Below the pieces are notes generated by a model. That model was not told the origin of the DNA and did not search any database. It saw only the letters and a program-made list of their open reading frames with translations. Shown piece by piece: positions 1 through 64,000 of a stretch of 64,000 nucleotides of DNA (its first letter is position 1; each line of letters opens with the position of its first letter). The DNA is from Variovorax paradoxus (GTDB taxonomy: Bacteria > Pseudomonadota > Gammaproteobacteria > Burkholderiales > Burkholderiaceae_C): contig NZ_CP046622.1 of the NCBI RefSeq assembly GCF_009755665.1, forward strand, positions 1,612,001-1,676,000, given 5' to 3'. The position numbers and the translations under genes are program-made.

Positions 1-14
1 TGCGCACCGCGCCG

Positions 15-1010
15 CTAGGCGGTCGGCGCAGGCGTGGCGGCCGAAGGCGAGCCCGGCAATCCGAACTGATGCCAAGCGCGGCGCAGTTGCGTGTCCGAGC
101 CGAAGCCCGAGATTTCCGCCGCTCGCGTCACGCTGGCGCCAGAGGCCAGCGCGAGCTGTGCCGCCGCCAGCCGCAGCCGCCGCAGATAGGCCAGGGGCGC
201 CACACCCGCGTGTTCCACGAACAGCCGCGTCAGGTGCCGCGCCGAGGTGTGGGCCACTTCCGCCATGCGAGGCACGTTCCAGTCGGCCTGGGGCTGCTCG
301 CTGACGGCGTCCTGCACCCGGTGCAGGGCGGCATGCAGATGGTTCCGGTACGCGAGAAAGGGCGAAAGCTCCGGGTCGTGCGGGCCGCGCCGCTGCGCCA
401 CCACCATCGTCTGCGCCACCTGGGCCGCGAGCGCTTCGCCGCACACATCCGCGATGCGGTGCAGCACCAGGTCGATGCCGGTCGTGACGCCCGCGCTGCT
501 GTAGACGGGCGGATCGATCACGAACACGCGGTTGGCGACCACGTCGCAGCGCGGCTCCACCGAGCGCAACTCGTCCAGGTGATGGTGGTGCGTGGTGGCG
601 CGCCGGCCGGCGAGTGCGCCCGCATGCGCCGCCAGCAGGGCGCCGGCGCACACGGTGACCAGCTCGAGCCAGCCGCGTTCGAAGCGCTGGCCGCGCAGCC
701 AGTGCAGCAGGTCTTGCGTCTCGGCGTTGTCGATCGCGATGAAGTCGCCGGGCAGTCCGACCAGCACCACCCACGCGGGCCCGTGCCATTGCACCGGCAA
801 CGGCGCAAGGTTGGCAAGCGCCACGCCCACCGAGCCGACAGAGGTCGGCCGCGGGCCCGCGAATTCGATCTCGAAGCGCTCGGGCTGGCCCGCGGCGCGC
901 AGCCGCTGGTTGGCGATGCGCAACGCCTCGGCAGGCCCAGCCCAGTCGAGCACCAGGCTGCCCGGCAGCAGCACGAACACTACGCGGATGGGCTGCTGCT
1001 GGAGATCCAT
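15..1010 (-). CDS. GlxA-family transcriptional regulator (PfpI-like sensor plus AraC HTH)
   Basis: Predicted cytoplasmic regulator of 331 residues. The first ~185 residues are a DJ-1/PfpI-like domain that keeps a cysteine in the elbow (C121 in TVCAGALL). The last ~90 residues are an AraC-type DNA-binding region, seen in ARHLTRLFVEHAG and ISGFGSDTQLRRAWHQF. GlxA-type regulators normally control metabolism of small nitrogen or amide compounds; the ligand here is unknown. The ATG at 1010 gives MDLQQQPIRV, directly before the first beta strand of the domain, and lies 31 bases inside the upstream PfpI gene, which implies translational coupling. Longer upstream starts run through that gene out of its frame and were discarded. 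Confidence 0.85.
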   Translation of the reverse strand: MDLQQQPIRVVFVLLPGSLVLDWAGPAEALRIANQRLRAAGQPERFEIEFAGPRPTSVGSVGVALANLAPLPVQWHGPAWVVLVGLPGDFIAIDNAETQDLLHWLRGQRFERGWLELVTVCAGALLAAHAGALAGRRATTHHHHLDELRSVEPRCDVVANRVFVIDPPVYSSAGVTTGIDLVLHRIADVCGEALAAQVAQTMVVAQRRGPHDPELSPFLAYRNHLHAALHRVQDAVSEQPQADWNVPRMAEVAHTSARHLTRLFVEHAGVAPLAYLRRLRLAAAQLALASGASVTRAAEISGFGSDTQLRRAWHQFGLPGSPSAATPAPTA

Positions 1011-1603
1011 GTGTAGTCCATCTGGCGCGCCGTGCGTTCGGCCAGCGCGCGGCCGGCCAGCCGCTCGACCAGGTACAGGCTCATGTCGATGCCTGCGCTG
1101 ATGCCTGCGGAGCTGACGATGCGGCCGCTGTCGACCCAGCGTTTGCCCTCGCGCACATCCAGCAGCGGAAACTGTTCGCGCAGGTCTGCAATGTCTTCCC
1201 AGTGGGTGGTGACGGCCTCTCGCGTGACCACGCCGCTTTTCACTAGCAGGAACACGCCGGTGCATACCGAGGCCACCAGCTGTGCGCCGGCCGCGCAGTC
1301 CGCAATCCAGCGCAGGGTGGCGGGGCTTGCCATCGGCGCATCGACCACGCCGCCGGGCACGATCAGGAGGTCGGCTGCGGGGTTGTCGGCCAGGTCGTGG
1401 TCCGCCAGCAGGCGCAGGCCGGCTCGGGCCTGGACGGGCTGGCCCGAGCTTGCGAGCGCCACGGAGGCGACCTCGAACGGTGCCTCCGTGCCGGGATTCA
1501 GGCGCTGGCTGACGCGGCTCGCCGTGGTGAACACCTCGAACGGGCCCGCAAAGTCGAGCGCCTCGACACCGTCGAAGGCAAGGATCAGTACCCGCAACGT
1601 CAT
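980..1603 (-). CDS. DJ-1/PfpI family protein
   Basis: A 207-residue stand-alone DJ-1/PfpI domain protein, probably cytoplasmic. The nucleophile elbow SVCTGVFLL places the conserved Cys at residue 114, and VPGG at 82-85 is the usual strand-turn. Family members act as glyoxalases, hydratases (for example isonitrile hydratase) or amidase-like hydrolases; nothing here decides between them. It sits between an isochorismatase-like hydrolase (ATGA overlap at 1600-1603) and a GlxA-type regulator carrying the same fold, so the three are probably one transcript. The fold is therefore used twice in neighbouring genes, once as enzyme and once as sensor. Confidence 0.85.
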   Translation of the reverse strand: MTLRVLILAFDGVEALDFAGPFEVFTTASRVSQRLNPGTEAPFEVASVALASSGQPVQARAGLRLLADHDLADNPAADLLIVPGGVVDAPMASPATLRWIADCAAGAQLVASVCTGVFLLVKSGVVTREAVTTHWEDIADLREQFPLLDVREGKRWVDSGRIVSSAGISAGIDMSLYLVERLAGRALAERTARQMDYTWISSSSPSA

Positions 1604-2190
1604 GCGGCGACCGTCCCGGCGGAGAGGGCGCCGGCGCGTTCGAGCGCCTGATCCACGGTGCAGACGGTGGCGAATCGGCCATCCAGCACAGCCGCCGTGC
1701 GAGCCTTGATGTCGGCCGCGGCAAGCGGACGGCCGTCGGGCTGCACCATGTCAAAGGTGAGCGTGGCCTCGGTCACGTAGTCGACTTCCCAGCCCAGGTC
1801 GGAAGCATGGCGCGTGGTGGTTTCGCAGCATTGCTCGGTGCGGATGCCGCTCACGATCAGCCGGCCGATGCCCTGCTGCGTGAGCCAGATGTCGAGCCCG
1901 CTGTTGACCAGCGCACTGTGGCGGTGCTTGGTGAATGTGGCTGCGGCTTCGAATGCCGCCAGGCCGTCGATCGGCCGCACCAGTCCGGATTCGACGGCGA
2001 AGGGGTGGCTTGCCACGGCAGGCTCATCGACATGGAAGACCCGCACGATCGGAATGCCGGCGGCCGCGCAGCCTTCGATCAGCGCGTTCTGGGCCGCGAA
2101 ATAAGACCGCGCAACTTCTTCGGACCAGTAGCCGCGCTGGCGGAAGGATTCCTGCGCGTCGATCACTATCAGACACGATTTCATGGGCAT
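1600..2190 (-). CDS. isochorismatase-family cysteine hydrolase
   Basis: A 196-residue hydrolase of the isochorismatase/nicotinamidase superfamily. The catalytic triad is visible: Asp11 in VIDAQESF, Lys88 in FTKHRH, and Cys121 in GIRTEQCCETT. Relatives cleave amides such as nicotinamide, N-carbamoyl compounds or isochorismate; the substrate here cannot be read from sequence. It is the first gene of a three-gene minus-strand set with a PfpI protein and a GlxA regulator, suggesting breakdown of a small amide or nitrile-like compound. The ATG at 2190 is followed two codons later by a second ATG (2184); either could be used. Confidence 0.88.
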   Translation of the reverse strand: MPMKSCLIVIDAQESFRQRGYWSEEVARSYFAAQNALIEGCAAAGIPIVRVFHVDEPAVASHPFAVESGLVRPIDGLAAFEAAATFTKHRHSALVNSGLDIWLTQQGIGRLIVSGIRTEQCCETTTRHASDLGWEVDYVTEATLTFDMVQPDGRPLAAADIKARTAAVLDGRFATVCTVDQALERAGALSAGTVAA

Positions 2191-2293
2191 GGGGCTCGAA
2201 GGGCGGAGTGAATGATGCCGCCTATTCTTGTGCGCCGCCAGTCCATGGTCCGCGCCGAAGCGGACCAGAACCGATCAAATCAGGACATTGGAG

Positions 2294-3358
2294 CTAGACC
2301 AGGCCGGCGGCCTGCAACTCTTTCTTGAGGTAAGCGTAGAAAAGCGGCGCCGCCACCAGCCCGGCCGGGCCGAACACCGCCTCGGCCACGAACATCACCG
2401 CCAGCAGTTCCCACACCCGCATCTGCGTGCGGCTGCCGACCACCTTGGCGTTGATCACGTATTCCGCCTTGTGGATGATGATGAGGAAGACAAGGCAGGC
2501 CAGTGCCGTGATCGGCGAGACGGACAGCGCCACCAGCGTGATCACCGCATTGCAGACCAGGTTGCCCACGATCGGCACCAGGCCCGCCACGAAGGTCAGC
2601 GTGATGAGCGCCGGCGTGTAGGGCAGGTGCGGCCCCCAGAGTGGCAGCAGGAACAGCAGGAAGATGGCGGTCAGCAGGGTGTTGAATGCCGCAATCCAGA
2701 ACTGCGCCGCAACGATCTGCCCGAACGCTTCGCCGAAGATGGTGATGCGCCGGTACAGCTGCGCGGCCAGGGGCCGGCGCTGCAGCGGCGGCGGCGCAAT
2801 AGCCGCCAGCCCGCCCACGATGAGGCCCACATAGGCAAACAGCAGCCCGCCCAGCCACGCGCGCCCGGCCAGCGCCAGCGAGCCAGCCTGCGCCCGGAGG
2901 TAGTTGGCCACCACGCGCTGTACCTCGGCCGCGCCCTCCGGCAGGTAGACCGCAATTTCGGGCGGCAGCTTGAGCCGCAGTTCCAGCACCGTGCGGGCCG
3001 TGTAGTCGAGCAGTTCGCGGTACTGGTCGGGCGCGTCGACGATGTACTCGCGCGCTTGCGAAAGCCCCACCGAGATCAGCGCGATGGGCGCCAGCAGCAC
3101 CAGCGTGACCGCCAGCACCCGGGCGAGCACATCGGCACGGGCTTGCGGCAGCCTTGCCCTGGCGAGGCCGCCGCCGATCAGGCGTGCAAACCGGCGAGTG
3201 GCCAGAAAGCCGATGCATACGCACAGCAGCCCCGGCAGCAGGTGCTGCCACATCACCAGCAGCAGCGCGGCCGGCATCAGCAGGTAGCTGGCCAGCACCA
3301 CGTTGCGCGAGGCGGGCTGGGACTTGGTGTCGATGTTGACGACGAGCGGTTTGGACAT
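2294..3358 (-). CDS. AI-2E family transporter (PerM-type membrane protein)
   Basis: A 354-residue polytopic inner-membrane protein of the AI-2E/PerM superfamily. Hydrophobic segments are seen near residues 25-65, about 160-175 and 215-340, with a polar stretch near residues 95-150. Family members export small molecules (TqsA, autoinducer-2) or work as ion antiporters; the substrate is unknown. I chose the ATG at 3358 (MSKPLVVNID); further upstream the frame is low-complexity and overlaps purM. It lies 43 bases downstream of purM on the same strand, so read-through from purM is likely. Confidence 0.85.
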   Translation of the reverse strand: MSKPLVVNIDTKSQPASRNVVLASYLLMPAALLLVMWQHLLPGLLCVCIGFLATRRFARLIGGGLARARLPQARADVLARVLAVTLVLLAPIALISVGLSQAREYIVDAPDQYRELLDYTARTVLELRLKLPPEIAVYLPEGAAEVQRVVANYLRAQAGSLALAGRAWLGGLLFAYVGLIVGGLAAIAPPPLQRRPLAAQLYRRITIFGEAFGQIVAAQFWIAAFNTLLTAIFLLFLLPLWGPHLPYTPALITLTFVAGLVPIVGNLVCNAVITLVALSVSPITALACLVFLIIIHKAEYVINAKVVGSRTQMRVWELLAVMFVAEAVFGPAGLVAAPLFYAYLKKELQAAGLV

Positions 3359-3401
3359 CAGGGTCCGGGTGCTGCGCTTGTTGCGAGACTCGGAAGGAAG
3401 A

Positions 3402-4442
3402 TCAGCCGACCACCACGGCGGCGCCGGTGCCGCGGTCGGCGATGGTGCCGATCTCGTACACCGCCTCGCCGGCCGTGCGCAGCGTGGCTGCACAGGCGGC
3501 GGCCTCGGCCGAGTCGATCACCACCACCATGCCGATGCCGTTGTTGAAGGTGCGGTTCATCTCGATGTCGTCGATGCCGGCCACCTTCTGCAGCCAGGCA
3601 AAGAGCTCGGTCTGCGGCCAGCTGCCCTTCTTGAGGTGGGCCGCCGTGCCTTCGGGCAGCACGCGCGGAATGTTCTCGAGCAGGCCGCCGCCGGTAATGT
3701 GCGCCAGCGCCTTGATCGGGTGCTTGGCCAGCGCCTCGAGCACCGGCTTCACATAAAGGTGGGTGGGCTCCATCACGGCCTGGCGGAACGGCTTGCCGTC
3801 GAGCGTGGCGGGCAGGTCTGCGCCGGCGCGTTCGATCACCTTGCGCACCAGGCTGAAGCCGTTGGAATGCACGCCGGCCGACGCCAGGCCCAGCACCACG
3901 TCGCCGGGTTTGACGTTCTGACCCGTGAGAATTTTCGATTTTTCGACCGCGCCGACCGCAAAGCCCGCCAGGTCGTATTCGCCGGCCGGATACATGCCGG
4001 GCATTTCGGCGGTTTCGCCGCCGATCAGCGCGCAGCCCGAAATTTCGCAGCCGCGGGCGATGCCGCCGATCACGGCCGCGGCCGTGTCCACGTCGAGCTT
4101 GCCGCAAGCGAAGTAGTCAAGAAAGAACAGGGGCTCGGCGCCTTGCACCAGCACGTCGTTGACGCTCATGGCCACCAGGTCGATGCCCACGGTGTCGTGC
4201 ATGTTCCATTCGAACGCCAGCTTGAGCTTGGTGCCCACGCCGTCGGTGCCGCTCACCAGCACCGGCTCCTTGTAGCGCTTGGGCACCTCGAACAGGGCGC
4301 CGAAGCCGCCGATGCCGGCCAGCACGCCTTCGCGCAGGGTCTTCTTGGCCAGGGGCTTGATGCGGTCGACCAGGGCGTCGCCGGCATCGATATCGACACC
4401 GGCATCCTTGTAGCTGAGCGGGGTGGGCGTAGGGGAAGTCAT
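3402..4442 (-). CDS. purM: phosphoribosylformylglycinamidine cyclo-ligase (AIR synthetase)
   Basis: PurM, 346 residues, the normal family length. It catalyses the ATP-dependent closure of FGAM to aminoimidazole ribonucleotide, step five of purine synthesis, in the cytoplasm. Family motifs are clear: [15 protein letters not shown] in the nucleotide-binding region, [11 protein letters not shown], and the glycine-rich [15 protein letters not shown]. It starts with ATG at 4442 and is divergent from hda across a 132-base gap that must hold both promoters. This purM/hda arrangement is common in Burkholderiales. An AI-2E type transporter gene follows closely. Confidence 0.97.
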
Positions 4443-4574
4443 GGTCAGACGGTGTCGGGAAAGGGACGGGAAGGAGGCGAAGAGGTGGAGGCGCCGGCGA
4501 CCGAAGCGGCCGGGCCGATAGAATTCCTCACGATTTTAAGGGCCCCAGCGGCCCCTTCCATGAACCTTCCCGGG

Positions 4575-5261
4575 ATGAAACAGCTCGCGCTCGATATCGG
4601 CATTGCGACGGGCCCCAGCTTCGACGCTTTTTTTGCCGGCCCGAACGAGGCGGCGCTGCGGCACCTGCAACTGTGGGTGGGCGGCGCCGGCAATTCGGTG
4701 CCGCACTCTCCTGTGCCTACCTATCTGTGGGGCGAAGGCGGCAGCGGCAAGACCCATCTGCTCGAATCGGTGCGTGTCGCACTGCGCGAGCAGGGCGCGA
4801 GCGTGGGCTGGCTGCACGCCGGCCTGCTGGAGCCGCCCGAGTTCGACGAGCGCTGGGGCGCCGTGCTGCTCGACGACGTGCACCTCTACACCGCCGTGCA
4901 GCAGCACGCGGCCTTCAACTGGTTCGTCAACGCGCAAACCCTGCAGCGCGGGGTGGTGGCCGCCGGCGCCCTGCCGCCGGCCGACCTGTCGCTGCGCGAA
5001 GACCTTCGCACCCGGCTGGGCTGGGGCCATGTGTTCCACCTGCAGGTGCTGAGCGAAAGCGAACGCCGCGCGGTGCTGCGCCAGGCGGCCGATGCGCGGG
5101 GCGTCATGCTGTCGGACGACGTGCTCGACTACATGCTGCACCGCTTCAGCCGCGACCTGGGCAGCCTGATGGAGCTGCTCACGCAGCTCGACGGCTATGC
5201 CCTGCAGACACAGCGCGCGATCACGATCCCGCTGATCCGATCCATGCTCGAAAACGAATAA
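4575..5261 (+). CDS. hda: DnaA regulatory inactivator Hda
   Basis: Hda, 228 residues. It is a DnaA-like AAA+ protein that, bound to the DNA-loaded beta clamp, stimulates hydrolysis of DnaA-ATP and so prevents re-initiation. The N-terminus MKQLALDIG carries the clamp-binding motif of the QL-x-L-D type, and residues 53-61 (GEGGSGKTH) are Walker A. LLDDVH is the Walker B region. A second ATG five codons upstream (4560) is possible, but the start at 4575 puts the clamp motif at the extreme N-terminus, as in characterised Hda. It is followed after 18 bases by pcnB. Confidence 0.93.
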   Translation: MKQLALDIGIATGPSFDAFFAGPNEAALRHLQLWVGGAGNSVPHSPVPTYLWGEGGSGKTHLLESVRVALREQGASVGWLHAGLLEPPEFDERWGAVLLDDVHLYTAVQQHAAFNWFVNAQTLQRGVVAAGALPPADLSLREDLRTRLGWGHVFHLQVLSESERRAVLRQAADARGVMLSDDVLDYMLHRFSRDLGSLMELLTQLDGYALQTQRAITIPLIRSMLENE

Positions 5262-5279
5262 GAAGAGCTTCAACCAACA

Positions 5280-6917
5280 ATGATCAAGAAATTCATCGAC
5301 AAGCTGCTCGGCAAATCGGCCGGCGGCGCGCAGGGCAAGAGCCGCTTCGGCAAGCGCCAGGAGGTGCCTGCGGAGGTTCACAAGATCGATCCGGCCCTGG
5401 TCGACGAACGCGCGAAAAACGTGGTCACCACGCTCCAGCAGGCAGGCTACGAGGCCTATGTGGTGGGCGGCGCGGTGCGCGACCTGCTGCTGGGCCTGCG
5501 CCCGAAGGACTTCGACGTGGCCACCAACGCCACGCCGGAGCAGGTCAAGTCGCTCTTCAGGCGGGCTTTCATCATCGGGCGGCGCTTTCGCATCGTGCAC
5601 GTGGTGTACGGCCGGGGCCGCGAGCACGAGGTGATCGAGGTCTCGACCTTTCGCGCGTACATGGACAACGCCGCCGCCGAGCAGGTGGCCGGCAACGAGC
5701 GCACCAGCAAGGGCGAGCTCGCAAGCATGAAGCACGCAGTGGACGCCAGCGGCCGCGTGCTGCGCGACAACGTGTGGGGCCCGCAGGAAGAAGACGCAGC
5801 GCGCCGCGACTTCACCGTGAACGCCATGTACTACGACCCGGCCAACCAGATCGTGGTCGACTATCACAACGGCATCAAGGACGCGCAGAAGCTCACGCTG
5901 CGCATGATCGGCGACCCGGCCACCCGCTACCGCGAAGACCCGGTGCGCATCATTCGCGCCATTCGCTTCTCGGCCAAGCTCGCGGCGCTGGGCTTCAAGA
6001 TGGAAGCCAAGACGGCCGCCCCGCTGGTCGAGTCGAGCAAGCTGCTGGCTGACGTGCCGCAAAGCCGCCTGTTCGACGAAATGCTCAAGCTGCTGCAAAC
6101 CGGCCATGCCATTGCCACGGTCGAGCAGTTGCGCAAGCTGGGCCTGGTCACGGGCATCTATCCGCTGCTCGACGTGGTGGTGGAGCGCGCCGATTCGCCT
6201 TTCGTGAAGGCCGCCCTGCAGGACACCGACCGCCGCGTGGGCGAAGGCAAGCCCGTGGCGCCCAGCTTCCTGCTGGCCTGCGTGCTGTGGGCGGATGTGC
6301 GCGACGGCTGGGCCCAGCGCATCGAAGGCCGGCACGGCCAGCGCCCGCAGCCGCCTTTCCCGGCGCTGCAAGACGCGATCGACGACGTGTTCAACGCCCG
6401 CATCGGCGACGTATCGGGCCGCGGCAAGCTCGCCGGCGACATGCGCGAGATCTGGATGATGCAGCCGCGCTTCGACAAGCGCACCGGCTCCACGCCCTAC
6501 AGCCTGGTCGAGCAGGCGCGGTTCCGCGCCGCCTTCGACTTCATGCGGCTGCGCGCCGACGTGGGCGAGGTCAGCGAGGCCATTGCCGAGTGGTGGCAGG
6601 AGTTCAGCACCGCTGACGACGTGCGCCGGCAAGACCTGCTGGAGCAGGTGCGCGACGAACAAAAGACCAGGCAGCGCGTGCGCACGCGCGACCCCGTGGC
6701 GCCGAAGCCTCGCGGCGAACCGCCTGCGCGCCAGCGCCAGGCCGATGCCGAGCCGCGGCAGGACGACGACGAGGCGGAAGCGGAAGTCGAGGCCGGCGCC
6801 GTGCCGCCCGATGGCGAAGCGGCCGCACCGCGCAAGCGCCGCCGTCGCCGCAAGCCGCGCACCGGCGGTGGTGGCGGTAGCGGCGGCGAGGGCGGCGGGA
6901 GCGCCGCAGCCGAATGA
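5280..6917 (+). CDS. pcnB: polynucleotide adenylyltransferase PcnB (poly(A) polymerase I)
   Basis: Poly(A) polymerase I, 545 residues, which adds 3' poly(A) tails that promote RNA decay. The nucleotidyltransferase core shows GGAVRDLLLG followed by the catalytic DFD (residues 77-79) and the RRDFTVNAMYYD signature. Family knowledge: class II poly(A) polymerases and CCA-adding enzymes share this core, but the long basic C-terminus and gene context favour PcnB. The tail from about residue 460 is rich in Arg, Lys, Pro and Gly and ends in a glycine run, a likely RNA- or degradosome-binding tail. The stop overlaps the folK start (ATGA at 6914-6917). Confidence 0.94.
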   Translation: MIKKFIDKLLGKSAGGAQGKSRFGKRQEVPAEVHKIDPALVDERAKNVVTTLQQAGYEAYVVGGAVRDLLLGLRPKDFDVATNATPEQVKSLFRRAFIIGRRFRIVHVVYGRGREHEVIEVSTFRAYMDNAAAEQVAGNERTSKGELASMKHAVDASGRVLRDNVWGPQEEDAARRDFTVNAMYYDPANQIVVDYHNGIKDAQKLTLRMIGDPATRYREDPVRIIRAIRFSAKLAALGFKMEAKTAAPLVESSKLLADVPQSRLFDEMLKLLQTGHAIATVEQLRKLGLVTGIYPLLDVVVERADSPFVKAALQDTDRRVGEGKPVAPSFLLACVLWADVRDGWAQRIEGRHGQRPQPPFPALQDAIDDVFNARIGDVSGRGKLAGDMREIWMMQPRFDKRTGSTPYSLVEQARFRAAFDFMRLRADVGEVSEAIAEWWQEFSTADDVRRQDLLEQVRDEQKTRQRVRTRDPVAPKPRGEPPARQRQADAEPRQDDDEAEAEVEAGAVPPDGEAAAPRKRRRRRKPRTGGGGGSGGEGGGSAAAE

Positions 6918-7561
6918 GCGCGCCAAACCGGCCGAAGGACGGCAAAAAGAGCAGCGGCAGCGATCGCGCGCCCTCGCGTGGCGGTCCGTCGTCCAAGCCG
7001 AAGAGTGGGCCGGCGCCCGCACGGCGTGCGCCCAGCCGGCCTTCGGGCAAGGTGGCGCCGGGAAGCCCCGCCGCGCGCCGTACGCGCGAGGACTATCCGA
7101 CCGTGCAGGCCTTCGTCGCCATCGGCGCCAACCTGGGCGACGCCCAGGCTGCCGTGAAAGCGGCCATGGACGCCATCGGCGCCATCGAGCGCACGGTGGT
7201 CACTGCGCGCTCGTCGCTTTACCGCAGCGCGCCGGTCGATGCGACCGGACCAGACTTCATCAACGCCGTGGTGGCTGTAAGAACCGGACTCACGGCCGAG
7301 GCGTTCCTGTCCGAGTTGCATCTGCTCGAAGAACATGCCGGCCGCGAGCGGCCTTTTCCCAACGCGCCACGCACGCTCGATCTCGACCTGCTGATGCACG
7401 GAAATGCGATCAAGGACACCCCCGCCCTGAGCTTGCCGCACCCCCGCATGCGCGACCGCGCCTTCGTATTGAAGCCGCTCGCAGAAATTGCGCCGGACAA
7501 GGTGCCGCGCGCGGCGCTCGCCCGGGTGTCCTCGCAGGTGATCGAGCGAATTCGCGACTGA
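6914..7561 (+). CDS. folK: 2-amino-4-hydroxy-6-hydroxymethyldihydropteridine diphosphokinase
   Basis: FolK (HPPK), 215 residues. It transfers pyrophosphate from ATP to hydroxymethyl-dihydropterin in folate synthesis. The enzyme domain starts near residue 62 (AFVAIGANLGD) and contains the family signature NAPRTLDLDLLM with paired Asp residues for Mg-ATP. The first ~60 residues are a basic, Ser/Pro/Gly-rich, probably disordered extension absent from typical 160-residue HPPK; it may be non-coding if translation really starts further in, but no better ATG is evident. The pcnB-folK coupling (4-base overlap) is typical of Comamonadaceae. Confidence 0.93.
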   Translation: MSAPNRPKDGKKSSGSDRAPSRGGPSSKPKSGPAPARRAPSRPSGKVAPGSPAARRTREDYPTVQAFVAIGANLGDAQAAVKAAMDAIGAIERTVVTARSSLYRSAPVDATGPDFINAVVAVRTGLTAEAFLSELHLLEEHAGRERPFPNAPRTLDLDLLMHGNAIKDTPALSLPHPRMRDRAFVLKPLAEIAPDKVPRAALARVSSQVIERIRD

Positions 7562-7637
7562 CCGTGGGAAGGGGCTGGAACCCCGTGGAACGGGCGTCTT
7601 TGCTCCGCCCATTACACTTGCGCGGTTTTTCATGACG

Positions 7638-7655
7638 TTGTCACGCAATTGTGGC
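7638..7655 (+). promoter_or_regulatory. possible PHO-box-like direct repeat upstream of DUF47-pitA
   Basis: Two 7-base units, TTGTCAC (7638-7644) and TTGTGGC (7649-7655), are separated by 4 bases, the spacing of a PhoB box. The first resembles CTGTCAT well, the second poorly. The position, 23 bases before the start of a phosphate-transport pair, makes it worth noting, but the match is weak. Confidence 0.25.
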
Positions 7656-7678
7656 AACAGCGAACCCAGGAGAGCGCC

Positions 7679-8323
7679 ATGTTCGGCAAGCTGCTGCCCC
7701 GCGAGGGGAATTTTTTCGAGATGTTCAACCAGCACGCCGAGCGCATCGTCGAAGCGGCGCGGGCGTTCGAGCAACTCGTGGCCAATTACAGCGACGTGCA
7801 CCTGCGCGAGCAGTACAACCGCGACGTCGACAATGCCGAGCGCGCGGCCGACCGCGTGACGCACGACGTCAACCGGCTGATCCACAAGACTTTCATCACG
7901 CCGATCGACCGCGAGCAGATCCACAAGCTCATCAATACGATGGACGACGTGGCCGACCTGATCCAGGACTCCGCCGAGACCATGGCGCTGTACGACGTGC
8001 GGCACATGACCGACGAGATCGTGCGCCTCACGGCCCTGAGCGTGAAGTGCTGCGACCGCCTGAAGGACGCCGTCAAGTTTCTCGGCAAGATCGCCGATCC
8101 CGCGGTGGCCGAGGCCACGCTGAAGACCTGCGAGGAAATCGACCGCCTCGAATCCGACGCCGACCGTGTGATGCGAAGCGCCATGAGCAAACTGTTCCGC
8201 GAGGAGCCCGACGTCCGCGAAGTGATCAAGCTCAAGGCGATCTACGAATTGCTCGAGACGATCACCGACAAATGCGAAGACGTGGCCAACGTGATCGAGG
8301 GCATCGTCCTCGAGAACTCCTGA
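7679..8323 (+). CDS. DUF47 family phosphate transport accessory protein (PhoU-like)
   Basis: A 214-residue, all-helical, charged protein of the DUF47/PhoU-like family (YkaA type). Such proteins are cytoplasmic partners or regulators of Pit phosphate carriers. Segments such as NAERAADRVTHDVNRLIHK and the repeated acidic/His pattern ETITDKCEDVANVIEG match the family's metal-binding helices. The start at 7679 (MFGKLLPREG) is preceded by AGGAG at 7668-7672. It lies 13 bases before pitA, the standard pairing, so it most likely controls phosphate flux through that carrier. Confidence 0.92.
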   Translation: MFGKLLPREGNFFEMFNQHAERIVEAARAFEQLVANYSDVHLREQYNRDVDNAERAADRVTHDVNRLIHKTFITPIDREQIHKLINTMDDVADLIQDSAETMALYDVRHMTDEIVRLTALSVKCCDRLKDAVKFLGKIADPAVAEATLKTCEEIDRLESDADRVMRSAMSKLFREEPDVREVIKLKAIYELLETITDKCEDVANVIEGIVLENS

Positions 8324-8336
8324 GCGGTAGCGATCG

Positions 8337-9347
8337 ATGGCAACGGTTCAGGTCGCCCTCTGGGTGGTGATATTGCTGGTCGCGCTCGCGATCGCCTTCG
8401 ACTTCATGAACGGCTTCCACGACGCGGCGAACTCCATCGCCACCGTGGTGTCGACCGGTGTGCTCAAACCGGGGCACGCGGTGCTGTTCGCTGCCTTCTT
8501 CAACCTGATCGCGATCTTCATCTTCCACCTGAGCGTGGCGGCCACGGTGGGCAAGGGCATTGCCCAGCCCGGGGTGGTGGATGTGCACGTGGTCTTCGGC
8601 GCGCTCATCGGCGCCATCAGCTGGAACCTGGTGACCTGGTACTACGGCATTCCCAGCAGCTCCTCGCATGCGCTGATCGGCGGCATTGTGGGCGCCGTGA
8701 TCGCGAAGACCGGTGCGAGCGGCCTGGTGGCCACCGGCATCTGGAAGACCGTGGCCTTCATCTTCGTTTCGCCGTTCCTCGGATTCGTGCTGGGCTCGCT
8801 GATGATGGTGGTAGTGGCCTGGGGCTTCCGGCGTGCCACCCCGTCGCGGGTCGACCGGTGGTTCCGGCGGCTGCAGCTGGTTTCAGCCGGGGCCTATAGC
8901 CTGGGCCACGGCGGCAACGATGCGCAGAAGACCATCGGCATCATCTGGATGCTGCTGATTGCCACCGGCTATGCCGCGGCCGGCGACGCGGCGCCGCCCA
9001 GCTGGGTCATCGTGAGCTGCTACGCCGCCATTGCCCTGGGCACCATGTTCGGCGGCTGGCGCATCGTGAAGACCATGGGCCAGAAGATCACCAAGCTCAA
9101 GCCCGTGGGCGGCTTCTGCGCCGAAACCGGCGGCGCGCTCACGCTGTTCCTGGCCACCGCGCTGGGCATTCCCGTGTCGACCACCCACACCATCACCGGC
9201 GCCATCGTCGGCGTGGGCTCCGCGCAACGCGCGAGTGCCGTGCGTTGGGGCGTGGCGGGCAACATCGTCTGGGCCTGGATCTTCACGATTCCGGCCTCCG
9301 CTTTTGTGGCCGCAATCGCTTATTGGCTCAGCCTGCAGATTTTCTGA
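8337..9347 (+). CDS. pitA: inorganic phosphate transporter, PiT family
   Basis: A 336-residue inner-membrane Pi/cation symporter of the PiT family. The duplicated PiT signatures are visible: AFDFMNGFHDAANSIAT at the N-terminus and AYSLGHGGNDAQKTIG in the second half, plus GIPVSTTHTITGAIVG. About ten hydrophobic segments are evident. It transports metal-phosphate with protons at low affinity. It follows the DUF47 gene directly and is the last gene of the pair; a TM2-domain gene converges 25 bases downstream. Confidence 0.93.
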   Translation: MATVQVALWVVILLVALAIAFDFMNGFHDAANSIATVVSTGVLKPGHAVLFAAFFNLIAIFIFHLSVAATVGKGIAQPGVVDVHVVFGALIGAISWNLVTWYYGIPSSSSHALIGGIVGAVIAKTGASGLVATGIWKTVAFIFVSPFLGFVLGSLMMVVVAWGFRRATPSRVDRWFRRLQLVSAGAYSLGHGGNDAQKTIGIIWMLLIATGYAAAGDAAPPSWVIVSCYAAIALGTMFGGWRIVKTMGQKITKLKPVGGFCAETGGALTLFLATALGIPVSTTHTITGAIVGVGSAQRASAVRWGVAGNIVWAWIFTIPASAFVAAIAYWLSLQIF

Positions 9348-9372
9348 GGCCGGCAGAGCTGGCACGCTCCAG

Positions 9373-9819
9373 CTACTGCGAGATCTTCCGGCCTTCTTCG
9401 ACCTGATGTTCGAAGTAGCGCTGAAAGCTGAAAACAATGCTGGCCATGAGCACGGTGCTCCCGAAGAAGAGCGCAAGCACCACGGCGCCGATGGTGGCCC
9501 AGTTCGTGCGGCCCGGCTCGGCGTCCGGCGGCGCGCCGGCGTTGAAGCGGGCGTTCCACCTCTCCGGCGTCATGAGGCCATAGATGATGGCCATCAGCGC
9601 GCAACCCGCAATGGTGAAGCCCAGCAGCGGAATAAGCACCCAGCTCCAGCCGTCGTCCACGCCGTACATGCGCACGCGCTCCATGCCATAGAGGCCCAGC
9701 GCCGTGGGAACGGGCAGCAGCCAGCCGAGCCAGTCGCCCATGCCGCGCAGATAGAAGCGGTGCAGGCCCAGCGGGCCGCCCAGGAAAGAGAGCCAGGCGG
9801 CAATGGTCTTGTTTTTCAT
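9373..9819 (-). CDS. TM2 domain-containing membrane protein
   Basis: A 148-residue membrane protein. Its N-terminal part, AAWLSFLGGPLGLHRFYLRG, is a typical TM2 domain beginning (gly-rich, 'GxxGxHRFYLG'), followed by two more hydrophobic segments near residues 60-80 and 105-130 and a charged C-terminus. The function of TM2 proteins in bacteria is not established. The ATG at 9819 overlaps the stop of the upstream acetyltransferase (ATGA), so the two are co-translated. An upstream in-frame start would overlap the acetyltransferase by 60 bases and was not used. Confidence 0.75.
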   Translation of the reverse strand: MKNKTIAAWLSFLGGPLGLHRFYLRGMGDWLGWLLPVPTALGLYGMERVRMYGVDDGWSWVLIPLLGFTIAGCALMAIIYGLMTPERWNARFNAGAPPDAEPGRTNWATIGAVVLALFFGSTVLMASIVFSFQRYFEHQVEEGRKISQ

Positions 9820-10340
9820 TCGGGTTTGGTGGTGCTGCCTTCGCCGAGCACTTTTTCCATCAGGACCACGTCTCGCCACTCGCCGAACTTCCAGCCGCAG
9901 TCCTTGAGCACGCCCACGTGGGTGAAGCCGTTGCGGCGGTGCACCCCTACGGAGCCGGCGTTGGCCGAGTCGCCGATGACCGCGATCAGCTTGCGGACGC
10001 CTGCCGCTTCGGCGGCTTGCGAGAGGGCGGCCAGGAGCTGCCCGCCAAGGCCCTTGCCGCGCGCGGCTTCGGAGATGTAGATCGAGTCTTCCGCCGAAAA
10101 CCGGTACGCCGGTCGCGGCTTGAACCAGTTGCAGTAGGCAAAACCCAACACTTCTCCGTTTTCTTCGGCAACAAGGTAGGGCAGGTTCTTGCCGAGTACA
10201 TCGGCGCGCCGCGCAGCCATGTCGGCGGCGGAGGGAGCTTCGGTTTCGAAGGTGCCGGTGCCGTTCAGCACGTGGTGGGCATAGATGGCCGTGATGGCCG
10301 CGATGTCTTCGTCGCGGCTGGGGCGGATGGTGAGGGTCAT
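9816..10340 (-). CDS. GNAT family N-acetyltransferase (phosphinothricin/methionine-sulfone type)
   Basis: A 174-residue GNAT acetyltransferase close to the Pat/MnaT (YncA) group, which acetylates phosphinothricin, methionine sulfone or related amino acids. The acetyl-CoA loop RGKGLGGQLL, the strand IYISEAARG and the C-terminal GFTHVGVLKDCGWKFGEW are group hallmarks. The start at 10340 (MTLTIRPS) puts the first beta strand at the N-terminus; eight codons of upstream frame also exist. It is divergent from the rpsP promoter region and co-translated with the TM2 protein. Confidence 0.88.
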   Translation of the reverse strand: MTLTIRPSRDEDIAAITAIYAHHVLNGTGTFETEAPSAADMAARRADVLGKNLPYLVAEENGEVLGFAYCNWFKPRPAYRFSAEDSIYISEAARGKGLGGQLLAALSQAAEAAGVRKLIAVIGDSANAGSVGVHRRNGFTHVGVLKDCGWKFGEWRDVVLMEKVLGEGSTTKPE

Positions 10341-10396
10341 GCAGGTCGCAAGCAAACGGCGCAAAGGCCGGAATTCGGAGAAAACACAGGTCGGGC

Positions 10397-10402
10397 TATA
10401 AT
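10397..10402 (+). promoter_or_regulatory. -10 element of the rpsP operon promoter
   Basis: A perfect TATAAT stands at 10397-10402; a poor -35 match (TTCGGA, 10374-10379) lies 17 bases upstream. Transcription would begin near 10409, leaving a leader of about 115 bases before rpsP. Ribosomal promoters of this kind are often strong despite weak -35 boxes. Confidence 0.55.
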
Positions 10403-10523
10403 CGCAGGCTTTTCAGCGTGTCGCTGGCCGGGTGGCCATGTCGCGTGTCTCGACGTTGAAAGAACACTGTGAGCGGGCTTCTTGTTTAGAAAACGGGCTT
10501 GCTGCACCACCCAAGGATAAATC

Positions 10524-10787
10524 ATGGTCGTCATTCGACTCTCCCGCGGCGGCTCCAAAGGCCGTCCGTTCTTCAACATCGTCGTGTCGGACAAGCGCGT
10601 TCGCCGCGATGGCCGTTTCATCGAGCGCCTGGGTTTCTACAACCCGACCGCCAAGGAAAACGAAGAAAGCATCCGTATTGCCCAGGACCGCCTGGCCTAC
10701 TGGAAGAGCGTCGGCGCACAAGCTTCGCCCACGGTTCTGCGCCTGATCAAGCAAGCCGCTGCCGCGGCCCCCAAGGCAGCAGCCTAA
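10524..10787 (+). CDS. rpsP: 30S ribosomal protein S16
   Basis: S16, 87 residues, a small-subunit protein that helps 16S rRNA fold during 30S assembly. The start [20 protein letters not shown] and the IERLGFYNP motif are diagnostic. The C-terminus is Ala/Lys-rich. The ATG is preceded by AAGGA at 10513-10517. It is the first gene of rpsP-rimM-trmD-rplS, the usual order, with rimM 16 bases downstream. Confidence 0.98.
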
Positions 10788-10803
10788 GCTGCCCGACACG
10801 GCG

Positions 10804-11358
10804 ATGTTGCCCGCACTCGAAGCCGCCGAATTGCCGGCGGATGCGATCGAGGTAGGACGCATCGCCGATGCATGGGGCATCAAGGGCTGGTTCAAGGTCC
10901 TGCCCCACAGCGCCCAGCCCGAGGCGCTTTTTTCTTCCAAGCGCTGGTTCCTGCAGGCTCCCGGAGCCTCGGCAACCGCGGCTTTCCGGCTCGCAATCCG
11001 CGAAGCCAAAGAACATTCCGACTGCATCGTCGCGTCATCCGAAGACGTGCCCGACCGCAATGCGGCCGAGGCGCTGCGCGGCGCGCGCGTGTTCGTGCCG
11101 CGTTCGAGCTTCCCAACGGCCGGCGACGACGAGTACTACTGGGTCGACCTGATCGGCCTTTCGGTGGTCAATCGCGAAGGCGTCACGCTCGGCACGGTGC
11201 GCGAACTGCTCGCCACCGGCCCGCAGACCACGCTGGTGCTCACGGCCGAAGAAGACGGCAAGACTGTCGAACGCATGGTGCCGTTCGTCTCGGTCTTCGT
11301 CGACAAGGTCGACTTGGTCGGCCGGCTGATCACGGTCGACTGGCAGCCCAATTTCTGA
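10804..11358 (+). CDS. rimM: ribosome maturation factor RimM
   Basis: RimM, 184 residues, assists maturation of the 30S head and 16S rRNA processing, binding S19. The N-terminal domain shows [16 protein letters not shown], the family's opening motif; the C-terminal PRC-barrel domain contains [16 protein letters not shown]. Position between rpsP and trmD confirms the call. The ATG at 10804 is the only sensible start and lies 16 bases after rpsP. Confidence 0.97.
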
Positions 11359-11383
11359 TTCCGCCGATACGGGCCTTGCGCGC

Positions 11384-12130
11384 ATGCGCTTCGACGTCCT
11401 CACGCTCTTTCCTGAACTGTTCGCGCCTTTGATGGCCAGCGGCGTGACGCGCCGCGCCTACGAGTCGAAGCAGGTCGAGGTCGTGCTCTGGAACCCGCGC
11501 GACTTCGCACAAGGCAACTACAAGCGTGTGGATGACCGGCCCTTCGGCGGTGGTCCGGGCATGGTGATGATGGCGGAGCCGCTCTCCGCCTGTCTCGACG
11601 CGGCGCTGGCCGCGCGAGGGGCGCAAGCGCCGGTGGTGCTGTTTTCTCCCATCGGCGAGGCGCTTCGGCATGAAGCGGTCGAGCGCTGGTCCGCCAGCGA
11701 GGGCGCGGTACTTGTCTGCGGCCGCTACGAGGGCATTGACCAGCGCTTCATCGACACGCGCGTCACGCACCAGATCAGCCTCGGCGATTTCATTCTTTCG
11801 GGCGGCGAAATTGCCGCCATGGCGCTGCTCGACGCCGTGGCCCGTCTTCAGCCCGGTGTGCTGGGCGACGAAGCCAGCCACGTGCAGGACAGTTTCAACC
11901 CGGCGCTGGACGGCCTACTCGATTGCCCCCACTACACCCGGCCCGAGCAGTGGAACGGGCATGGCGTGCCTGCACCGCTGCTCTCTGGGCACCACGTGCA
12001 GATCGAGCGCTGGCGGCGCGACCAGCGGCTGGCCATTACCGCAGCCCGGCGCCCCGACCTGATTGCCGCCGCGCGCGCTGCGGGCCGCCTGAGCAAGGCC
12101 GACGAGACGGCGTTGAAAAAAAAGCTATAA
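11384..12130 (+). CDS. trmD: tRNA (guanosine(37)-N1)-methyltransferase
   Basis: TrmD, 248 residues, methylates G37 of tRNAs that read codons starting with C, using S-adenosylmethionine, and so prevents frameshifting. The N-terminus [13 protein letters not shown], the [11 protein letters not shown] loop and the SPOUT trefoil-knot segments [12 protein letters not shown] and [11 protein letters not shown] are all present. It is 25 bases after rimM. Its last codons contain a TATAAT that probably serves rplS. Confidence 0.98.
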
Positions 12131-12131
12131 T
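12126..12131 (+). promoter_or_regulatory. -10 element for an rplS-proximal promoter
   Basis: A perfect TATAAT at 12126-12131 overlaps the trmD stop codon. No good -35 box is visible. It suggests that rplS can be transcribed separately from rpsP-rimM-trmD, with a leader of about 115 bases that includes the inverted repeat CTCAC-A-GTGAG near 12181-12191. Confidence 0.45.
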
Positions 12132-12253
12132 CGTCGGTTCCCCGATCCTCTGCCCGGCCGCGCCCGGCTTTCATTGTTCACTCACAGTGAGCACTGCAAT
12201 GAAACCAACGGCGCCTTTTGTGTAGCGCGAGCATGATCGAATATCAGGAAATC

Positions 12254-12628
12254 ATGAACCTCATCGCAACCCTCGAGCAGGAAGAAATCGCCCGCCTCGG
12301 CAAGAAGATCCCCGATTTCATGCCCGGTGACACGGTCATCGTCAGCGTGAACGTCGTCGAAGGCACCCGCAAGCGCGTGCAGGCCTACGAAGGCGTCGTG
12401 ATCGCCAAGCGCAATCGCGGCCTCAACAGCGGCTTCACGGTGCGCAAGATCTCCAGCGGCGAAGGCGTGGAGCGTACGTTCCAAACCTACAGCCCGCTGA
12501 TCGCCGGCATCGAAATCAAGCGCCGCGGCGACGTTCGCCGCGCCAAGCTGTACTACCTGCGCGAGCGCAGCGGCCGTTCGGCACGCATCAAGGAAAAGCT
12601 GCCGGGCAAGTCGCAGGCTGCCAAGTAA
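12254..12628 (+). CDS. rplS: 50S ribosomal protein L19
   Basis: L19, 124 residues, located at the 30S-50S interface. Diagnostic segments are [37 protein letters not shown] and [20 protein letters not shown]. The start at 12254 ([11 protein letters not shown]) matches the conserved L19 N-terminus; the 12 extra upstream codons from 12218 would add residues not found in the family. It ends the rpsP operon and is followed by a strong terminator. Confidence 0.97.
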
Positions 12629-12645
12629 GCACTGCCTTCTGCCTT

Positions 12646-12676
12646 GCAAAAAGCCGCCGCTCTGGCGGCTTTTTGC
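12646..12676 (+). terminator. Rho-independent terminator after rplS
   Basis: A perfect 13-bp stem, GCAAAAAGCCGCC (12646-12658) with GGCGGCTTTTTGC (12664-12676), and a 5-base loop. The U-run lies within the descending arm. It closes the rpsP-rimM-trmD-rplS unit. Confidence 0.9.
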
Positions 12677-12787
12677 GTTGTGGCGCCGTGCATGCTTCTT
12701 GCGATCTTTCTGCAAAAAGACAGTGCCGCCTTTTCAAGCTCTACTCCTTCACTGAAACTCCAGCACTTGACCGACTCCACCGCTCCC

Positions 12788-13507
12788 ATGCAATTTGCTC
12801 CCGTCGAACCCGTCAATGCCGTGGTGCCGCCCACGCTGCTGCCGATCGATCCGCGCAAGGCGCCTGTGGTCGGCGGTCCTGACGGCCTGCCTGCTGTCGC
12901 ACCCGCACAGCTGACGCCCGATGCCCTGCGCAGGCGCTTTGCCACCCCGCCGGAGTGGACGCCCGAGCTGCGGCGCGAGCCGCGCCTGACCGACCGCGCC
13001 CCCGCGCAGGCGGCCGTGCTGGTGCCCATCGTGCAGCGCCCGCAAGGCGCGGCCGTGCTGCTGACCGAGCGCACCGCGCACCTGTCGAATCATTCGGGGC
13101 AGGTCGCATTTCCCGGCGGCCGCGTCGATCCGGAAGACGCGAACATCGCGGCGGCTGCGCTGCGGGAGGCCTGGGAAGAAGTGGGCTTGTCCGCCCATTT
13201 CATCGAGGTGCTTGGAAGCCTTCCGACCTACACGACCGTCACCTCGTTCGTCGTGACGCCGGTGGTCGCGCTGGTGAAGCCGGATTTCGAACTCACCATC
13301 AATCCTTACGAAGTGGCACTGGCCTTCGAGGTGCCGCTGGCCTGGCTCATGGACCCGGCCAATCACCGCCGCCACACCGTGCCCGCACCGGACGGCACGC
13401 GGCGCGAGTGGTACTCGATGCCCTACCAGGACGGCGCCGAAGAGCGCTTCGTATGGGGCGCCACCGCAGGCATGCTGCGCAACCTCTACCGCTTTCTCGC
13501 CGCCTGA
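12788..13507 (+). CDS. NUDIX hydrolase, CoA pyrophosphatase (NudL) type
   Basis: A 239-residue NUDIX hydrolase. The region 91-134 combines the CoA-pyrophosphatase signature (LLTERTAHLSNHSGQVAFPGG) and the NUDIX box ending REAWEEVGL, where Glu residues bind Mg. Family members split CoA or acyl-CoA into 4'-phosphopantetheine and 3',5'-ADP. The first ~70 residues are Pro/Ala-rich and precede the fold. I chose ATG 12788 (MQFAPVEP); the frame is open upstream to within the rplS terminator, so that part cannot be coding with confidence. Confidence 0.87.
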   Translation: MQFAPVEPVNAVVPPTLLPIDPRKAPVVGGPDGLPAVAPAQLTPDALRRRFATPPEWTPELRREPRLTDRAPAQAAVLVPIVQRPQGAAVLLTERTAHLSNHSGQVAFPGGRVDPEDANIAAAALREAWEEVGLSAHFIEVLGSLPTYTTVTSFVVTPVVALVKPDFELTINPYEVALAFEVPLAWLMDPANHRRHTVPAPDGTRREWYSMPYQDGAEERFVWGATAGMLRNLYRFLAA

Positions 13508-13556
13508 CCTTCGCCTGAACCGGGATCGCCCCGGGCGCTCTCGCTATCATCGAAGG

Positions 13557-14558
13557 ATGAGCTTCTTTGCCATCCTGTGTGCGTTGCTGATCGAGCAGGT
13601 GCGGCCGCTCGCCTCTCACAACCCGGTGTATGGCGGCGTGCTGGCATGGACCCGCTGGACAAGCCGCAATTTCGACGCCGGCAAGCCGCATCACGGATGG
13701 GTCGCGTGGGGCCTTGCGGTGCTGGTGCCCACGCTGTTGACGCTGGGCATTCACTTGCTGCTGGTGTACACGCTGGGGTTGCCGTTCGCGGTGCTCTGGA
13801 GCATTGCCGTGCTCTACGTCACGCTCGGGTTCCGGCAGTTCAGCCATCACTTCACGGACATCCGCGATGCGCTCGACGAAGGTGACGAGCCGCTCGCGCG
13901 CTCGCTGCTGGCGCATTGGCAAGGCGTCGACGCGGCCGAGCTGCCGCGCAGCGAGATCGTGCGGCACGTGATCGAGCATTCGGTGATTGCGGCGCATCGC
14001 CATGTGTTCGGCGTGCTGGCGTGGTTCTCGATACTCGCCGCCATGGGGCTCGGCCCGGCCGGCGCGGTGTTCTATCGCATGAGCGAATTCGTGTCGCGCT
14101 ACTGGATGCACAAGAACGGCGCGGCGGTGCAGCCTTCGAGCGTTTCGGTGCAGCGTGCCGCCGAGCGGGCCTGGCATGCCATCGACTGGCTGCCCGCGCG
14201 CATCACCGCGCTGGGCTTCGCCGTAGTCGGCAGCTTTGAAGAAGCGATCGATTGCTGGCGCAACGATGCGCGTCGTTTCCGGAGCGAGAACGACGGCGTG
14301 ATCCTCGCCGCCACTTCTGGCGCGGTCAATGTGCGGCTGGGCGGCGGAGCGTTGAGTCCGATCCCGGTAGCCGACCCCCTGCCGCGTGCCCAGGCCGGCG
14401 ATTCGCTGGCCGATGGCCGCCGGCTCGACAGCGGCAGCACGCCTGGCCGCGAGCCTGAGCCAGGTCATTTGCGCAGCGTGGTCGGCCTGGTCTGGCGCTC
14501 GGTTGTCATGTGGATGGTGTTGCTGGCCCTGCTCACCCTGGCTCGCCTGCTCGGCTGA
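13557..14558 (+). CDS. CobD/CbiB family membrane protein
   Basis: A 333-residue inner-membrane protein of the CobD/CbiB superfamily. True CbiB joins cobyric acid to aminopropanol phosphate in cobalamin synthesis; many proteobacterial relatives are instead AmpE-like modulators. Hydrophobic segments occur near residues 60-90, 150-175 and 310-330. Seen motifs include [19 protein letters not shown] and [21 protein letters not shown], matching the family's Asp-rich loop and 'R-x-T' segment. No other cobalamin gene is nearby, so a role in B12 synthesis is not supported by context. hisC follows 14 bases later. Confidence 0.78.
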
Positions 14559-14572
14559 GCGCCCGAACCGTC

Positions 14573-15664
14573 ATGACCGCAGCAATACCGGCCTTCTGGA
14601 GCCCGCGCATCGGCGCGCTCGAACCCTATGTACCCGGCGAGCAGCCGCGCATCGAAAATCTCGTCAAGCTCAATACCAACGAGAACCCGTATCCGCCGTC
14701 TCCGTCGGCTGTCGATGCGATCCAGCAGGCGGCCGCAAGCGGCCTGGAGCGCTACCCCGATCCCACCTCCCTGGCGCTGCGCGAAGCGGTCGCGCGGCGC
14801 CATGGTTTGCAGGCCGACCAGGTCTTTGCGGGCAACGGCTCGGACGAAGTGCTGGCACACGCGTTCTTCGCTTTCTTCCAGCACGCCGAGCCGCTGTTGA
14901 TGCCCGACGTGAGCTACAGCTTCTATCGGGTCTATGCGCAGCTGTACGGCATCGATTGCGAATTGCTGGCGGTAGACGAAGGGCTCCGCATCGACGTCGG
15001 TGCCATGGCCGCCAGGGCCCGCTGCGGCTGCGCAGGCCTGGTCATCGCCAACCCCAATGCGCCTAGCGGCATCGGCCTGCCGCTCGCGCGCATCGAGCAA
15101 TTGCTCGCGGCGTGCCCTGAGCGCGTTGTGCTGTTGGACGAGGCGTATGTCGACTTCGGCGGGGAGAGCGCGCTGCCGCTCGTCGGCAAGTATCCGAACC
15201 TGCTGGTGGTACAGACCCTGTCCAAGTCTCGCTCGCTGGCCGGTTTGCGTGTCGGCTTTGCCTGCGGCCAGGCGCACCTGATCGATGCGCTCGTGCGCGT
15301 CAAGGACAGCTTCAATTCCTATCCGCTCGACCGGCTTGCTACGGCAGGTGCCGTGGCCGCCTTAGAGGATGAAGCGTGGTTCGAGTCCACCCGCGACAAG
15401 ATCGTCGATACCCGCGAGGGGCTCAGCCTGCAGCTCGAGGACTTGGGCTTCGAAGTCTTGCCTTCGCAAACCAACTTCGTGTTTGCGCGGCATCCGGAGC
15501 GCGATGCGGCCGAGTTGGCGGCGCTGTTGCGCGAGCGTGCGGTGCTGGTACGGCATTTCAAGCAGCCGCGCATTGCGCAGTACCTGCGCATCAGCATCGG
15601 CTCGCGGGAGCAATGCAGCACGCTGGTGCAGCGCCTGCAGGAAATCCTGCTCGAAAACACTTGA
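14573..15664 (+). CDS. hisC: histidinol-phosphate aminotransferase
   Basis: A 363-residue PLP-dependent class I/II aminotransferase of the HisC type, which converts imidazole acetol phosphate to histidinol phosphate. Evidence: [12 protein letters not shown] near residue 35, LLDEAYVDF with the PLP-contacting Asp189 and Tyr192, and [14 protein letters not shown] with Schiff-base Lys218. The start at 14573 (MTAAIPAFW) is the first ATG after the preceding gene. It is isolated from a his operon, as second hisC copies often are, so a role with another substrate such as aromatic amino acids or threonine phosphate cannot be excluded. Confidence 0.88.
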
Positions 15665-15681
15665 AGGAAAGCACTTCGTCG

Positions 15682-16716
15682 ATGTTGACCACCACTGAGG
15701 ACCCGCGCGCGGCCGCATGCTCCGCCTTCTGGCAAGCCGTGAGCGCCAATCTCGAGAGATTGAACGACTTGACCGGACGCGATCTGGTCGATGCGTTGAA
15801 CGAGCTGCTGGCGCCGTTCTTTCCGGACCTGGCTGCCGAAGCGATGGGCGATCCACCCGCGTTCAAGCTGGTGCTGACGGCGCACGGCTCCAAGGCCCAC
15901 TTCGAAGACCTGATGGCATTGGTGCAGAGCGCTCCCTCGATGCCGCAGATCGAAGTGGAAGCATTCCGCCAGCGTGCCGACGGAGGATTCGGCATGCGCA
16001 TGAACGACTTCGAGCTGGCCAGCTCCGACGTTCTCGTCAAACATGAACCGTACGACGGCTTGATTGCGTTGGAAATCGGCTTTGCCAGACCCATTCCGAT
16101 GGACATGCGGGACCATGCCCGCCACATGAGTTTCATCATGCTCGACCACATCCTGGGGGAATACGACTTTGCAGTGAAGGTCGGCCCGGTCGACTTTGTC
16201 GACCCCGGCGAAGACGCTTCTTTCGACGGCATGCCGCTCGACGATTTCGCCCCGGTCTTCGATACCTGTTGGCGCGACGAACTTGGCCATACCGGCATTT
16301 TCCCGGGAGGTGAGCATTCCTGGTCGAGCCTCACCGCAACGCGCGCTGCCGAGGACGGCAGCGAGATCAAGGCAATCGTGAGTCGCAATGACGCCGCCAA
16401 TGCCTTGGTGGCGCGTGCGGATCTGTCGCACCGCATCTCTGCGGCGGTTCTGGTCGAATCAAGCGAGCAGCTCGAGCATGCCCAGAACTACGAAGACCGA
16501 TTGACGACGCTGCTGCAAAGGCACGAGGAAGGCTGCTGCACGCACGTGATGCTGGAGCAGCGCGTTCGCACGGTTTTTTACCAAGTCGCCAACCCATCCA
16601 CGGCGTTGGCGCATGCACACTCGCTCGAAGCGGACGCAGGCTTGCCGGTTACCGTCGATGTCGTATTCGACCCTGCGTGGGACGCCTACAGGCAGTGGCT
16701 CGACGCGTCTCAGTAA
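15682..16716 (+). CDS. hypothetical protein, 344 residues
   Basis: I do not recognise a family. The protein is acidic and probably soluble, with no signal peptide or membrane segment. The N-terminal third is helical (ACSAFWQAVSANLERLND); the middle is strand-rich with QIEVEAFRQRADGG and PIPMDMRDHARHMSF; the end reads TVDVVFDPAWDAYRQWLD. Its composition and codon use match its neighbours, supporting a real gene. The start at 15682 lies 17 bases after hisC. Its stop overlaps the convergent rsgA stop by 7 bases. Confidence 0.75.
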   Translation: MLTTTEDPRAAACSAFWQAVSANLERLNDLTGRDLVDALNELLAPFFPDLAAEAMGDPPAFKLVLTAHGSKAHFEDLMALVQSAPSMPQIEVEAFRQRADGGFGMRMNDFELASSDVLVKHEPYDGLIALEIGFARPIPMDMRDHARHMSFIMLDHILGEYDFAVKVGPVDFVDPGEDASFDGMPLDDFAPVFDTCWRDELGHTGIFPGGEHSWSSLTATRAAEDGSEIKAIVSRNDAANALVARADLSHRISAAVLVESSEQLEHAQNYEDRLTTLLQRHEEGCCTHVMLEQRVRTVFYQVANPSTALAHAHSLEADAGLPVTVDVVFDPAWDAYRQWLDASQ

Positions 16717-17666
16717 CGCGGCTGGCTCAGCTCCGCGAAGAGCTCGCCGTAGATCTTGTAGCGGGTGGCGCTGATCGGCCCCGGCCTGGCGGGCGAATCG
16801 ACGTTCGCGATCACGCCGCATCCCGGCTCGTGCAGATGGGTGCAGTTGTAGAACTTGCAGTCGTTCGCGTGCTCGGCAATGTCCGGCATCAAGCTCGCGA
16901 GCTGCATTGGTTCGATGTGGTTCAGCCCGAATTCCTGAAAGCCCGGCGAGTCGATGAGGCCTGTGGTGCGCGCTTCGTCCACCCAGTACCACGTGGTGCT
17001 CGTGGTGGTGTGCTTGCCTGAATTCAGCGCCTGCGAGATCTCACCCGTCAGTGCCGTGGCACCCGGCACCAGCAGGTTGATGAGCGTGCTCTTGCCAGCG
17101 CCCGAGGGCCCCAGCACCAGCGTGCTCTTGCCGGCCAGCAGTTTCATGAGCGATGCGTAGTCGGCCTCGGCGGAAGCCTTGAGCGACAGCGGCAGCACGC
17201 CATGGTGCATGCGGCGGTAGGGCGCAAGCTTGCTCCATGCGCGCTCGAAGGGCTCCGCCAGGTCGCTCTTGTTGAGCGCGATGATGGGCGTGATGTGTTC
17301 GGCTTCGGCGGCGATGAGTGCGCGCGCGAGCTGGTGCTCCGAGAACTCCGGCTCAGCCGCGATCAGGATCAGCACATGGTCGAGATTGGCTGCAAACGAC
17401 TTGGTGCGGATCTCGTCCTGCCGATAGAAGAGATTGCGGCGCGGCACCACCTCTTCGATGGTGCCTTCGTCTTCGCTCGCCTGCCAGCGCACCCGGTCGC
17501 CGACCACGGCCTGGCTCTTCTTGCCGCGCGGATGGCAGATCAGGCGGTCGCCCTCGGGCGTTTCAACCAGGCAGTGCCGTCCATGGCTCGCAATAACCAA
17601 GCCGTCATGCAGAACGCGTGCGGATGTGCCGCCTCCCTTGGCGGGCGTGCGGGCCGGCTTAGCCAA
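16710..17666 (-). CDS. rsgA: ribosome small-subunit-dependent GTPase A
   Basis: RsgA (YjeQ), 318 residues, a circularly permuted GTPase acting late in 30S maturation. An OB-fold occupies residues ~15-75; GTPase motifs appear in permuted order: NKSDL (G4), GPSGAGKSTLINLL (G1), then DSPGFQEFGL (G3). The C-terminal zinc site is CKFYNCTHLHEPGC. The start codon appears to be TTG at 17666, 15 bases after the pterin dehydratase stop, with GAGG about ten bases upstream; no ATG exists near the expected N-terminus. Confidence 0.95.
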   Translation of the reverse strand: MAKPARTPAKGGGTSARVLHDGLVIASHGRHCLVETPEGDRLICHPRGKKSQAVVGDRVRWQASEDEGTIEEVVPRRNLFYRQDEIRTKSFAANLDHVLILIAAEPEFSEHQLARALIAAEAEHITPIIALNKSDLAEPFERAWSKLAPYRRMHHGVLPLSLKASAEADYASLMKLLAGKSTLVLGPSGAGKSTLINLLVPGATALTGEISQALNSGKHTTTSTTWYWVDEARTTGLIDSPGFQEFGLNHIEPMQLASLMPDIAEHANDCKFYNCTHLHEPGCGVIANVDSPARPGPISATRYKIYGELFAELSQPRY

Positions 17667-17681
17667 CGGCGGGTGTCCTCA

Positions 17682-18029
17682 TCACGGCGCCGGGCTGCTC
17701 ACGAGGGCGTCGGCCTGACGCGCGCAATCGAAGTCCGTGACCGAGAGTCCGCCCACGTCGTGCGTGTTGAACCGGACCACGCAGCGGTTGTAGTGCACCG
17801 ACAGATCGGGGTGATGGTCTTGCGTATGGGCGACGAAGGCCAGCGCGTTCACGAAGGCGATGGTTTCGAAGTAGTTGGCGAAGGTAAAGGTCTTCTCGAT
17901 GGCGACGTCGGCGCCGTCTCCGGTGAGCTTCCATCCGTCGAGCTTGGCCAGGCCGGAAACGATCTCGGTGGCGCTCAGTGCGTGGCGTGGAATGGCTTTC
18001 CAGTCTTTGGGCTTGAACATGCTGCTCAT
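17682..18029 (-). CDS. 4a-hydroxytetrahydrobiopterin dehydratase
   Basis: A 115-residue pterin-4a-carbinolamine dehydratase (PhhB/PCD). It dehydrates the hydroxylated pterin left by phenylalanine hydroxylase. The active-site region AHTQDHHPDLSVHYNRC carries the conserved His pair. The ATG at 18029 (MSSMFKPKDW) has GGAAG nine bases upstream and is preferred to a TTG at 18050; an internal ATG at 18020 is also possible. It sits between the M48 protease gene and rsgA, all on the minus strand and closely spaced. Confidence 0.92.
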   Translation of the reverse strand: MSSMFKPKDWKAIPRHALSATEIVSGLAKLDGWKLTGDGADVAIEKTFTFANYFETIAFVNALAFVAHTQDHHPDLSVHYNRCVVRFNTHDVGGLSVTDFDCARQADALVSSPAP

Positions 18030-18060
18030 GGGCTCGGCTTCCGGGGACAAATATCGTGGT

Positions 18061-19326
18061 TCAGGCCGCCGTCATGCGCGCAAGGCGCTCGGAGGCCGGA
18101 GGGTGGGAATAGTAGAACTTGACGAACACCGGGTCGGGCGTGAGCGTCGACGCATTGTCCTGGTAGAGCTTGAGCAGTGCGGCCGACAGGTCGGCGCTGC
18201 TGGTCTGGGCCACGGCATAGGCGTCGGCCTCGAACTCGTGCTTGCGCGAAAGCCGGGCGGGCAGGGGGGCGACGAAGAAGCCGAACACAGGCACCGCGAG
18301 CATGAACAGCAGCAGCGCGAGTGCATTGTTCGGCGCCGCGGGCGTCATGTTCGGCTGCACGCCCAGGCCGGTATAGAACCACACCTGGGTGGAAACCCAG
18401 CCCAGCAGAGCGAAGCCCGCGAGGCTCATCGCGAACATCGCCGCGAGCCGCTTCACGATGTGGCGGTGCTTGAAATGGCCGAGCTCGTGCGCGAGCACCG
18501 CCTCCATTTCGGCCGCGTTCAGCTGGCGCAGCAGCGTGTCGTAGAACACCACCCGCTTGCTCGCACCAAAGCCCGTGAAATAGGCATTGGCATGTGCGCT
18601 GCGCCGGCTGCCGTCCATGACGAACAGGCCCTTGGCACGAAAGCCGCAGCGCGCCATCAGCGCGGTGACGCGTTCCTTGACGGTGGGATCGTCGAGCGGC
18701 TTGAACTTGTTGTAGAGCGGTGCGATGAACATCGGGTAGCCGATCATCAGCAGCAGGTTGAAGCCCATCCAGGCCACCCAGGCCCAGAGCCACCACATGG
18801 TGCCGGCGGCGCCCATGATCCACAGGATCAGCGCCGCAATAGGCAGCCCGATGGCCGCGCCGATCAGCGTGGAGACGACGGTGTCGCGCAGCCACAGGCC
18901 GAACGTCATCTTGTTGAAGCCGAAGCGCTCTTCGAGCCTGAAGGTCTGCCAGAGCGTGAAGGGCAGCTCGAGCAACCCGCCGATGACCGCAAAGGCCGCC
19001 AGCAGGGCTAGCTGCTGCACCATGCCGCCGCCCAGCCAGGCGAGCAGCAGCTTGTTGAGCACGTCGAGGCCGCCCAGCAGCGTCCAGCCCAGCAGCAGTG
19101 CCGTGCCCCACGCCATCTCGACCATGCCGAAGCGGGCCTTGGCAATGGTGTAGTCGGCGGCCTTCTGGTGGGCGGCGAGCGTGATCTTGTGCTCGAAAGC
19201 GGGCGGCACGGCGCTGCGGTGCCGTGCGACATGGCGCACTTGCCGCGATGCGAGCCAGAACTTCACGAGCAGGCCAAGGACCAGTGCAGCCGCAAAGGCA
19301 GTGGTGAAGATGAGTGAATAGGACAT
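18061..19326 (-). CDS. M48 family metalloprotease (Ste24-like)
   Basis: A 421-residue integral membrane zinc metalloprotease of the Ste24/CAAX-protease-like M48A group. The zinc motif HELGH is at residues 280-284, with the third ligand in EFEADAYA near residue 350. Five to seven hydrophobic segments surround it. Unlike 290-residue HtpX, the length and the N-terminal M48_N-type region ([18 protein letters not shown]) match Ste24 relatives. In bacteria these enzymes likely act in membrane-protein quality control. The gene is divergent from orn, 59 bases apart. Confidence 0.92.
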
Positions 19327-19385
19327 GGAGCGTCGAGTTTAGCCCTCGGGTCCGGCCGGCGCAGACCTTCGACGACAATCCTGCA

Positions 19386-19982
19386 ATGCCTGAATCCCTT
19401 GACCCCACGATCGTCACGACCCCGCCGGTCCTGAAGAAAAGCGACCAGAACCTGGTCTGGCTCGACTGCGAAATGAGCGGCCTCGACCCCGAAAAGGAGC
19501 GCCTGCTCGAGATCGCCGTGGTCGTGACCGGCCCCGATCTCACCCCCCGCATCGACGGCCCGGTGCTGGTCATTCACCAGAGCGACGCGGTGCTGGACGC
19601 CATGGACGCCTGGAACAAGGGCACGCATGGCCGCAGCGGCCTGATCGACAAGGTGAAGGCCTCCACGCTCGACGAAGCCGCGGCCGAGCAGCAGCTGCTC
19701 GAATTCATTGCCAAATACGTTCCGCGCAGCGGCTCGCCGATGTGCGGCAATACCATCGGGCAGGACCGGCGGTTCCTGGTCAAGTTCATGCCCAAGCTGG
19801 AGGCGTACTTTCACTACCGCAACCTCGACGTCAGCACCCTGAAAGAGCTGGCCAAGCGTTGGAAGCCCTCGGCCTACAGTGCCTTCAAGAAGCAGCAGGC
19901 GCACACTGCGCTGGCCGACGTGCACGAGTCCATCGAGGAGCTCGCGCACTACCGGGAAACCTTCCTGAAATTGACGGATTAG
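19386..19982 (+). CDS. orn: oligoribonuclease
   Basis: Orn, 198 residues, a DEDDh 3'-5' exoribonuclease that degrades dinucleotides, including pGpG from c-di-GMP turnover. The first acidic pair is in [12 protein letters not shown]; later ligands are in [11 protein letters not shown] and [15 protein letters not shown]. The start at 19386 (MPESLDP) gives the usual length plus a short N-terminal extension; upstream frame to 19314 lies in the divergent promoter gap. The downstream gene is an RNA helicase, a plausible functional neighbour in RNA decay. Confidence 0.96.
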
Positions 19983-20002
19983 GTAAAAACCCCGAGCCGT
20001 GC

Positions 20003-20008
20003 CATAAT
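20003..20008 (+). promoter_or_regulatory. candidate -10 element of the RNA helicase gene
   Basis: CATAAT at 20003-20008, 20 bases after the orn stop, with no convincing -35. If used, the helicase mRNA would start near 20014 and carry a 5' leader of about 200 bases. Confidence 0.35.
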
Positions 20009-20138
20009 CGAGAGCTTCGCTGATTCGGGTTTTCCGGCCAGCGTCTCTTGCATCTCCCTATCTTGCACACCGCGCCCGATCGCATCCGCTGATCAAAAAG
20101 GGCCGCAGCCTCCGGCGAAAGCCAGAAGTTGAATGTCG

Positions 20139-20166
20139 TTGGATGGTTGATGTTTTTAACCACCAA
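20139..20166 (+). other. hairpin in the 5' leader of the RNA helicase gene
   Basis: TTGG-A-TGGTT (20139-20148) pairs with AACCACCAA (20158-20166): nine base pairs with a single bulged A, closing a 9-base loop GATGTTTTT. The T-run is in the loop, so this is not a terminator. It lies 46 bases before the start codon. Confidence 0.4.
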
Positions 20167-20212
20167 CGGGGCGCCGCCTACGGCAGCGCTTGCGTTTGAG
20201 ATTGATATTCAC

Positions 20213-22135
20213 ATGACCGACGCTTTTGAAGCGCAGGGCGAGTTCGCGCCTGTGCAATCCACCAACAACAACGAATTTGTCGCTGCCGCGGACACCATGT
20301 CCGAGGCGCCGATCCTCGAGGCGCTCGACGCCGCCGCTCCCGAGGCCGCCGTGGCCGACGAAGCCCGCATCCCCAACGGCTTCATCAAGCTCGGCCTCGC
20401 GCCTGAACTGATCGCCGCCGTGGCGGACCTGGGCTTTACCCAGCCCACCACCGTGCAAGACAAGGTGATTCCGCTCGCCATGGCCGGTGAAGCTGGCCAG
20501 GACGGCAAGGCCCGCTTCGTCGACCTGATGGTTTCGAGCCAGACCGGCTCGGGCAAGACCGCTGCCTTCCTGCTGCCCGTGCTGCACACGCTGCTCAAGC
20601 GCCAGGCCGAAGCCGAAGCCGAAGCCAAGGCCGAGTTCCAGCGCCTGGCTGCCGAAGCCGCCGCCCGCGGCGAGGCCGTGCCCAAGAAGCCGAAGCGCAA
20701 GGACCCGACCAACGCCCGCCATTTCAAGGCCGCCACCCCTGGCGCCCTGATCCTGTGCCCCACGCGCGAACTCGCGCAGCAGGTTGCGCACGACGCCATC
20801 GAACTGGTTCGCCATTGCCGGGGCCTCCGCGTTGCCAACGTGGTGGGCGGCATGCCTTACCAATTGCAAATCGCCAAGCTGCAGAACGCCGACCTCGTCG
20901 TGGCCACCCCCGGCCGCCTGCTCGACCTGCAGCGCTCGTCGCAGCTCAAGCTCGACAAGGTCAAGTTCCTGGTGGTCGACGAAGCCGACCGCATGCTCGA
21001 CCTCGGCTTCTCGGACGACCTGGCCGAAGTGAACCAGCTCACCATCGAGCGCCAGCAGACCATGATGTTCAGCGCCACCTTCGCGCCGCGCATCCAGCAG
21101 CTGGCCACGCGCGTCATGCGCGAGCCGCAGCGCATCACCATCGACAGCCCGCAGGAAAAGCACGCCAACATCAAGCAATCGCTGTACTGGGCCGACAACA
21201 GCCAGCACAAGCGCAAGCTGCTCGACCACTGGCTGCGCGACACCAGCATCAACCAGGCCATCGTGTTCGCGAGCACGCAAGTCGAATGCGACGGCCTCGC
21301 CAACGACCTGCAGCAAGAAGGCTTCAGCGCCGTGGCGCTGCACGGCGCCCTGAGCCAGGGCCTGCGCAACCGCCGCCTCATGGCACTGCGCCAGGGCCAG
21401 GTGCAGATCCTGGTGGCCACCGACGTCGCCGCCCGCGGCATCGACGTGCCGACCATCACCCACGTCTTCAACTTCGGCCTGCCGATGAAGGCCGAGGACT
21501 ACACCCACCGCATCGGCCGCACCGGCCGTGCAGGCCGCGACGGCCTGGCCATCACGTTTGCCGAGTTCCGCGATCGCCGCAAGATCATGGACATCGAGCA
21601 ATACAGCCGCCAGCAGTTCAAGGCTGAAGTGGTCGCCGGTCTCGAGCCGCAGCAGCGCATGCCGCAATCGCGTCCGCCCATGGGCGAATACCGCGGCGGC
21701 CGCGGCGACAACCATTCGCGCGATCGCAAGTTCGGCAATGGCGGTGCAGGCGGCGGCGGTGGCTATCGTGGCAACAACGGCGGCGGCTATGCCGGCGCCA
21801 GCGGCTTCAACGACCGCAATTCGCGCGGTCCGGCGCAGGGCCAAGGCGCGCGCGGCTTCCAGGGCGGCAACAACGCCGGCTTCGGCGGCGGCCGCGATGA
21901 CGGCGGCAACGGTGGCGGCGGTGGTTATGGCCGCAAGCCGGGCTGGGGCGACAGCGCTCCGCGCGGCGGTCATGGCCACGGTGGCGGTCGCGGCGACGGA
22001 GGTTTCGCGCCGCGCGAAGGCTTTGCACCCCGTGAAGGTTTTGCTCCGCGCGGCAATGGCGCAGGCCATGGCGGCCCGGGCAAGGTCTTTGTGCCCCGCG
22101 ACGCACAAAAGCGTGCGTTCAAGCCCACGCGCTGA
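20213..22135 (+). CDS. DEAD-box RNA helicase (RhlE type)
   Basis: A 640-residue ATP-dependent RNA helicase. Motifs in order: Q motif (GFTQPTTVQ, ~74-82), I (SQTGSGKTAAF), Ia (PTRELAQQ), II (VDEADRMLD), III (FSATF), and VI (HRIGRTGRAG). Between motifs I and Ia is an unusual ~40-residue insertion rich in Ala/Glu/Lys (KRQAEAEAEAKAEFQRLAAE). The last ~150 residues are Gly/Arg/Asn-rich and end with heptad-like repeats of GFAPRE, a likely RNA-binding, phase-separating tail. I chose ATG 20213 (MTDAFEAQGE). A long leader and a strong terminator suggest a monocistronic, post-transcriptionally regulated gene. Confidence 0.93.
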   Translation: MTDAFEAQGEFAPVQSTNNNEFVAAADTMSEAPILEALDAAAPEAAVADEARIPNGFIKLGLAPELIAAVADLGFTQPTTVQDKVIPLAMAGEAGQDGKARFVDLMVSSQTGSGKTAAFLLPVLHTLLKRQAEAEAEAKAEFQRLAAEAAARGEAVPKKPKRKDPTNARHFKAATPGALILCPTRELAQQVAHDAIELVRHCRGLRVANVVGGMPYQLQIAKLQNADLVVATPGRLLDLQRSSQLKLDKVKFLVVDEADRMLDLGFSDDLAEVNQLTIERQQTMMFSATFAPRIQQLATRVMREPQRITIDSPQEKHANIKQSLYWADNSQHKRKLLDHWLRDTSINQAIVFASTQVECDGLANDLQQEGFSAVALHGALSQGLRNRRLMALRQGQVQILVATDVAARGIDVPTITHVFNFGLPMKAEDYTHRIGRTGRAGRDGLAITFAEFRDRRKIMDIEQYSRQQFKAEVVAGLEPQQRMPQSRPPMGEYRGGRGDNHSRDRKFGNGGAGGGGGYRGNNGGGYAGASGFNDRNSRGPAQGQGARGFQGGNNAGFGGGRDDGGNGGGGGYGRKPGWGDSAPRGGHGHGGGRGDGGFAPREGFAPREGFAPRGNGAGHGGPGKVFVPRDAQKRAFKPTR

Positions 22136-22175
22136 TCCATCCCAGAGCGGTCGACCGGCCGCTTTGCCCCAAAAG

Positions 22176-22209
22176 AAAGCCCGCGCTTCGCAAGAAGCGC
22201 GGGCTTTTT
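22176..22209 (+). terminator. Rho-independent terminator after the RNA helicase gene
   Basis: A perfect 14-bp stem (22176-22189 with 22194-22207) capped by a GCAA tetraloop and followed by Ts. It ends the helicase transcript. Confidence 0.92.
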
Positions 22210-22249
22210 ACTTGAGGGTTTCCGTGGAGACGCCAGCCATCGAATTTGA

Positions 22250-22278
22250 TTGACACATGAACAGATGAAAAGTAATGT
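22250..22278 (+). promoter_or_regulatory. candidate promoter of the opine-dehydrogenase operon
   Basis: A perfect -35 TTGACA at 22250-22255 is followed after 17 bases by TAATGT (22273-22278); a better -10, TGTAAT (22276-22281), would need a 20-base spacer. It is AT-rich against a GC-rich background and lies about 70 bases before the first start codon of the operon. Confidence 0.5.
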
Positions 22279-22349
22279 AATAAGGCATTGCTTCCCCGGT
22301 CCGTACCGCGGCTGCCGGTTCATCGACATCTGCCTTTCAAATTTCGAAT

Positions 22350-23423
22350 ATGAAAATTGCGATTCTTGGTGGTGGTCACGGCGCCTACGCGGCTGCCGCA
22401 GACCTGTCCGAAGCCGGCCATGAGGTGCGCCTGTGGCGCCGGGATGCCGCAGCACTCGAGCCGGTGGTGCAAGCGGGCGCCATCACGCTGAAAGATGCCG
22501 ACGGCACGCGCGAGGTGCCGCTCGCACTCGCCACCGCTGACATCGCCGCGGCAGTGAAGGGCGCCGAGCTGATCGTTCTTCCCACGCCTGCCATTGCACA
22601 GCACGACATCGCTCTGGCCATGGCGCCGCACCTTGTCGACGGCCAGGTCGTCTTTCTGCCGCCCGGTACCTTCGGCAGCTACGTGATGGCACGAACGGTG
22701 AAAGAGGCGGGCAGTCGAGCCGACGTGGCCTGGGCCGAGACCGGCACGTTGCCGTATCTCGCGCGCAAGCACGGCGAGCGCGAAGTGAACGTCACCATCC
22801 GTGCCATCCGCCTGCCGACCGGCGTCTACCCGGCCCGCAAGGAGGCCGAGGCGATCGAAGTGATCCGCAGAGCCTATCCCGCCGTGCATGGCTGCGGCGA
22901 TGCGCTGTCGGGCGCGCTCATGAATGCCGGCCCGGTCATCCACCCACCGCTCATGGTGATGAACGCCGCGCCGCTCCAGCACTTCGAGCGCTGGGACATT
23001 CACAACGAAGGCACCCAGCGCGCGGTGCGCGACGTGACCGACCGGCTCGACCGCGAACGCATGGCCGTGCGCGAAGCCTTCGGCCACCGTGCGCCGCACT
23101 ATCCGCTGGCCGACCACTACAACAACGACCAGTGGATGTACGGCGATGCGCACAAGCAGCTCGTCAAGTCCGGCGACTGGCGCGAGAACATCGACCTGCA
23201 CACGCATCGTTACATCACCGAAGACACCGAGCTCGGCGTCGCATTCCTCGCCTCGGCCGCACGCCATGCGGGCGTGGATGCGCCCATCGCGCATGGGCTG
23301 CTCGCCATCGTCGGCGGTTTTCTCGGCCGCGACCTGCGCCAAGGCCCGCGCACCTTCGAAAGCCTGGGCCTCGCCGGCCTGAGCGCGGCGCAGCTCAAGC
23401 AAAGGCTGCACGATGGCGAATGA
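22350..23423 (+). CDS. NAD/NADP octopine/nopaline dehydrogenase family protein
   Basis: A 357-residue two-domain dehydrogenase. The N-terminus MKIAILGGGHGAYAAAADL is a Rossmann nucleotide-binding site; the C-terminal half (from ~190, NAGPVIHPPLMVMNAAP) matches the octopine/nopaline dehydrogenase helical domain. Family enzymes reversibly couple 2-oxo acids with amino acids; catabolic homologues oxidise opine-like compounds. It opens a four-gene operon with overlapping starts and stops (next gene begins 11 bases before its end), so its product probably feeds the acyl-CoA enzymes that follow. The substrate is unknown. Confidence 0.85.
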   Translation: MKIAILGGGHGAYAAAADLSEAGHEVRLWRRDAAALEPVVQAGAITLKDADGTREVPLALATADIAAAVKGAELIVLPTPAIAQHDIALAMAPHLVDGQVVFLPPGTFGSYVMARTVKEAGSRADVAWAETGTLPYLARKHGEREVNVTIRAIRLPTGVYPARKEAEAIEVIRRAYPAVHGCGDALSGALMNAGPVIHPPLMVMNAAPLQHFERWDIHNEGTQRAVRDVTDRLDRERMAVREAFGHRAPHYPLADHYNNDQWMYGDAHKQLVKSGDWRENIDLHTHRYITEDTELGVAFLASAARHAGVDAPIAHGLLAIVGGFLGRDLRQGPRTFESLGLAGLSAAQLKQRLHDGE

Positions 23424-24420
23424 ACGCGCGCCGTTGCCCCGCTTCGCAGCCGTCGGCGCCGGCCGCATGGGGCGCGGCATCGCGATTGCGTTCGCCTACG
23501 CCGGACACCGCATCTCGCTGATCGATCTGCGCCAGCGCAGCGACGAAGCCTGGCAGCGCCTGCAGGGCGAGGCTCGGGCCGAGATCGAAGCAAGCCTTGC
23601 GGGCCTGGCGCAGCTCGGCGTGATCGATGCAAAGCAGATACAGGTCATCGCCGAACGGGTGAGCCTGATGAACGCCGCCGAAGCACCGCAGGCATTGGCC
23701 GCCGCCGAGCTGGTGTTCGAAGGCGTGCCAGAAACCATGGAGGCCAAGCGCGATGCGTTCGAGCAGATCAACCACCATTGCCGCGACGACGCGATCCTCA
23801 CCTCAACCACCAGCAGCATCCTCGTGACGCAGCTCGCGGCACTCGTGCGGCTGCCTGAGCGCTTCCTCAACATGCACTGGCTCAACCCGGCGTATGTGAT
23901 TCCCGTGGTCGAACTCAGTTGCCACCCCGGCACCGATGCGGCCGTGCTCGCACGCACCAAGTCGTTGATGGAAGAAATCGGCAAGCTACCCGTGGTCTGC
24001 GGTGCATCGCCGGGCTACATCGTGCCGCGCCTGCAGGCGCTGGTCATGAACGAGGCGGCCCGCATGATCGAGGAGGGCGCCGCCACCGCCGAGGAGATCG
24101 ACAAGGCCACGCGATACGGCCTGGGCCTGCGCTTCGCCGCGCTCGGCGTAGTCGAGTTCATCGACTTTGGAGGCTGCGACATCCTGCACCATGCCAGCCG
24201 CGAAATGTCGGCTTCGATCGACAAGGGGCGCTACACCGCGCCGGCCATCGTCGATCGCATGGTGGAAGAAGGGCGGCTCGGTCTCAAGACCGGCAGTGGC
24301 TTCTACAGCTACGAAGGCCGCGACATCGCCGCCTACCGGCGCGACGTGCTTTCGCGCACGCTCGGCAAGCTGAAGCATGCGGGCCTGTGGCGCGCACCGG
24401 CCGACGAGACGCTGTCATGA
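23413..24420 (+). CDS. 3-hydroxyacyl-CoA dehydrogenase family protein
   Basis: A 335-residue NAD-dependent dehydrogenase of the HCDH/carnitine dehydrogenase superfamily. Rossmann motif GAGRMGRGIAIAFAYAG is at residues ~16-32; the catalytic region reads MHWLNPAYVIPVVEL (HxxNP with active His); the C-terminal domain starts near GYIVPRLQALVMNEA. Relatives oxidise 3-hydroxybutyryl-CoA, carnitine or other 3-hydroxy acids. It overlaps both neighbours (11 bases upstream, ATGA downstream). The small size and C-terminal domain suggest a free 3-hydroxy acid is as likely as a CoA ester. Confidence 0.87.
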   Translation: MANERAPLPRFAAVGAGRMGRGIAIAFAYAGHRISLIDLRQRSDEAWQRLQGEARAEIEASLAGLAQLGVIDAKQIQVIAERVSLMNAAEAPQALAAAELVFEGVPETMEAKRDAFEQINHHCRDDAILTSTTSSILVTQLAALVRLPERFLNMHWLNPAYVIPVVELSCHPGTDAAVLARTKSLMEEIGKLPVVCGASPGYIVPRLQALVMNEAARMIEEGAATAEEIDKATRYGLGLRFAALGVVEFIDFGGCDILHHASREMSASIDKGRYTAPAIVDRMVEEGRLGLKTGSGFYSYEGRDIAAYRRDVLSRTLGKLKHAGLWRAPADETLS

Positions 24421-25217
24421 CCATCCGCCGCGCCTTTGCCGACCTGTCGGTGGGGCAGGTGCATTACGCGGCGTGCGGCGATGCTGATGCACCGGCCGTG
24501 CTGCTGCTGCACCAGTCGCCACGCAGCTGGGCCGAGTACCGGGCGGTCCTTCCACTGATCGGTGCGCGGTACCGGGCCATCGCGATGGACACCGCGGGCT
24601 TCGGCGATTCCGCTGACGGCGGCATGCCGGCGAGCATCGAACAATGGGCGCGCGTGGCGTGCGAACTGCTCGATGCACTGGGCATCGCGCGTGCCGATGT
24701 CGTCGGGCATCACACCGGCGGCGTCGTGGCCATCGAACTCGCGGCCGCCTTTCCCGATCGCGTGCACGGCCTGGTGCTTTCGTCCACGCCGTTCACCGAC
24801 GAAGCCTTTCGCCGCGCAAGGGCAGAGCGGCCGCCCATCGACGAAGTCGCGCCGAGTCAGGATGGAAGCCATCTCGCCGCACTGTGGCAAAAACGGCAGG
24901 GTTTCTATCCGTCCGAGAGGCCCGATCTGCTCGAGGCCTTTGTGCTCGATGCTTTGAAGGTCGGCCATCGGCTTGAAGAGGGCCATCGCGCCGTTGCCTC
25001 ATATCGCATGGAAGACCGCATCGGCCGCGTGACGCAACCTGGGCTCATCATCCGCGCAACCCACGATCCGTTCGCCGCGCCGCATGCGGCAGAGCTGCAG
25101 CACCATCTGCCGCAGGCGCGCATCGTCGACATCGAAGGGGGCATGGTCCCTTTGCCCGACCAGATGCCCGAGGCTTTTGCACAAACGGTGCTCGACTTTC
25201 TTTCGACGCTGCCATGA
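24417..25217 (+). CDS. alpha/beta-hydrolase fold protein lacking catalytic Ser and His
   Basis: A 266-residue protein with a full alpha/beta-hydrolase fold: HQSPRSW oxyanion-type loop near residue 32, DTAGFGDS, and a cap region. The nucleophile elbow reads GHHTG (97-101), so position 99 is His instead of Ser/Asp/Cys, and the motif that should bear the catalytic His reads GGMVPLPDQMP, with Met in its place. The acidic residue (Asp216, THDPF) is kept. As seen, it cannot use the standard triad. It may be a pseudoenzyme or a cofactor-free enzyme with other chemistry. It overlaps both neighbours by 4 bases. Confidence 0.85.
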   Translation: MTIRRAFADLSVGQVHYAACGDADAPAVLLLHQSPRSWAEYRAVLPLIGARYRAIAMDTAGFGDSADGGMPASIEQWARVACELLDALGIARADVVGHHTGGVVAIELAAAFPDRVHGLVLSSTPFTDEAFRRARAERPPIDEVAPSQDGSHLAALWQKRQGFYPSERPDLLEAFVLDALKVGHRLEEGHRAVASYRMEDRIGRVTQPGLIIRATHDPFAAPHAAELQHHLPQARIVDIEGGMVPLPDQMPEAFAQTVLDFLSTLP

Positions 25218-26092
25218 GGGCCGTTCGCATCCACGGCTTCGAGGCACAGCCCGTGCTGGAAGAAGTGCCCGACCCGGTACACAGGCCGGGCCGCACCATC
25301 GTGCGCATGCAGGCGGCCACCGTCGGCCACATCGACCGCACCGTGTGGCGCGGCAGTTTCCTGCGGCATCCGCCGCTGCCGTACACACCGGGCGTGGAAG
25401 CCGCCGGCATCGTCGTCGCAAGCGAACGCTACGCCGCAGGCCAACGCGTCTGGTTGCGCGGCAGCGGCCTGGGGACGCTGTTCGACGGCACCTGGTGCGA
25501 GCTGATCGATGCGCCCGACGAAGCGCTCGGCGTGCTGCCCGATGCATTGCCGATGCCCCTCGGCGCTGCGTTCTTTTCGCCCACCACGTCGGCGTGGGTG
25601 GCGCTGCATGAAGTTGCCAGGCTGCAGGTCGGCGAACAGGTGTTGGTGACAGGCGCGAGCGGTGCCGTCGGCTCGCTGGCCGTGCAGCTCGCAATCGAAG
25701 CCGGTTGCACCGTGACGACGGTCGATCCTGATGCCGGGCCTCCACCTGTCGCGAGTGCGGACCTGCTGATCGACACGGTGGGCGGAAGCGTCCTTTCGGC
25801 GGTACTTCCCGCCGTGCGGCCGGGTGGCCGGGCCGTGCTCATCGGCTACACCGCGGGCCCAATGCTGCAGCTGGACATCGCGCACTTTCTGCAGCGCGAC
25901 GTGGCGCTGCTGCCGCTCAACATGTTCAGGCGCGAGGCCGCTGGCCGTGCCGCCGCGCCCGGGTTGCTCGCCCGCCTGGCCGACGGGCGGCTGCACCTCG
26001 ACGTGCGCAGCTTCGCGCTGGCCGATGCCGCCACGGCACTCGAATGGATTGCGCAGCGCGGCCACCGCGGTCGCGCAGTGCTGGAGCCCTAG
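25214..26092 (+). CDS. quinone oxidoreductase-like (MDR family) protein
   Basis: A 292-residue medium-chain dehydrogenase/reductase without zinc ligands. The GroES-like N-terminal domain contains PLPYTPGVEAAGIVV; the nucleotide site is VTGASGAVGSLAVQLA. Relatives are NADPH-dependent quinone or enoyl reductases. It is somewhat shorter than the usual ~320 residues. It is the last gene of the operon (ATGA overlap upstream) and its stop overlaps the convergent MarR gene's stop by 4 bases. Confidence 0.87.
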   Translation: MRAVRIHGFEAQPVLEEVPDPVHRPGRTIVRMQAATVGHIDRTVWRGSFLRHPPLPYTPGVEAAGIVVASERYAAGQRVWLRGSGLGTLFDGTWCELIDAPDEALGVLPDALPMPLGAAFFSPTTSAWVALHEVARLQVGEQVLVTGASGAVGSLAVQLAIEAGCTVTTVDPDAGPPPVASADLLIDTVGGSVLSAVLPAVRPGGRAVLIGYTAGPMLQLDIAHFLQRDVALLPLNMFRREAAGRAAAPGLLARLADGRLHLDVRSFALADAATALEWIAQRGHRGRAVLEP

Positions 26093-26565
26093 TCCTCCTC
26101 TGGCTCCTCGACCGGCACATGCACGTGCAGGTCGATCATCTGCCGCAGCGTCTGCTTGAGTTCTTCGGCACGGCGCAGGCCGAAGGGTTCGAGCACGCGC
26201 CGCTCGTGGTCGCGCGCGAGCTCCATCAGATGCTCCACCGCCTTCAAGCCCTTGCGCGTGATGCGCACCAGCGTGATGCGGCGATCACTCTCATGGGGCA
26301 GCCGCTCGACCTGTCCGCGCGCTTCCATGCGGTCGAGCAGACGCGTCACGGTGGGCTGCTTGGTCACCGTTACCTGCGCAAGCTGGCCGATGCTGATCGG
26401 CTCGCTGCCGGCAAGCGACGCCATCACCCGCCACTCGGAAACCGAGAAGCCCTGCTGTCGCGCCACCTCGTGGAACTCCGAGGAGATCAGCTGGCTGGCC
26501 TGCGCCAACAGCGCCGGCAGGTAGTCATCGACGAAGCGATGTGTTTCAGCAGGTTGCTCAGCCAT
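26089..26565 (-). CDS. MarR family transcriptional regulator (iorA-divergent)
   Basis: A 158-residue winged-helix regulator. The HTH is seen in ISIGQLAQVTVTKQPTVTRLLDRMEARGQVERL and the wing in DRRITLVRITRKG. MarR proteins usually repress divergent catabolic genes and release DNA on binding an aromatic ligand. It is divergent from iorA across 159 bases containing a candidate promoter and ATTCAT direct repeats. In the published Variovorax auxin locus two MarR regulators are present; this would correspond to one of them, by position only. The last residues are acidic (EEPEED). Confidence 0.9.
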   Translation of the reverse strand: MAEQPAETHRFVDDYLPALLAQASQLISSEFHEVARQQGFSVSEWRVMASLAGSEPISIGQLAQVTVTKQPTVTRLLDRMEARGQVERLPHESDRRITLVRITRKGLKAVEHLMELARDHERRVLEPFGLRRAEELKQTLRQMIDLHVHVPVEEPEED

Positions 26566-26637
26566 GAATGCACCTCATGGCAACGCGCTTCATACCGGCC
26601 GCAGGCACGCTGCTTGCATGTCTAGGGTAATTCATGA

Positions 26638-26666
26638 TTGTGGATACATTCATTTGTCAACATTAT
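26638..26666 (+). promoter_or_regulatory. candidate promoter of the iorA operon
   Basis: TTGTGG (26638-26643), a 17-base spacer and CATTAT (26661-26666), in an AT-rich island between the divergent MarR gene and iorA. ATTCAT occurs twice 18 bases apart (26630-26635, 26648-26653), flanking and overlapping the -35, and may be part of a MarR operator. Confidence 0.5.
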
Positions 26667-26724
26667 AGAAAGCGTGATGTGGCAGCTGAAGCGCATCCTC
26701 CCACGAGAAAGAAGAAGGACCCAC

Positions 26725-28917
26725 ATGGCTGAGCGTTCATTCGTCGAAGAAGTCAAGAAGTTGCGACTTTCCGGTGGCGAGGTGTTCCGCGGTGAAGGCA
26801 TTCTGGCCGTCACCAAGGCCTTGCTCGAATCGGGGGTTTCCTATGTGGCCGGCTACCAGGGCGCACCCATCTCGCACCTGATGGACGTGCTGGCCGATGC
26901 GCAGGACATCCTCGCCGAGCAGGGGATCCGCTTCGAGAACAGTGCGAGCGAAGCCACCGCCGCAGCCACGCTGGCCGCCTCCGTCAACTATCCGCTGCGC
27001 GGCGCCGTCACGTTCAAGGCGACCGTGGGCACCAACGTGGCGTCCGACGCACTGGCCAACCTGGCCTCGGGCGGCGTCACCGGCGGCGCGCTCATCATCG
27101 TGGGCGAAGACTACGGCGAGGGCTCTTCCATCATGCAGGAGCGCAGCCACGCCTTCGCAATGAAGTCGCAGATCTGGCTGCTCGATCCGCGGCCCAACCT
27201 GCCAAGCATCGTCGATGCTGTGAAAACGGGCTTCGATCTTTCCGAGGCCAGCAACACGCCCGTGATGCTGCAGTTGCGCATTCGCGCCTGCCACGTGCAC
27301 GGCCACTTCATCGCAGGCGACAACAAGCGCGCCAAGTTCACCCTGCAAGAGGCGCTGGAGAACCCGCAGCGCGACGTCAGCCGCATCGTGCTGCCGCCCG
27401 CCAGCTTCGTGCATGAACAAGAGAAAGTGAAAGACCGCTGGCCCGCCGCGGTGCGCTTCATCGAGGAGCGCAAGCTCAACGAATTTTTCTCCGAAGACGC
27501 CGACGACATCGGCATCATCGTGCAGGGCGGCAGCTACAACACACTGCTGCGCGCGCTGGAGCGCCTGGGCCTGGCCGACGTGTACGGCAACACCCAGGTG
27601 CCTCTCTACGTGATGAACGTGGCCTACCCGGTCATCCAGAGCGAGGTCATCCGCTTCTGCGAAGGCAAGCGCGCGGTGCTGATCGTCGAAGAAGGGCAGC
27701 CCAACTTCGTCGAGCAGAACCTCGCGACCATCCTGCGGCAGGCGGGCTCTGCGACCGTGCTGCACGGCAAGGACATGTTGCCCGTGGCCGGCGAATACAC
27801 GGCGTCCGAGCTGCTGAAGGGCGCACGCGCCTTCTGCGAGCGCTACGAGCGGCTCGCGCCATTGCCCGTACCGGCGCCGGTGCGCAAGGTGATCCCGCTG
27901 AAGGAAGTCGCCGCCATCGGCGTCGATGCGGCACCCGAGCCGGCCATGCCATCCACGGCGCTCGGCGACGTCGTGCACGCGCGCCCGCCAGGCTTTTGCA
28001 CCGGCTGCCCCGAGCGCCCGATCTTCAGCGCAATGAAGCTGGTCGAGCGTGAACTCGGTGCGCACCACGTCAGCGCCGACATCGGCTGCCACCTGTTCTC
28101 CATCCTGCCGCCCTTCAACATCGGCAACACCACTATGGGCTACGGCCTGGGCGGTGCCGGTGCGGCGGCGCTGAATGCGCCCGCCGGCAAGCGCGCCATC
28201 TCGATGATGGGCGACGGCGGCTTCTGGCACAACGGCCTCACGAGCGGGGTGGCCAACGCGGTGTTCAACAAGAGCGACAACCTCACCATCATTGTCGACA
28301 ACAACTACACCTCGGCCACCGGCGGGCAGGACATCCTTTCGTCGAACGCCATCAACAAGACGCGCAGCACCGGCCACGAGATCGAGCGTGCCGTGCGGGG
28401 CGTTGGCGTGGAGTGGGTCAAGACGATGCGCCGCACCTACGACGTTGCAGGCATGCGCGATGCGCTGAAAGAAGCGCTCACCACCACCAAGAAGGGTCCG
28501 AAGGTCCTCATCGCCCAATCGGAGTGCATGCTCAACAAGCAGCGCCGCGAGAAGCCGCTCGTGCGCAAGGCCATTGCCGATGGCAAGCGCATGGTGCGCG
28601 AAAAGTTCGGCGTCGATTCGGATACCTGCACCGGCGACCACTCGTGCATCCGCCTGTCGGGCTGCCCGTCGCTCTCGATCAAACCCAACCCCGATCCGTT
28701 GCGCGTCGATCCCGTGGCCACCGTGCTCGACAGTTGCGTGGGCTGCGGCAATTGCGGCGACGTTTCGCATGCCGCCGTGCTGTGCCCCTCGTTCTACAAG
28801 GCGCAGGTCGTGAGCAACCCGACAGGCTGGGACAAGCTGCGCGAGCGCGTGCGCAGCGCCGTCATCGGCTGGCTGCAGCGCGGCGACGCGCGACGGCGCG
28901 AAGCCTATGCCTTCTGA
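26725..28917 (+). CDS. iorA: indolepyruvate ferredoxin oxidoreductase, alpha subunit
   Basis: IorA-type subunit, 730 residues. It is a thiamine-diphosphate 2-oxoacid:ferredoxin oxidoreductase that decarboxylates indole-3-pyruvate or phenylpyruvate to the aryl-acetyl-CoA. The N-terminal pyrimidine-binding domain has GYQGAPISHLMDV; the TPP domain has MMGDGGFWHNGL...DNNYTSATGGQ. The C-terminus carries two [4Fe-4S] cysteine sets, CTGDHSCIRLSGCP and CVGCGNCGDVSHAAVLCP. ATG 26725 follows GAAGAAGGA. Its subunit partner follows with an 11-base overlap. In context it would route indolepyruvate into indole-3-acetyl-CoA. Confidence 0.93.
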   Translation: MAERSFVEEVKKLRLSGGEVFRGEGILAVTKALLESGVSYVAGYQGAPISHLMDVLADAQDILAEQGIRFENSASEATAAATLAASVNYPLRGAVTFKATVGTNVASDALANLASGGVTGGALIIVGEDYGEGSSIMQERSHAFAMKSQIWLLDPRPNLPSIVDAVKTGFDLSEASNTPVMLQLRIRACHVHGHFIAGDNKRAKFTLQEALENPQRDVSRIVLPPASFVHEQEKVKDRWPAAVRFIEERKLNEFFSEDADDIGIIVQGGSYNTLLRALERLGLADVYGNTQVPLYVMNVAYPVIQSEVIRFCEGKRAVLIVEEGQPNFVEQNLATILRQAGSATVLHGKDMLPVAGEYTASELLKGARAFCERYERLAPLPVPAPVRKVIPLKEVAAIGVDAAPEPAMPSTALGDVVHARPPGFCTGCPERPIFSAMKLVERELGAHHVSADIGCHLFSILPPFNIGNTTMGYGLGGAGAAALNAPAGKRAISMMGDGGFWHNGLTSGVANAVFNKSDNLTIIVDNNYTSATGGQDILSSNAINKTRSTGHEIERAVRGVGVEWVKTMRRTYDVAGMRDALKEALTTTKKGPKVLIAQSECMLNKQRREKPLVRKAIADGKRMVREKFGVDSDTCTGDHSCIRLSGCPSLSIKPNPDPLRVDPVATVLDSCVGCGNCGDVSHAAVLCPSFYKAQVVSNPTGWDKLRERVRSAVIGWLQRGDARRREAYAF

Positions 28918-30433
28918 AGCGACGATGACGACCAAGGCACAACCCATCAAGATCGCGATCCTCGCCATGGGCGGGGAGGGCGGCGGCGTGCTGGCTGACT
29001 GGATCGTCGACATGGGCGAAGCCAACGGCTACGTCGCCCAGACCACCTCGGTGCCGGGCGTGGCGCAGCGCACGGGCGCCACCATCTACTACGTCGAGCT
29101 CTATCCAACGGCACAGGCCGAAGCGGATGGCGGCCGCCCCGTGCTGGCGCTGATGCCGCTGCCTGGCGATGTGGACGTGGTGCTCGCTTCGGAACTCATG
29201 GAAGCGGGTCGGGCGGTGCAGCGCGGGCTGGTCACCAGCGACCGCACCACGCTCATCGCGTCCACGCACCGTGTGTTCTCCATTGCCGAGAAAAGCGCGC
29301 TGGGCGACGGTCGCGTCGACAGCACGCAGTTGCTCGCGCACACGGCCCGGGCCGCCAAGCGCTTCATCCGTTTCGACATGGCCCAGGCCGCCGAGGCCTC
29401 GGGCAGCGTGATCAGCGCCGTGCTGTTCGGTGCGCTGGCGGGCTCGGGCGTGCTCCCGTTCAGCCGCGCGCAGTTCGAAGCAACCATCGAGCGCGGCGGC
29501 GTGGGCGTCAAGCCCAGCCTCAAGGCCTTTGGCGGCGCATTCGCTCGCGCGCAGGCCGGCGACGATGGTGAGACACCGCCGGAAGCCGCGGCGGCTGTGC
29601 CCACTCCGCAACCACGCCACCCCGCCGTCCGTGCGCTGGTCGAACGCGTGCAACGCGACTTTCCTGCAGCCGCGCAAGACTTCCTGCTCGAAGGTGTGCG
29701 CCGCCTCATCGACTACCAGGACCCTGCGTATGCCGGCCTCTACCTCGATCGCATGGCTGCCATTGCGGCGCTGCCCGGCGACAGCGCGCACCGGCTGCTG
29801 CGCGAAACGGCTCGCCACCTCGCACTCTGGATGTCGTACGAAGACACCGCCCGCGTCGCTGCGCTCAAGACCCGCGCCACCCGCTTCGAACGCGTGCGCG
29901 GCGAGGCCCGCGTGCAGCCGGGGCAGGTGCTCGCCATCAACGAATACATGCATCCGCGCCTGCAGGAAATCTGCGAAACCCTGCCGGGCGGCATCGGCCG
30001 GTGGCTCATGAACTCCACATGGCCGAAGAAGCTCGTCGAGCGATTCACGCAGCACGGCCGCTTGATCCAGACCAGCTCGCTGCACGGCTACCTCATGCTG
30101 CGCATGGTTGCGGCTTGCAGGCGCTGGCGCCTGTCGACGACGCGCTATGCCGAGGAAAACCGCCGCATCGAGGAATGGCTGCAGCGCATTGCCACTGCCG
30201 CACGACACAACCCCGAGCTGGCGGTGGAGCTCGCGCAGTGCCAGCGCCTCGTCAAGGGCTACAGCGACACGCACGAGCGCGGTGTCCGCAACTACGACAC
30301 GGTGATGCGCGCGGTGGAGCGCGCCGGTGAACGGCTAGCGCCTGCCACCCTGCGCGAACTGCGCGACGCGGCGCTCGCCGACGAACACGGCCTCAAGCTG
30401 CAAGCCGCGTTGGCGCAGCACGCGCTGGCCTGA
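28907..30433 (+). CDS. indolepyruvate oxidoreductase subunit beta family protein with DUF6537 domain
   Basis: A 508-residue fusion. Residues 1-~190 are the gamma-type (IorB-like) oxidoreductase domain, with GGEGGGVLADWIV and TTSVPGVAQRTGATIYYVE; the rest is a helical, Arg-rich region of the DUF6537 type. Stand-alone IorB proteins are ~200 residues, so the extra domain is the notable feature; its role is unknown. It overlaps iorA by 11 bases (a second ATG at 28925 would avoid this). It must pair with the preceding TPP subunit. Confidence 0.88.
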   Translation: MPSEATMTTKAQPIKIAILAMGGEGGGVLADWIVDMGEANGYVAQTTSVPGVAQRTGATIYYVELYPTAQAEADGGRPVLALMPLPGDVDVVLASELMEAGRAVQRGLVTSDRTTLIASTHRVFSIAEKSALGDGRVDSTQLLAHTARAAKRFIRFDMAQAAEASGSVISAVLFGALAGSGVLPFSRAQFEATIERGGVGVKPSLKAFGGAFARAQAGDDGETPPEAAAAVPTPQPRHPAVRALVERVQRDFPAAAQDFLLEGVRRLIDYQDPAYAGLYLDRMAAIAALPGDSAHRLLRETARHLALWMSYEDTARVAALKTRATRFERVRGEARVQPGQVLAINEYMHPRLQEICETLPGGIGRWLMNSTWPKKLVERFTQHGRLIQTSSLHGYLMLRMVAACRRWRLSTTRYAEENRRIEEWLQRIATAARHNPELAVELAQCQRLVKGYSDTHERGVRNYDTVMRAVERAGERLAPATLRELRDAALADEHGLKLQAALAQHALA

Positions 30434-30451
30434 AGAGACAACCGACGCACG

Positions 30452-31444
30452 ATGACCGCACCCACCGCCACGCTCCAGCTCCGCGTTGCCGAGGCACGCC
30501 AACTCAAGCCGCTCATCCGCATGCTGCGTCTGCGCGCGGAAGATGGCCGCCCGCTGCCCGGCTTTGCAGCCGGCGCGCACATCCGCGTGCAGGTGAAGCT
30601 GCCCGATGGCAAGGCCGACTGGCGCCACTACTCGCTGATCAACTTTGCGACCGCGCGCAATGCCACGAACGCGCCGACCGAATACGTGATTGCCGTGCGC
30701 AAGGAGGCCGAAGGCCGCGGCGGCTCGCGCTTCATGCACGAGCAACTGAAAGAGGGCGACACGCTCGCCATCGAGGCGCCGAAGAACGACTTTCCGCTGC
30801 ACACCGGCCCCGGCGGCTCGGTGCTGGTGGCGGGCGGCATCGGCGTGACGCCGCTCGCCACCATGGCCGCGCGCCGCCGCGCCGAAGGGGCGCCGGTGCG
30901 CATGCACTACGCCGGCCGCAGCCGCGAGCTGATGGCCTTCCTGCCCGAACTGCAGACGCTGCTCGGCGACGACCTGCGCGTGCATGCCGATGCCGAAGCC
31001 GGCGCACCACTCGACATCGACACGCTACTCGACGATGTGCCCGCCGGTGACCGCCTCTACGTCTGCGGACCCAAGGTCATGCTCGACGCCGTGCTGGCCC
31101 GCACCCAGGCGCGCGGGTGGGAGCATGACCGTGTGCACTTCGAACTCTTTACCGAGCCCGTCGCCGAAGACGGCGACCAGCCTTTCGAAGTGGAGCTTGC
31201 CCAGACTGGCCAGCGCTTCACCGTTGCGGCCGACCAGAGCATTCTCGATTGCCTCATCGACAACGGCTGCGACCCGATGTTCGACTGCAAGCGCGGCGAA
31301 TGCGGCGTGTGTGCCGTGCCCGTGCTCGAAGGCGAGATCGATCATCGCGACTACGTGCTCACCGCCCGAGAGAAGGCCGAGGGCAACGTCATGCAGATCT
31401 GCATCTCGCGCGCCAAGGGTGCGCGCCTGGTGCTCGACATGTGA
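30452..31444 (+). CDS. PDR/VanB-family oxidoreductase (Rieske oxygenase reductase component)
   Basis: A 330-residue reductase moving electrons from NAD(P)H through FMN to a plant-type [2Fe-2S] cluster. Order: flavin-binding barrel with RHYSLIN (~58-64), nucleotide site GGIGVTPLATMA (~129-140), and C-terminal ferredoxin CKRGECGVCAVP with a fourth Cys in MQICIS. This is the phthalate dioxygenase reductase/VanB arrangement. It is directly upstream of a Rieske alpha/beta pair and is the only such reductase in the locus, so it probably serves both pairs. By position it corresponds to the reductase of the Variovorax iad locus. Confidence 0.92.
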   Translation: MTAPTATLQLRVAEARQLKPLIRMLRLRAEDGRPLPGFAAGAHIRVQVKLPDGKADWRHYSLINFATARNATNAPTEYVIAVRKEAEGRGGSRFMHEQLKEGDTLAIEAPKNDFPLHTGPGGSVLVAGGIGVTPLATMAARRRAEGAPVRMHYAGRSRELMAFLPELQTLLGDDLRVHADAEAGAPLDIDTLLDDVPAGDRLYVCGPKVMLDAVLARTQARGWEHDRVHFELFTEPVAEDGDQPFEVELAQTGQRFTVAADQSILDCLIDNGCDPMFDCKRGECGVCAVPVLEGEIDHRDYVLTAREKAEGNVMQICISRAKGARLVLDM

Positions 31445-31460
31445 AGGAGCCACGAGAACC

Positions 31461-32774
31461 ATGCCTTCGTACCGAGACAACCCTGATGCCGTTCGTGCGC
31501 TGGTGCAGAACGACCGTGTGCACCGCGACCTGTACACCAGCCAGGAACTCTTCGAGGTGGAGCAGGAGCACTTCTTCGCCAACACCTGGAACTACGTCGG
31601 GCACGAGAGCCAGGTGCCCAAGCCCGGCGACTGGATCAGCAACGAGATCGCAGGCCGCCCGCTCATCGTCGTGCGCCACACCGACGGCAGCGTGCGCGCA
31701 ATGATGAACCGCTGCGCCCACAAGGGTTCGCGCCTGGTGAGCGCACCGTGCGGCAACACCGGCAAGTTCTTTCGCTGCCCGTACCACGCGTGGACCTTCA
31801 AGACCGACGGCTCGCTGCTCGCCATTCCACTCAAGACCGGCTACGAGAACACGGCGCTGCATGAGTGCGAGTCGGCCAAGGGCCTGACCACGCTCAAACA
31901 CGTGCGCAGCCACCGCGGCTTCATCTTCGTGAAGATCAACGATGCGGGGCCCGACTTCGACGAGTATTTCGGCGATTCGCTGAGCTCCATCGACAACATG
32001 GCCGACCGGTCGCCCGAGGGCGAGCTCGAGATTGCCGGCGGGTGCCTGCGCTTCATGCACCAGTGCAATTGGAAGATGTTCGTCGAGAACCTCAACGACA
32101 CGATGCACCCGATGGTGGCGCACGAATCGTCGGCCGGCACCGCCAAGCGCATGTGGGCCGACAAGCCCGCCGACGAGCCCAAGCCCATGGCCGTGGAGCA
32201 GTTCGTGCCCTTCATGTCCGACTACAAGTTCTTCGAGGACATGGGCATTCGCACCTACGACCACGGCCACAGCTTCACGGGCGTGCACTTCAGCATCCAC
32301 AGCAAGTACAAGGCAATTCCCGAGTACGACGACGCCATGAAGGCGCGCTACGGCGAGGAAAAAACCGCGCAGATCCTCGGCATGGCACGGCACAACACCG
32401 TGTACTACCCGAACCTCACCATCAAGGGCGCGATCCAGGCGATCCGCGTGGTGAAGCCGATCTCCGCCGACAAAACGCTGATCGAGAGCTGGACATTCCG
32501 CTTGAAGGGCGCCCCGCCCGAACTGCTGCAGCGCACCACCATGTACAACCGGCTCATCAACTCGCCGTTCTCGGTGGTGGGTCACGACGACCTGCAGGCG
32601 TATCGCGGCATGCAGGCCGGGCTGCACGCGAGCGGAAACGAGTGGGTCAGCCTGCACCGCGACTACGACCCGTCCGAGCTGAAGGGCGGAGAGATCACCA
32701 CCGGCGGCACCAACGAGCTGCCGATGCGCAACCAGTACCGCAGCTGGGTGCAGCGCATGACGGAGACGATGTGA
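31461..32774 (+). CDS. aromatic ring-hydroxylating dioxygenase alpha subunit 1
   Basis: A 437-residue Rieske non-haem iron oxygenase large subunit. Rieske ligands are Cys85/His87 and Cys106/His109; the mononuclear iron site is Asp213-x2-His216-x4-His221 with a later Asp in GHDDLQAYRG. It adds O2 to an aromatic ring using electrons from the adjacent reductase. Its neighbours (IorA, CoA ligase, isatin-hydrolase-like cyclase) point to an indole-ring substrate; oxidation of indole-3-acetate to dioxindole-3-acetate is my preferred inference. The stop shares a base with the beta subunit start (TGATG). Confidence 0.93.
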   Translation: MPSYRDNPDAVRALVQNDRVHRDLYTSQELFEVEQEHFFANTWNYVGHESQVPKPGDWISNEIAGRPLIVVRHTDGSVRAMMNRCAHKGSRLVSAPCGNTGKFFRCPYHAWTFKTDGSLLAIPLKTGYENTALHECESAKGLTTLKHVRSHRGFIFVKINDAGPDFDEYFGDSLSSIDNMADRSPEGELEIAGGCLRFMHQCNWKMFVENLNDTMHPMVAHESSAGTAKRMWADKPADEPKPMAVEQFVPFMSDYKFFEDMGIRTYDHGHSFTGVHFSIHSKYKAIPEYDDAMKARYGEEKTAQILGMARHNTVYYPNLTIKGAIQAIRVVKPISADKTLIESWTFRLKGAPPELLQRTTMYNRLINSPFSVVGHDDLQAYRGMQAGLHASGNEWVSLHRDYDPSELKGGEITTGGTNELPMRNQYRSWVQRMTETM

Positions 32775-33274
32775 TGGCCGGCACCGACGCTTCGACCCAG
32801 ATCACCCGCCAGGACCTGATCGACTTCGTCGTGAACGAAGCACGCCTGCTCGACACGCGCCGCTATGAAGAGTGGAACGCGCTCTTCACCGACGACGCGT
32901 TCTATTGGGTGCCGCTCGTGCCCGACCAGGAAGATGGGCTCAACCACACCTCGCATCTGTACGAAGACAAGCTGCTGCGCGACCTGCGCATCGAACGCCT
33001 CAAGAGCCCGCGTGCGTTTTCGCAGCAGCCACCGAGCCGCTGCCACCACCTGCTGCAGGTGCCGGTGGTTGAGACTTTCGACGCCGAAGGCAACCGCTTC
33101 GTGGTGCGCACCGAGTTTCACTACACCGAATCGCAAGGCGATGAGCTGCAGTTCTACGTCGGCACCTTCTTCCACTACCTCGCGGTGCACGACGGCACGC
33201 TGCGCATGACGCTCAAGCGCGTGAATCTGCTCAACTGCGACGCGGCGCTGCCTGCCGTGCAGCTTTTCATCTAG
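32774..33274 (+). CDS. aromatic ring-hydroxylating dioxygenase beta subunit 1
   Basis: A 166-residue small subunit of the NTF2-like fold. It opens with RQDLIDFVVNEARLLDTRRYEEWNALF and ends with the conserved AVQLFI. Beta subunits are structural and modulate substrate choice in alpha3beta3 oxygenases. It starts on the last base of the alpha subunit stop, ensuring stoichiometric translation. A CoA ligase gene follows after 7 bases. Confidence 0.92.
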   Translation: MAGTDASTQITRQDLIDFVVNEARLLDTRRYEEWNALFTDDAFYWVPLVPDQEDGLNHTSHLYEDKLLRDLRIERLKSPRAFSQQPPSRCHHLLQVPVVETFDAEGNRFVVRTEFHYTESQGDELQFYVGTFFHYLAVHDGTLRMTLKRVNLLNCDAALPAVQLFI

Positions 33275-33281
33275 GGACGCG

Positions 33282-34919
33282 ATGCAACACGCCACCGTCC
33301 ATCAAGTCTTCACGGCCACTGCAGCACGCACGCCGCGGGCCGAGTTCCTGTTCACCGAGTCGGTCACCGCCGCGGCCTACGGCATTCCGGCGGGTGCCAT
33401 CCGCTGGGGCGAGGCAGCCGCCGAGGTCGACCGCCTTCGCAGTGCCTACGCGAAAGCCGGCTACGGCCACGGCCATCGGGTTGGGCTGCTGCTGGAGAAC
33501 CGGCCCGCGTTTCTCTTCCACTGGTTCGCGCTCAACGCACTGGGCGTGAGCGTGGTGCCGATCAATGCCGAGATGCGTTCGGCCGAACTGGTCTACCTGA
33601 TCGGCCACAGCGAGATCGGCCTGGCCGTGACGCTGCCTGAACGCGCGAACGACCTGCGCGCAGCCGCGGCACAAGCCGGCGTGCCCTTCGAGACCATGGG
33701 ACCCGACGACGCGGTGCCCCGCGCCAAGGCCGCCGCGCCGCGGGCCCATGAACCCATCGGCGCCGACACCGAATGCGGCCTGCTCTACACGTCGGGCACA
33801 ACCGGCCGCCCCAAGGGTTGCATCCTGAGCAACGCCTACTTCCTGCGTGCGGGCGAGTGGTACGCCGCCCTCGACGGTGTGTGCAGCATCCGCCCGGATG
33901 CCGAGCGCGTCATCACGCCGCTGCCGCTCAACCACATGAATGCGATGGCGTTCTCCACAATGGTGGTGCTGGTGGCAGGCGGCTGCCTGGTGCAGCTCGA
34001 CCGCTTCCATCCGAAGACCTGGCTGGCAAGCGCTCGCGAAAGCGGCGCCACCATCGTTCACTACCTGGGCGTGATGCCCGCAATGCTGCTCTCGGCACCG
34101 CCGTCCGTCGCAGACCGCGACCACGCAATCCGCTGGGGCTTTGGCGCCGGCGTGGATCGCAAGAACCACGCACCCTTCGAGGAGCGCTTCGGCTTTCCAC
34201 TGGTCGAGGCCTGGGCCATGACCGAGACCGGCGCGGCCGCCTGCATCATGGCCAACCGCGAGCCGCGCCTTGTGGGTACAAGCTGCTTCGGCCGGCAGGA
34301 AGACTTCGTGCAGATCCGGCTCGTGGGCGAAGACGGCGGCGATGTCGGAACCGATGCGCCGGGCGAACTGCTCGTGCGTTCGGCCGGCGACGACCCGAAA
34401 CGCTACTTCTTCTCCGGCTACTTGAAAGACGAAGAGGCGACGCGCGAAGCGTGGGGCGATGGCTGGTTCCACACCGGCGACCTGGTGCGCCGCGACGCCG
34501 AAGGCAACTTCTTCTTCGTCGACCGAAAGAAGAACGTGATCCGCCGCAGCGGCGAGAACATCTCGGCTGTCGAGGTCGAGAGCGTGCTGAATCAGCACCC
34601 GGCCGTAAAGACCTCGGCCGTGGCCGCTACGCCCGATGCGGTGCGAGGCGACGAAGTATTGGCCTGCATCGTGATGCGCGAGGACGTTGGAGACGCATCG
34701 CAGCTCGAGCAGGTCGCGGCGAGCATCGTGCAGCACGCACTCGCGCAGCTCGCCTACTACAAGGCGCCGGGTTACGTCGCTTTCGTCGATGCGCTGCCGC
34801 TCACGCCGTCGCAGAAGATCCAGCGTGGCCAGCTGCGCGAGATGGCGCAGTCACTGCCGGGGCAGGGCCATTGCATCGACACCCGGTCGATGAAGAAAAG
34901 ACAAGTGGGGCAGGCATGA
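33282..34919 (+). CDS. acyl-CoA ligase (AMP-binding enzyme) 1
   Basis: A 545-residue ANL-superfamily ligase that activates a carboxylic acid as acyl-AMP and then acyl-CoA. Motifs: P-loop [16 protein letters not shown]-site AMTETGAA, VDRKKNVIRRSGENIS hinge, and catalytic Lys in SQKIQRGQ near residue 515. In the proposed pathway it would activate oxidised indole-acetate (dioxindole-3-acetate) for cleavage by the thiolase-like protein that follows with a 4-base overlap. A second ligase lies at the far end of the locus. Confidence 0.9.
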   Translation: MQHATVHQVFTATAARTPRAEFLFTESVTAAAYGIPAGAIRWGEAAAEVDRLRSAYAKAGYGHGHRVGLLLENRPAFLFHWFALNALGVSVVPINAEMRSAELVYLIGHSEIGLAVTLPERANDLRAAAAQAGVPFETMGPDDAVPRAKAAAPRAHEPIGADTECGLLYTSGTTGRPKGCILSNAYFLRAGEWYAALDGVCSIRPDAERVITPLPLNHMNAMAFSTMVVLVAGGCLVQLDRFHPKTWLASARESGATIVHYLGVMPAMLLSAPPSVADRDHAIRWGFGAGVDRKNHAPFEERFGFPLVEAWAMTETGAAACIMANREPRLVGTSCFGRQEDFVQIRLVGEDGGDVGTDAPGELLVRSAGDDPKRYFFSGYLKDEEATREAWGDGWFHTGDLVRRDAEGNFFFVDRKKNVIRRSGENISAVEVESVLNQHPAVKTSAVAATPDAVRGDEVLACIVMREDVGDASQLEQVAASIVQHALAQLAYYKAPGYVAFVDALPLTPSQKIQRGQLREMAQSLPGQGHCIDTRSMKKRQVGQA

Positions 34920-36088
34920 CCAGGCAACGGCTCTCCTACGAAGGCGTCGCGGTCGCCGTGCCCATCACCGTACCCTACGTGCGCTACTCCACCCGCACGG
35001 CTCACTGGTTCATCGGCCAGGCCATCGAAGCGCTGGTCGAGTCCAGCGGCGTTGCCAAGGAGCAAATCGACGGCCTGTGCCTCAGCAGCTTTTCGCTCGC
35101 GCCCGATACGGCCGTGGGCGTCACGCAACACCTGGGCATGTCGCCGCGCTGGCTCGACCACGTGCCCACCGGCGGGGCCTCGGGCGTGATGTGCCTTCGC
35201 CGTGCCGCGCGCGCCGTGCAGGCCGGCGATGCCGACATCGTCGCCTGCGTGGGCGCCGACACCAACCATGTCGACTCCTTCCGGCAGACGCTCGGCAGCT
35301 TCAGCAACTTTGCGCGGGATGCGAGCTACCCCTACGGCTCAGGCGGGCCGAACTCGATCTTCGCGTTCATTACCGCCAACTACATGCGCACCTATGGCGC
35401 GAAGCGCGAAGACTTCGGCCGCATCTGCGTGGACCAGCGCACCAACGCGCTCGGCAACCCGAATGCGATGTTCAAGAAGGCGCTGACGCTCGACGAGTAC
35501 ATGGCTGCGCGGCCGATCTCCGACCCTATTCACCTCTTCGACTGCGTCATGCCGTGTGCCGGCGCCGACGCCTTCCTGGTGATGAGCGAGGAGCGCGCAC
35601 GCGACCTGGGCCTGCCGCACGCGGTGATCCGCGGCGCCATCGAGCGGCACAACGCATACGCCGAAGACCCGGTGATGGTGCAGGGCGGCTGGCGCATGGA
35701 CCGCGACGACCTCTATGCGCAGGCCGGCGTTCAGCCCGCCCAACTGGACTTCGTGCAGACCTACGACGACTACCCCGTCATCGTGATGATGCAGTTCGAA
35801 GACCTGGGCTTCTGCGACAAGGGCGAGGGCCCGGCTTTCGTGCAGGCCCACACGATGACCTTCGACGGCAGCTTTCCGAACAACACGAGCGGCGGCCAGC
35901 TCTCGGCGGGCCAGGCCGGCGCGGCGGGCGGCTTCCTCGGCATGGTCGAGGCGATCCGCCAGTTGACCGATCAAGCCGACAAGCGCACGGTGCCGGATGC
36001 GCAGCTCGGCCTCGTCGCCGGCTTCGGCATGGTGACCTACGACCGCTGCCTCTGCACAGGCGCCGTCATCCTGGGGAGACCGGCATGA
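34916..36088 (+). CDS. thiolase-like protein lacking the catalytic Cys (DUF35 partner)
   Basis: A 390-residue thiolase-fold protein of the SCP2-thiolase-like group. The usual nucleophile motif is replaced by TGGASG (85-90, no Cys), and the C-terminal GHP motif is GQAG (no His), while a Cys pair remains in RCLCTGAVIL. Ordinary thiolysis is therefore unlikely. In steroid side-chain degradation, Ltp2-type proteins of this fold bind a DUF35 partner and perform retro-aldol cleavage of beta-hydroxyacyl-CoA. Here the next gene (ATGA overlap) starts with a DUF35 domain, so the same chemistry is my inference. Confidence 0.88.
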   Translation: MTRQRLSYEGVAVAVPITVPYVRYSTRTAHWFIGQAIEALVESSGVAKEQIDGLCLSSFSLAPDTAVGVTQHLGMSPRWLDHVPTGGASGVMCLRRAARAVQAGDADIVACVGADTNHVDSFRQTLGSFSNFARDASYPYGSGGPNSIFAFITANYMRTYGAKREDFGRICVDQRTNALGNPNAMFKKALTLDEYMAARPISDPIHLFDCVMPCAGADAFLVMSEERARDLGLPHAVIRGAIERHNAYAEDPVMVQGGWRMDRDDLYAQAGVQPAQLDFVQTYDDYPVIVMMQFEDLGFCDKGEGPAFVQAHTMTFDGSFPNNTSGGQLSAGQAGAAGGFLGMVEAIRQLTDQADKRTVPDAQLGLVAGFGMVTYDRCLCTGAVILGRPA

Positions 36089-37338
36089 CGATGCCTTTGA
36101 TGCGCCCCCCGCGCAAGAACCCGGTGCTGCGTACCCGGCAGATGAACCTGCCGCCCGGCGCGCGCGGCCGCGTGGCGCTGGGTCTCACGGCCGCCGCTGC
36201 AGAGGGCCGCTTCGAGCTGCAGACCTGCGAAGACTGCGGCACGGTGCAGTACCCGCCGCGCGAGGTTTGCCACAAATGCCTGTCGGCTTCTCTGCGCTGG
36301 CGCGAACAGAGCGGTGAAGGCGAACTGCTCGGCAGCACCACGCTGCATCACAGCAACGACCTGTTCTTCCGAGAGCGGCTGCCTTGGCGGCTGGGCCTGG
36401 TGCATCTGGATGCCGGCCCGACGCTCATGGTTCACCTGCATGGCGAGGTCGGCGATGCGCCCCAGCGCGTGCGCGTGGGCGCCCGGCTCGACCGTGCAGG
36501 CCAGGCCGTTCTCATTGGTTTTCCGAATGAAGGGAGTCCCCACATGGCCGACGACAAGATGCTGCGCGAGATGACCAGCGACCCGAAATTCCGCAAGGTG
36601 CTGGTGACCGACGGCAAGACCGAGACTGGCCAGGCCATCGTGCGTGCGCTGGTGAAGGCCGGCGCCGACATCGTCTGGGTCGGCCATGCCGAGCCGTGGA
36701 AGAAGATGGGCGATGGGCTGGACGACATCTCCGCGCTGCCGCAGGTGACGCTTGTGCCGCTCGACCTGACCAACGGCCGCCAGGTGACCGAGCTTGCGGG
36801 CTCCATCGGCGGCAAGGTCGACATCGTGATCAACAACGCCGAGGTGCACCGCACCTTCGGCATCGGCACGCGCCGCGGCACCGACGTGGCCAAGGCCGAG
36901 ATGGACATCAACTACTTCGGCCTGCTGCGCCTCGCGCAGGAGTTCGGCCCCGCGCTCAAGGGCCGCTCGGCCGATGGTGCAACGGGTGCGACGGCATGGG
37001 TCAATCTGCTGTCGATCTACGCGCTCAGCAACTTTCCGCCGCACGGCACGTTCAGCGCCTCGAAGGCTGCGGCGCATTCGCTTGCGCAGTGCCTGCGCGC
37101 AGAGATGCGCCCCGCCGGCATCCGCGTGATCAACGTGTTTCCCGGCCCCATCGACGACGAATGGAACCAGCACACGCCGCCGCCCAAGCTGGCGCCCACC
37201 GCATTGGCCAACGCCATCGTGAAGGCGCTGCGCGACGGCGTCGAAGACGTGTACCCCGGCGATGTGGCGCAGGAGTGGCTGGAGCGCTGGCGCGACAACC
37301 CCAAGGTGCTCGAACGCGAACTGGCTGCAGGCGGCTGA
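36085..37338 (+). CDS. DUF35 (Zn-ribbon OB-fold) domain fused to a degenerate SDR domain
   Basis: A 417-residue fusion. Residues 30-150 are a DUF35 domain: zinc ribbon Cys48, Cys51, Cys62, Cys65 and an OB-fold. Residues ~168-417 have an SDR fold, but key motifs have changed: the glycine motif is TDGKTETG, NNAG is NNAE, and the YxxxK active site is F323-S-A-S-K327 (Ser310 kept). The reading frame is continuous; an internal ATG at 36544 with GAAGGGAG upstream could also yield the SDR part alone. It overlaps the thiolase-like gene by 4 bases, so it is probably its obligate partner. Confidence 0.88.
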   Translation: MTMPLMRPPRKNPVLRTRQMNLPPGARGRVALGLTAAAAEGRFELQTCEDCGTVQYPPREVCHKCLSASLRWREQSGEGELLGSTTLHHSNDLFFRERLPWRLGLVHLDAGPTLMVHLHGEVGDAPQRVRVGARLDRAGQAVLIGFPNEGSPHMADDKMLREMTSDPKFRKVLVTDGKTETGQAIVRALVKAGADIVWVGHAEPWKKMGDGLDDISALPQVTLVPLDLTNGRQVTELAGSIGGKVDIVINNAEVHRTFGIGTRRGTDVAKAEMDINYFGLLRLAQEFGPALKGRSADGATGATAWVNLLSIYALSNFPPHGTFSASKAAAHSLAQCLRAEMRPAGIRVINVFPGPIDDEWNQHTPPPKLAPTALANAIVKALRDGVEDVYPGDVAQEWLERWRDNPKVLERELAAGG

Positions 37339-37352
37339 AGAAGGAACCCACG

Positions 37353-38165
37353 ATGACGACGACCACCGAACTGATGTCCGCCGCCGAAATCCTCGGCGGC
37401 CTCGTGACTGCCATGGCCAGCGGCCGCATCCGCGTGATCGACCTCACGCAGACGCTCACGCCCGAGTTCCCGCAGATCGCGTTGCCGCCCGAAATGGGCC
37501 AATGCTGGCCCTTCCGCATCGAGGAAGTGTCGAAGTACGACGAGCGCGGCCCGGCCTGGTACTGGAACAACTTTTCATGCGGCGAGCACACCGGCACGCA
37601 CTTCGATGCGCCGATCCACTGGATCTCGGGCCGCGACCTGCCGAACAACTCGGTCGACACGATTCCGGTGCAGAACTTCGTGGCGCCGGCCTGCGTGATC
37701 GATTGCTCGCCGCAGGTGAAGGATGATCCTGATTACCTGCTGACGCTGGAAGACATCGAGGCCTACGAGGCCGCGCATGGCCGCATCCCCAAGGGGGCAT
37801 GGGTGCTGATGCGTACCGATTGGTCCAAGCGCAGCGACCCAGAGGCGTATCAGAACTTCGACGAAACCGGACAGCACACGCCCGGCCCGAGCACCGAGGC
37901 CGTACGCTTTCTGGTCGAGCAGCGCGACGTGCTGGGCTTCGGCTCCGAAGCCATCGGCACCGATGCAGGCCAGGGCTACCACCTGCGCCCGCCGTATCCG
38001 TGCCACTACTACATGCACGGTGCGGGGCGCTATGGCCTGCAGTGCCTGAGCAACCTCGACCTGCTGCCACCCGCCGGCGCAGTGCTGATCTGCCCGCCGC
38101 TCAAGATCGAAAAGGGCAGCGGCAGCCCGCTGCGCGTGCTGGCGCTGGTGGGAGCGCAGGCATGA
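37353..38165 (+). CDS. cyclase-family metal-dependent hydrolase (isatin hydrolase-like)
   Basis: A 270-residue hydrolase of the cyclase/kynurenine formamidase superfamily. The metal site is complete: His79, His83, Asp85 and His89 in GEHTGTHFDAPIHW. Isatin hydrolase of marine and Bradyrhizobium bacteria belongs to this family, binds Mn with this motif and opens isatin to isatinate; formamidases also share it. Because the surrounding genes are indole-related, isatin hydrolase is the most likely role, though unproven. It is followed by an SDR gene with a 4-base overlap. Confidence 0.87.
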   Translation: MTTTTELMSAAEILGGLVTAMASGRIRVIDLTQTLTPEFPQIALPPEMGQCWPFRIEEVSKYDERGPAWYWNNFSCGEHTGTHFDAPIHWISGRDLPNNSVDTIPVQNFVAPACVIDCSPQVKDDPDYLLTLEDIEAYEAAHGRIPKGAWVLMRTDWSKRSDPEAYQNFDETGQHTPGPSTEAVRFLVEQRDVLGFGSEAIGTDAGQGYHLRPPYPCHYYMHGAGRYGLQCLSNLDLLPPAGAVLICPPLKIEKGSGSPLRVLALVGAQA

Positions 38166-38887
38166 CGGCAAAGGTTGCAGCAGTCACCGGCGGCAGCGCC
38201 GGCATCGGCAAGGCAATCTGCGAAGACCTGCTCGCGCAGGGTTACGACGTGGTGTCGCTCGCGCGCCGCAGGGCCGAGATCGATCACCCGAAGCTGCACA
38301 ACATCGAGGTCGACCTGAGCGACCGCGCGGCGACGGGCGAGGCGGTGCGCGAACTGGTCGAGCGCTTTGCGCCCACCACCATCGTGCACAACGCCGGTGT
38401 GATTCGCGCCGCGTTGCTGCCCGACGTGAAGTTGGACGATCTCGATGCCCTCGTCGACCTGCACCTGGGTTGTGCCATCCAACTCGTGCAAGGTGCATTG
38501 CCAGCGATGCGTGCACAGCGCTTCGGCCGCGTGGTGCTGTTGTCGTCTCGCGCGGCGCTGGGCCTGGCTACCCGCACCAGCTATTCCGCGACCAAGGCCG
38601 GCATGCTGGGCATGGCACGCACCTGGGCGCTCGAGCTTGCGGCCGACGGCATCACAGTGAATGTGGTCGCACCCGGACCGATTCGCACCGACATGTTCTA
38701 CGACGTGGTCGAGGCCGGCAGCGAGAAGGAGCGCGCGCTCGCGGCTTCGGTGCCCGTCAAGCGCCTGGGCGAATCGGCCGATGTGGCACGCGCCGTGCGT
38801 TTCTTCGCCGCGCCCGAGAACAGCTTCGTTACCGGACAGGTTCTGTACGTCTGCGGCGGCACCAGCGTCGGCAGTCTCGCCCTCTAG
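38162..38887 (+). CDS. SDR family oxidoreductase
   Basis: A 241-residue classical short-chain dehydrogenase with all motifs intact: TGGSAGIG at ~9-16, HNAG, and active-site SYSATKAG (Tyr, Lys). NAD(P)-binding with an Ala/Arg-rich second strand (SLARRRAE) suggests NADP preference. In the auxin pathway an oxidoreductase acting between dioxindole and isatin would fit, but other roles are possible. It is the last gene of the first operon block, coupled by ATGA to the cyclase gene and followed by a 50-base gap. Confidence 0.87.
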   Translation: MTAKVAAVTGGSAGIGKAICEDLLAQGYDVVSLARRRAEIDHPKLHNIEVDLSDRAATGEAVRELVERFAPTTIVHNAGVIRAALLPDVKLDDLDALVDLHLGCAIQLVQGALPAMRAQRFGRVVLLSSRAALGLATRTSYSATKAGMLGMARTWALELAADGITVNVVAPGPIRTDMFYDVVEAGSEKERALAASVPVKRLGESADVARAVRFFAAPENSFVTGQVLYVCGGTSVGSLAL

Positions 38888-38937
38888 TTTTTCAGCGTTC
38901 GTTTCGTTCACCACCCACAACACCCTGGAGCACCGCC

Positions 38938-40104
38938 ATGAAAGTCCTGAACCGAATTCGCACCCTCGCGGCCATTGCCGCGGGCCTCGGCGCACTCAGC
39001 GCCGCCAGCGCGTGGGCCGCAGATCTCAAGGTCGGCTTCATCACGTCGCTGTCGGGGCCGGTGTCTTCGCTGGGCATCCCTTATGAAAAGGGCATGAAGG
39101 CCGCGCTCGCCTACAAGGCGGACCTGGGCGGCCGCAAGATCCAGCTGGTGCAGCTCGACGATGCGTCAGACCCGACGACTGCGGCGCGCAATGCCCGCAA
39201 GATGATCGACGAGGACAAGGTCGACGTCATCATCGGTACAGCGGGCTCTCCCGGTGCGCTGGCCATCGCCGGCGTGGCGCGCGAAACGAAGACGCCGCTG
39301 ATCTCGATTGCCAACGCCAACCTGCCAGGCGAAGAGGGTGCCTGGATGGTGACGCTGCCGCAGCCCGCGCCGTTGATGGTGAGCGCAGTGGTCGAGCGCA
39401 TGAAGAAGTCGGGTGTGAAGACGGTGGGCTATATCGGCTTTTCGGACGCGTGGGGTGACCTGGTGTACAGCGCGCTGCAAAAGAGCGCAGAGCCGGCGGG
39501 CATCAAGATCGTGTCGAACGAGCGCTATGCGCGTGGCGATTCGTCGGTGACCGGCCAGGTGCTGAAGATCGTCGCGCTGCGCCCCGACGCGGTGATCACC
39601 GGCACCTCGGGCACACCCGGCGCGCTGCCCTACCTGGCGCTCTCGGAGCGCGGCTACAAGGGCCAGATCTACGGCATGCACGCGCTGATCAACCCCGACT
39701 TCGTGCGGGTGGGCGGTGCGTCGGTCGAAGGCTTGCTGGCCCCCACCGGGCCGGTCATCGTGGCTGAGCAATTGCCAAGCGAGAACCCGATCCGCAAAGT
39801 GTCGATGGACTTCCGCGCGGCCTACCAGAAGGCCAATGGCGCGCCGCCGACCGATGCCTTCTCGGCCTACACCTTCGATGCATGGCTGCTGTACCTCGAC
39901 GCGGCTCAGCGTGCACTCGCCACCAAGGCCGAGCCGGGCACGCCGCAGTTTCGCGAGGCTCTGCGCGACGCCATCGTGAGCACGAAGGAATTGGTGGGCA
40001 CGCACTCGGTCTACAACTTCAAGCCGAACGACCGCTACGGCTCCGATGAACGATCACGTGTTGTCGTGAAGCTTGAGAAGGGTCAGTGGAAGCTGGTGCC
40101 CTGA
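38938..40104 (+). CDS. ABC transporter substrate-binding protein 1 (LivJ-type)
   Basis: A 388-residue periplasmic type-I binding protein. A signal peptide of 27 residues (basic MKVLNRIR, hydrophobic core, SAWA cleavage) is followed by ADLKVGFITSLSGP. It is the first of three closely similar binding proteins in the locus (also 40154 and 43145). The family delivers amino acids, aromatic acids or auxin-like compounds to LivHMGF permeases; the only such permease here is at 44346-47913. Confidence 0.92.
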   Translation: MKVLNRIRTLAAIAAGLGALSAASAWAADLKVGFITSLSGPVSSLGIPYEKGMKAALAYKADLGGRKIQLVQLDDASDPTTAARNARKMIDEDKVDVIIGTAGSPGALAIAGVARETKTPLISIANANLPGEEGAWMVTLPQPAPLMVSAVVERMKKSGVKTVGYIGFSDAWGDLVYSALQKSAEPAGIKIVSNERYARGDSSVTGQVLKIVALRPDAVITGTSGTPGALPYLALSERGYKGQIYGMHALINPDFVRVGGASVEGLLAPTGPVIVAEQLPSENPIRKVSMDFRAAYQKANGAPPTDAFSAYTFDAWLLYLDAAQRALATKAEPGTPQFREALRDAIVSTKELVGTHSVYNFKPNDRYGSDERSRVVVKLEKGQWKLVP

Positions 40105-40153
40105 GATGAGGCCTTGTTTTTCGCACGAAGCAACGCAAGCCGGAGTAACCAAG

Positions 40154-41299
40154 ATGAAAAAAAGCCTAGTTCGAATCTTCAGCCTCGCCGCAATCGCAAT
40201 GGCGGCGGGCCAAGCCATGGCAGCCGACCTGAAGATCGGCTTCATCAGCTCGCTTTCAGGTCCCGTCGCCGCGCTAGGCGTCCCGTACGAAAAGGGCATA
40301 CGCGCAGCCATTGCGGAGCACCCGGAAATCGGCGGCCGCAAGGTGCAGCTCATCGTGCTCGACGACGCCTCCGACCCCACCACCGCCGGGCGCAACGCAC
40401 GCAAGCTCGTGACTGAAGACAAGGTCGACGTTCTCATCGGCACTTCCGGCGTGCCAGGCGCCATGGCCATCGCCTCCGTCGCGCGCGAACTCAATACGCC
40501 TCTCATCTCGCCCACGCCCGTGACCATTGCCGGCCCGGAGGGTGCGTGGACCGTGACCGTGTCGCAGCCGTTCCCGCTCATGGTCGCAGGCGTGGTGGAG
40601 CGCATGCAGAAGTCGGGCGTGAAAACGGTGGCCTTCATCGGGTTTTCCGACGCGCTTGGCGACCTGGCTTACGACTCGCTTGTGAAGAGCGCAGACAAGG
40701 CTGGCATCAAGGTGGTGGCGAACGAGCGCTATGCGCGCAGCGATTCTTCGGTGGCTGGGCAGGTGCTGAAGATCGTCGCGGCCCGGCCTGATGCCGTCTT
40801 CGCGGGCAACTCCGGCACGCCCGGTGCGTTGCCCTACATCGCGCTTGCCGATCGCGGCTACAAGGGAAAGATCTACGGCACGCATGGCCTCATCAACGCC
40901 GACTTCGTGCGCGTGGGGGGTGCCTCCATCGAAGGCCTACAGGTGCCGAGCGGCCCGGTGCTCGTGGCCGACCAGCTGCCCGATAGCAACCCGATCAAGA
41001 AGGTGTCGATGGGCTTTCGCAACGCCTACCAGAAGGTGAACGGCGCGGTGCCGACCGATGCCTTCTCCTCGTACACCTACGACGCCTACCTGCTGCTGGC
41101 CGACGCCGCCTCGCGCACCAAGGGCGAGCCGGGCACGCCGCAATACCGCACCGCGCTGCGCGACGCCATCGTCGCGACGCGCGAGCTGGTCGGCACGCAC
41201 GGCATCTACACCTTCAAGCCCGACGACCGCTATGGCTCCGACCAGCGCGGCGTGGTGATCGTGCAGATGAACAAGGGCCAGTGGAAGCTGGTTCCCTGA
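40154..41299 (+). CDS. ABC transporter substrate-binding protein 2 (LivJ-type)
   Basis: A 381-residue periplasmic binding protein, paralogous to its upstream neighbour; the two share motifs such as LKIGFISSLSGP, DDASDPTTAGRNARKL and VTGQVLKIVA-like SVAGQVLKIVA. Signal peptide MKKSLVRIFSLAAIAMAAGQAMA. The start at 40154 follows GGAG; an upstream GTG/ATG would place non-signal residues first. The pair likely arose by tandem duplication and may bind different forms of one ligand. Confidence 0.92.
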   Translation: MKKSLVRIFSLAAIAMAAGQAMAADLKIGFISSLSGPVAALGVPYEKGIRAAIAEHPEIGGRKVQLIVLDDASDPTTAGRNARKLVTEDKVDVLIGTSGVPGAMAIASVARELNTPLISPTPVTIAGPEGAWTVTVSQPFPLMVAGVVERMQKSGVKTVAFIGFSDALGDLAYDSLVKSADKAGIKVVANERYARSDSSVAGQVLKIVAARPDAVFAGNSGTPGALPYIALADRGYKGKIYGTHGLINADFVRVGGASIEGLQVPSGPVLVADQLPDSNPIKKVSMGFRNAYQKVNGAVPTDAFSSYTYDAYLLLADAASRTKGEPGTPQYRTALRDAIVATRELVGTHGIYTFKPDDRYGSDQRGVVIVQMNKGQWKLVP

Positions 41300-41321
41300 C
41301 AGAAAAACCGAGCGTCCGCCG

Positions 41322-42641
41322 ATGACCAGCTACCGCCATCATCCCGACCGCATTGCCGCCCTGGTGCAGGACGACCGCGTGCACCGCGACCTGTACCTGA
41401 GCGAGGAGATCTTCGCATTGGAGCAGGAGCGCCTGTTCGCGAACACCTGGGTCTTTCTCGGCCATGCGAGCCAGGTGCCGGAGGCGGGCGACTTCGTGAC
41501 GCAGGAGGTCGCGGGCCGGCCGCTCCTCATGGTGCGGCAGCCCGATGGCGCGGTGCATGTCATGTACAACCGCTGCGCCCACAAGGGCACGCAGCTGGTT
41601 ACGGACGAGAGCGGCAACGTCGGTCGCTTCTTCCGCTGCCCGTATCACGCGTGGACCTATAAGCTCGATGGCGCGCCGCTCGGCCTGCCGCTGAAGAACG
41701 GCTACGAGGGCACTCAGCTCAAGGCCTGCGAATCGGGCCAGGGGTTGTCGGTGGTGAAGCATGTGAAGGTGTACCGCGACTTCGTCTTCGTGCGCCTCTC
41801 TGATGCTGGCCCTTCGTTCGAAGACTATTTCGGCGCGGTGCTCGGCGCCATCGACAACATGGTCGACCGTTCGCCCGAGGGCAAGCTCACGGTAGGCGGC
41901 GGCGTGCTGCGCAACATCGTCCGCTGCAACTGGAAGATGTACCTCGAGAACATCAACGACACGGTGCATCCGATGTCCACGCACGAGTCGGCCACCAAGG
42001 CGGCCGAGGCGCTGTGGGAGGGCCACGCGCCCACCGACCCCAAGCCGATGGCGATGGAGCAGATCCTCCCCTTCGGCTCTGGCTACGAGTTTTTCGACAA
42101 GATGGGCGGGCGGGTGTTCACCAACGGCCACAGCGTGCTGGGGGTCAACTTCAGCATTCACTCCAACTATGCGCAGCTGCCCGAGTACGAAGCCGCGATG
42201 CAGGCTGCGCACGGTGCGGAGCGCGCAGCCGACATCCTGCAGCGCTCGCCGCAGAACTCGGTGCTGTATCCGAGCCTTTCGGTAAAGGGCTCTCCGCAAG
42301 CCATCCGCGTGATCCGGCCCCTGGCCGCTGATCGAACATTGATCGAAGCCTGGAGCTTCCGCGCAGCGGGCGCGCCGGCGCTGCTCTTCGAGCGGGCGAT
42401 GAGCTACAACCGGCTCGTGTTCTCGCCGATGTCGGTGGTGGCGCACGATGACGTGCACCTTTTCGAAAGCATCCAGCAGGGCTTGCGCGCTGGCGGTAAC
42501 GAATGGGTGAGCCTGCACCGCAACTTCGATGCGGCCGAGCTCGCACAAGCCACCATCACCACCAACGGCACCAACGAGCTGCTGATGCGCAACCAGTTCC
42601 GCGCATGGGCGAAGGCGATGGCTTCGGAGGTGGCTGCATGA
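41322..42641 (+). CDS. aromatic ring-hydroxylating dioxygenase alpha subunit 2
   Basis: A 439-residue Rieske oxygenase large subunit, clearly paralogous to the first (same spacing: Cys85/His87, Cys106/His109, Asp213/His216/His221). Later Asp in AHDDVHLFES. No reductase accompanies it, so it should use the reductase at 30452. The duplicated pair may handle a second ring oxidation, for instance of anthranilate or isatinate, or be a variant with altered specificity. Which of the two pairs attacks auxin cannot be told from sequence. The stop overlaps the beta start by 4 bases. Confidence 0.92.
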   Translation: MTSYRHHPDRIAALVQDDRVHRDLYLSEEIFALEQERLFANTWVFLGHASQVPEAGDFVTQEVAGRPLLMVRQPDGAVHVMYNRCAHKGTQLVTDESGNVGRFFRCPYHAWTYKLDGAPLGLPLKNGYEGTQLKACESGQGLSVVKHVKVYRDFVFVRLSDAGPSFEDYFGAVLGAIDNMVDRSPEGKLTVGGGVLRNIVRCNWKMYLENINDTVHPMSTHESATKAAEALWEGHAPTDPKPMAMEQILPFGSGYEFFDKMGGRVFTNGHSVLGVNFSIHSNYAQLPEYEAAMQAAHGAERAADILQRSPQNSVLYPSLSVKGSPQAIRVIRPLAADRTLIEAWSFRAAGAPALLFERAMSYNRLVFSPMSVVAHDDVHLFESIQQGLRAGGNEWVSLHRNFDAAELAQATITTNGTNELLMRNQFRAWAKAMASEVAA

Positions 42642-43105
42642 CCGGCGACCCGCGTGATTTCGTTGCGCATGAGGCCGCACTGCTCGACGAGCGGCGCTTC
42701 GACGACTGGCTGGCGCTCTTTGCCGACAACGGCCACTACTGGGTGCCGCTGCTCGGCGCGGCTCAGGCCGATCCTTTCTCGCACAACTCGCTGGCCTACG
42801 AAGACCGGCTGCTGTTGCAGCTGCGCGTGGACCGGCTGAAGAACCCGCGTGCCCATTCGCAGCACCCCGCAAGCCACAGCCAGCATGTGCTGCAGCCCTC
42901 GCGCATCGAGAGCGAGACGGGCGATGAGGTGCGCCTTCGCACGCCGTTCCTCTACGTCGAGGCGCGCGGCGAATCACAGATATTGCTGAGCGGCACGGCC
43001 CGCCACCACCTGGCGCAAACACCCTCGGGCTGGCGCATTCGGGAGAAGCGCCTCGACCTGCTCAACGCCGGGCGCGCTCTGCCGGCCATTCAGTTGTTCA
43101 TCTGA
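42638..43105 (+). CDS. aromatic ring-hydroxylating dioxygenase beta subunit 2
   Basis: A 155-residue NTF2-fold small subunit paired with the preceding alpha subunit. DFVAHEAALLDERRFDDWLALF and the C-terminal AIQLFI parallel the first beta subunit, which is 11 residues longer. It is coupled to alpha by ATGA at 42638-42641. The third binding-protein gene follows after 39 bases. Confidence 0.9.
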   Translation: MTGDPRDFVAHEAALLDERRFDDWLALFADNGHYWVPLLGAAQADPFSHNSLAYEDRLLLQLRVDRLKNPRAHSQHPASHSQHVLQPSRIESETGDEVRLRTPFLYVEARGESQILLSGTARHHLAQTPSGWRIREKRLDLLNAGRALPAIQLFI

Positions 43106-43144
43106 GTTTCCGTTCCTTCCATTCTTTCTCACTGGAGCTACGAC

Positions 43145-44308
43145 ATGAAGAGCCTGATGCTGACCTTGACGCGCGGTGCCATCGCCGCGGCGCTGACTGC
43201 CTGCAGCGTTGCGAGCGCGTTTGCGGCCGACCTCAAGGTCGGCCTGAGCGTGTCGCTTTCGGGCCCCAATTCTTCGTTGGGCGTGCCGTATGCGAAGGGC
43301 ATGCAGGCGGCCCTGGCCTACAAGCCCGAGATCAACGGACGCAAGGTGCAGCTCATCGTGCTGGACGACGGCTCCGACCCGACCACGGCCGGGCGCAATG
43401 CGCGCAAGCTCGTCGAAGAGGAGAAGGTCGATGTGCTCATGGGCACTTCGGGCGTGCCGGCGGCCATCGCAATGGCGCAGGTCGGCCGCGACGCGAAGAC
43501 GCCGATGATCGGCCTCACGCCCATTCTGCTCGACGCGAACGAGAACCCGTGGGTCATGACGGTTGCGCAGCCCACGCAGCTGATGATCGATGCGGTGGTC
43601 GAGCGAATGAAGCGCAACAACGTGAAGACCGTAGGCTACATCGGCTTTACCGACGCCTGGGGCGACCTGGTCTACAACGCGCTCATGAAGGCCGCGCCCG
43701 AAGCCGGCATCAAGGTGGTGAGCAACGAGCGCTACGCGCGCGCCGATGCCTCCGTGACCGGGCAGGTGCTGAAGATCGTCGCGCTGCGTCCGGATGCGGT
43801 GATGACCGGCGGCGCCGGCACGCCGGGCGCATTGCCGTTTCTCGCGCTGCAGGAGCGCGGCTACAAGGGGGGCGTGTACGGCCAGCATGGGCTCATCAAC
43901 CCCGACTTCGTGCGCGTGGTCGGCGCTTCCGGCCAGAACGCGTCGATGCCCACCGGCCCGGTGATCGTTGCCGAGCAGCTGCCGGACACCTACCCGACCA
44001 AGAAGATCGCGACCGACTTCCGTGCGGTGTTCCAGAAGGTCAACAACGCGCCGACCAGCGATGCCTTCTCGGCCTATTCCTTCGATGGCTGGCTGGTGTT
44101 TGCCGATGCCGCCTCGCGCGCCATGAAGAAGGCCGAGCCGGGCACGGCGGAGTTTCGGGTGGCATTGCGCGATGCGATCTTCAGCACCAAGGAGGTGGTG
44201 GGCACGCACGGCGTGTACAGCTTCAAGCCCGGCAGCCTCTACGGCGTGGACGAACGTGCCCGCGTGATCGTCAAGCTCGACAACGGCCAATGGAAGCTCG
44301 CACCTTGA
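43145..44308 (+). CDS. ABC transporter substrate-binding protein 3 (LivJ-type)
   Basis: A 387-residue periplasmic binding protein, third paralogue of the set, placed between the second oxygenase and the permease genes. Signal peptide MKSLMLTLTRGAIAAALTACSVASAFA, then ADLKVGLSVSLSGPNSSLG. A Cys inside the signal core (TACSVAS) could mimic a lipobox but the spacing to a SAFA|A cleavage site is better. Being next to livH, it is the best candidate for the principal partner of this transporter. Confidence 0.92.
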   Translation: MKSLMLTLTRGAIAAALTACSVASAFAADLKVGLSVSLSGPNSSLGVPYAKGMQAALAYKPEINGRKVQLIVLDDGSDPTTAGRNARKLVEEEKVDVLMGTSGVPAAIAMAQVGRDAKTPMIGLTPILLDANENPWVMTVAQPTQLMIDAVVERMKRNNVKTVGYIGFTDAWGDLVYNALMKAAPEAGIKVVSNERYARADASVTGQVLKIVALRPDAVMTGGAGTPGALPFLALQERGYKGGVYGQHGLINPDFVRVVGASGQNASMPTGPVIVAEQLPDTYPTKKIATDFRAVFQKVNNAPTSDAFSAYSFDGWLVFADAASRAMKKAEPGTAEFRVALRDAIFSTKEVVGTHGVYSFKPGSLYGVDERARVIVKLDNGQWKLAP

Positions 44309-44345
44309 ACCGCTTGACGACGATGTTCTTGCCTGAGGTTTTCCC

Positions 44346-45401
44346 ATGACGTGGGACGTCGCGCTGATCCTCATCACCGATGGCCTGGCCAACGGTGCCG
44401 TCTATCTGCTCGCCGGGCTCGGGCTGGTGCTGATCTTTTCGGTCACGCGGGTGGTGTTCGTGCCGTTCGGCGACATCGCGGCCTTTGCGGCACTGTCGCT
44501 GGCTGCCTTCGAAACCGGCCGCGTGCCCCCGACCATCGGCATGGTGGCGGTGCTCACGGCGCTGGCGCTGGTAACCGAAGTCGGCAGCCTGCTGCGGCGC
44601 GGTGAGGTCGCCCGCATTCCGAAGGCGGTGCTGATGTGGGGCGTGTTGCCCGCGATTCCCTGCGTGCTTGCATGGCTTGCGGCGCGGCCGGGCGTGCCGG
44701 TGGCGGTGCATATCGCGGTGGCGGTGCTCCTGGTGGTGCCCATCGCGCCGCTGCTGGCGCGGGTGGTGTTTCAGCCGATTGCCGACGCGTCGGTGCTGGT
44801 GCTGCTGATCGTGTCGCTGGCGCTGCACTTCCTGCTCTCGGGCCTGGGCCTGTTGTTCTTCGGCCCTGAAGGCTCGCGCACCACGCCGCTCACGAGCGCG
44901 GTGTTCACGCTGGGCGACGGGTTCACGGTCAGCGGCCAGGTGGTGCTGATGGTGGGCGCGGCCATTGTGCTGAGCGGGTTGTTCTTCCTGGTGTTCGAGC
45001 GCACGGTGGCCGGCAAGGCGCTGCGCGCCACGGCCGTCAACCGCGTGGGTGCGCGGCTGGTCGGCATCCGGCCGGTGCGCACGGCGCTGCTGGCCTACGG
45101 TTGTGCATCGCTGCTGGCCGGGCTCATCGGCGTGCTGATCGCGCCGGTGACGACCATGTACTACGACTCGGGTTTCATCATCGGCCTGAAGGCGTTCGTG
45201 GCCGCAATCATCGGCGGGCTCGTGAGCTATCCGATGACGGCCGTGGGCGCGCTCGCGGTCGGCGTGGTGGAAAGCTTTGCGTCTTTCTGGAGCGGTGCGC
45301 TGAAAGACGTGATCGTGTTCAGCCTGCTCATACCGGTGCTGATGCTGCGCTCCTTCATGGCCGCGCACTCCGAAGAGGAAGAAGACGAGGTGGAGCAATG
45401 A
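44346..45401 (+). CDS. branched-chain-type ABC transporter permease (LivH-like)
   Basis: A 351-residue inner-membrane permease with 8-9 hydrophobic segments. LivH features: DGLANGAVYLLAGLGLVLIFSVTRVV at the N-terminus and the cytoplasmic loop GKALRATAVNRVGARLVGI that contacts the ATPase. It is longer than typical LivH (~300), with an extra stretch around residues 65-135, and ends in a very acidic tail EEEEDEVEQ. It overlaps the permease-ATPase fusion gene by 4 bases. Confidence 0.92.
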   Translation: MTWDVALILITDGLANGAVYLLAGLGLVLIFSVTRVVFVPFGDIAAFAALSLAAFETGRVPPTIGMVAVLTALALVTEVGSLLRRGEVARIPKAVLMWGVLPAIPCVLAWLAARPGVPVAVHIAVAVLLVVPIAPLLARVVFQPIADASVLVLLIVSLALHFLLSGLGLLFFGPEGSRTTPLTSAVFTLGDGFTVSGQVVLMVGAAIVLSGLFFLVFERTVAGKALRATAVNRVGARLVGIRPVRTALLAYGCASLLAGLIGVLIAPVTTMYYDSGFIIGLKAFVAAIIGGLVSYPMTAVGALAVGVVESFASFWSGALKDVIVFSLLIPVLMLRSFMAAHSEEEEDEVEQ

Positions 45402-47185
45402 ACGGCAACCGCAAACGCATGGGCTTGATCGCCCTGGTCGTCGTCGTGCTGGCGCTGGTGCCGGCGGTGGCGGGCAGCTTCACCGTTTCTCTGCTCAACG
45501 ACATCGGCATCGGCGCGCTGGTGGCGCTCGGGCTGGTGCTGCTCACCGGCGTGGGCGGTGCAACCTCGTTCGGGCAGGCGGCCTTCGTGGGAATCGCGGC
45601 CTATGCGACGGCGTGGCTCACGACCACGCAGGGCATGTCTCCATGGATCGGCCTTCTGTTCGCGCTGCTGCTCACCGGGCTCTCGGCGCTCGCCATCGGC
45701 ATGCTCACGCTTCGGCTGGGCGGGCACTTCCTGCCGCTGAGCACCATCGCCTGGGGGTTGTCCATCGCAATGCTGTTCGGCAACGTCGATGCGCTCGGGC
45801 GCCATACGGGGCTGTCGAACATTCCGGCGCTGCAGGTCGCGGGCTGGTCGCTGGCCGATCCGCGGTCGATGTACTACCTGATCTGGGTGGTGGTCGGGAT
45901 CGCCTGCCTGTTCAGCCACAACCTGCTGCAGTCGCGCCCGGGCCGGGCGATTCGCGGGCTGCGCGGCGGTGCCACGCTGCTGGCCAGCGTGGGGGCGGAT
46001 GCCTACCGCGTGCGGCTCACGCTGTTTGTGACGGCCGCGCTCTTTGCGGGGCTGGCTGGTTGGCTCTATGCGCACATGAACCGCTTCGTGAGCCCGTCCC
46101 CGTTCGACGTGCGCGCGAGCATCGAGTATTTGCTGATGGCGGTGGCCGGCGGGCTCGGGCAACTGGCTGGCGCGCTGGTGGGCGCGGCCCTGGTGCTGGT
46201 GCTGAAGAACGGCCTGCAAGACGTGCTGCCCATGCTCACGCAGCGTGCCGGGCAGCTGGAGGCGGTGGCGTTCGCAACGCTGTTCATTCTGCTGCTGCAC
46301 TTTGCGCGGGGCGGCGTCATGGGCCTGCTGCGGCGCTGGATGCGCCGCAAGGGCGGCACCCACGGTTCATCACGCTACGACGCACCCGCGGTCGATCCGC
46401 TGCCGCATCGCCAGTTGCCCGCGCGCGGCACGCAGGTGCTGTCGGTGAAAGGCGCCGTCAAGCGCTTCGGCGGGCTCGTGGCTGTTAACGACGTGAGCTT
46501 CGAAGTGAATGCGGGCGAGATCATCGGTTTGATCGGCCCGAACGGCGCGGGCAAGTCGACGATGTTCAACCTGCTGACGTGCACGCTGCCGATGAGCGCG
46601 GGCCAGGTGCGCTTTCTGGAGCATGACATCGCCGGCATGCCGCAGCGCCAGGTGGCGCGGCTGGGGCTGGCGCGCACCTTCCAGCACGTAAAGCTGCGGC
46701 CGCACATGAGCCTGCTCGACAACGTGGCGCTGGGCGCGCATTCGCGCACGCGCTCGGGTGTCTTGAAGGCCGGCCTGCGGCTGGACCGCACCGAGGAAAA
46801 GCAGATCCTGCAGGAGGCGCAGCGCCAGCTCGACCGTATCGGCCTGGGCGACCGCGCACATGAGCTCGCAGGCAGCCTGCCGCTGGGCACGCAGCGCATT
46901 CTCGAAATTGCGCGCGCGCTGGCTGCAGACCCGGTGCTGCTGGTGCTCGACGAGCCCGCGGCGGGCCTGCGCCGCAAGGAAAAGATGGCGCTCGGCGACT
47001 TGCTTCGCAAACTGCGCGAAGAGGGCGTGACCATCCTGATCGTGGAACACGACATGGACTTCGTGATGAAACTGGTGGACCGGTTGGTGGTGATGAACTT
47101 CGGCTCCAAGCTCGTGGAGGGCGTGCCGTCCGCGGTGCGTGCCGACGAGCGTGTGCAGGCGGCCTACCTGGGGAGCGTTGTATGA
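45398..47185 (+). CDS. LivM permease fused to LivG ATPase
   Basis: A 595-residue fusion of two subunits normally separate. Residues ~1-310 are a LivM-type permease ([42 protein letters not shown]); residues ~345-595 are a LivG ATPase with Walker [10 protein letters not shown], Walker [12 protein letters not shown] and H-loop VEHDMD. The signature motif is degenerate, LPLGTQ instead of LSxGQQ. A ~30-residue polar linker joins them. The LivG half should pair with the LivF that follows (ATGA overlap), giving a LivH/LivM-G/LivF importer. Confidence 0.93.
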
Positions 47186-47913
47186 CCGCGATGCTGGAGA
47201 TTGGCGATCTGCACGTGTCGTATGGGCAGGTGGAGGCCGTGCGAGGCGTTTCGCTCGACCTGCAGCCGGGGCAGATCATCTCGGTGATCGGCCCCAACGG
47301 TGCGGGCAAAACCACGCTGCTGGCCGCTGCCATGGGCCTGCTGCCCTGCAAGGGCACGCTGCGCTTCGAGGGCGAAGACCTGCAAGGGCTGGATGTGGAG
47401 GCGCGCGTGGAGCGCGGCCTGTGCCTTGTGCCCGAGAAGCGGGAGCTGTTCGGCGAGCTCACCGTGCTCGACAACCTGCAGCTCGGCGCCTATGCCAAGC
47501 GGCTGCGAGGCGACGCGATGAAGAAGCGGCTGCAATCGGTATATGACCGTTTTCCGCGGCTCGCGGAGCGACGTGCGCAGCGCGCCGACACGCTCTCGGG
47601 CGGCGAGCGGCAGATGCTGGCGGTGGGCCGTGCGCTCATGTCCGCGCCGCGCCTGCTGATGCTCGACGAGCCCAGCCTCGGCCTTGCACCGCTGATCGTG
47701 CGGGACATTCTCACCATCGTGCGCAAGCTGCGCGAAGACGGCGTATCGATCCTGCTGGTGGAGCAGAACGCGCGCGCCGCACTCGAAACCTCGGACCACG
47801 GCTACGTGCTGGAAACCGGCGAGATCGCGCTTTCGGGCGCTTCGGCCGAACTGGCGAGCGACCCTCGTGTGCAGGCCACCTATCTTGGCGGAGGCACGCA
47901 CGATGACGAGTGA
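47182..47913 (+). CDS. branched-chain-type ABC transporter ATPase (LivF-like)
   Basis: A 243-residue ATPase. Walker [10 protein letters not shown], signature LSGGERQ, Walker [12 protein letters not shown] and LVEQN (H-loop with Gln, as usual in LivF). It completes the importer with the fused LivM-G. It overlaps the fusion gene by 4 bases upstream and the second acyl-CoA ligase by 11 bases downstream, so uptake and activation of the substrate are made from one message. Confidence 0.94.
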
Positions 47914-49501
47914 ACCGCGCTCGGTGCCACCGGCGCAGCGCACGCTGCCCGCCATGCTGCAGCGCCAGGCCGCGATGTTCGGCACGCGCCCATTGCTGCG
48001 CATTGCGGGCTCTCGCTGGTCGCACGCCGACGCGGCAGAAGCAGCCGGCGCTCGCGGCGGCGCGCTCACGCAAGCCGGTGTCGAGCGGGGAGACCGCGTG
48101 GCCGTGATGTGCGGCAACCGCATCGAGTTTCTTGAAACCTTTCTCGGTGCCGGTTGGATCGGCGCTTCGACGGTGCCGATCAACACTGCCTCCATGGGGC
48201 CGCAGATCGGGTACTTTCTTGCGCACAGCGAAGCGAAGCTGCTGGTCATCGAGGCCGGCTTTCTGAACCGCCTGCAGGCTGCGGACCTGGAGCGAACGAA
48301 GCTCAAGGAAATCTGGGTCGTCGGCGAGGCGGCCGACGGCGAACCCGCCGCGTGGCTGGCACCGGCCGGCGTGCGCGTGCTGGCGTATCCCTCCGGCAGC
48401 GCAGCTGTTGGGCCGGCCGATGTTCAGCCCGGCGACCCGCTCGCCATTCTGTATACCTCGGGCACTACCGGTCCCGCCAAGGGCGTGGTCTGCCCGCACG
48501 CGCAGTATTTCTGGTGGGGTGTGAACAGCGCCGAGGTGCTCGGCGTGGCGGCGGACGACGTGCTGTGCACCACGCTGCCGCTCTTTCACATCAATGCGCT
48601 CAACACCCTTGCGCAAGCTGCGCTTACAGGCGCTGAAGTCGTCTTCGAAACGCGCTTCTCGGCCTCGGGCTTCTGGCCTTCGATGCATGCGAACGGTGCC
48701 ACCGTGGTCTACCTGCTGGGCGCCATGGTGCCGATACTGCTTGCGCAACCCGCGGGCGAGGGCGAGCGCAACCATCGCGTGCGCATCGGCCTCGGGCCTG
48801 GTGTGCCCGATGCCGCCGGCAAGGCGTTCTTCGAGCGCACCGGCGTGCGCCTGCTTGAGGGCTATGGTTCCACCGAGACCAACTTTGCCATTGCCACCGC
48901 GCCCGATTCGCCACGCGGCGGCGTCATGGGGTGGCTGCGGCCCGGCTTCCAGGCGCGCGTTGCCGATGAAAGCGACGTAGAGCTGCCCCCCGGAGAAGCC
49001 GGTGAGCTGCTGCTGCGCGCAGACGAACCGTATGCCTTCGCGAGCGGCTACTTCAACATGCCCGAAAAGACGGTGGAGGCCTGGCGCAACCTCTGGTTTC
49101 ATACCGGCGACCGCGTGGTGCGCGAAACCGACGGAGCCTTCAGGTTTGTCGACCGCATCAAGGACGCGATCCGCCGGCGCGGCGAAAACATATCGTCGTT
49201 CGAAGTGGAGCAGGTGCTGCTGAGCCATCGCAGCGTTGCGTCTTGCGCGGTGTACCCGGTGCGTTCCGAACTGGCAGAAGACGAAGTCATGGCCGCGCTG
49301 GTGCCGCGCGAGGGCGAACGCATCGATCCGCTCGAACTGATGAGCTTCTGCGAAAGCCGCCTGCCGTACTTTGCGGTGCCCCGCTATGTCGATGTATTGC
49401 CCGACCTGCCGCGCACCGAGAACGGCAAGGTGCAGAAGTTCAAGCTGCGCGAGCGCGGTGTCAGCACGCAGACCTGGGACCGTGCGCTGAACAGGCGATG
49501 A
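47903..49501 (+). CDS. acyl-CoA ligase (AMP-binding enzyme) 2
   Basis: A 532-residue ANL-superfamily ligase, distinct from the first. Motifs: [42 protein letters not shown], and catalytic Lys in TENGKVQK. It resembles crotonobetaine/carnitine or aryl-acid CoA ligases. Placed directly after the importer, it may trap the incoming acid as a CoA ester (for example indole-3-acetate or anthranilate). Which ligase acts on which intermediate is not determined by sequence. Confidence 0.9.
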
Positions 49502-49512
49502 GCCACAATCGC

Positions 49513-49530
49513 TAAAATAGTTCAGAACTA
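49513..49530 (+). promoter_or_regulatory. promoter and candidate MarR operator before the SDR-MarR genes
   Basis: A -10 like TAAAAT (49513-49518) is overlapped and followed by a perfect inverted repeat TAGTTC-A-GAACTA (49518-49530). The site would cover the transcription start of the SDR gene and of the co-transcribed MarR gene, as expected for an autorepressor. No good -35 is seen. Confidence 0.5.
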
Positions 49531-49542
49531 AACATTTCAGGC

Positions 49543-50319
49543 ATGCAAGCAAATTCATTGAAGGGCCGCCATGCCCTGGTAACCGGCGCCGCACGCGGCA
49601 TCGGCGCCGAAATCGCCCGTACCCTGGCCGCCGAAGGCGCCACGCTGACCTTGCTCGGGCGCGACATCGATTCGCTTCAACGCGCGGCTGTCTCGCTCCC
49701 GGGCCAAGGCCACGGGGTTGCGGCCGCCGATGTGGCCGATTCGCAAGCGGTGCAGGCTGCCTTCGCGCAGGCGCGCGCCGGGCGAGGGCCCGTCGCGATC
49801 CTGGTGAACAACGCCGGCGCCGCAGAAAGCGCGCCTTTTCTCAAGACTTCGGTCGAGCTCTGGCAGCGCATGCTGTCGGTCAACCTGACAGGCAGTTTCT
49901 TGTGCGCTCAAGCGGCGCTGCCCGATATGCTCGAGGCGGGCTGGGGCCGCATCGTGAATATTGCGAGCACCGCCGGCCAGAAAGGCTATGCCTATGTGGC
50001 CGCCTACACGGCTGCCAAGCACGGGGTGATCGGGCTCACGCGCTCGCTTGCGCTCGAAGTGGCCCGCAAGGGCGTGACGGTGAACGCGGTATGCCCCGGC
50101 TACACCGACACCGACATCCTGCGCGCGAGCGTCGCCAATGTGGTGGGCAAGACCGGCCGCAGCGAAGCCGATGCGCTGGCCGAGTTTGCCAACGTCAATC
50201 CGCAGCGGCGCATCGTGCAGCCCGCCGAGGTGGCCGATGCGGTGCGCTGGCTGTGCGGCGAGGGCGCTGCGTCTGTCACGGGGCAGTCAATATCGGTTTC
50301 CGGCGGGGAGGTCATGTAA
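49543..50319 (+). CDS. SDR family NAD(P)-dependent oxidoreductase
   Basis: A 258-residue classical SDR close to 3-hydroxybutyrate or 3-hydroxyacyl-CoA dehydrogenases. Motifs intact: TGAARGIG (15-22), NNAG, and YTAAKHG active site. It is preceded by its own candidate promoter and operator, and its stop overlaps the MarR gene start (TAATG), so it is directly tied to the regulator. It may oxidise a hydroxylated pathway intermediate; the substrate is unknown. Confidence 0.88.
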
Positions 50320-50846
50320 TGCGCAACGATGCCTCGCACGCCGCGCTCAGCGACGCCGAAGAACTCGGCCACGAGGCACGTGCGGGCCGTGAAGACCACG
50401 CCATGCTCAAGCTGTGGCTGCGCATGCTTGCAAGCACCACGCAGATCGAAGCCGAAATTCGGCGCCGGCTGCGCGAGCGCTTCGGCATTTCGCTGGCGCG
50501 CTTCGACTACATGGCGCAGCTCTATCGCTACGAAGAGGGCCTGAAGATGCGCGTGCTGTCGCGCTACCTGATGGTGACGGGCGGCAACGTCACCGGGCTG
50601 ACGGACGAACTCGAGCGCGACGGCGTGGTGGGGCGCGCGCACAGCCCCGACGATCGGCGCTCGTGGATCGTGAGCCTCACGCCCAAGGGCCGCGCCAGCT
50701 TCGAGGCCATGGCCAAGGAGCACGAGCAATGGATTCTCGAAATGTTCTCGGGCCTGGACATGAAGACCGTGAAGCAGATGCATGCGCAACTCGGGCAACT
50801 TCGCGTGCACGTGATGCGCAGCGAGCCGTCGGGCGAGGAGGGCTGA
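50319..50846 (+). CDS. MarR family transcriptional regulator (distal)
   Basis: A 175-residue winged-helix regulator, unlike the first MarR in sequence. HTH region MRVLSRYLMVTGGNVTGLTDELERDGVV, wing PDDRRSWIVSLTPKG. The first ~25 residues are acidic and probably disordered. It starts on the last base of the SDR stop codon and shares one base with the thioesterase start. It is the second MarR bracketing the locus; the palindrome at 49518-49530 is its most plausible target. Confidence 0.9.
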   Translation: MRNDASHAALSDAEELGHEARAGREDHAMLKLWLRMLASTTQIEAEIRRRLRERFGISLARFDYMAQLYRYEEGLKMRVLSRYLMVTGGNVTGLTDELERDGVVGRAHSPDDRRSWIVSLTPKGRASFEAMAKEHEQWILEMFSGLDMKTVKQMHAQLGQLRVHVMRSEPSGEEG

Positions 50847-51301
50847 TGAGCGCAAGCGAGCCGCGTGCGCCCCACGCCGAGTTCCGCCGCGCGCGGATGA
50901 TCCGCTTTTCCGACTGCGATCCGGCGGGCATCGTGTTCTACCCGCAGTACTTCGTCATGCTCAATGGGCTGGTGGAAGACTGGGTGAGCGAAGGGCTTGG
51001 CATCGACTACCACGCGCTCATCTCGGAGCGGCGCATCGGCTTGCCCACGGTTCGGCTCGAAGCCGACTTTCGCGCGGTGAGCCGCATGGGCGACCAGGTC
51101 GCACTCGGCCTTTCTGTCGAACGGCTGGGCTCACGCTCGATGGCGCTCGTCCTGCGCTGTTTCGAGCCTGCCAGCGGCGAACTGCGCATGCAAGTGAAGC
51201 AGGTTCTGGTGACGACTTCGCTCGAGAGCCATCGTGCGGTGGAAATTCCGCAAGACTTGCGCGCGGCCATCCTGCGCGCGTCGCGCTCTTCTGCCGCGTG
51301 A
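50846..51301 (+). CDS. acyl-CoA thioesterase, 4-hydroxybenzoyl-CoA type
   Basis: A 151-residue hotdog-fold thioesterase. The active-site segment FSDCDPAGIVFYPQYF with the catalytic Asp is typical of the 4-hydroxybenzoyl-CoA thioesterase group. It would release an aromatic acid from its CoA ester, for example an aryl-acetate or anthranilate, at the end of the pathway or as an overflow valve. It is the last gene of the locus, co-translated with the MarR gene (TGATG). Confidence 0.9.
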   Translation: MSASEPRAPHAEFRRARMIRFSDCDPAGIVFYPQYFVMLNGLVEDWVSEGLGIDYHALISERRIGLPTVRLEADFRAVSRMGDQVALGLSVERLGSRSMALVLRCFEPASGELRMQVKQVLVTTSLESHRAVEIPQDLRAAILRASRSSAA

Positions 51302-51310
51302 AGAAAAAGG

Positions 51311-51700
51311 TCAGGACTGCGGCTCTTCGCTCGGCCCGCGTGCGCGCTGCTTGAGCCAGCCGCTGAGCTCTTTTTTCCCCTTTGCATTGGCCTGGCGCCA
51401 GGCCTCGCGCGCGGCCGCAATGAAGCGCTCTTCGGCCGCGTCGGGCACTTCGGAGGCGCGGTCTTCCTTGTCGAGCCAGCCAGTTTCCACTTCGCAGTGC
51501 TGCTCGATCTGCCGCGCGAGCTTGTCGCCGATGGGCCGCGAACTCTTGATCTGGCTCCACATGCTGGGGGAGATCTCGATCTTCCTGGCAAAGGCCTGGT
51601 CCAGCCCCTTGGCGGGCAGTCCGGCTGCAATGGCCCCTTCAAGAAAGCGGCGGTGCAGCGCAAGAGCATTGCGGCGACGCGCGACGGTGAGATTGGGCAC
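51311..51700 (-). CDS. hypothetical HTH-like protein
   Basis: A 129-residue protein I cannot assign to a named family. Residues 15-75 look like a helix-turn-helix of the phage-repressor kind (LDQAFARKIEISPSMWSQIKSSRPIGDKLARQIE), and WLDKED follows. The C-terminus is basic and ends in a charged tail (EAWRQANAKGKKELSGWL). The start codon appears to be GTG at 51700. A perfect 21-bp palindrome 54 bases upstream suggests autoregulation. Confidence 0.7.
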   Translation of the reverse strand: MPNLTVARRRNALALHRRFLEGAIAAGLPAKGLDQAFARKIEISPSMWSQIKSSRPIGDKLARQIEQHCEVETGWLDKEDRASEVPDAAEERFIAAAREAWRQANAKGKKELSGWLKQRARGPSEEPQS

Positions 51701-51753
51701 TGTTTGAAAACGACAACAAGGGGACGAGAACGATTGTCCCGGTTGTCGATGGT

Positions 51754-51774
51754 GCCGTAAACACTGTTTACGGC
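51754..51774. promoter_or_regulatory. 21-bp perfect palindrome, candidate operator
   Basis: Arms GCCGTAAACA and TGTTTACGGC around a single central C. It is upstream of the minus-strand HTH gene and 40 bases from the end of a convergent-side small gene. A second, imperfect inverted repeat (GGGAC...GTCCC) lies at ~51721-51740. It is well suited as a dimer site for the HTH protein. Confidence 0.55.
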
Positions 51775-51813
51775 TCGAAAGGGCAAAGAACCGCGGTACC
51801 CCGGGGTGGAGGC

Positions 51814-51993
51814 TCAGCGGCTGAAGCCGCCGAAGACGCCGTAGGCGATGATCCCGGCGGTTGCAAGGCCGCCGACGATCAGGCAGATCACCTTGGTGGT
51901 GCGGCCGCTGCGGCGGCTTGAACGGGCCCAGTGCTCCGGACCGATAAGGTCGATGGGAACAGTGGGTTTGCCTAAGTCTGACGCCTTTTCCAT
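51814..51993 (-). CDS. small single-pass membrane protein, 59 residues
   Basis: A small protein of unknown function. The first ~32 residues are polar (MEKASDLGKPTVPIDLIG, then RSSRRSGRTTK); residues ~34-55 form one transmembrane helix (VICLIVGGLATAGIIAYGVF). The positive cluster before the helix predicts an N-in orientation. The ATG at 51993 has AGGA-like TCCTG on the complementary strand upstream; a longer start at 52029 is less likely. Confidence 0.55.
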   Translation of the reverse strand: MEKASDLGKPTVPIDLIGPEHWARSSRRSGRTTKVICLIVGGLATAGIIAYGVFGGFSR

Positions 51994-52022
51994 GACAGGA
52001 AATATAGCGTAGCCCGCGAGGC

Positions 52023-52051
52023 GGAACAAAAAAATACCCGCCTAGGCGGGT
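52023..52051 (-). terminator. Rho-independent terminator on the minus strand with no assigned gene
   Basis: The perfect 16-base palindrome ACCCGCCTAGGCGGGT (52036-52051) is followed, reading the minus strand, by a run of seven Ts. It should end a transcript coming from about 52060-52210 on the minus strand, where no convincing protein gene exists. Confidence 0.6.
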
Positions 52052-52189
52052 GCAACGAGCTTGAGCTTCGAAACCTTATGCGCCCCTATCGTCGGAGTTC
52101 TTGTTCTTCTTGCGATGCATGACAGCAACCCGCAAGATGCCATGCCAATCGCCTTTTCGGCGCGGGACAGGGCCGAATGCTGGTGAAAT

Positions 52190-52204
52190 CACTTTAGAAA
52201 AGTG
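52190..52204 (+). promoter_or_regulatory. short inverted repeat before the 132-residue gene
   Basis: CACTTT-AGA-AAAGTG, fifteen bases before the start codon at 52219. It could be a small operator or an mRNA hairpin over the ribosome-binding region; nothing more can be said. Confidence 0.3.
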
Positions 52205-52218
52205 TGAAATATTGCCGT

Positions 52219-52617
52219 ATGGACAAAGAAATCATCACCGAAAGCCTGAAGCGAGCGTTGGAAAGCTGGGTTCGCCACGCTTCCGCCGAACAACTGTGGA
52301 GTGTGCTCCAGGCGGGCGGCCTGGGTGCTTCCATCCACGTGGAAGGCGATGCCGTTCACGTCCGCGTCGACCTTGGCGGGCCGCCCAACCCGCTGTCGGA
52401 GTTGGGCCGAACCGACGGGCGCCTGCCGGTTACCGAGGCTTTTCTAGGCGAGAGCGCTATCTGGGGCAAGCCGCCGCCGCAAGGCGACGAAACGCGCGAG
52501 CAATGGTTCTTGGCGAGCGAACTGGCCCAGCAGCATGCCCGGCAATACCTGATTGCGGAAGCGGGCGAGAAGCGCGAGCTGTTGTCGCGCTTTGCCGAAG
52601 GGTGGATGGCGGGTTGA
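52219..52617 (+). CDS. hypothetical protein, 132 residues
   Basis: No family recognised. A soluble, slightly acidic protein: helix-rich N-terminus (MDKEIITESLKRALESWVRHASAEQLW), a strand pair (SIHVEGDAVHVRVDLGG), and a helical C-terminus (ARQYLIAEAGEKRELLSRFAEGW). No signal or membrane segment. The ATG at 52219 is preferred over upstream near-starts. It is convergent with the GAD-like gene. Confidence 0.65.
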   Translation: MDKEIITESLKRALESWVRHASAEQLWSVLQAGGLGASIHVEGDAVHVRVDLGGPPNPLSELGRTDGRLPVTEAFLGESAIWGKPPPQGDETREQWFLASELAQQHARQYLIAEAGEKRELLSRFAEGWMAG

Positions 52618-52653
52618 AGGACCGCCGGCTACGGCAAGCGGCGCGGGCCTGCC

Positions 52654-54063
52654 TCAATCCGCCCGTGTGACAAGCACGTCGCCTATCTCCGGCCCCTCGA
52701 TGATCGCGCCCGCCGAGTCGTACTCCACTTCGATGCCGACGCCGCAGCGCTCGGCGTCCATCTCCCACACCCAGCCGTAAAGATTGCGCGGGCTGCCCTT
52801 GAGTGACATGAGCGGCATGTTCATCCGCAGGCCGTGGTTGCTTCCGAGATCTACCTTGACCATCACGGTCGATTCCTCGGGATCGCCTTGCGCGCTGACC
52901 TCGATGATCGTGGCCCGCAGCGGTTCGCGGTGCACCAGGGCTTGCAGCGCGGCTGGCAGGTCTTCGAAGGGCGGGGCGGTAGTTCCGTCGGGCTCGTCGG
53001 CAGGAAAGGGATCGGTCAACCGCACGGGCCGGAAGTAGTGTTCGGACCGGCCCATCCTCCCGTCGGGGCCGATGGATGTTGCGATGTCTTCGATGGAGCC
53101 CTCCTGCAGCAGCCAAGCTTCGCCGCCGCTTTGCATGACGTACAGGCGCTCGTCGTTGGCATCGCTGCCGAGCGAATCTTCGTTCAGCACCACCTCGAGT
53201 TGAACCAGGCGGTCGCCGCCGTCTGTTTCGAAGATCTCGTACGGCCCGCTGTAGTGCCGCACTCCCACCGCCTCGCCTGTTTTTTCGTCGTTTTCCCAGA
53301 ACAGCAGCTGGTAGCTGCCATTGCCGTCGAGCGCGAGCAGCCGGCGCCAGTCGATGTAGGTCGACAGGAAGAGTCCGCTTGGGCGGTCGTCGTCTCTTTC
53401 CGTGTTCTTGAAGGCCTCGCGGTATTCGGCGGGCATGGCTGCAAAAACGCTGTTGGGCGGCGATGCAGGCGGGGCGCTTTCGTGATCGACCTCCGCGCGA
53501 AGCTTCTGGTGAAGTTCCAGTGCATCGGTCTTGACGATCTTCAGCATCTGCATGGACAGCAGCATTGGATCGACGTAGTAGACCTCGCCGGCTGCGAGCG
53601 GGCCGGCTCCTCGCTGCGCCGTTTCCAGCATGTCCGGACGGATGAATTCATCGACCGAGTCCGGATCGCTCAGCACGCTGTTGAAGAAATCCACCGCGTC
53701 CCAGCTCAGGATGCTGGTGCTGCGCGTCACGGGGTTCAGCGTTGCCACGTCTTCGTCTGTGGCGGTGAGCTTCCGGTAGAAGAGCAGGGTGCCGAAGGGC
53801 GTGATCGCAAACGGCACCCGCACCACGGTGTCTCCCGGCGGAGCAACGATCCACCGGTCGAGCGTGGCTTGCCATGCATCCGGATCGATCAGGCAGATCT
53901 GCCGGTGTCCGTAAAACCCCAGGCCATGTTTGCGCCAAAGCTCGAGCATTGCCGCGGGCAGCCGGCCTTCGTACTTGCCCAGCAGCTCCTGCGTGGCGGG
54001 TGTGCAGCCGGCATGCGGCGGGTTCGCCTTGATGAATGGGTGGAGCTTGATTCGGCCGAACAT
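52654..54063 (-). CDS. GAD-like/DUF1851 domain protein
   Basis: A 469-residue protein with an N-terminal GAD-like (GAD-related, DUF1851-associated) region at ~10-110: [42 protein letters not shown], and [16 protein letters not shown] strands later. The C-terminal third is an OB-like strand region ([22 protein letters not shown]). GAD-like proteins often sit in toxin-immunity or secretion-linked islands, but no such partner is adjacent. The function is unknown. It starts at ATG 54063, divergent from the phosphodiesterase gene across 185 bases. Confidence 0.72.
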
Positions 54064-54248
54064 GGGCTTGCGCTTTTCAGGAATGCGATGAGCCCGGATT
54101 CTGCGCGAGCCGGCTCCCCTGGGGATTGCGCCGGCAAAACCGGCGCGTCATGATCCGCACCCCGATAGCCGGGCGGCCCCGAGGCCGATTCACCAGCTCG
54201 TCATGCAGGGCGCCTAAGTTCCGCTCGCACACCAACAGGAGACTTGCC

Positions 54249-55493
54249 TTGAACCACCTGAAGAAGATCTGCACCGCCATGCTCGGCCTGGGCATGTTGT
54301 TTGTATCCGCCGCGCCGGCAACTGCGCACGAAGAGCGCGCGCGTCGGCGCGCCGACAACGCGCCGCTGGTGATCGGGCACCGGGGCGGCGCCAACGGCTA
54401 CCTGCCTGAGCACACGCTCGAGGCCTATGCGCTGGGCATTTCGCTGGGCGCCGATTACGTCGAGCCTGACCTTGTGGCCACGAAGGACGGCCACCTGATC
54501 GCGCGCCACGAGCCCAACCTCATCGATACCACCAACGTGAAGGACCTGCCGCAGTTTGCAAACCGCCGGCGCACGGTCGTGCTCGACGGCGTTCCGACCG
54601 AGGGCTTCTTTGCCAGCGATTTCACCTTGGCCGAGATCAAGCAATTGCGCGCGGTGCAGTCTTTTCCTGAGCGCGACCAGTCCTTCAACGGCAGGTTCCA
54701 GGTTCCGACGCTGGCGGAGGTGATCGACCTGGCGAAGCGCAAGTCGCGCGAGGAGGGCCGGCGCATCGGCATCTATCCAGAGACGAAGCATCCGACCTAT
54801 CACCAGGCCATCGGCCTGCCGTTGGAAGACCGCCTGCTGGCCGTGCTGAGTGCAGCGGGCTGGAACCAGCGCAATGCGCCGGTCTTCATCCAGTCGTTCG
54901 AAACCGCCAATCTTCGCTATCTGCGCAGCAAGACGAGCGTGCGGCTGATCCAGTTGGTGGACGCCAACGACGTCAAGCCAGACGGCTCGCTGGACTTCAG
55001 CAAGCCCTACGACAAGCCTTACGACTGGGTCGTGTCCAACCGCGACGGCCAGTTCAAGGACTTGGTGACGCCGCGCGGCCTGCAAGAGGTCAGGGGCTAT
55101 GCCGACGGCATCGGGCCCTGGAAGCCGTACCTCATTTCAAGCGCCTGCAAGTCGGTGCAGAACGGCGCGTGCGCCGACGTGACGGGCGACGGCGTTGTCG
55201 ACGATCGCGACCGCGTGCTGCTGCCGCCCACCGACGTGATCGCCAATGCGCACCGGTTGGGACTTCTGGTCCATCCGTATACCTTCCGCAGCGAACAGAA
55301 GCGGCTGACCGGCAGCTTCGGCGGCAACGCCGTCAACGAGTACCTCGCGTTCTACGAGGCTGGCGTCGACGGCTTGTTCAGCGATTTCGCGGACACGGCA
55401 GTGGCGGCGCGCGCGATGTTCCTGCTCAAGCACGACCCCGACTATGCGGGCTGCTTGGTCAACTCACGCAAGTGCGAGCGCAACAACGATTGA
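54249..55493 (+). CDS. secreted glycerophosphodiester phosphodiesterase (GlpQ-like)
   Basis: A 414-residue GDPD-family enzyme that splits glycerophosphodiesters to glycerol 3-phosphate and an alcohol. A signal peptide ([18 protein letters not shown]...ATAHEE) marks it periplasmic. Active-site motifs: [26 protein letters not shown] and RHEPNL. An insertion near residue 315 carries [12 protein letters not shown], a dockerin/EF-hand-like calcium loop. The start codon is TTG at 54249, chosen because AGGAG lies at 54236-54240 and the signal peptide begins there. Confidence 0.9.
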
Positions 55494-55517
55494 CGCAGCG
55501 GCATTCCCGCCAGCCGG

Positions 55518-55796
55518 TTACCACGCCGATGCGCCCGCCTCGGCGTGAACAGGCGGCTGGGGATTCTGAGCGGAACCGGCGGGCGCCTTGCCAAGGCTGG
55601 TTGCGAACCATCGAAAGGTGTTGACCACGTGGTCGCCGCGCCCCGTGGTCCGCACGAAGAGATAACCGGATGTCGCATTGCCCAACCCGTCCACAGGAAT
55701 TCCCGCGGATCGAAGCGCTGCGATTTCGGCGTCGGCGCTCATGTCGAGCGGCAATTGCAATGTGATGGTCGCGTTGTGAATGACTTGATTGAGCAT
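55518..55796 (-). CDS. hypothetical protein, 92 residues
   Basis: Unknown small protein. MLNQVIHNATITLQLPLDMSADAEIAALRSAGIPVDG suggests an alpha/beta fold of about 75 residues with a Pro/Ala-rich tail (QNPQPPVHAEAGASAW). ATG start at 55796. Codon use is normal for the window, but evidence that it is expressed is limited. Confidence 0.5.
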   Translation of the reverse strand: MLNQVIHNATITLQLPLDMSADAEIAALRSAGIPVDGLGNATSGYLFVRTTGRGDHVVNTFRWFATSLGKAPAGSAQNPQPPVHAEAGASAW

Positions 55797-55983
55797 TGCC
55801 TTGGCCTCCGATGAAAGCCTTCAGCATCCGCCTCCCGGGGCTCATCCGTGCGACCGTTCACGGTAAATAAATGTGAGTTTTTCACATCAATAAATACGAT
55901 TCGGGTGCATGCATCGAAAACTAAAGTTTCCGGTGCCGCTGCCGATAAGCAGGTGTATTCATCTCCTGCTGTCTGCTGCCCTC

Positions 55984-57504
55984 ATGAAGCTCCGAACCCG
56001 AATTCTCCTTTTGTGCGCTGCGGCGCTGCTTGGCATGGTCGTCTTGGCCTCCGTTTCGCTGTCGACGCTGCGCCAGTCGATGATGAAGGAGCGGACCTCA
56101 CAGCTCTCCACGCTGGTGGTGCTGGCGAACGCCTCGCTGGAGCGCCTTCATGAGCAGGAAAAGTCGGGCGAACTCACGCGTGACCAGGCGCAGGCAGAAG
56201 CGAAGAAACTCATTGGCAGCCTGCGCAAGGACGAGCTCTATTTCTTCGTGCGCGGCTACACGAACGACGTCAACTACGTGCACCCGAACCCCAAGCGCGT
56301 GGGCATCGTGGACGCCAAAGGCGGTAAGGAAGCCGGCGAGCGCTACCGCGCCGCGCTGGCAGGCCACAAGGTTGCCACGCTCACGGCCTATGGCACCCGT
56401 CCGGGAGCCAAGGAAGAAGTGCAGAAGCTCTACGCCATCGTCAAGTTCGAGCCCTGGGACTGGATCGTGGGTTTTGGGGACTACATCGACGACATCGACA
56501 CCGTGTTCTGGCGCAACACGGCCATCCTGCTGGCAATCGGCGGTGTGCTCATGGTCGTTGTGGGCGGCATGGCCTGGGGCATGGCGAGAAACCTCTACCG
56601 CCAACTCGGCGGCGAGCCCAGCTACGCCTCCGAGGTGGTGCGCCGGATTGGCGCGGGCGACCTGGGCATCGAAGTGCGGCTGCGCCCGGGCGACACCGCC
56701 AGCCTGCTGCATGCAATGCACCAGATGCAGCGCAGCCTGGCTGGCACGGTGACCGAGATTCGCGGTTCCACCGACACCATTGCCACGGCCAGCGGCCAGA
56801 TCGCCTCAGGCAACCTCGACCTGTCTTCACGCACCGAAGAACAGGCCAGTTCGCTGCAGCAGACCGCCGCGTCGATGGAAGAGCTCACCTCCACCGTGAA
56901 GCAGAACGCCGACAACGCACGCCAGGCCAACCAACTGGCTGTTACCGCCTCCGAGGTCGCGGTGCGCGGCGGCGACGTGGTCGGGCAGGTGGTCGACACC
57001 ATGGGCTCGATCAATGCTTCGTCCAGGAAGATCGTCGACATCATCGGCGTGATCGACGGCATTGCTTTCCAGACCAACATCCTCGCGCTGAATGCGGCTG
57101 TTGAAGCGGCGCGTGCCGGTGAGCAGGGCCGCGGTTTTGCGGTGGTGGCGTCCGAAGTGCGCAATCTGGCGCAGCGCTCAGCCGGCGCAGCCAAGGAAAT
57201 AAAAACGCTGATCGACGACTCGGTCGACAAGGTGGGTACGGGCAGCGACCAGGTGGCCGAGGCAGGCAAGACGATGCAGGAGATCGTGGCCAGCGTGCGC
57301 CGGGTGACCGACATCATGGGCGAGATCATGGCCGCGAGCCAGGAACAGACTTCGGGCATCGAGCAGGTCAACCAGGCCATCTCGCAGATGGACCAGGCGA
57401 CGCAGCAGAACGCCGCGCTGGTGGAGCAGGCCGCGGCGGCGGCAGGCTCGCTGCAGGAGCAAGCCGATAGCCTGGTTCAGGCGGTGCGCGTGTTCAAGGT
57501 CTGA
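55984..57504 (+). CDS. methyl-accepting chemotaxis protein with single Cache domain
   Basis: A 506-residue chemoreceptor. TM1 is at ~7-30, a periplasmic single-Cache (sCache_2) domain at ~35-185 ([21 protein letters not shown], then [18 protein letters not shown]), TM2 near 190-212, HAMP next, and a signalling hairpin with the tip [33 protein letters not shown]. It lacks the C-terminal NWETF-type tether. Such sCache receptors sense organic acids in other bacteria; the ligand here is unknown. The longer upstream start at 55909 was rejected because MKLRTRIL gives a clean TM1. Confidence 0.92.
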
Positions 57505-57528
57505 TCGACGTGCCAAACCCGGCGGCAT

Positions 57529-57564
57529 AAAAAAACCTCCCTGCCTTGCAGCGGGAGGTTTTTT
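57529..57564 (+). terminator. Rho-independent terminator after the chemoreceptor gene
   Basis: An 11-bp stem AAAAACCTCCC (57531-57541) with GGGAGGTTTTT (57553-57563) and an 11-base loop. It serves the + strand and, with A/T runs on both sides, may act both ways. Confidence 0.85.
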
Positions 57565-57603
57565 ATTTGCGAACACGCGCTTGAATCGCAGCACGGTACT
57601 CAC

Positions 57604-57633
57604 AAAAAAATAGCACGGAAACCGTGCTATTTT
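57604..57633 (-). terminator. Rho-independent terminator after tRNA-Lys
   Basis: A perfect 12-bp stem (AAAATAGCACGG with CCGTGCTATTTT) and AAA loop, followed on the minus strand by seven Ts. It lies 10 bases beyond the CCA end of the tRNA gene. Confidence 0.85.
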
Positions 57634-57642
57634 GGGTGTTGG

Positions 57643-57718
57643 TGGTGGGCCCTGAGTGACTCGAACACTCGACCTACGGATTAAGAGTCCGCTGCTCTAC
57701 CAACTGAGCTAAGAGCCC
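57643..57718 (-). tRNA. tRNA-Lys (anticodon CTT), CCA encoded
   Basis: A 76-base cloverleaf on the minus strand. The acceptor arm GGGCTCT pairs with AGGGCCC (one G-U), the D arm has AGCTCAGTTGGTAGAGC, the anticodon loop is CTCTTAA (anticodon CTT, reading AAG), the T arm has GTTCGAGTC, and discriminator A plus encoded CCA end it. It is followed by a strong terminator. Confidence 0.97.
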
Positions 57719-57757
57719 TTGCGCTCAAAACGTTGTGCGTTTTTAGGCAAGACCGCA

Positions 57758-57763
57758 AGTATA
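57758..57763 (-). promoter_or_regulatory. -10 element of the tRNA-Lys promoter
   Basis: TATACT on the minus strand (57758-57763), about 40 bases before the mature 5' end; the -35 region is weak. The AT-rich leader after it (AAAAACGC, TTTT) is typical of tRNA promoters. Confidence 0.45.
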
Positions 57764-57856
57764 GCGTAAAAATTCCGGGGCTCCACGATTTTGTGCGGGG
57801 CGGCGGTAGGATTCGCCATCATCGACGGGCCTGGCCCTCAACCAAGGAGATTTTCC

Positions 57857-58567
57857 ATGACCGATCCAATCACCGAGCTGCCGCATGTCGTGATCACCGG
57901 GGCCGCCGGTGCGCTGGGCCGCGCGGTGGCGCAGCATTTTCTCGAGCAGGGCGCTCGCCTTGCGTTGATCGATCACCGCCTCGACCGCCTGACGGAGGTC
58001 TTTCCGGGTCTCGACAATTCGCAGCACCTGCTGCTCGCGGGAGATGTGACGTCGCCGTCCGAAATGGCGGACCTGTCGGGCCAGGCGCTCAAGGCTTTCG
58101 GCCGCATCGATGCACTGGTTCACATTGCAGGCGGCTTTGAGATGGGCGAGGCGACTCACGCGCTCTCGCGCGCAAGCTGGGACCGGATGATGAATCTCAA
58201 CGCCTGGTCTTTCGTCGCGGTCACGCAGGCAGTGCTGCCTTCGATGATCGAGCGCGGCGCCGGGCGCATCGTTGCCGTTACCGCCAAGGTAGCGGCGCGC
58301 GGCCTGCCTGCCATGGCGGCCTACATTGCATCGAAGAGCGCGCTGCAGCGCCTGGTTGAAGCCATGGCCGCCGAAGCCGCACCGCATGGCGTGTGCGTCA
58401 ACAGTGTTGCGCCCAGCGTGCTCGATACGCCGGCCAACCGGCAGGCCATGCCTGACGCGAATCCCGCGGAATGGGTATCGACTTCGGTGGCCGCGCAGAC
58501 CATCGCCTTCCTGGCATCGCCCGCCGCCGCGGCGCTGCATGGACAGCACCTGACGCTCGACACCTGA
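57857..58567 (+). CDS. SDR family oxidoreductase with atypical active site
   Basis: A 236-residue SDR. The cofactor motif TGAAGALGRA (~14-23), HIAGG, and the active Tyr/Lys in YIASK are present, but the Ser normally 12-13 residues before Tyr is replaced (AVTAKVAARGLPAMAAY), so proton relay may differ. The C-terminus lacks the usual extended substrate loop. It begins at ATG 57857 with AAGGAGA upstream and is monocistronic, flanked by the tRNA gene and a terminator. Confidence 0.85.
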   Translation: MTDPITELPHVVITGAAGALGRAVAQHFLEQGARLALIDHRLDRLTEVFPGLDNSQHLLLAGDVTSPSEMADLSGQALKAFGRIDALVHIAGGFEMGEATHALSRASWDRMMNLNAWSFVAVTQAVLPSMIERGAGRIVAVTAKVAARGLPAMAAYIASKSALQRLVEAMAAEAAPHGVCVNSVAPSVLDTPANRQAMPDANPAEWVSTSVAAQTIAFLASPAAAALHGQHLTLDT

Positions 58568-58594
58568 CGCGCCGCACCTGATCCATAAATGAAC

Positions 58595-58624
58595 AAACGC
58601 CCTGGCGCAACGCCAGGGCGTTTT
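58595..58624 (+). terminator. Rho-independent terminator after the SDR gene
   Basis: AAACGCCCTGGCG (58595-58607) pairs with CGCCAGGGCGTTT (58611-58623) around a CAA loop, with a T-run at the end. It separates the SDR gene from the pilus locus. Confidence 0.9.
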
Positions 58625-58835
58625 GCTTTGCGCTACCGCAAGAACAGCCGCTGCGCGAGGCAGGCGCTTTGTCATGGGGGCGGCAGGCGCGAGCGGGGCG
58701 ATTGTCTCCCTTTGGAAGGGGCGCATCGCTCATGTGCGCAGAGCGGGCAATTTCTACAGTGACTCCACGGCAGAACGCTTCGATCCGGTTCGGATGAAAG
58801 GCGGCGCCGGTTGGCTACCTCACTGGAGAAAACGC

Positions 58836-58982
58836 ATGGAACCGATCGAACTGCTGCCAAGAACCTTCGCGAACCTGCTGCGCGAAGACGCCGGCATGTC
58901 GTTCATGGAATTTGCGCTCATCGGTGCGCTGGTGCTGGTTGTGTGCCTGCTCCTGCTGCTGGCGATACGGCGCAGCGCCTGA
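58836..58982 (+). CDS. Flp-like pilin peptide, 48 residues
   Basis: A short class-IVb pilin-like peptide. LLREDAG-MSFMEFALIGAL places a prepilin-peptidase site after Gly with Glu at +5 and Phe (instead of Tyr) at +6, followed by a hydrophobic helix and RRSA. It differs from the three Flp genes at 62.4-63.2 kb and lies first in the cluster, just before the peptidase gene. It may be a minor or initiating pilin. GGAGA precedes the ATG at 58836. Confidence 0.7.
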   Translation: MEPIELLPRTFANLLREDAGMSFMEFALIGALVLVVCLLLLLAIRRSA

Positions 58983-59019
58983 AGTGCCACTGACCCTGTC
59001 CATACGGAGCAGAAAACTC

Positions 59020-59604
59020 ATGACGGAACTCGACGCTTTCCTCGATCTGCTGATGCTCTTGGCATCGGACTTCCGCATGGGCGGGCTCTTCGTTCTGCTG
59101 GTGATGGCCGCGGTGAGCGACGTGCGCTTCTACCGTATTCCCAATTGGCTCACCTTCGGCGGCATGGTGTTCGCGATCGTCTACGGCACCTTCGCGGCAC
59201 GTACGCCGACGGCAGGCGCGATGAACGCGCTGGGCGGACTGGGCACCGGCTTCGCGATCATGCTGCCGTTCTATGTGCTGAGGATCATGGGAGCGGGCGA
59301 CGTCAAGCTGATGGCGATGGTCGGCGCCTTTCTCGGCCCTCAGCAAACGCTGCAGGCCATTCTGTTCACCTGTATCGCGGGCGGCTTCGCGGCCGTGGCG
59401 GTGGCCATTCACCGGCGCCGCCTGGGCCACATGCTGGCCAACGTCAAGGGCGCGGCGCAGGGCATCGTCGTTGCGGGCATTGCGGGCGTCCGGCCAAGCG
59501 GCGCGATCGACGCGCGGCAATCCATCGGAAAGCTGCCCTACGGCATCTGCATTTGCGTGGGGACGATTGCACAGATCCTGGCGCATCAGCTGGGCTTCGT
59601 CTAA
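59020..59604 (+). CDS. cpaA: A24 prepilin peptidase (CpaA/TadV)
   Basis: A 194-residue inner-membrane aspartyl protease that cleaves Flp-type prepilins. The catalytic aspartates are in SDVRFYRIPNWL and GAGDVKLMAM. Four to five hydrophobic segments are visible; the N-methylation domain of larger PilD enzymes is absent, as expected for the TadV type. ATG 59020 (MTELDAFL) has CGGAG ~10 bases upstream. Confidence 0.93.
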   Translation: MTELDAFLDLLMLLASDFRMGGLFVLLVMAAVSDVRFYRIPNWLTFGGMVFAIVYGTFAARTPTAGAMNALGGLGTGFAIMLPFYVLRIMGAGDVKLMAMVGAFLGPQQTLQAILFTCIAGGFAAVAVAIHRRRLGHMLANVKGAAQGIVVAGIAGVRPSGAIDARQSIGKLPYGICICVGTIAQILAHQLGFV

Positions 59605-59646
59605 CCCATCCCCTCCTTCATCCATCCATCCACGGCGGAGATTCGC

Positions 59647-60489
59647 ATGAAAAACATCAAGGCGCTCGGGCTGCTTCTGCTGGCCCTCCTGACCGGCCTG
59701 GCGGCCGCCGTCTACGCAGCGGGCTGGGTCTCTCGGCAGGGCGGCATCGCATCCAACAAGGTGGTGGTGGCTGCAGTCGACATCGAACTGGGCAGCCGCG
59801 TCAATCCCCAGATGCTGTCGCTGGTCGACTGGCCGAGCGGCTCACTGCCGGCCGGTTCATTCACGGAAGCCAAGGCGCTGGAGGATCGCGTGGTCAAGGT
59901 CGGCCTGCTGCGAGGAGAGGCCATCCTGGAAGGCAAGCTGGCGCCGGTCGGCACCCAGGGCGGGCTCTCCGCGGTCATTGCCAGCGGCAAGCGCGCCATG
60001 ACCGTGCGGGTCAACGACGTGGTCGGCGTGGCGGGCTTTGCGCTGCCGGGCAACTACGTCGACGTAATGGTCAACGCGCAGCAAGACAAGAACCGCGGTG
60101 AAGAGGGTCGCCAGATCAGCAAGACCGTGCTCGAAAAAGTGCTGGTGCTGGCAGTGGCGCAAGAGGCCAACCGCGACGACACGAAGCCGAAGGTGGTCAG
60201 CGCCGTGACGCTGGAGCTCTCGCTCGAAGACTCCGAAAAGCTCGACCTGGCGCGCAGCGTGGGAACCCTCTCGCTGGTGCTGCGCAACCAGATGGACAAG
60301 ACCACGGTGGCCACAGCAGGCATCACCAAGGGCCAGCTGTTCGGCGAGAAGGAAATCCTGCCGATCGCCACCACCGTGGCAGCCCGGCCGGCCCCTGCGC
60401 GAGTGCCGCGTACGGCGCCCGCGGCGTCGCGGCAATCCGAGTGCGTGGAAGTGATCCAGCACGCAGCCCGCTCGCTCACCTGCTTCTGA
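59647..60489 (+). CDS. cpaB: Flp pilus assembly protein CpaB
   Basis: A 280-residue protein with an N-terminal membrane anchor (LGLLLLALLTGLAAAVYAA) followed by SAF-type domains (VVVAAVDIELGSRVNPQMLSLVDWP, and VNDVVGVAGFALPGNYVDVMV). CpaB/RcpC links the secretin to the periplasmic part of the Tad machine. The C-terminus holds two cysteines (SECVEVIQ...LTCF). It lies 24 bases before the secretin gene. Confidence 0.93.
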   Translation: MKNIKALGLLLLALLTGLAAAVYAAGWVSRQGGIASNKVVVAAVDIELGSRVNPQMLSLVDWPSGSLPAGSFTEAKALEDRVVKVGLLRGEAILEGKLAPVGTQGGLSAVIASGKRAMTVRVNDVVGVAGFALPGNYVDVMVNAQQDKNRGEEGRQISKTVLEKVLVLAVAQEANRDDTKPKVVSAVTLELSLEDSEKLDLARSVGTLSLVLRNQMDKTTVATAGITKGQLFGEKEILPIATTVAARPAPARVPRTAPAASRQSECVEVIQHAARSLTCF

Positions 60490-60513
60490 TCACCCAGCCC
60501 GGAGGAACCACAA

Positions 60514-62016
60514 GTGCAATATCTCTCTTCTTCACCCGCCTGGCTGCTGGCGGCGCTCACGACCCTGGCGGCACCCGGGTTTGCGGCGGAGTTCGCAGCC
60601 CCGGCTCCGGCGCCTGCCGCGGCACCATCGGCCCCCGCGCCGGCCGCCGCACCCGCCATGCGCCGGTGCACGGCCATCATTCCGGACGACCAGCCCACCT
60701 ACGCGGTGCTGGGCAAGTCGGTCGTCATTCCGCTCAAGGCACGCGTGGCGCGTATCGTGGTCAGCGGGCAGCCGCCGAACCGCGCGCCGGCCGCTGCGCC
60801 GGCGGGGCAGCCCGCAGCCGCGGCACCCGCGGCCACGAACGCAGGCGACGGCGTGGCCGATGTCGACGTGATGCTGCTGAGCCCGAACGATCTCTTCTTC
60901 CGCGGGCGTCAGGCCGGCTCGATGAACGTGGTGCTGCAAAGCACCGACGGCACCTGCTACATCAAGGACGTCCTTGTCACCATCGATCCGGGTGCACTTC
61001 AATCGAAGCTCGCCGAGTTGATGCCTGAAGAGAACCGCATTCGCGTGCGCAGCGCAGAAAAATCGATCGTGCTCACCGGCGAGATCAGCGATGCACTCAA
61101 GCTCGACGACGTGATGAGCCTGGCCATGGCCTACGGCGCCGACGGCAAGAAGGTCGTGAACCTGCTGCGCGTCACGGCGCCGCAACAGGTCATGCTCGAA
61201 GTCAAGATTGCCGAGATCAGCAAGTCCCTGCTTGACCGGCTGGGCGCGCGCGTCGGCTTGAGCCGCACGGGCAGCGGCGGCCGCGACAGCTATTCGCTGA
61301 TCTCCAGCTTCCTGAGCGGGGGCGGAGGGCTGATCGAGGCGCTGAGGATCGGCCGCACGTCGATCGGCATCGACGGCCAGAAGGACGACGGCCTAGTGCG
61401 CATCCTGGCGGAGCCCAACATCATGGCCATCAGCGGCCAGCAGGCGAGCTTCCTGTCTGGCGGAAAGATCTTCATTCCGGTTGCGCAAAGCGCTGCCGGC
61501 GGCGGCGGAACGAACATCACGCTGGAAGAAAAAGAGTTCGGCATCGGGGTCAAGTTCACCCCAACGGTGCTCAACGGCGGCCGGGTCAATCTCAAGATGG
61601 TTTCGGAAGTGTCGGACCTGTCGCAGACCGGCTCGCCCTTTACCACCGTCACCGGCGTGACCGCCGTGCTGCCTTCACTGACGGTGCGCCGCGCCGACAC
61701 CACCGTGCAGCTCAACGACGGGCAGAGCTTCGTCATCGCGGGGCTGATCAAGAGCAACGTGACCGAGACCATCAAGCGCTATCCCGGGCTGGGCGAAGTG
61801 CCGGTGATGGGGGCGCTGTTCCGCAGCACCGAGTTTCAGAACGACCAGACCGAGCTGATGTTCGTGATCACGCCGCGCCTGGTGCGGCCGCTCGCAGAGG
61901 TGCCCCGCGTTCCGACCGACAACCACGTCGTTCCGAGCCGCGCCGAGGTCTACCTGAACGGCAGCCTCGAAAGCGCCACGCCGGCACCGGTAGCACCGGC
62001 CGGCAACACCCAATGA
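60514..62016 (+). CDS. cpaC: Tad pilus secretin (CpaC/RcpA)
   Basis: A 500-residue type II/III secretin forming the outer-membrane pore for Flp pili. Signal peptide at 1-25; an Ala/Pro-rich linker at 25-50 and 90-115; BON/STN-type periplasmic region; secretin domain from ~230 with VMLEVKIAEISKS and the C-terminal VPVMGALFRSTEFQNDQTELMFVITPRLV signature. The start is GTG at 60514 with GGAGGAA upstream. A small lipoprotein gene follows, the probable pilotin or CpaD-like partner. Confidence 0.93.
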   Translation: MQYLSSSPAWLLAALTTLAAPGFAAEFAAPAPAPAAAPSAPAPAAAPAMRRCTAIIPDDQPTYAVLGKSVVIPLKARVARIVVSGQPPNRAPAAAPAGQPAAAAPAATNAGDGVADVDVMLLSPNDLFFRGRQAGSMNVVLQSTDGTCYIKDVLVTIDPGALQSKLAELMPEENRIRVRSAEKSIVLTGEISDALKLDDVMSLAMAYGADGKKVVNLLRVTAPQQVMLEVKIAEISKSLLDRLGARVGLSRTGSGGRDSYSLISSFLSGGGGLIEALRIGRTSIGIDGQKDDGLVRILAEPNIMAISGQQASFLSGGKIFIPVAQSAAGGGGTNITLEEKEFGIGVKFTPTVLNGGRVNLKMVSEVSDLSQTGSPFTTVTGVTAVLPSLTVRRADTTVQLNDGQSFVIAGLIKSNVTETIKRYPGLGEVPVMGALFRSTEFQNDQTELMFVITPRLVRPLAEVPRVPTDNHVVPSRAEVYLNGSLESATPAPVAPAGNTQ

Positions 62017-62036
62017 CACCAGCCAGGAGCACCACC

Positions 62037-62318
62037 ATGTTCATCAAGTCGACCACTCTCGCGCTCGCGCTGCTCCTGGGCACCGGATGCTCCCACGTCA
62101 CGCCCAACTACGACGCGCGCTTTGGCGATGCGGTGCGTGATGCCAGGAAAAAGATGACCCTCAATCCCGATGCGGGCAAGGACGGAAATCCGATTGCCGG
62201 CATGGACGGCCGCTCGGCGAGCGAGTCGATGAAGCAGTACCACGAGTCCTACAAGGCGCCGCCGCCAGCACTGAATGTCATCAACATCGGTGGCCAGATC
62301 GGTGGCACGGCGAAGTGA
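62037..62318 (+). CDS. small putative lipoprotein of the Tad locus
   Basis: A 93-residue exported protein: signal core TTLALALLLGTGCSH with a Cys at about residue 17 in a loose lipobox (LGTGC). The mature part is polar, with YDARFGDAVRDARKKMTLNPDAG resembling the pattern seen in small Tad lipoproteins (CpaD/TadC-associated). The start at 62037 has CAGGAG upstream; an ATG at 62013 is in frame but would bury the signal. Its likely role is to help the secretin assemble. Confidence 0.65.
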   Translation: MFIKSTTLALALLLGTGCSHVTPNYDARFGDAVRDARKKMTLNPDAGKDGNPIAGMDGRSASESMKQYHESYKAPPPALNVINIGGQIGGTAK

Positions 62319-62457
62319 CTAGATCCTTCTTGCGGATTTGTTCCACAGAGTCTTAGATGGAAAGGAGAGCACCACGAATCTCAATGAACTTTCGTCCCTA
62401 CCCGTTCAATTCTTCAAACCTGATTTCCAACTGTTCAAACCTTGAAAGGAAAGAAGC

Positions 62458-62667
62458 ATGAAAAACTTTCTCCAGGCCATCGGCCAATCGACTCGCGGCT
62501 TCATGCTCGATGAAGAGGGCGCACAGGTCGTCGAGTACGCGTTGATCATCGCGGTCGTCTCTATCGCGTTGGTCGTTGCATTGAGGGCGCTCACCACGGG
62601 GGCCACCTTCACGAACTTCATCGCTCGCGTCAACACCTGCCTGAATGGGCCGGGACCCTGCGCATAA
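62458..62667 (+). CDS. Flp family type IVb pilin 1
   Basis: A 69-residue prepilin. A 21-residue leader ends in Gly before AQVVEYALIIAVVSIALV, with Glu at +5 and Tyr at +6. The C-terminus ends NTCLNGPGPCA, a cysteine pair. Flp subunits form the adhesive Tad pilus. A 139-base spacer separates it from the lipoprotein gene, so it may have its own promoter, as major pilin genes usually do. GAAAGGA precedes the ATG. Confidence 0.92.
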   Translation: MKNFLQAIGQSTRGFMLDEEGAQVVEYALIIAVVSIALVVALRALTTGATFTNFIARVNTCLNGPGPCA

Positions 62668-62717
62668 GCGGTGCGAGGCAAGGGGAGTGGGGCCGGTCCT
62701 CCGGCCCGCTCGCACCC

Positions 62718-63013
62718 TCCTTCATCGGCTTCCAAGCACTCTCCCTCTACGAATCGAGGTCATCACCATGTTCAAGACATTCCTGAAAGACGAAAGCGGC
62801 GCCCAGGTCGTGGAGTACGCGCTGATCATCGCTGTCGTCTCCATTGCACTGGTCCTGGCACTGCAGCTGCTCGGGAGCGGGGCCCCCTTCACGAACTTCA
62901 TCGGTCGCCTCAATACCTGCCTGAACGGGCCGGGGCCCTGCGTGTAAGTGGCGACCGGAAAACGAGTGGGTCGAGGCGTCCTGCCCATTCGTCCCGTCCT
63001 TCATCCGCTTCCA
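62718..63013 (+). repeat. repeated element in the pilin intergenic spacers
   Basis: TCCTTCATCGGCTTCCA (62718-62734) before pilin 2 recurs as TCCTTCATCCGCTTCCA (62997-63013) before pilin 3, 16 of 17 identical, 33 and 39 bases upstream of the start codons. The features given here span the two copies and pilin 2. A partial copy (TCCTTCATCCATCC) lies before cpaB. Confidence 0.6.
62768..62947 (+). CDS. Flp family type IVb pilin 2
   Basis: A 59-residue prepilin, second of the tandem set. Short leader MFKTFLKDESG, then AQVVEYALIIAVVSIALVLA, identical to pilin 1 through the helix. Ends NTCLNGPGPCV, again with the cysteine pair. Its upstream spacer shares a 17-base element with that of pilin 3. Tandem duplication is the simplest origin. 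Confidence 0.92.
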   Translation: MFKTFLKDESGAQVVEYALIIAVVSIALVLALQLLGSGAPFTNFIGRLNTCLNGPGPCV

Positions 63014-63052
63014 CGTGAGTCTTTCTCCAATTTACGTATCAAGGCCATCACC

Positions 63053-63229
63053 ATGATCAAGACATTTCTGGAAGATGAAGACGGTGCCCAGGTGGTGGAG
63101 TACGCGCTGGTCATTGCAGTGGTATCGATCCTGCTGATGATCGCGCTGCAGCCGCTGGTGACGGAAGCCGGCTTCACTGATCTCGTTGATCTTGTACGCA
63201 CTTGCTTCGGCGGCGTGGATTGCGGCTGA
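63053..63229 (+). CDS. Flp family type IVb pilin 3
   Basis: A 58-residue prepilin. Leader MIKTFLEDEDG, then AQVVEYALVIAVVSILLM with Glu+5 and Tyr+6. The end is RTCFGGVDCG: the cysteine pair is kept though the intervening residues differ from pilins 1 and 2. It is the most diverged of the three. The TadG-like gene follows after 46 bases. Confidence 0.92.
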   Translation: MIKTFLEDEDGAQVVEYALVIAVVSILLMIALQPLVTEAGFTDLVDLVRTCFGGVDCG

Positions 63230-63275
63230 AGCGCAGGGCTCTTTTCCAATCGTCACCATTGCACAGGAGCCGATC

Positions 63276-64000
63276 ATGCTAGCCCGCATCTCCGGCCGCC
63301 GTCAGCGCGGCGCAATGATCATCACGACTGCGATGGTCCTGCTGTTCCTCCTCGGATTCATGGGCATTGCGCTCGACTTCGGCCACCTGTTCGTCGTCAG
63401 GACCGAGCTGCAGACTGCGGTCGACAGTTGCGCGCTGGCCGCCGCGCGCGAGCTGGACAAGCAGGGCACCGCAATAACGCGGGCCCAGAGCGCAGGCCAG
63501 ACCGTCGGCAACGCCAACCGGGTCGACATGCAGTCCGGCACCTGGGGCGGGCAGGGGCAGTTAACCCTCGCCGACATCACATTTCGCGACGCTTCCTATG
63601 CGCCTACGACCAACCCCGCGGTGGCCACCTATGCGCAGTGCGTGCACACGCAGCCCAATATCGTCATCTGGCTCATGAAGGCCATGGTGGCCTTCTCCGG
63701 AAATGCGGCCGCCTATCCGTCGACCCGCAGTGTCGCGGCCAGTGCGGTGGCCACCCGTGCCAGTGCACAAACCACCTGTCCGATCCCCGTCGCGCTGAAG
63801 CCGAAGGCCGGAGGCGTTGCGCCGAACTACGGGCTCAACGTGGGCGACTGGGTGAAGCTGATCCAGGCGCAGAACGCATCGGCCGGCGGAGAGATCGGCT
63901 GGGCCAATCTCGACGGCAGCAACAGTGCTTCGGAAACCGCATCCGAACTGAACAACCACTGCGGAACGAAGGTGGGCGACAAGCTCGGCACCCCCGGGGT
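63276..64000 (+). CDS. TadG-like pilus assembly protein (partial, runs off the window)
   Basis: The open frame from ATG 63276 continues to the window end without a stop (241 codons seen). The N-terminus is RRQRGAMIITTAMVLLFLLG followed by FMGIALDFGHLFVVRTELQ, the signature of the putative Flp pilus assembly TadE/G N-terminal domain with one membrane anchor. The following VDSCALAAARELD is also typical. Downstream are YAQCVHTQPNIVIW and a Cys-bearing loop TTCPIPVALKPKAGG. Full-length relatives are 400-650 residues. CAGGAG precedes the start. Confidence 0.82.
   Translation, partial: MLARISGRRQRGAMIITTAMVLLFLLGFMGIALDFGHLFVVRTELQTAVDSCALAAARELDKQGTAITRAQSAGQTVGNANRVDMQSGTWGGQGQLTLADITFRDASYAPTTNPAVATYAQCVHTQPNIVIWLMKAMVAFSGNAAAYPSTRSVAASAVATRASAQTTCPIPVALKPKAGGVAPNYGLNVGDWVKLIQAQNASAGGEIGWANLDGSNSASETASELNNHCGTKVGDKLGTPG

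Follow-up and report, generated by a model that had tools for sequence, protein, structure and literature searches.

The iad auxin degradation locus of a Variovorax paradoxus genome, with a predicted retro-aldolase and a conserved second Rieske oxygenase

Results

We analyzed a window of 64,000 nucleotides of Variovorax paradoxus DNA, in which positions 26089-51301, judged by their sequence, are the published Variovorax iad locus for auxin degradation (hotspot 33), a locus already known as such. A first-pass annotation had assigned auxin (indole-3-acetate, IAA) degradation to this region, and every gene it named was found, in order, among long and tightly packed open reading frames (ORFs) whose families, from the IorA/IorB type to both MarR regulators, were confirmed by profile. 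The repressor gene iadR (MarR_73; 26089..26565) is divergent from iadA; as a refinement of that annotation, this first MarR gene is placed on the minus strand, and the remaining genes lie on the plus strand. The genes iadA (26725..28917) and iadB (28925..30433; start uncertain, with the ORF opening at 28907) encode the alpha and beta subunits of an IorA/IorB-type TPP-dependent 2-oxoacid oxidoreductase, and iadC (30452..31444; Fer2 and FAD_binding_6) encodes a reductase with a published role. The first Rieske oxygenase alpha/beta pair, iadD (31461..32774) and iadE (32774..33274), is followed by the AMP-forming coenzyme A (CoA) ligase gene iadF (33282..34919), thiolase-like iadG (34916..36088), iadH (36085..37338), encoding a DUF35 (ChsH2)-SDR protein, iadI (37353..38165), encoding a PF04199 cyclase, and the SDR dehydrogenase gene iadJ (38162..38887), with YxxxK intact.

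Downstream, the binding-protein gene iadK2 (38938..40104) adjoins its paralog iadK3 (40154..41299), the tenth gene in the ten-gene map of PMC10374108 when places are inferred by count. Next come the second Rieske pair, D2 (alpha, 41322..42641) and E2 (beta, 42638..43105), a third periplasmic binding protein, named K1 here (43145..44308), and a LivH-type permease (44346..45401). LivM and LivG, a permease and an ATPase, form a single fused 595-amino-acid ORF (45398..47185), a second refinement, and precede a LivF-type ATPase (47182..47913). The locus closes with a second AMP-forming CoA ligase (47903..49501; NF004808, 855 bits, above the cut-off), an SDR oxidoreductase (49543..50319), iadR2, MarR_50-type by position (50319..50846), and a 4HBT-type thioesterase (50846..51301).

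The order C-D-E-F-G-H-I-J-K2 is the same as that published for Variovorax (PMC12633357). It is common to the V. paradoxus CL14 locus, which likewise has two MarR genes, and comparison through solved proteins and published order found no difference of kind, the numbering past K2 being inferred. The closest named locus, that of Variovorax sp. DXTD-1 (L131), shares 19 proteins at 93 to 100% identity. In a comparison in which D types were assigned by residue 311, short matches were dropped, and SDR3, LivF, and LivMG matches below 45% were left out, named loci of Variovorax and Pseudacidovorax had much the same gene order, and Ramlibacter and Rhodoferax an altered one; because the order recurs across these loci, the grouping is far beyond chance. 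Gene content was compared over 118 loci, counts over which are not independent, since some are the same contig under two handles.

IadD, IadK2, and IadR match solved Variovorax proteins nearly residue for residue, which bears out the assignment to IAA. Homology to non-indole pathways only, the alternative set against it at the outset, is ruled out because the best solved relatives are these auxin proteins. Aligned with the CL14 crystal chain 9o71, IadD matches along its full length of 437 residues (1000 bits); it also matches 7yls/8h2t and has its metal ligands (C85, H87, C106, and H109; H216, H221, and D377) and all nine IAA pocket residues listed in PMC10374108. It is present in 90 of 101 genomes searched in the genus, and CL14 lacking iadDE loses IAA degradation (PMC9613470). 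As the proteins are near-identical, the steps published for CL14 are assigned here: IAA would be oxidized by IadC/IadDE and then by IadJ to dioxindole-3-acetic acid (DOAA), which IadF would convert to DOAA-CoA, a step that is itself a published inference.

IadR differs from MarR_73/IadR (7kfo and 7kki) at three of the 158 printed positions, and the seven residues that contact IAA according to PMC9613470 (Y15, A18, S28, H32, W45, R46, and V65) are all conserved. The published 24-bp IadR site sits in the iadR-iadA gap (PMC9613470); the imperfect palindrome ATGATTGTGGATACATTCAT at 26634..26653 is our candidate IadR operator, and a similar block occurs in this gap in relatives (27 gaps aligned, 14 compared by eye). 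IAA would release the repressor. For the ligand of IadR2, the solved-structure search gave no informative relative.

The uptake system stands in part as first annotated, in that three binding proteins are present, but IAA binding is published for IadK2 only (PMC10374108). IadK2 matches structure 7ylt (768 bits) and has S104, N126, F168, W172, R199, F308, and Y311; Ala stands at the reported Thr125, in a stretch for which the printed alignment to 7ylt shows no difference. The corresponding residues 104, 126, and 172 are V, P, and L in IadK3 and V, P, and W in K1. IadK2 would capture IAA for import by the Liv-type transporter.

IadA scores 286.5 bits against TIGR03336, below the cut-off of 650.9, and matches PF02775, while IadB scores 746 bits against PRK08312, above the cut-off. 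Because solved structures give IadA only a weak TPP-domain match, no substrate can be read from them. We regard as tentative, and somewhat unlikely, the view that IadAB acts late as an isatinate (2-aminophenylglyoxylate) oxidoreductase instead of an indolepyruvate enzyme. In its favor, isatinate is a 2-oxoacid and the IadA score does not reach the cut-off of the indolepyruvate equivalog; however, the construct cited for it also restores anthranilate, figure legends in PMC9613470 list iorA/iorB homologs across auxin loci, and A and B are both present in 55 of 108 IadD-type loci, whose flanks are often incomplete.

IadG is published as a ketothiolase (PMC12633357). It lacks the thiolase nucleophile Cys, with Gly (Gly87) in its place in 86 of 86 relatives (here and in the IadH and IadI counts that follow, matches below 48% identity or too short were dropped, and some loci were counted twice under different handles). 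Y283-D-D-Y286, the YDxY motif of steroid retro-aldolases, is present in 85 of 85 readable relatives, one further match being incomplete. Among solved relatives, 9myr_A ranks first and 6ok1_A third, and the two are presumed, on the basis of motif, partner, and molecule names, to be Sal and Ltp2; chains named thiolase and acetyl-CoA acetyltransferase rank second and fourth. In Sal and Ltp2 the base is the Tyr of the YDxY/F motif, and in Sal Gly replacing Cys excludes thiolysis (PMC12329534). Asp285 of IadG occupies the position of Sal Cys304, the second catalytic residue, and of the Ltp2 His, and the proton donor of IadG may thus differ from the known ones (Cys304 in Sal and Tyr344 in Ltp2).

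The partner, IadH, joins a DUF35 part (Pfam zf-ChsH2 and OB_ChsH2_C), whose C4 zinc ribbon C48-x2-C51-x10-C62-x2-C65 is present in all 80 relatives, to a degenerate SDR domain. Asp replaces the first Gly of the dinucleotide motif in all 80 sequences; 69 of them have lost the catalytic Tyr and 11 keep it. Classical SDR motifs are TGxxxGxG and YxxxK, and no sequence among the 80 has both in fully canonical form. IadI aligns nearly full-length with isatin hydrolase 5nmp (376.6 bits; also 5nna, 5nnb, and 4j0n) and has the metal ligands H79, H83, and D85 (His-x3-His-x-Asp) in 79 of 79 relatives; the Mn ligands of LaIHA are described in PMC6117287.

From these motifs we infer a retro-aldol reaction in which IadG, together with the DUF35 part of IadH, would cleave dioxindole-3-acetyl-CoA, a tertiary beta-hydroxyacyl-CoA, to isatin and acetyl-CoA, after which IadI would hydrolyze isatin to isatinate, which would proceed to anthranilate. 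Isatin and isatinic acid have been detected in CL14 cultures (PMC9613470). PMC12633357 infers instead that the side chain is removed reductively, with IadG working as a genuine thiolase and IadH as a genuine alcohol dehydrogenase. That scheme draws on its annotation and on the accumulation, without iadI, of C8H7NO2, the mass of dioxindole, and the thiolase-named chains among the solved relatives would fit it. We consider it improbable, as the nucleophilic Cys is missing from all 86 IadG relatives and the SDR motifs depart from the canonical form in all 80 IadH, and as, by general chemistry, thiolysis needs a beta-keto group, to which a tertiary 3-hydroxyl cannot be oxidized. With a retro-aldolase, C8H7NO2 would be isatin reduced by other enzymes. 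A search of the main text of open-licence PMC papers found no aldolase proposal for IadG. Genuine thiolases can have DUF35 partners too (6esq), and thus such a partner alone proves nothing.

Of the two Rieske pairs, only the first is the published IAA oxygenase. D2 equals IadD in its spread across the genus (90 of 101 genomes) and is 56% identical to it (245 of 434 positions, ungapped), which settles its fold. Its metal ligands are complete, and the IAA pocket is largely conserved. N210, F251, K322, R329, and Y362 are invariant in 48 IadD-type and 43 D2-type sequences (91 of 92 proteins, a 43%-identity paralog being left out), the classes being set by tree and identity and not by residue 311. 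His311 of the IAA pocket is Gln in 43 of 43 D2-type sequences, 30 of which are close genus rows of at least 90% identity. The tree covers 66 of the 92 distinct proteins, leaving out 24 close genus rows and two of more than 470 residues, and several long branches, some of them D2-type, were flagged in it.

No role for D2E2 was found in the main text of open-licence PMC papers, and published genetics (PMC9613470 and PMC10329457) give it none in IAA breakdown. Homology to IadD and common pocket residues might suggest a spare IAA oxygenase, but these genetics make that very unlikely: CL14 without iadDE no longer degrades IAA (PMC9613470), and an insert that stops at gene 61, which by its likely numbering precedes D2E2, is sufficient (PMC10329457). 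D2E2 would rather be an accessory oxygenase for an acid related to IAA.

One candidate is oxIAA, the inactivated auxin of plants, which might also form spontaneously from the IadDE product. Since weak binding of oxIAA, and none of IAA, is reported for the neighboring IadK3 (PMC10374108), D2E2 may hydroxylate oxIAA; with IadK3 the pair would form a dedicated system, yielding dioxindole-3-acetate in one step, and this product would enter the same aldolase-isatin route as a second pathway entry. The proposal is doubtful, though several observations agree with it. The pocket frame is common to both types, with the change at residue 311 universal in D2; all 28 loci with K3 (at least 60% identity, among the 118) carry D2; two loci (L104 and L112) have only a D2-type alpha subunit, with F, G, H, and I but without J; and 2-hydroxy-IAA in media controls is fully consumed by CL14 (PMC9613470). 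Against it, IadK3 binding is weak, the co-occurrence is mostly inside one family, with four D2-listed loci (L097, L098, L099, and L141) lacking K3, and oxIAA was a minor peak that was not depleted in an iad deletion (PMC12633357). The absence of J, weighed as a marker of D2 chemistry, is weakened and proves little, because IadD-type loci L106-L108 also lack a recognizable J; with L158, whose contig ends there, they make 4 of the 75 IadD-type loci that carry G, H, and I.

Close to an even chance, in our estimate from sequence comparison, is that D2E2 would act on another compound unrelated to oxIAA, such as an indolic or aryl acid or anthranilate. A D2-type pair lies beside different catabolic genes in L100, and both pairs match benzoate, phenylpropionate, and anthranilate oxygenase profiles at scores that in each case fall short of the cut-off; the resemblance of the D2 pocket to that of IadD, and their overall identity, argue the other way.

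Discussion

Taken as a whole, the explanation of an iad locus with the published IAA route, retro-aldol cleavage by IadG and IadH, and an accessory D2E2 has, in our judgment, a probability of about 80%. The core of the locus recurs beyond Variovorax. The Achromobacter iad loci have R-A-B-C-D-E-F-G-H-I-J in five of five cases (L184, L194, L195, L197, and L198) but differ in having no D2-type oxygenase within 10-kb flanks, a binding protein only ~40% like K2/K3, and Q at position 211 of the IadD pocket. The Bradyrhizobium loci L175, L200, and L201 share A, B, C, D, E, and J, to which L175 adds G, H, I, and F, whereas their genes are reordered or partly absent from the stretch compared and D2 is not present.

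For the predicted cleavage, the nearest parallels are the steroid side-chain aldolases Sal-Shy and Ltp2-ChsH2, which combine, as IadG and IadH do, a thiolase fold without the nucleophilic Cys, a base Tyr in YDxY/F, and a DUF35 zinc-ribbon partner. IadG and IadH differ in the Asp at the Cys/His position, in the fusion of DUF35 to a degenerate SDR, and in a proposed substrate that is indolic. IadI resembles the isatin hydrolases LaIHA and RsIHA nearly throughout, metal ligands included, but is located in an auxin operon, and its relation to them is known from sequence.

The iad locus is a leading example of how root bacteria control plant hormone levels, and its genes are being transferred to other strains in the form of a nine-gene cassette (PMC12633357), which by its gene names omits D2E2. 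New relative to the literature consulted are the retro-aldolase motif of IadG with the cleavage proposed from it, the spread of D2 with its Gln311, and a possible link of D2E2 to oxIAA. If the retro-aldolase reading is true, two core steps of the published chemistry will have to be corrected. If D2E2 uses oxIAA, such cassettes are without the entry for a major plant auxin breakdown product, and Variovorax would consume the active hormone together with the product by which the plant disposes of it. Most open to new work are the conserved second oxygenase and the aldolase-like carbon-cutting enzyme labeled a thiolase.

Four overlapping plus-strand genes directly upstream (22350..26092), octopine dehydrogenase-like, 3-hydroxyacyl-CoA dehydrogenase-like, alpha/beta hydrolase, and MDR oxidoreductase by Pfam, extend the first-pass annotation and are probably part of the published 25-gene hotspot 33, as genes 77-74 by inferred numbering. 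Upstream of iad genes, an MDR homolog is also found in L121 and L122, in a survey that also covered L104 and L112 and dropped matches covering less than 40% of the query, and in L158, L162, and L165, in the gene order comparison described above.

Identity of the locus

The first-pass annotation had read the stretch at 26089-51301 as the Variovorax auxin (iad) system, a claim borne out here. Every gene it listed was found by ORFs and profile matches, with the first MarR gene on the minus strand and LivM and LivG forming one ORF. IadD is near-identical to the solved chains 9o71 and 7yls (about 1000 bits across 437 residues), IadK2 to 7ylt (768 bits) and IadR/MarR_73 to 7kfo and 7kki (about 323 bits across 158 residues). 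IadR keeps 7/7 of the IAA-contacting residues listed in PMC9613470, and the Rieske ligands, iron ligands and nine pocket residues listed in PMC10374108 are all kept in IadD. IadK2 retains S104, N126, F168, W172, R199, F308 and Y311, with Ala rather than the reported Thr125 at position 125; the stretch around this residue is the same in the 7ylt chain. The order C-D-E-F-G-H-I-J-K2 matches the nine-gene set of PMC12633357, which with K3, placed by count, gives the ten genes examined in PMC10374108. Given the near-identical solved proteins, the kept IAA residues and the shared gene order, the locus is the published iad locus. What it adds to the published picture is one possible correction and one gap, both open to test: the proposed aldolase step and a second oxygenase, D2E2.

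The host genome is one contig of 5.57 Mb (window at C1:1612001-1676000), and the closest named Variovorax locus, from Variovorax sp. DXTD-1, encodes 19 iad proteins with 93-100% identity to those of the window. Directly upstream, four additional overlapping plus-strand genes (22350-26092; octopine-dehydrogenase-like, 3-hydroxyacyl-CoA dehydrogenase-like, alpha/beta hydrolase and MDR by Pfam) meet iadR tail to tail.

IAA is reported to release IadR from a site between iadR and iadA (PMC9613470). An imperfect palindrome at 26634-26653 is the likely candidate; a similar block occurs in the iadR-iadA gaps of relatives (27 gaps aligned, 14 examined by eye).

A proposed retro-aldol route to isatin

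IAA, which IadK2 is reported to bind, is oxidised by IadC/IadDE with oxIAA as the in vitro product (PMC10374108), whereas in cells a different C10H9NO3, probably an epoxide, is described, from which IadJ yields dioxindole-3-acetic acid (DOAA) (PMC12633357). The roles of IadF-IadI in the latter work derive mostly from annotation. As a tertiary beta-hydroxyacyl-CoA, DOAA-CoA should be unable to become a beta-ketoacyl-CoA, yet it would be suited to retro-aldol cleavage, which would give isatin and acetyl-CoA; we propose this step for IadG with IadH, and hydrolysis of the isatin for IadI. Isatin, isatinic acid and dioxindole have been detected in cultures of V. paradoxus CL14 (PMC9613470).

The best solved relative of IadG is a chain named lipid-transfer protein (9myr_A, 175.6 bits), followed in order by 4u4e_A (thiolase), 6ok1_A (lipid-transfer protein) and 7yvy_A (acetyl-CoA acetyltransferase). 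From the YDCY motif, partner chains and molecule names, we take 9myr and 6ok1 to be the steroid side-chain aldolases Sal-Shy and Ltp2-ChsH2. In Sal and Ltp2 the base is the Tyr of a YDxY/F motif, and Gly at the Cys position of Sal makes thiolysis impossible (PMC12329534). IadG shares both features, as Gly87 and Y283-D-D-Y286; among the relatives scored, Gly is found in 86/86 and YDDY in 85/86, the remaining sequence being incomplete. Against an aldolase, IadG has Asp at the position of Sal Cys304, and thiolase-named chains are among its closest relatives. The DUF35 half of IadH has weak top matches to 6ok1_B (E 1.6e-07) and 9myr_B (E 1.5e-06); however, DUF35 occurs beyond aldolases, the next matches being chains from a thiolase complex and an acylase complex. 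The zinc ribbon is complete in 80/80 IadH. In the SDR domain of IadH, Asp replaces the first Gly of TGxxxGxG in 80/80 and the catalytic Tyr is missing in 69/80, in contrast to IadJ, with Tyr and Lys in 88/88. IadI has isatin hydrolases as its nearest solved relatives (376.6 bits to 5nmp) and conserves the Mn ligands given in PMC6117287 in 79/79. A compound of dioxindole mass reportedly accumulates without iadI (PMC12633357), which speaks against retro-aldol cleavage, unless other enzymes were reducing isatin.

IadAB, the 2-oxoacid oxidoreductase subunits, could act late, on isatinate, itself a 2-oxoacid, a tentative placement that we regard as somewhat improbable. C8H7NO3 and C7H7NO are reported to accumulate strongly only in iadC-K2 overexpressers, by name without iadAB, which fits such a late role, but this construct still restores anthranilate (PMC12633357), and IorAB homologues appear across auxin loci in the figure legends of PMC9613470.

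A second Rieske oxygenase

D2 (41322-42641), the alpha subunit paired with E2 (42638-43105), is 56% identical to IadD. Counting alpha subunits, D2 is present in 90/101 genus genomes (best match E 3.0e-226 or better), IadD in 90/101 (E 1e-215) and both in 89/101; at E 1e-80 the D2 search matches 91 genomes, G066 having a 58% IadD-type sequence as its best match. The two exceptions to co-presence are drafts, G066 (960 contigs) and G075 (58% complete). According to the abstract of PMC10329457, the iad operon was shared by every Variovorax genome available at the time. In the tree, the D2-type sequences group together as a separate clade (support 100/98, with several long branches flagged). Between 48 IadD-type and 43 D2-type sequences, 30 of the latter being close genus rows, the metal ligands and N210, F251, K322, R329 and Y362 are invariant, while IadD His311, which shifts upon IAA binding (PMC10374108), is Gln in 43/43 D2-type sequences. 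In the main texts of open-licence PMC papers, our literature search gave no mention by name of another oxygenase of the iad system, and the names iadD2/iadE2 occurred in five papers, on DNA methylation or yeast. In some genus members (G006 and G046) IadD and D2 lie about 12.4-12.6 kb apart, against about 10 kb elsewhere, indicating extra DNA between them. The genome of the window has a further Rieske alpha gene (C1:3003212-3004477; 42-44% identity to IadD and D2).

CL14 should carry D2E2 as genes 60-59. Since CL14 no longer degrades IAA once iadDE is deleted, and an insert that stops at gene 61 is enough for degradation (PMC9613470, PMC10329457), a role of D2E2 in IAA loss is disfavoured. Hydroxylation of oxIAA at C3 is a further idea, which we consider unlikely. 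The neighbouring IadK3 weakly binds oxIAA and not IAA (PMC10374108), and D2 is present in all 28 of the 118 loci with K3 (60% identity or more), a count that includes duplicate loci and is biased to one family; the K3 proteins scored there carry V104, P126 and L172. However, D2 occurs without a K3-type protein in four loci (L097, L098, L099, L141). In L104 and L112, from genomes G665 (89% complete, contamination 6) and G670 (97% complete), F, G, H and I stand beside a D2-type oxygenase. When these genomes are searched with IadD, their own D2-type genes come out on top (49% and 47%; others 36-38%), and IadJ was not found at E 1e-50. The oxygenase there should supply the IadF substrate without IadJ, so C3 hydroxylation of oxIAA would fit. 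Yet three IadD-type loci likewise lack a recognisable J, with none genome-wide in G742, the D2-type pair of L100 adjoins other catabolic genes, and oxIAA is reported as not depleted in the CL14 deletion (PMC12633357).

Distribution beyond the genus

An IadD/D2 relative was found in 39/399 family genomes at E 1e-100 (five of them of the genus) and, at E 1e-120, in 13/399 order and 7/398 phylum genomes. Among named loci, linkage of a D2-type gene with iad genes was seen in Variovorax, Pseudacidovorax, Rhodoferax and Ramlibacter (in L170 but not in L140). Unlike the locus of the window, five Achromobacter loci and three Bradyrhizobium loci (L200, L201, L175) have no D2-type gene within the fetched flanks.

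A Pandoraea MAG has a compact run of D2-type alpha, iadC, iadD, iadE and iadJ (L139:9713-15066), with no E2 match beside the D2-type gene. Four Paraburkholderia loci (L142, L143, L146, L149) have C-D-E-F-J with a weak G-like match (38-40%) and no H or I match in the fetched stretch; their downstream chemistry may differ. L154, whose record title reads Klebsiella pneumoniae MAG, has an IadD-E-J cluster; this bin is probably chimeric or mislabelled.
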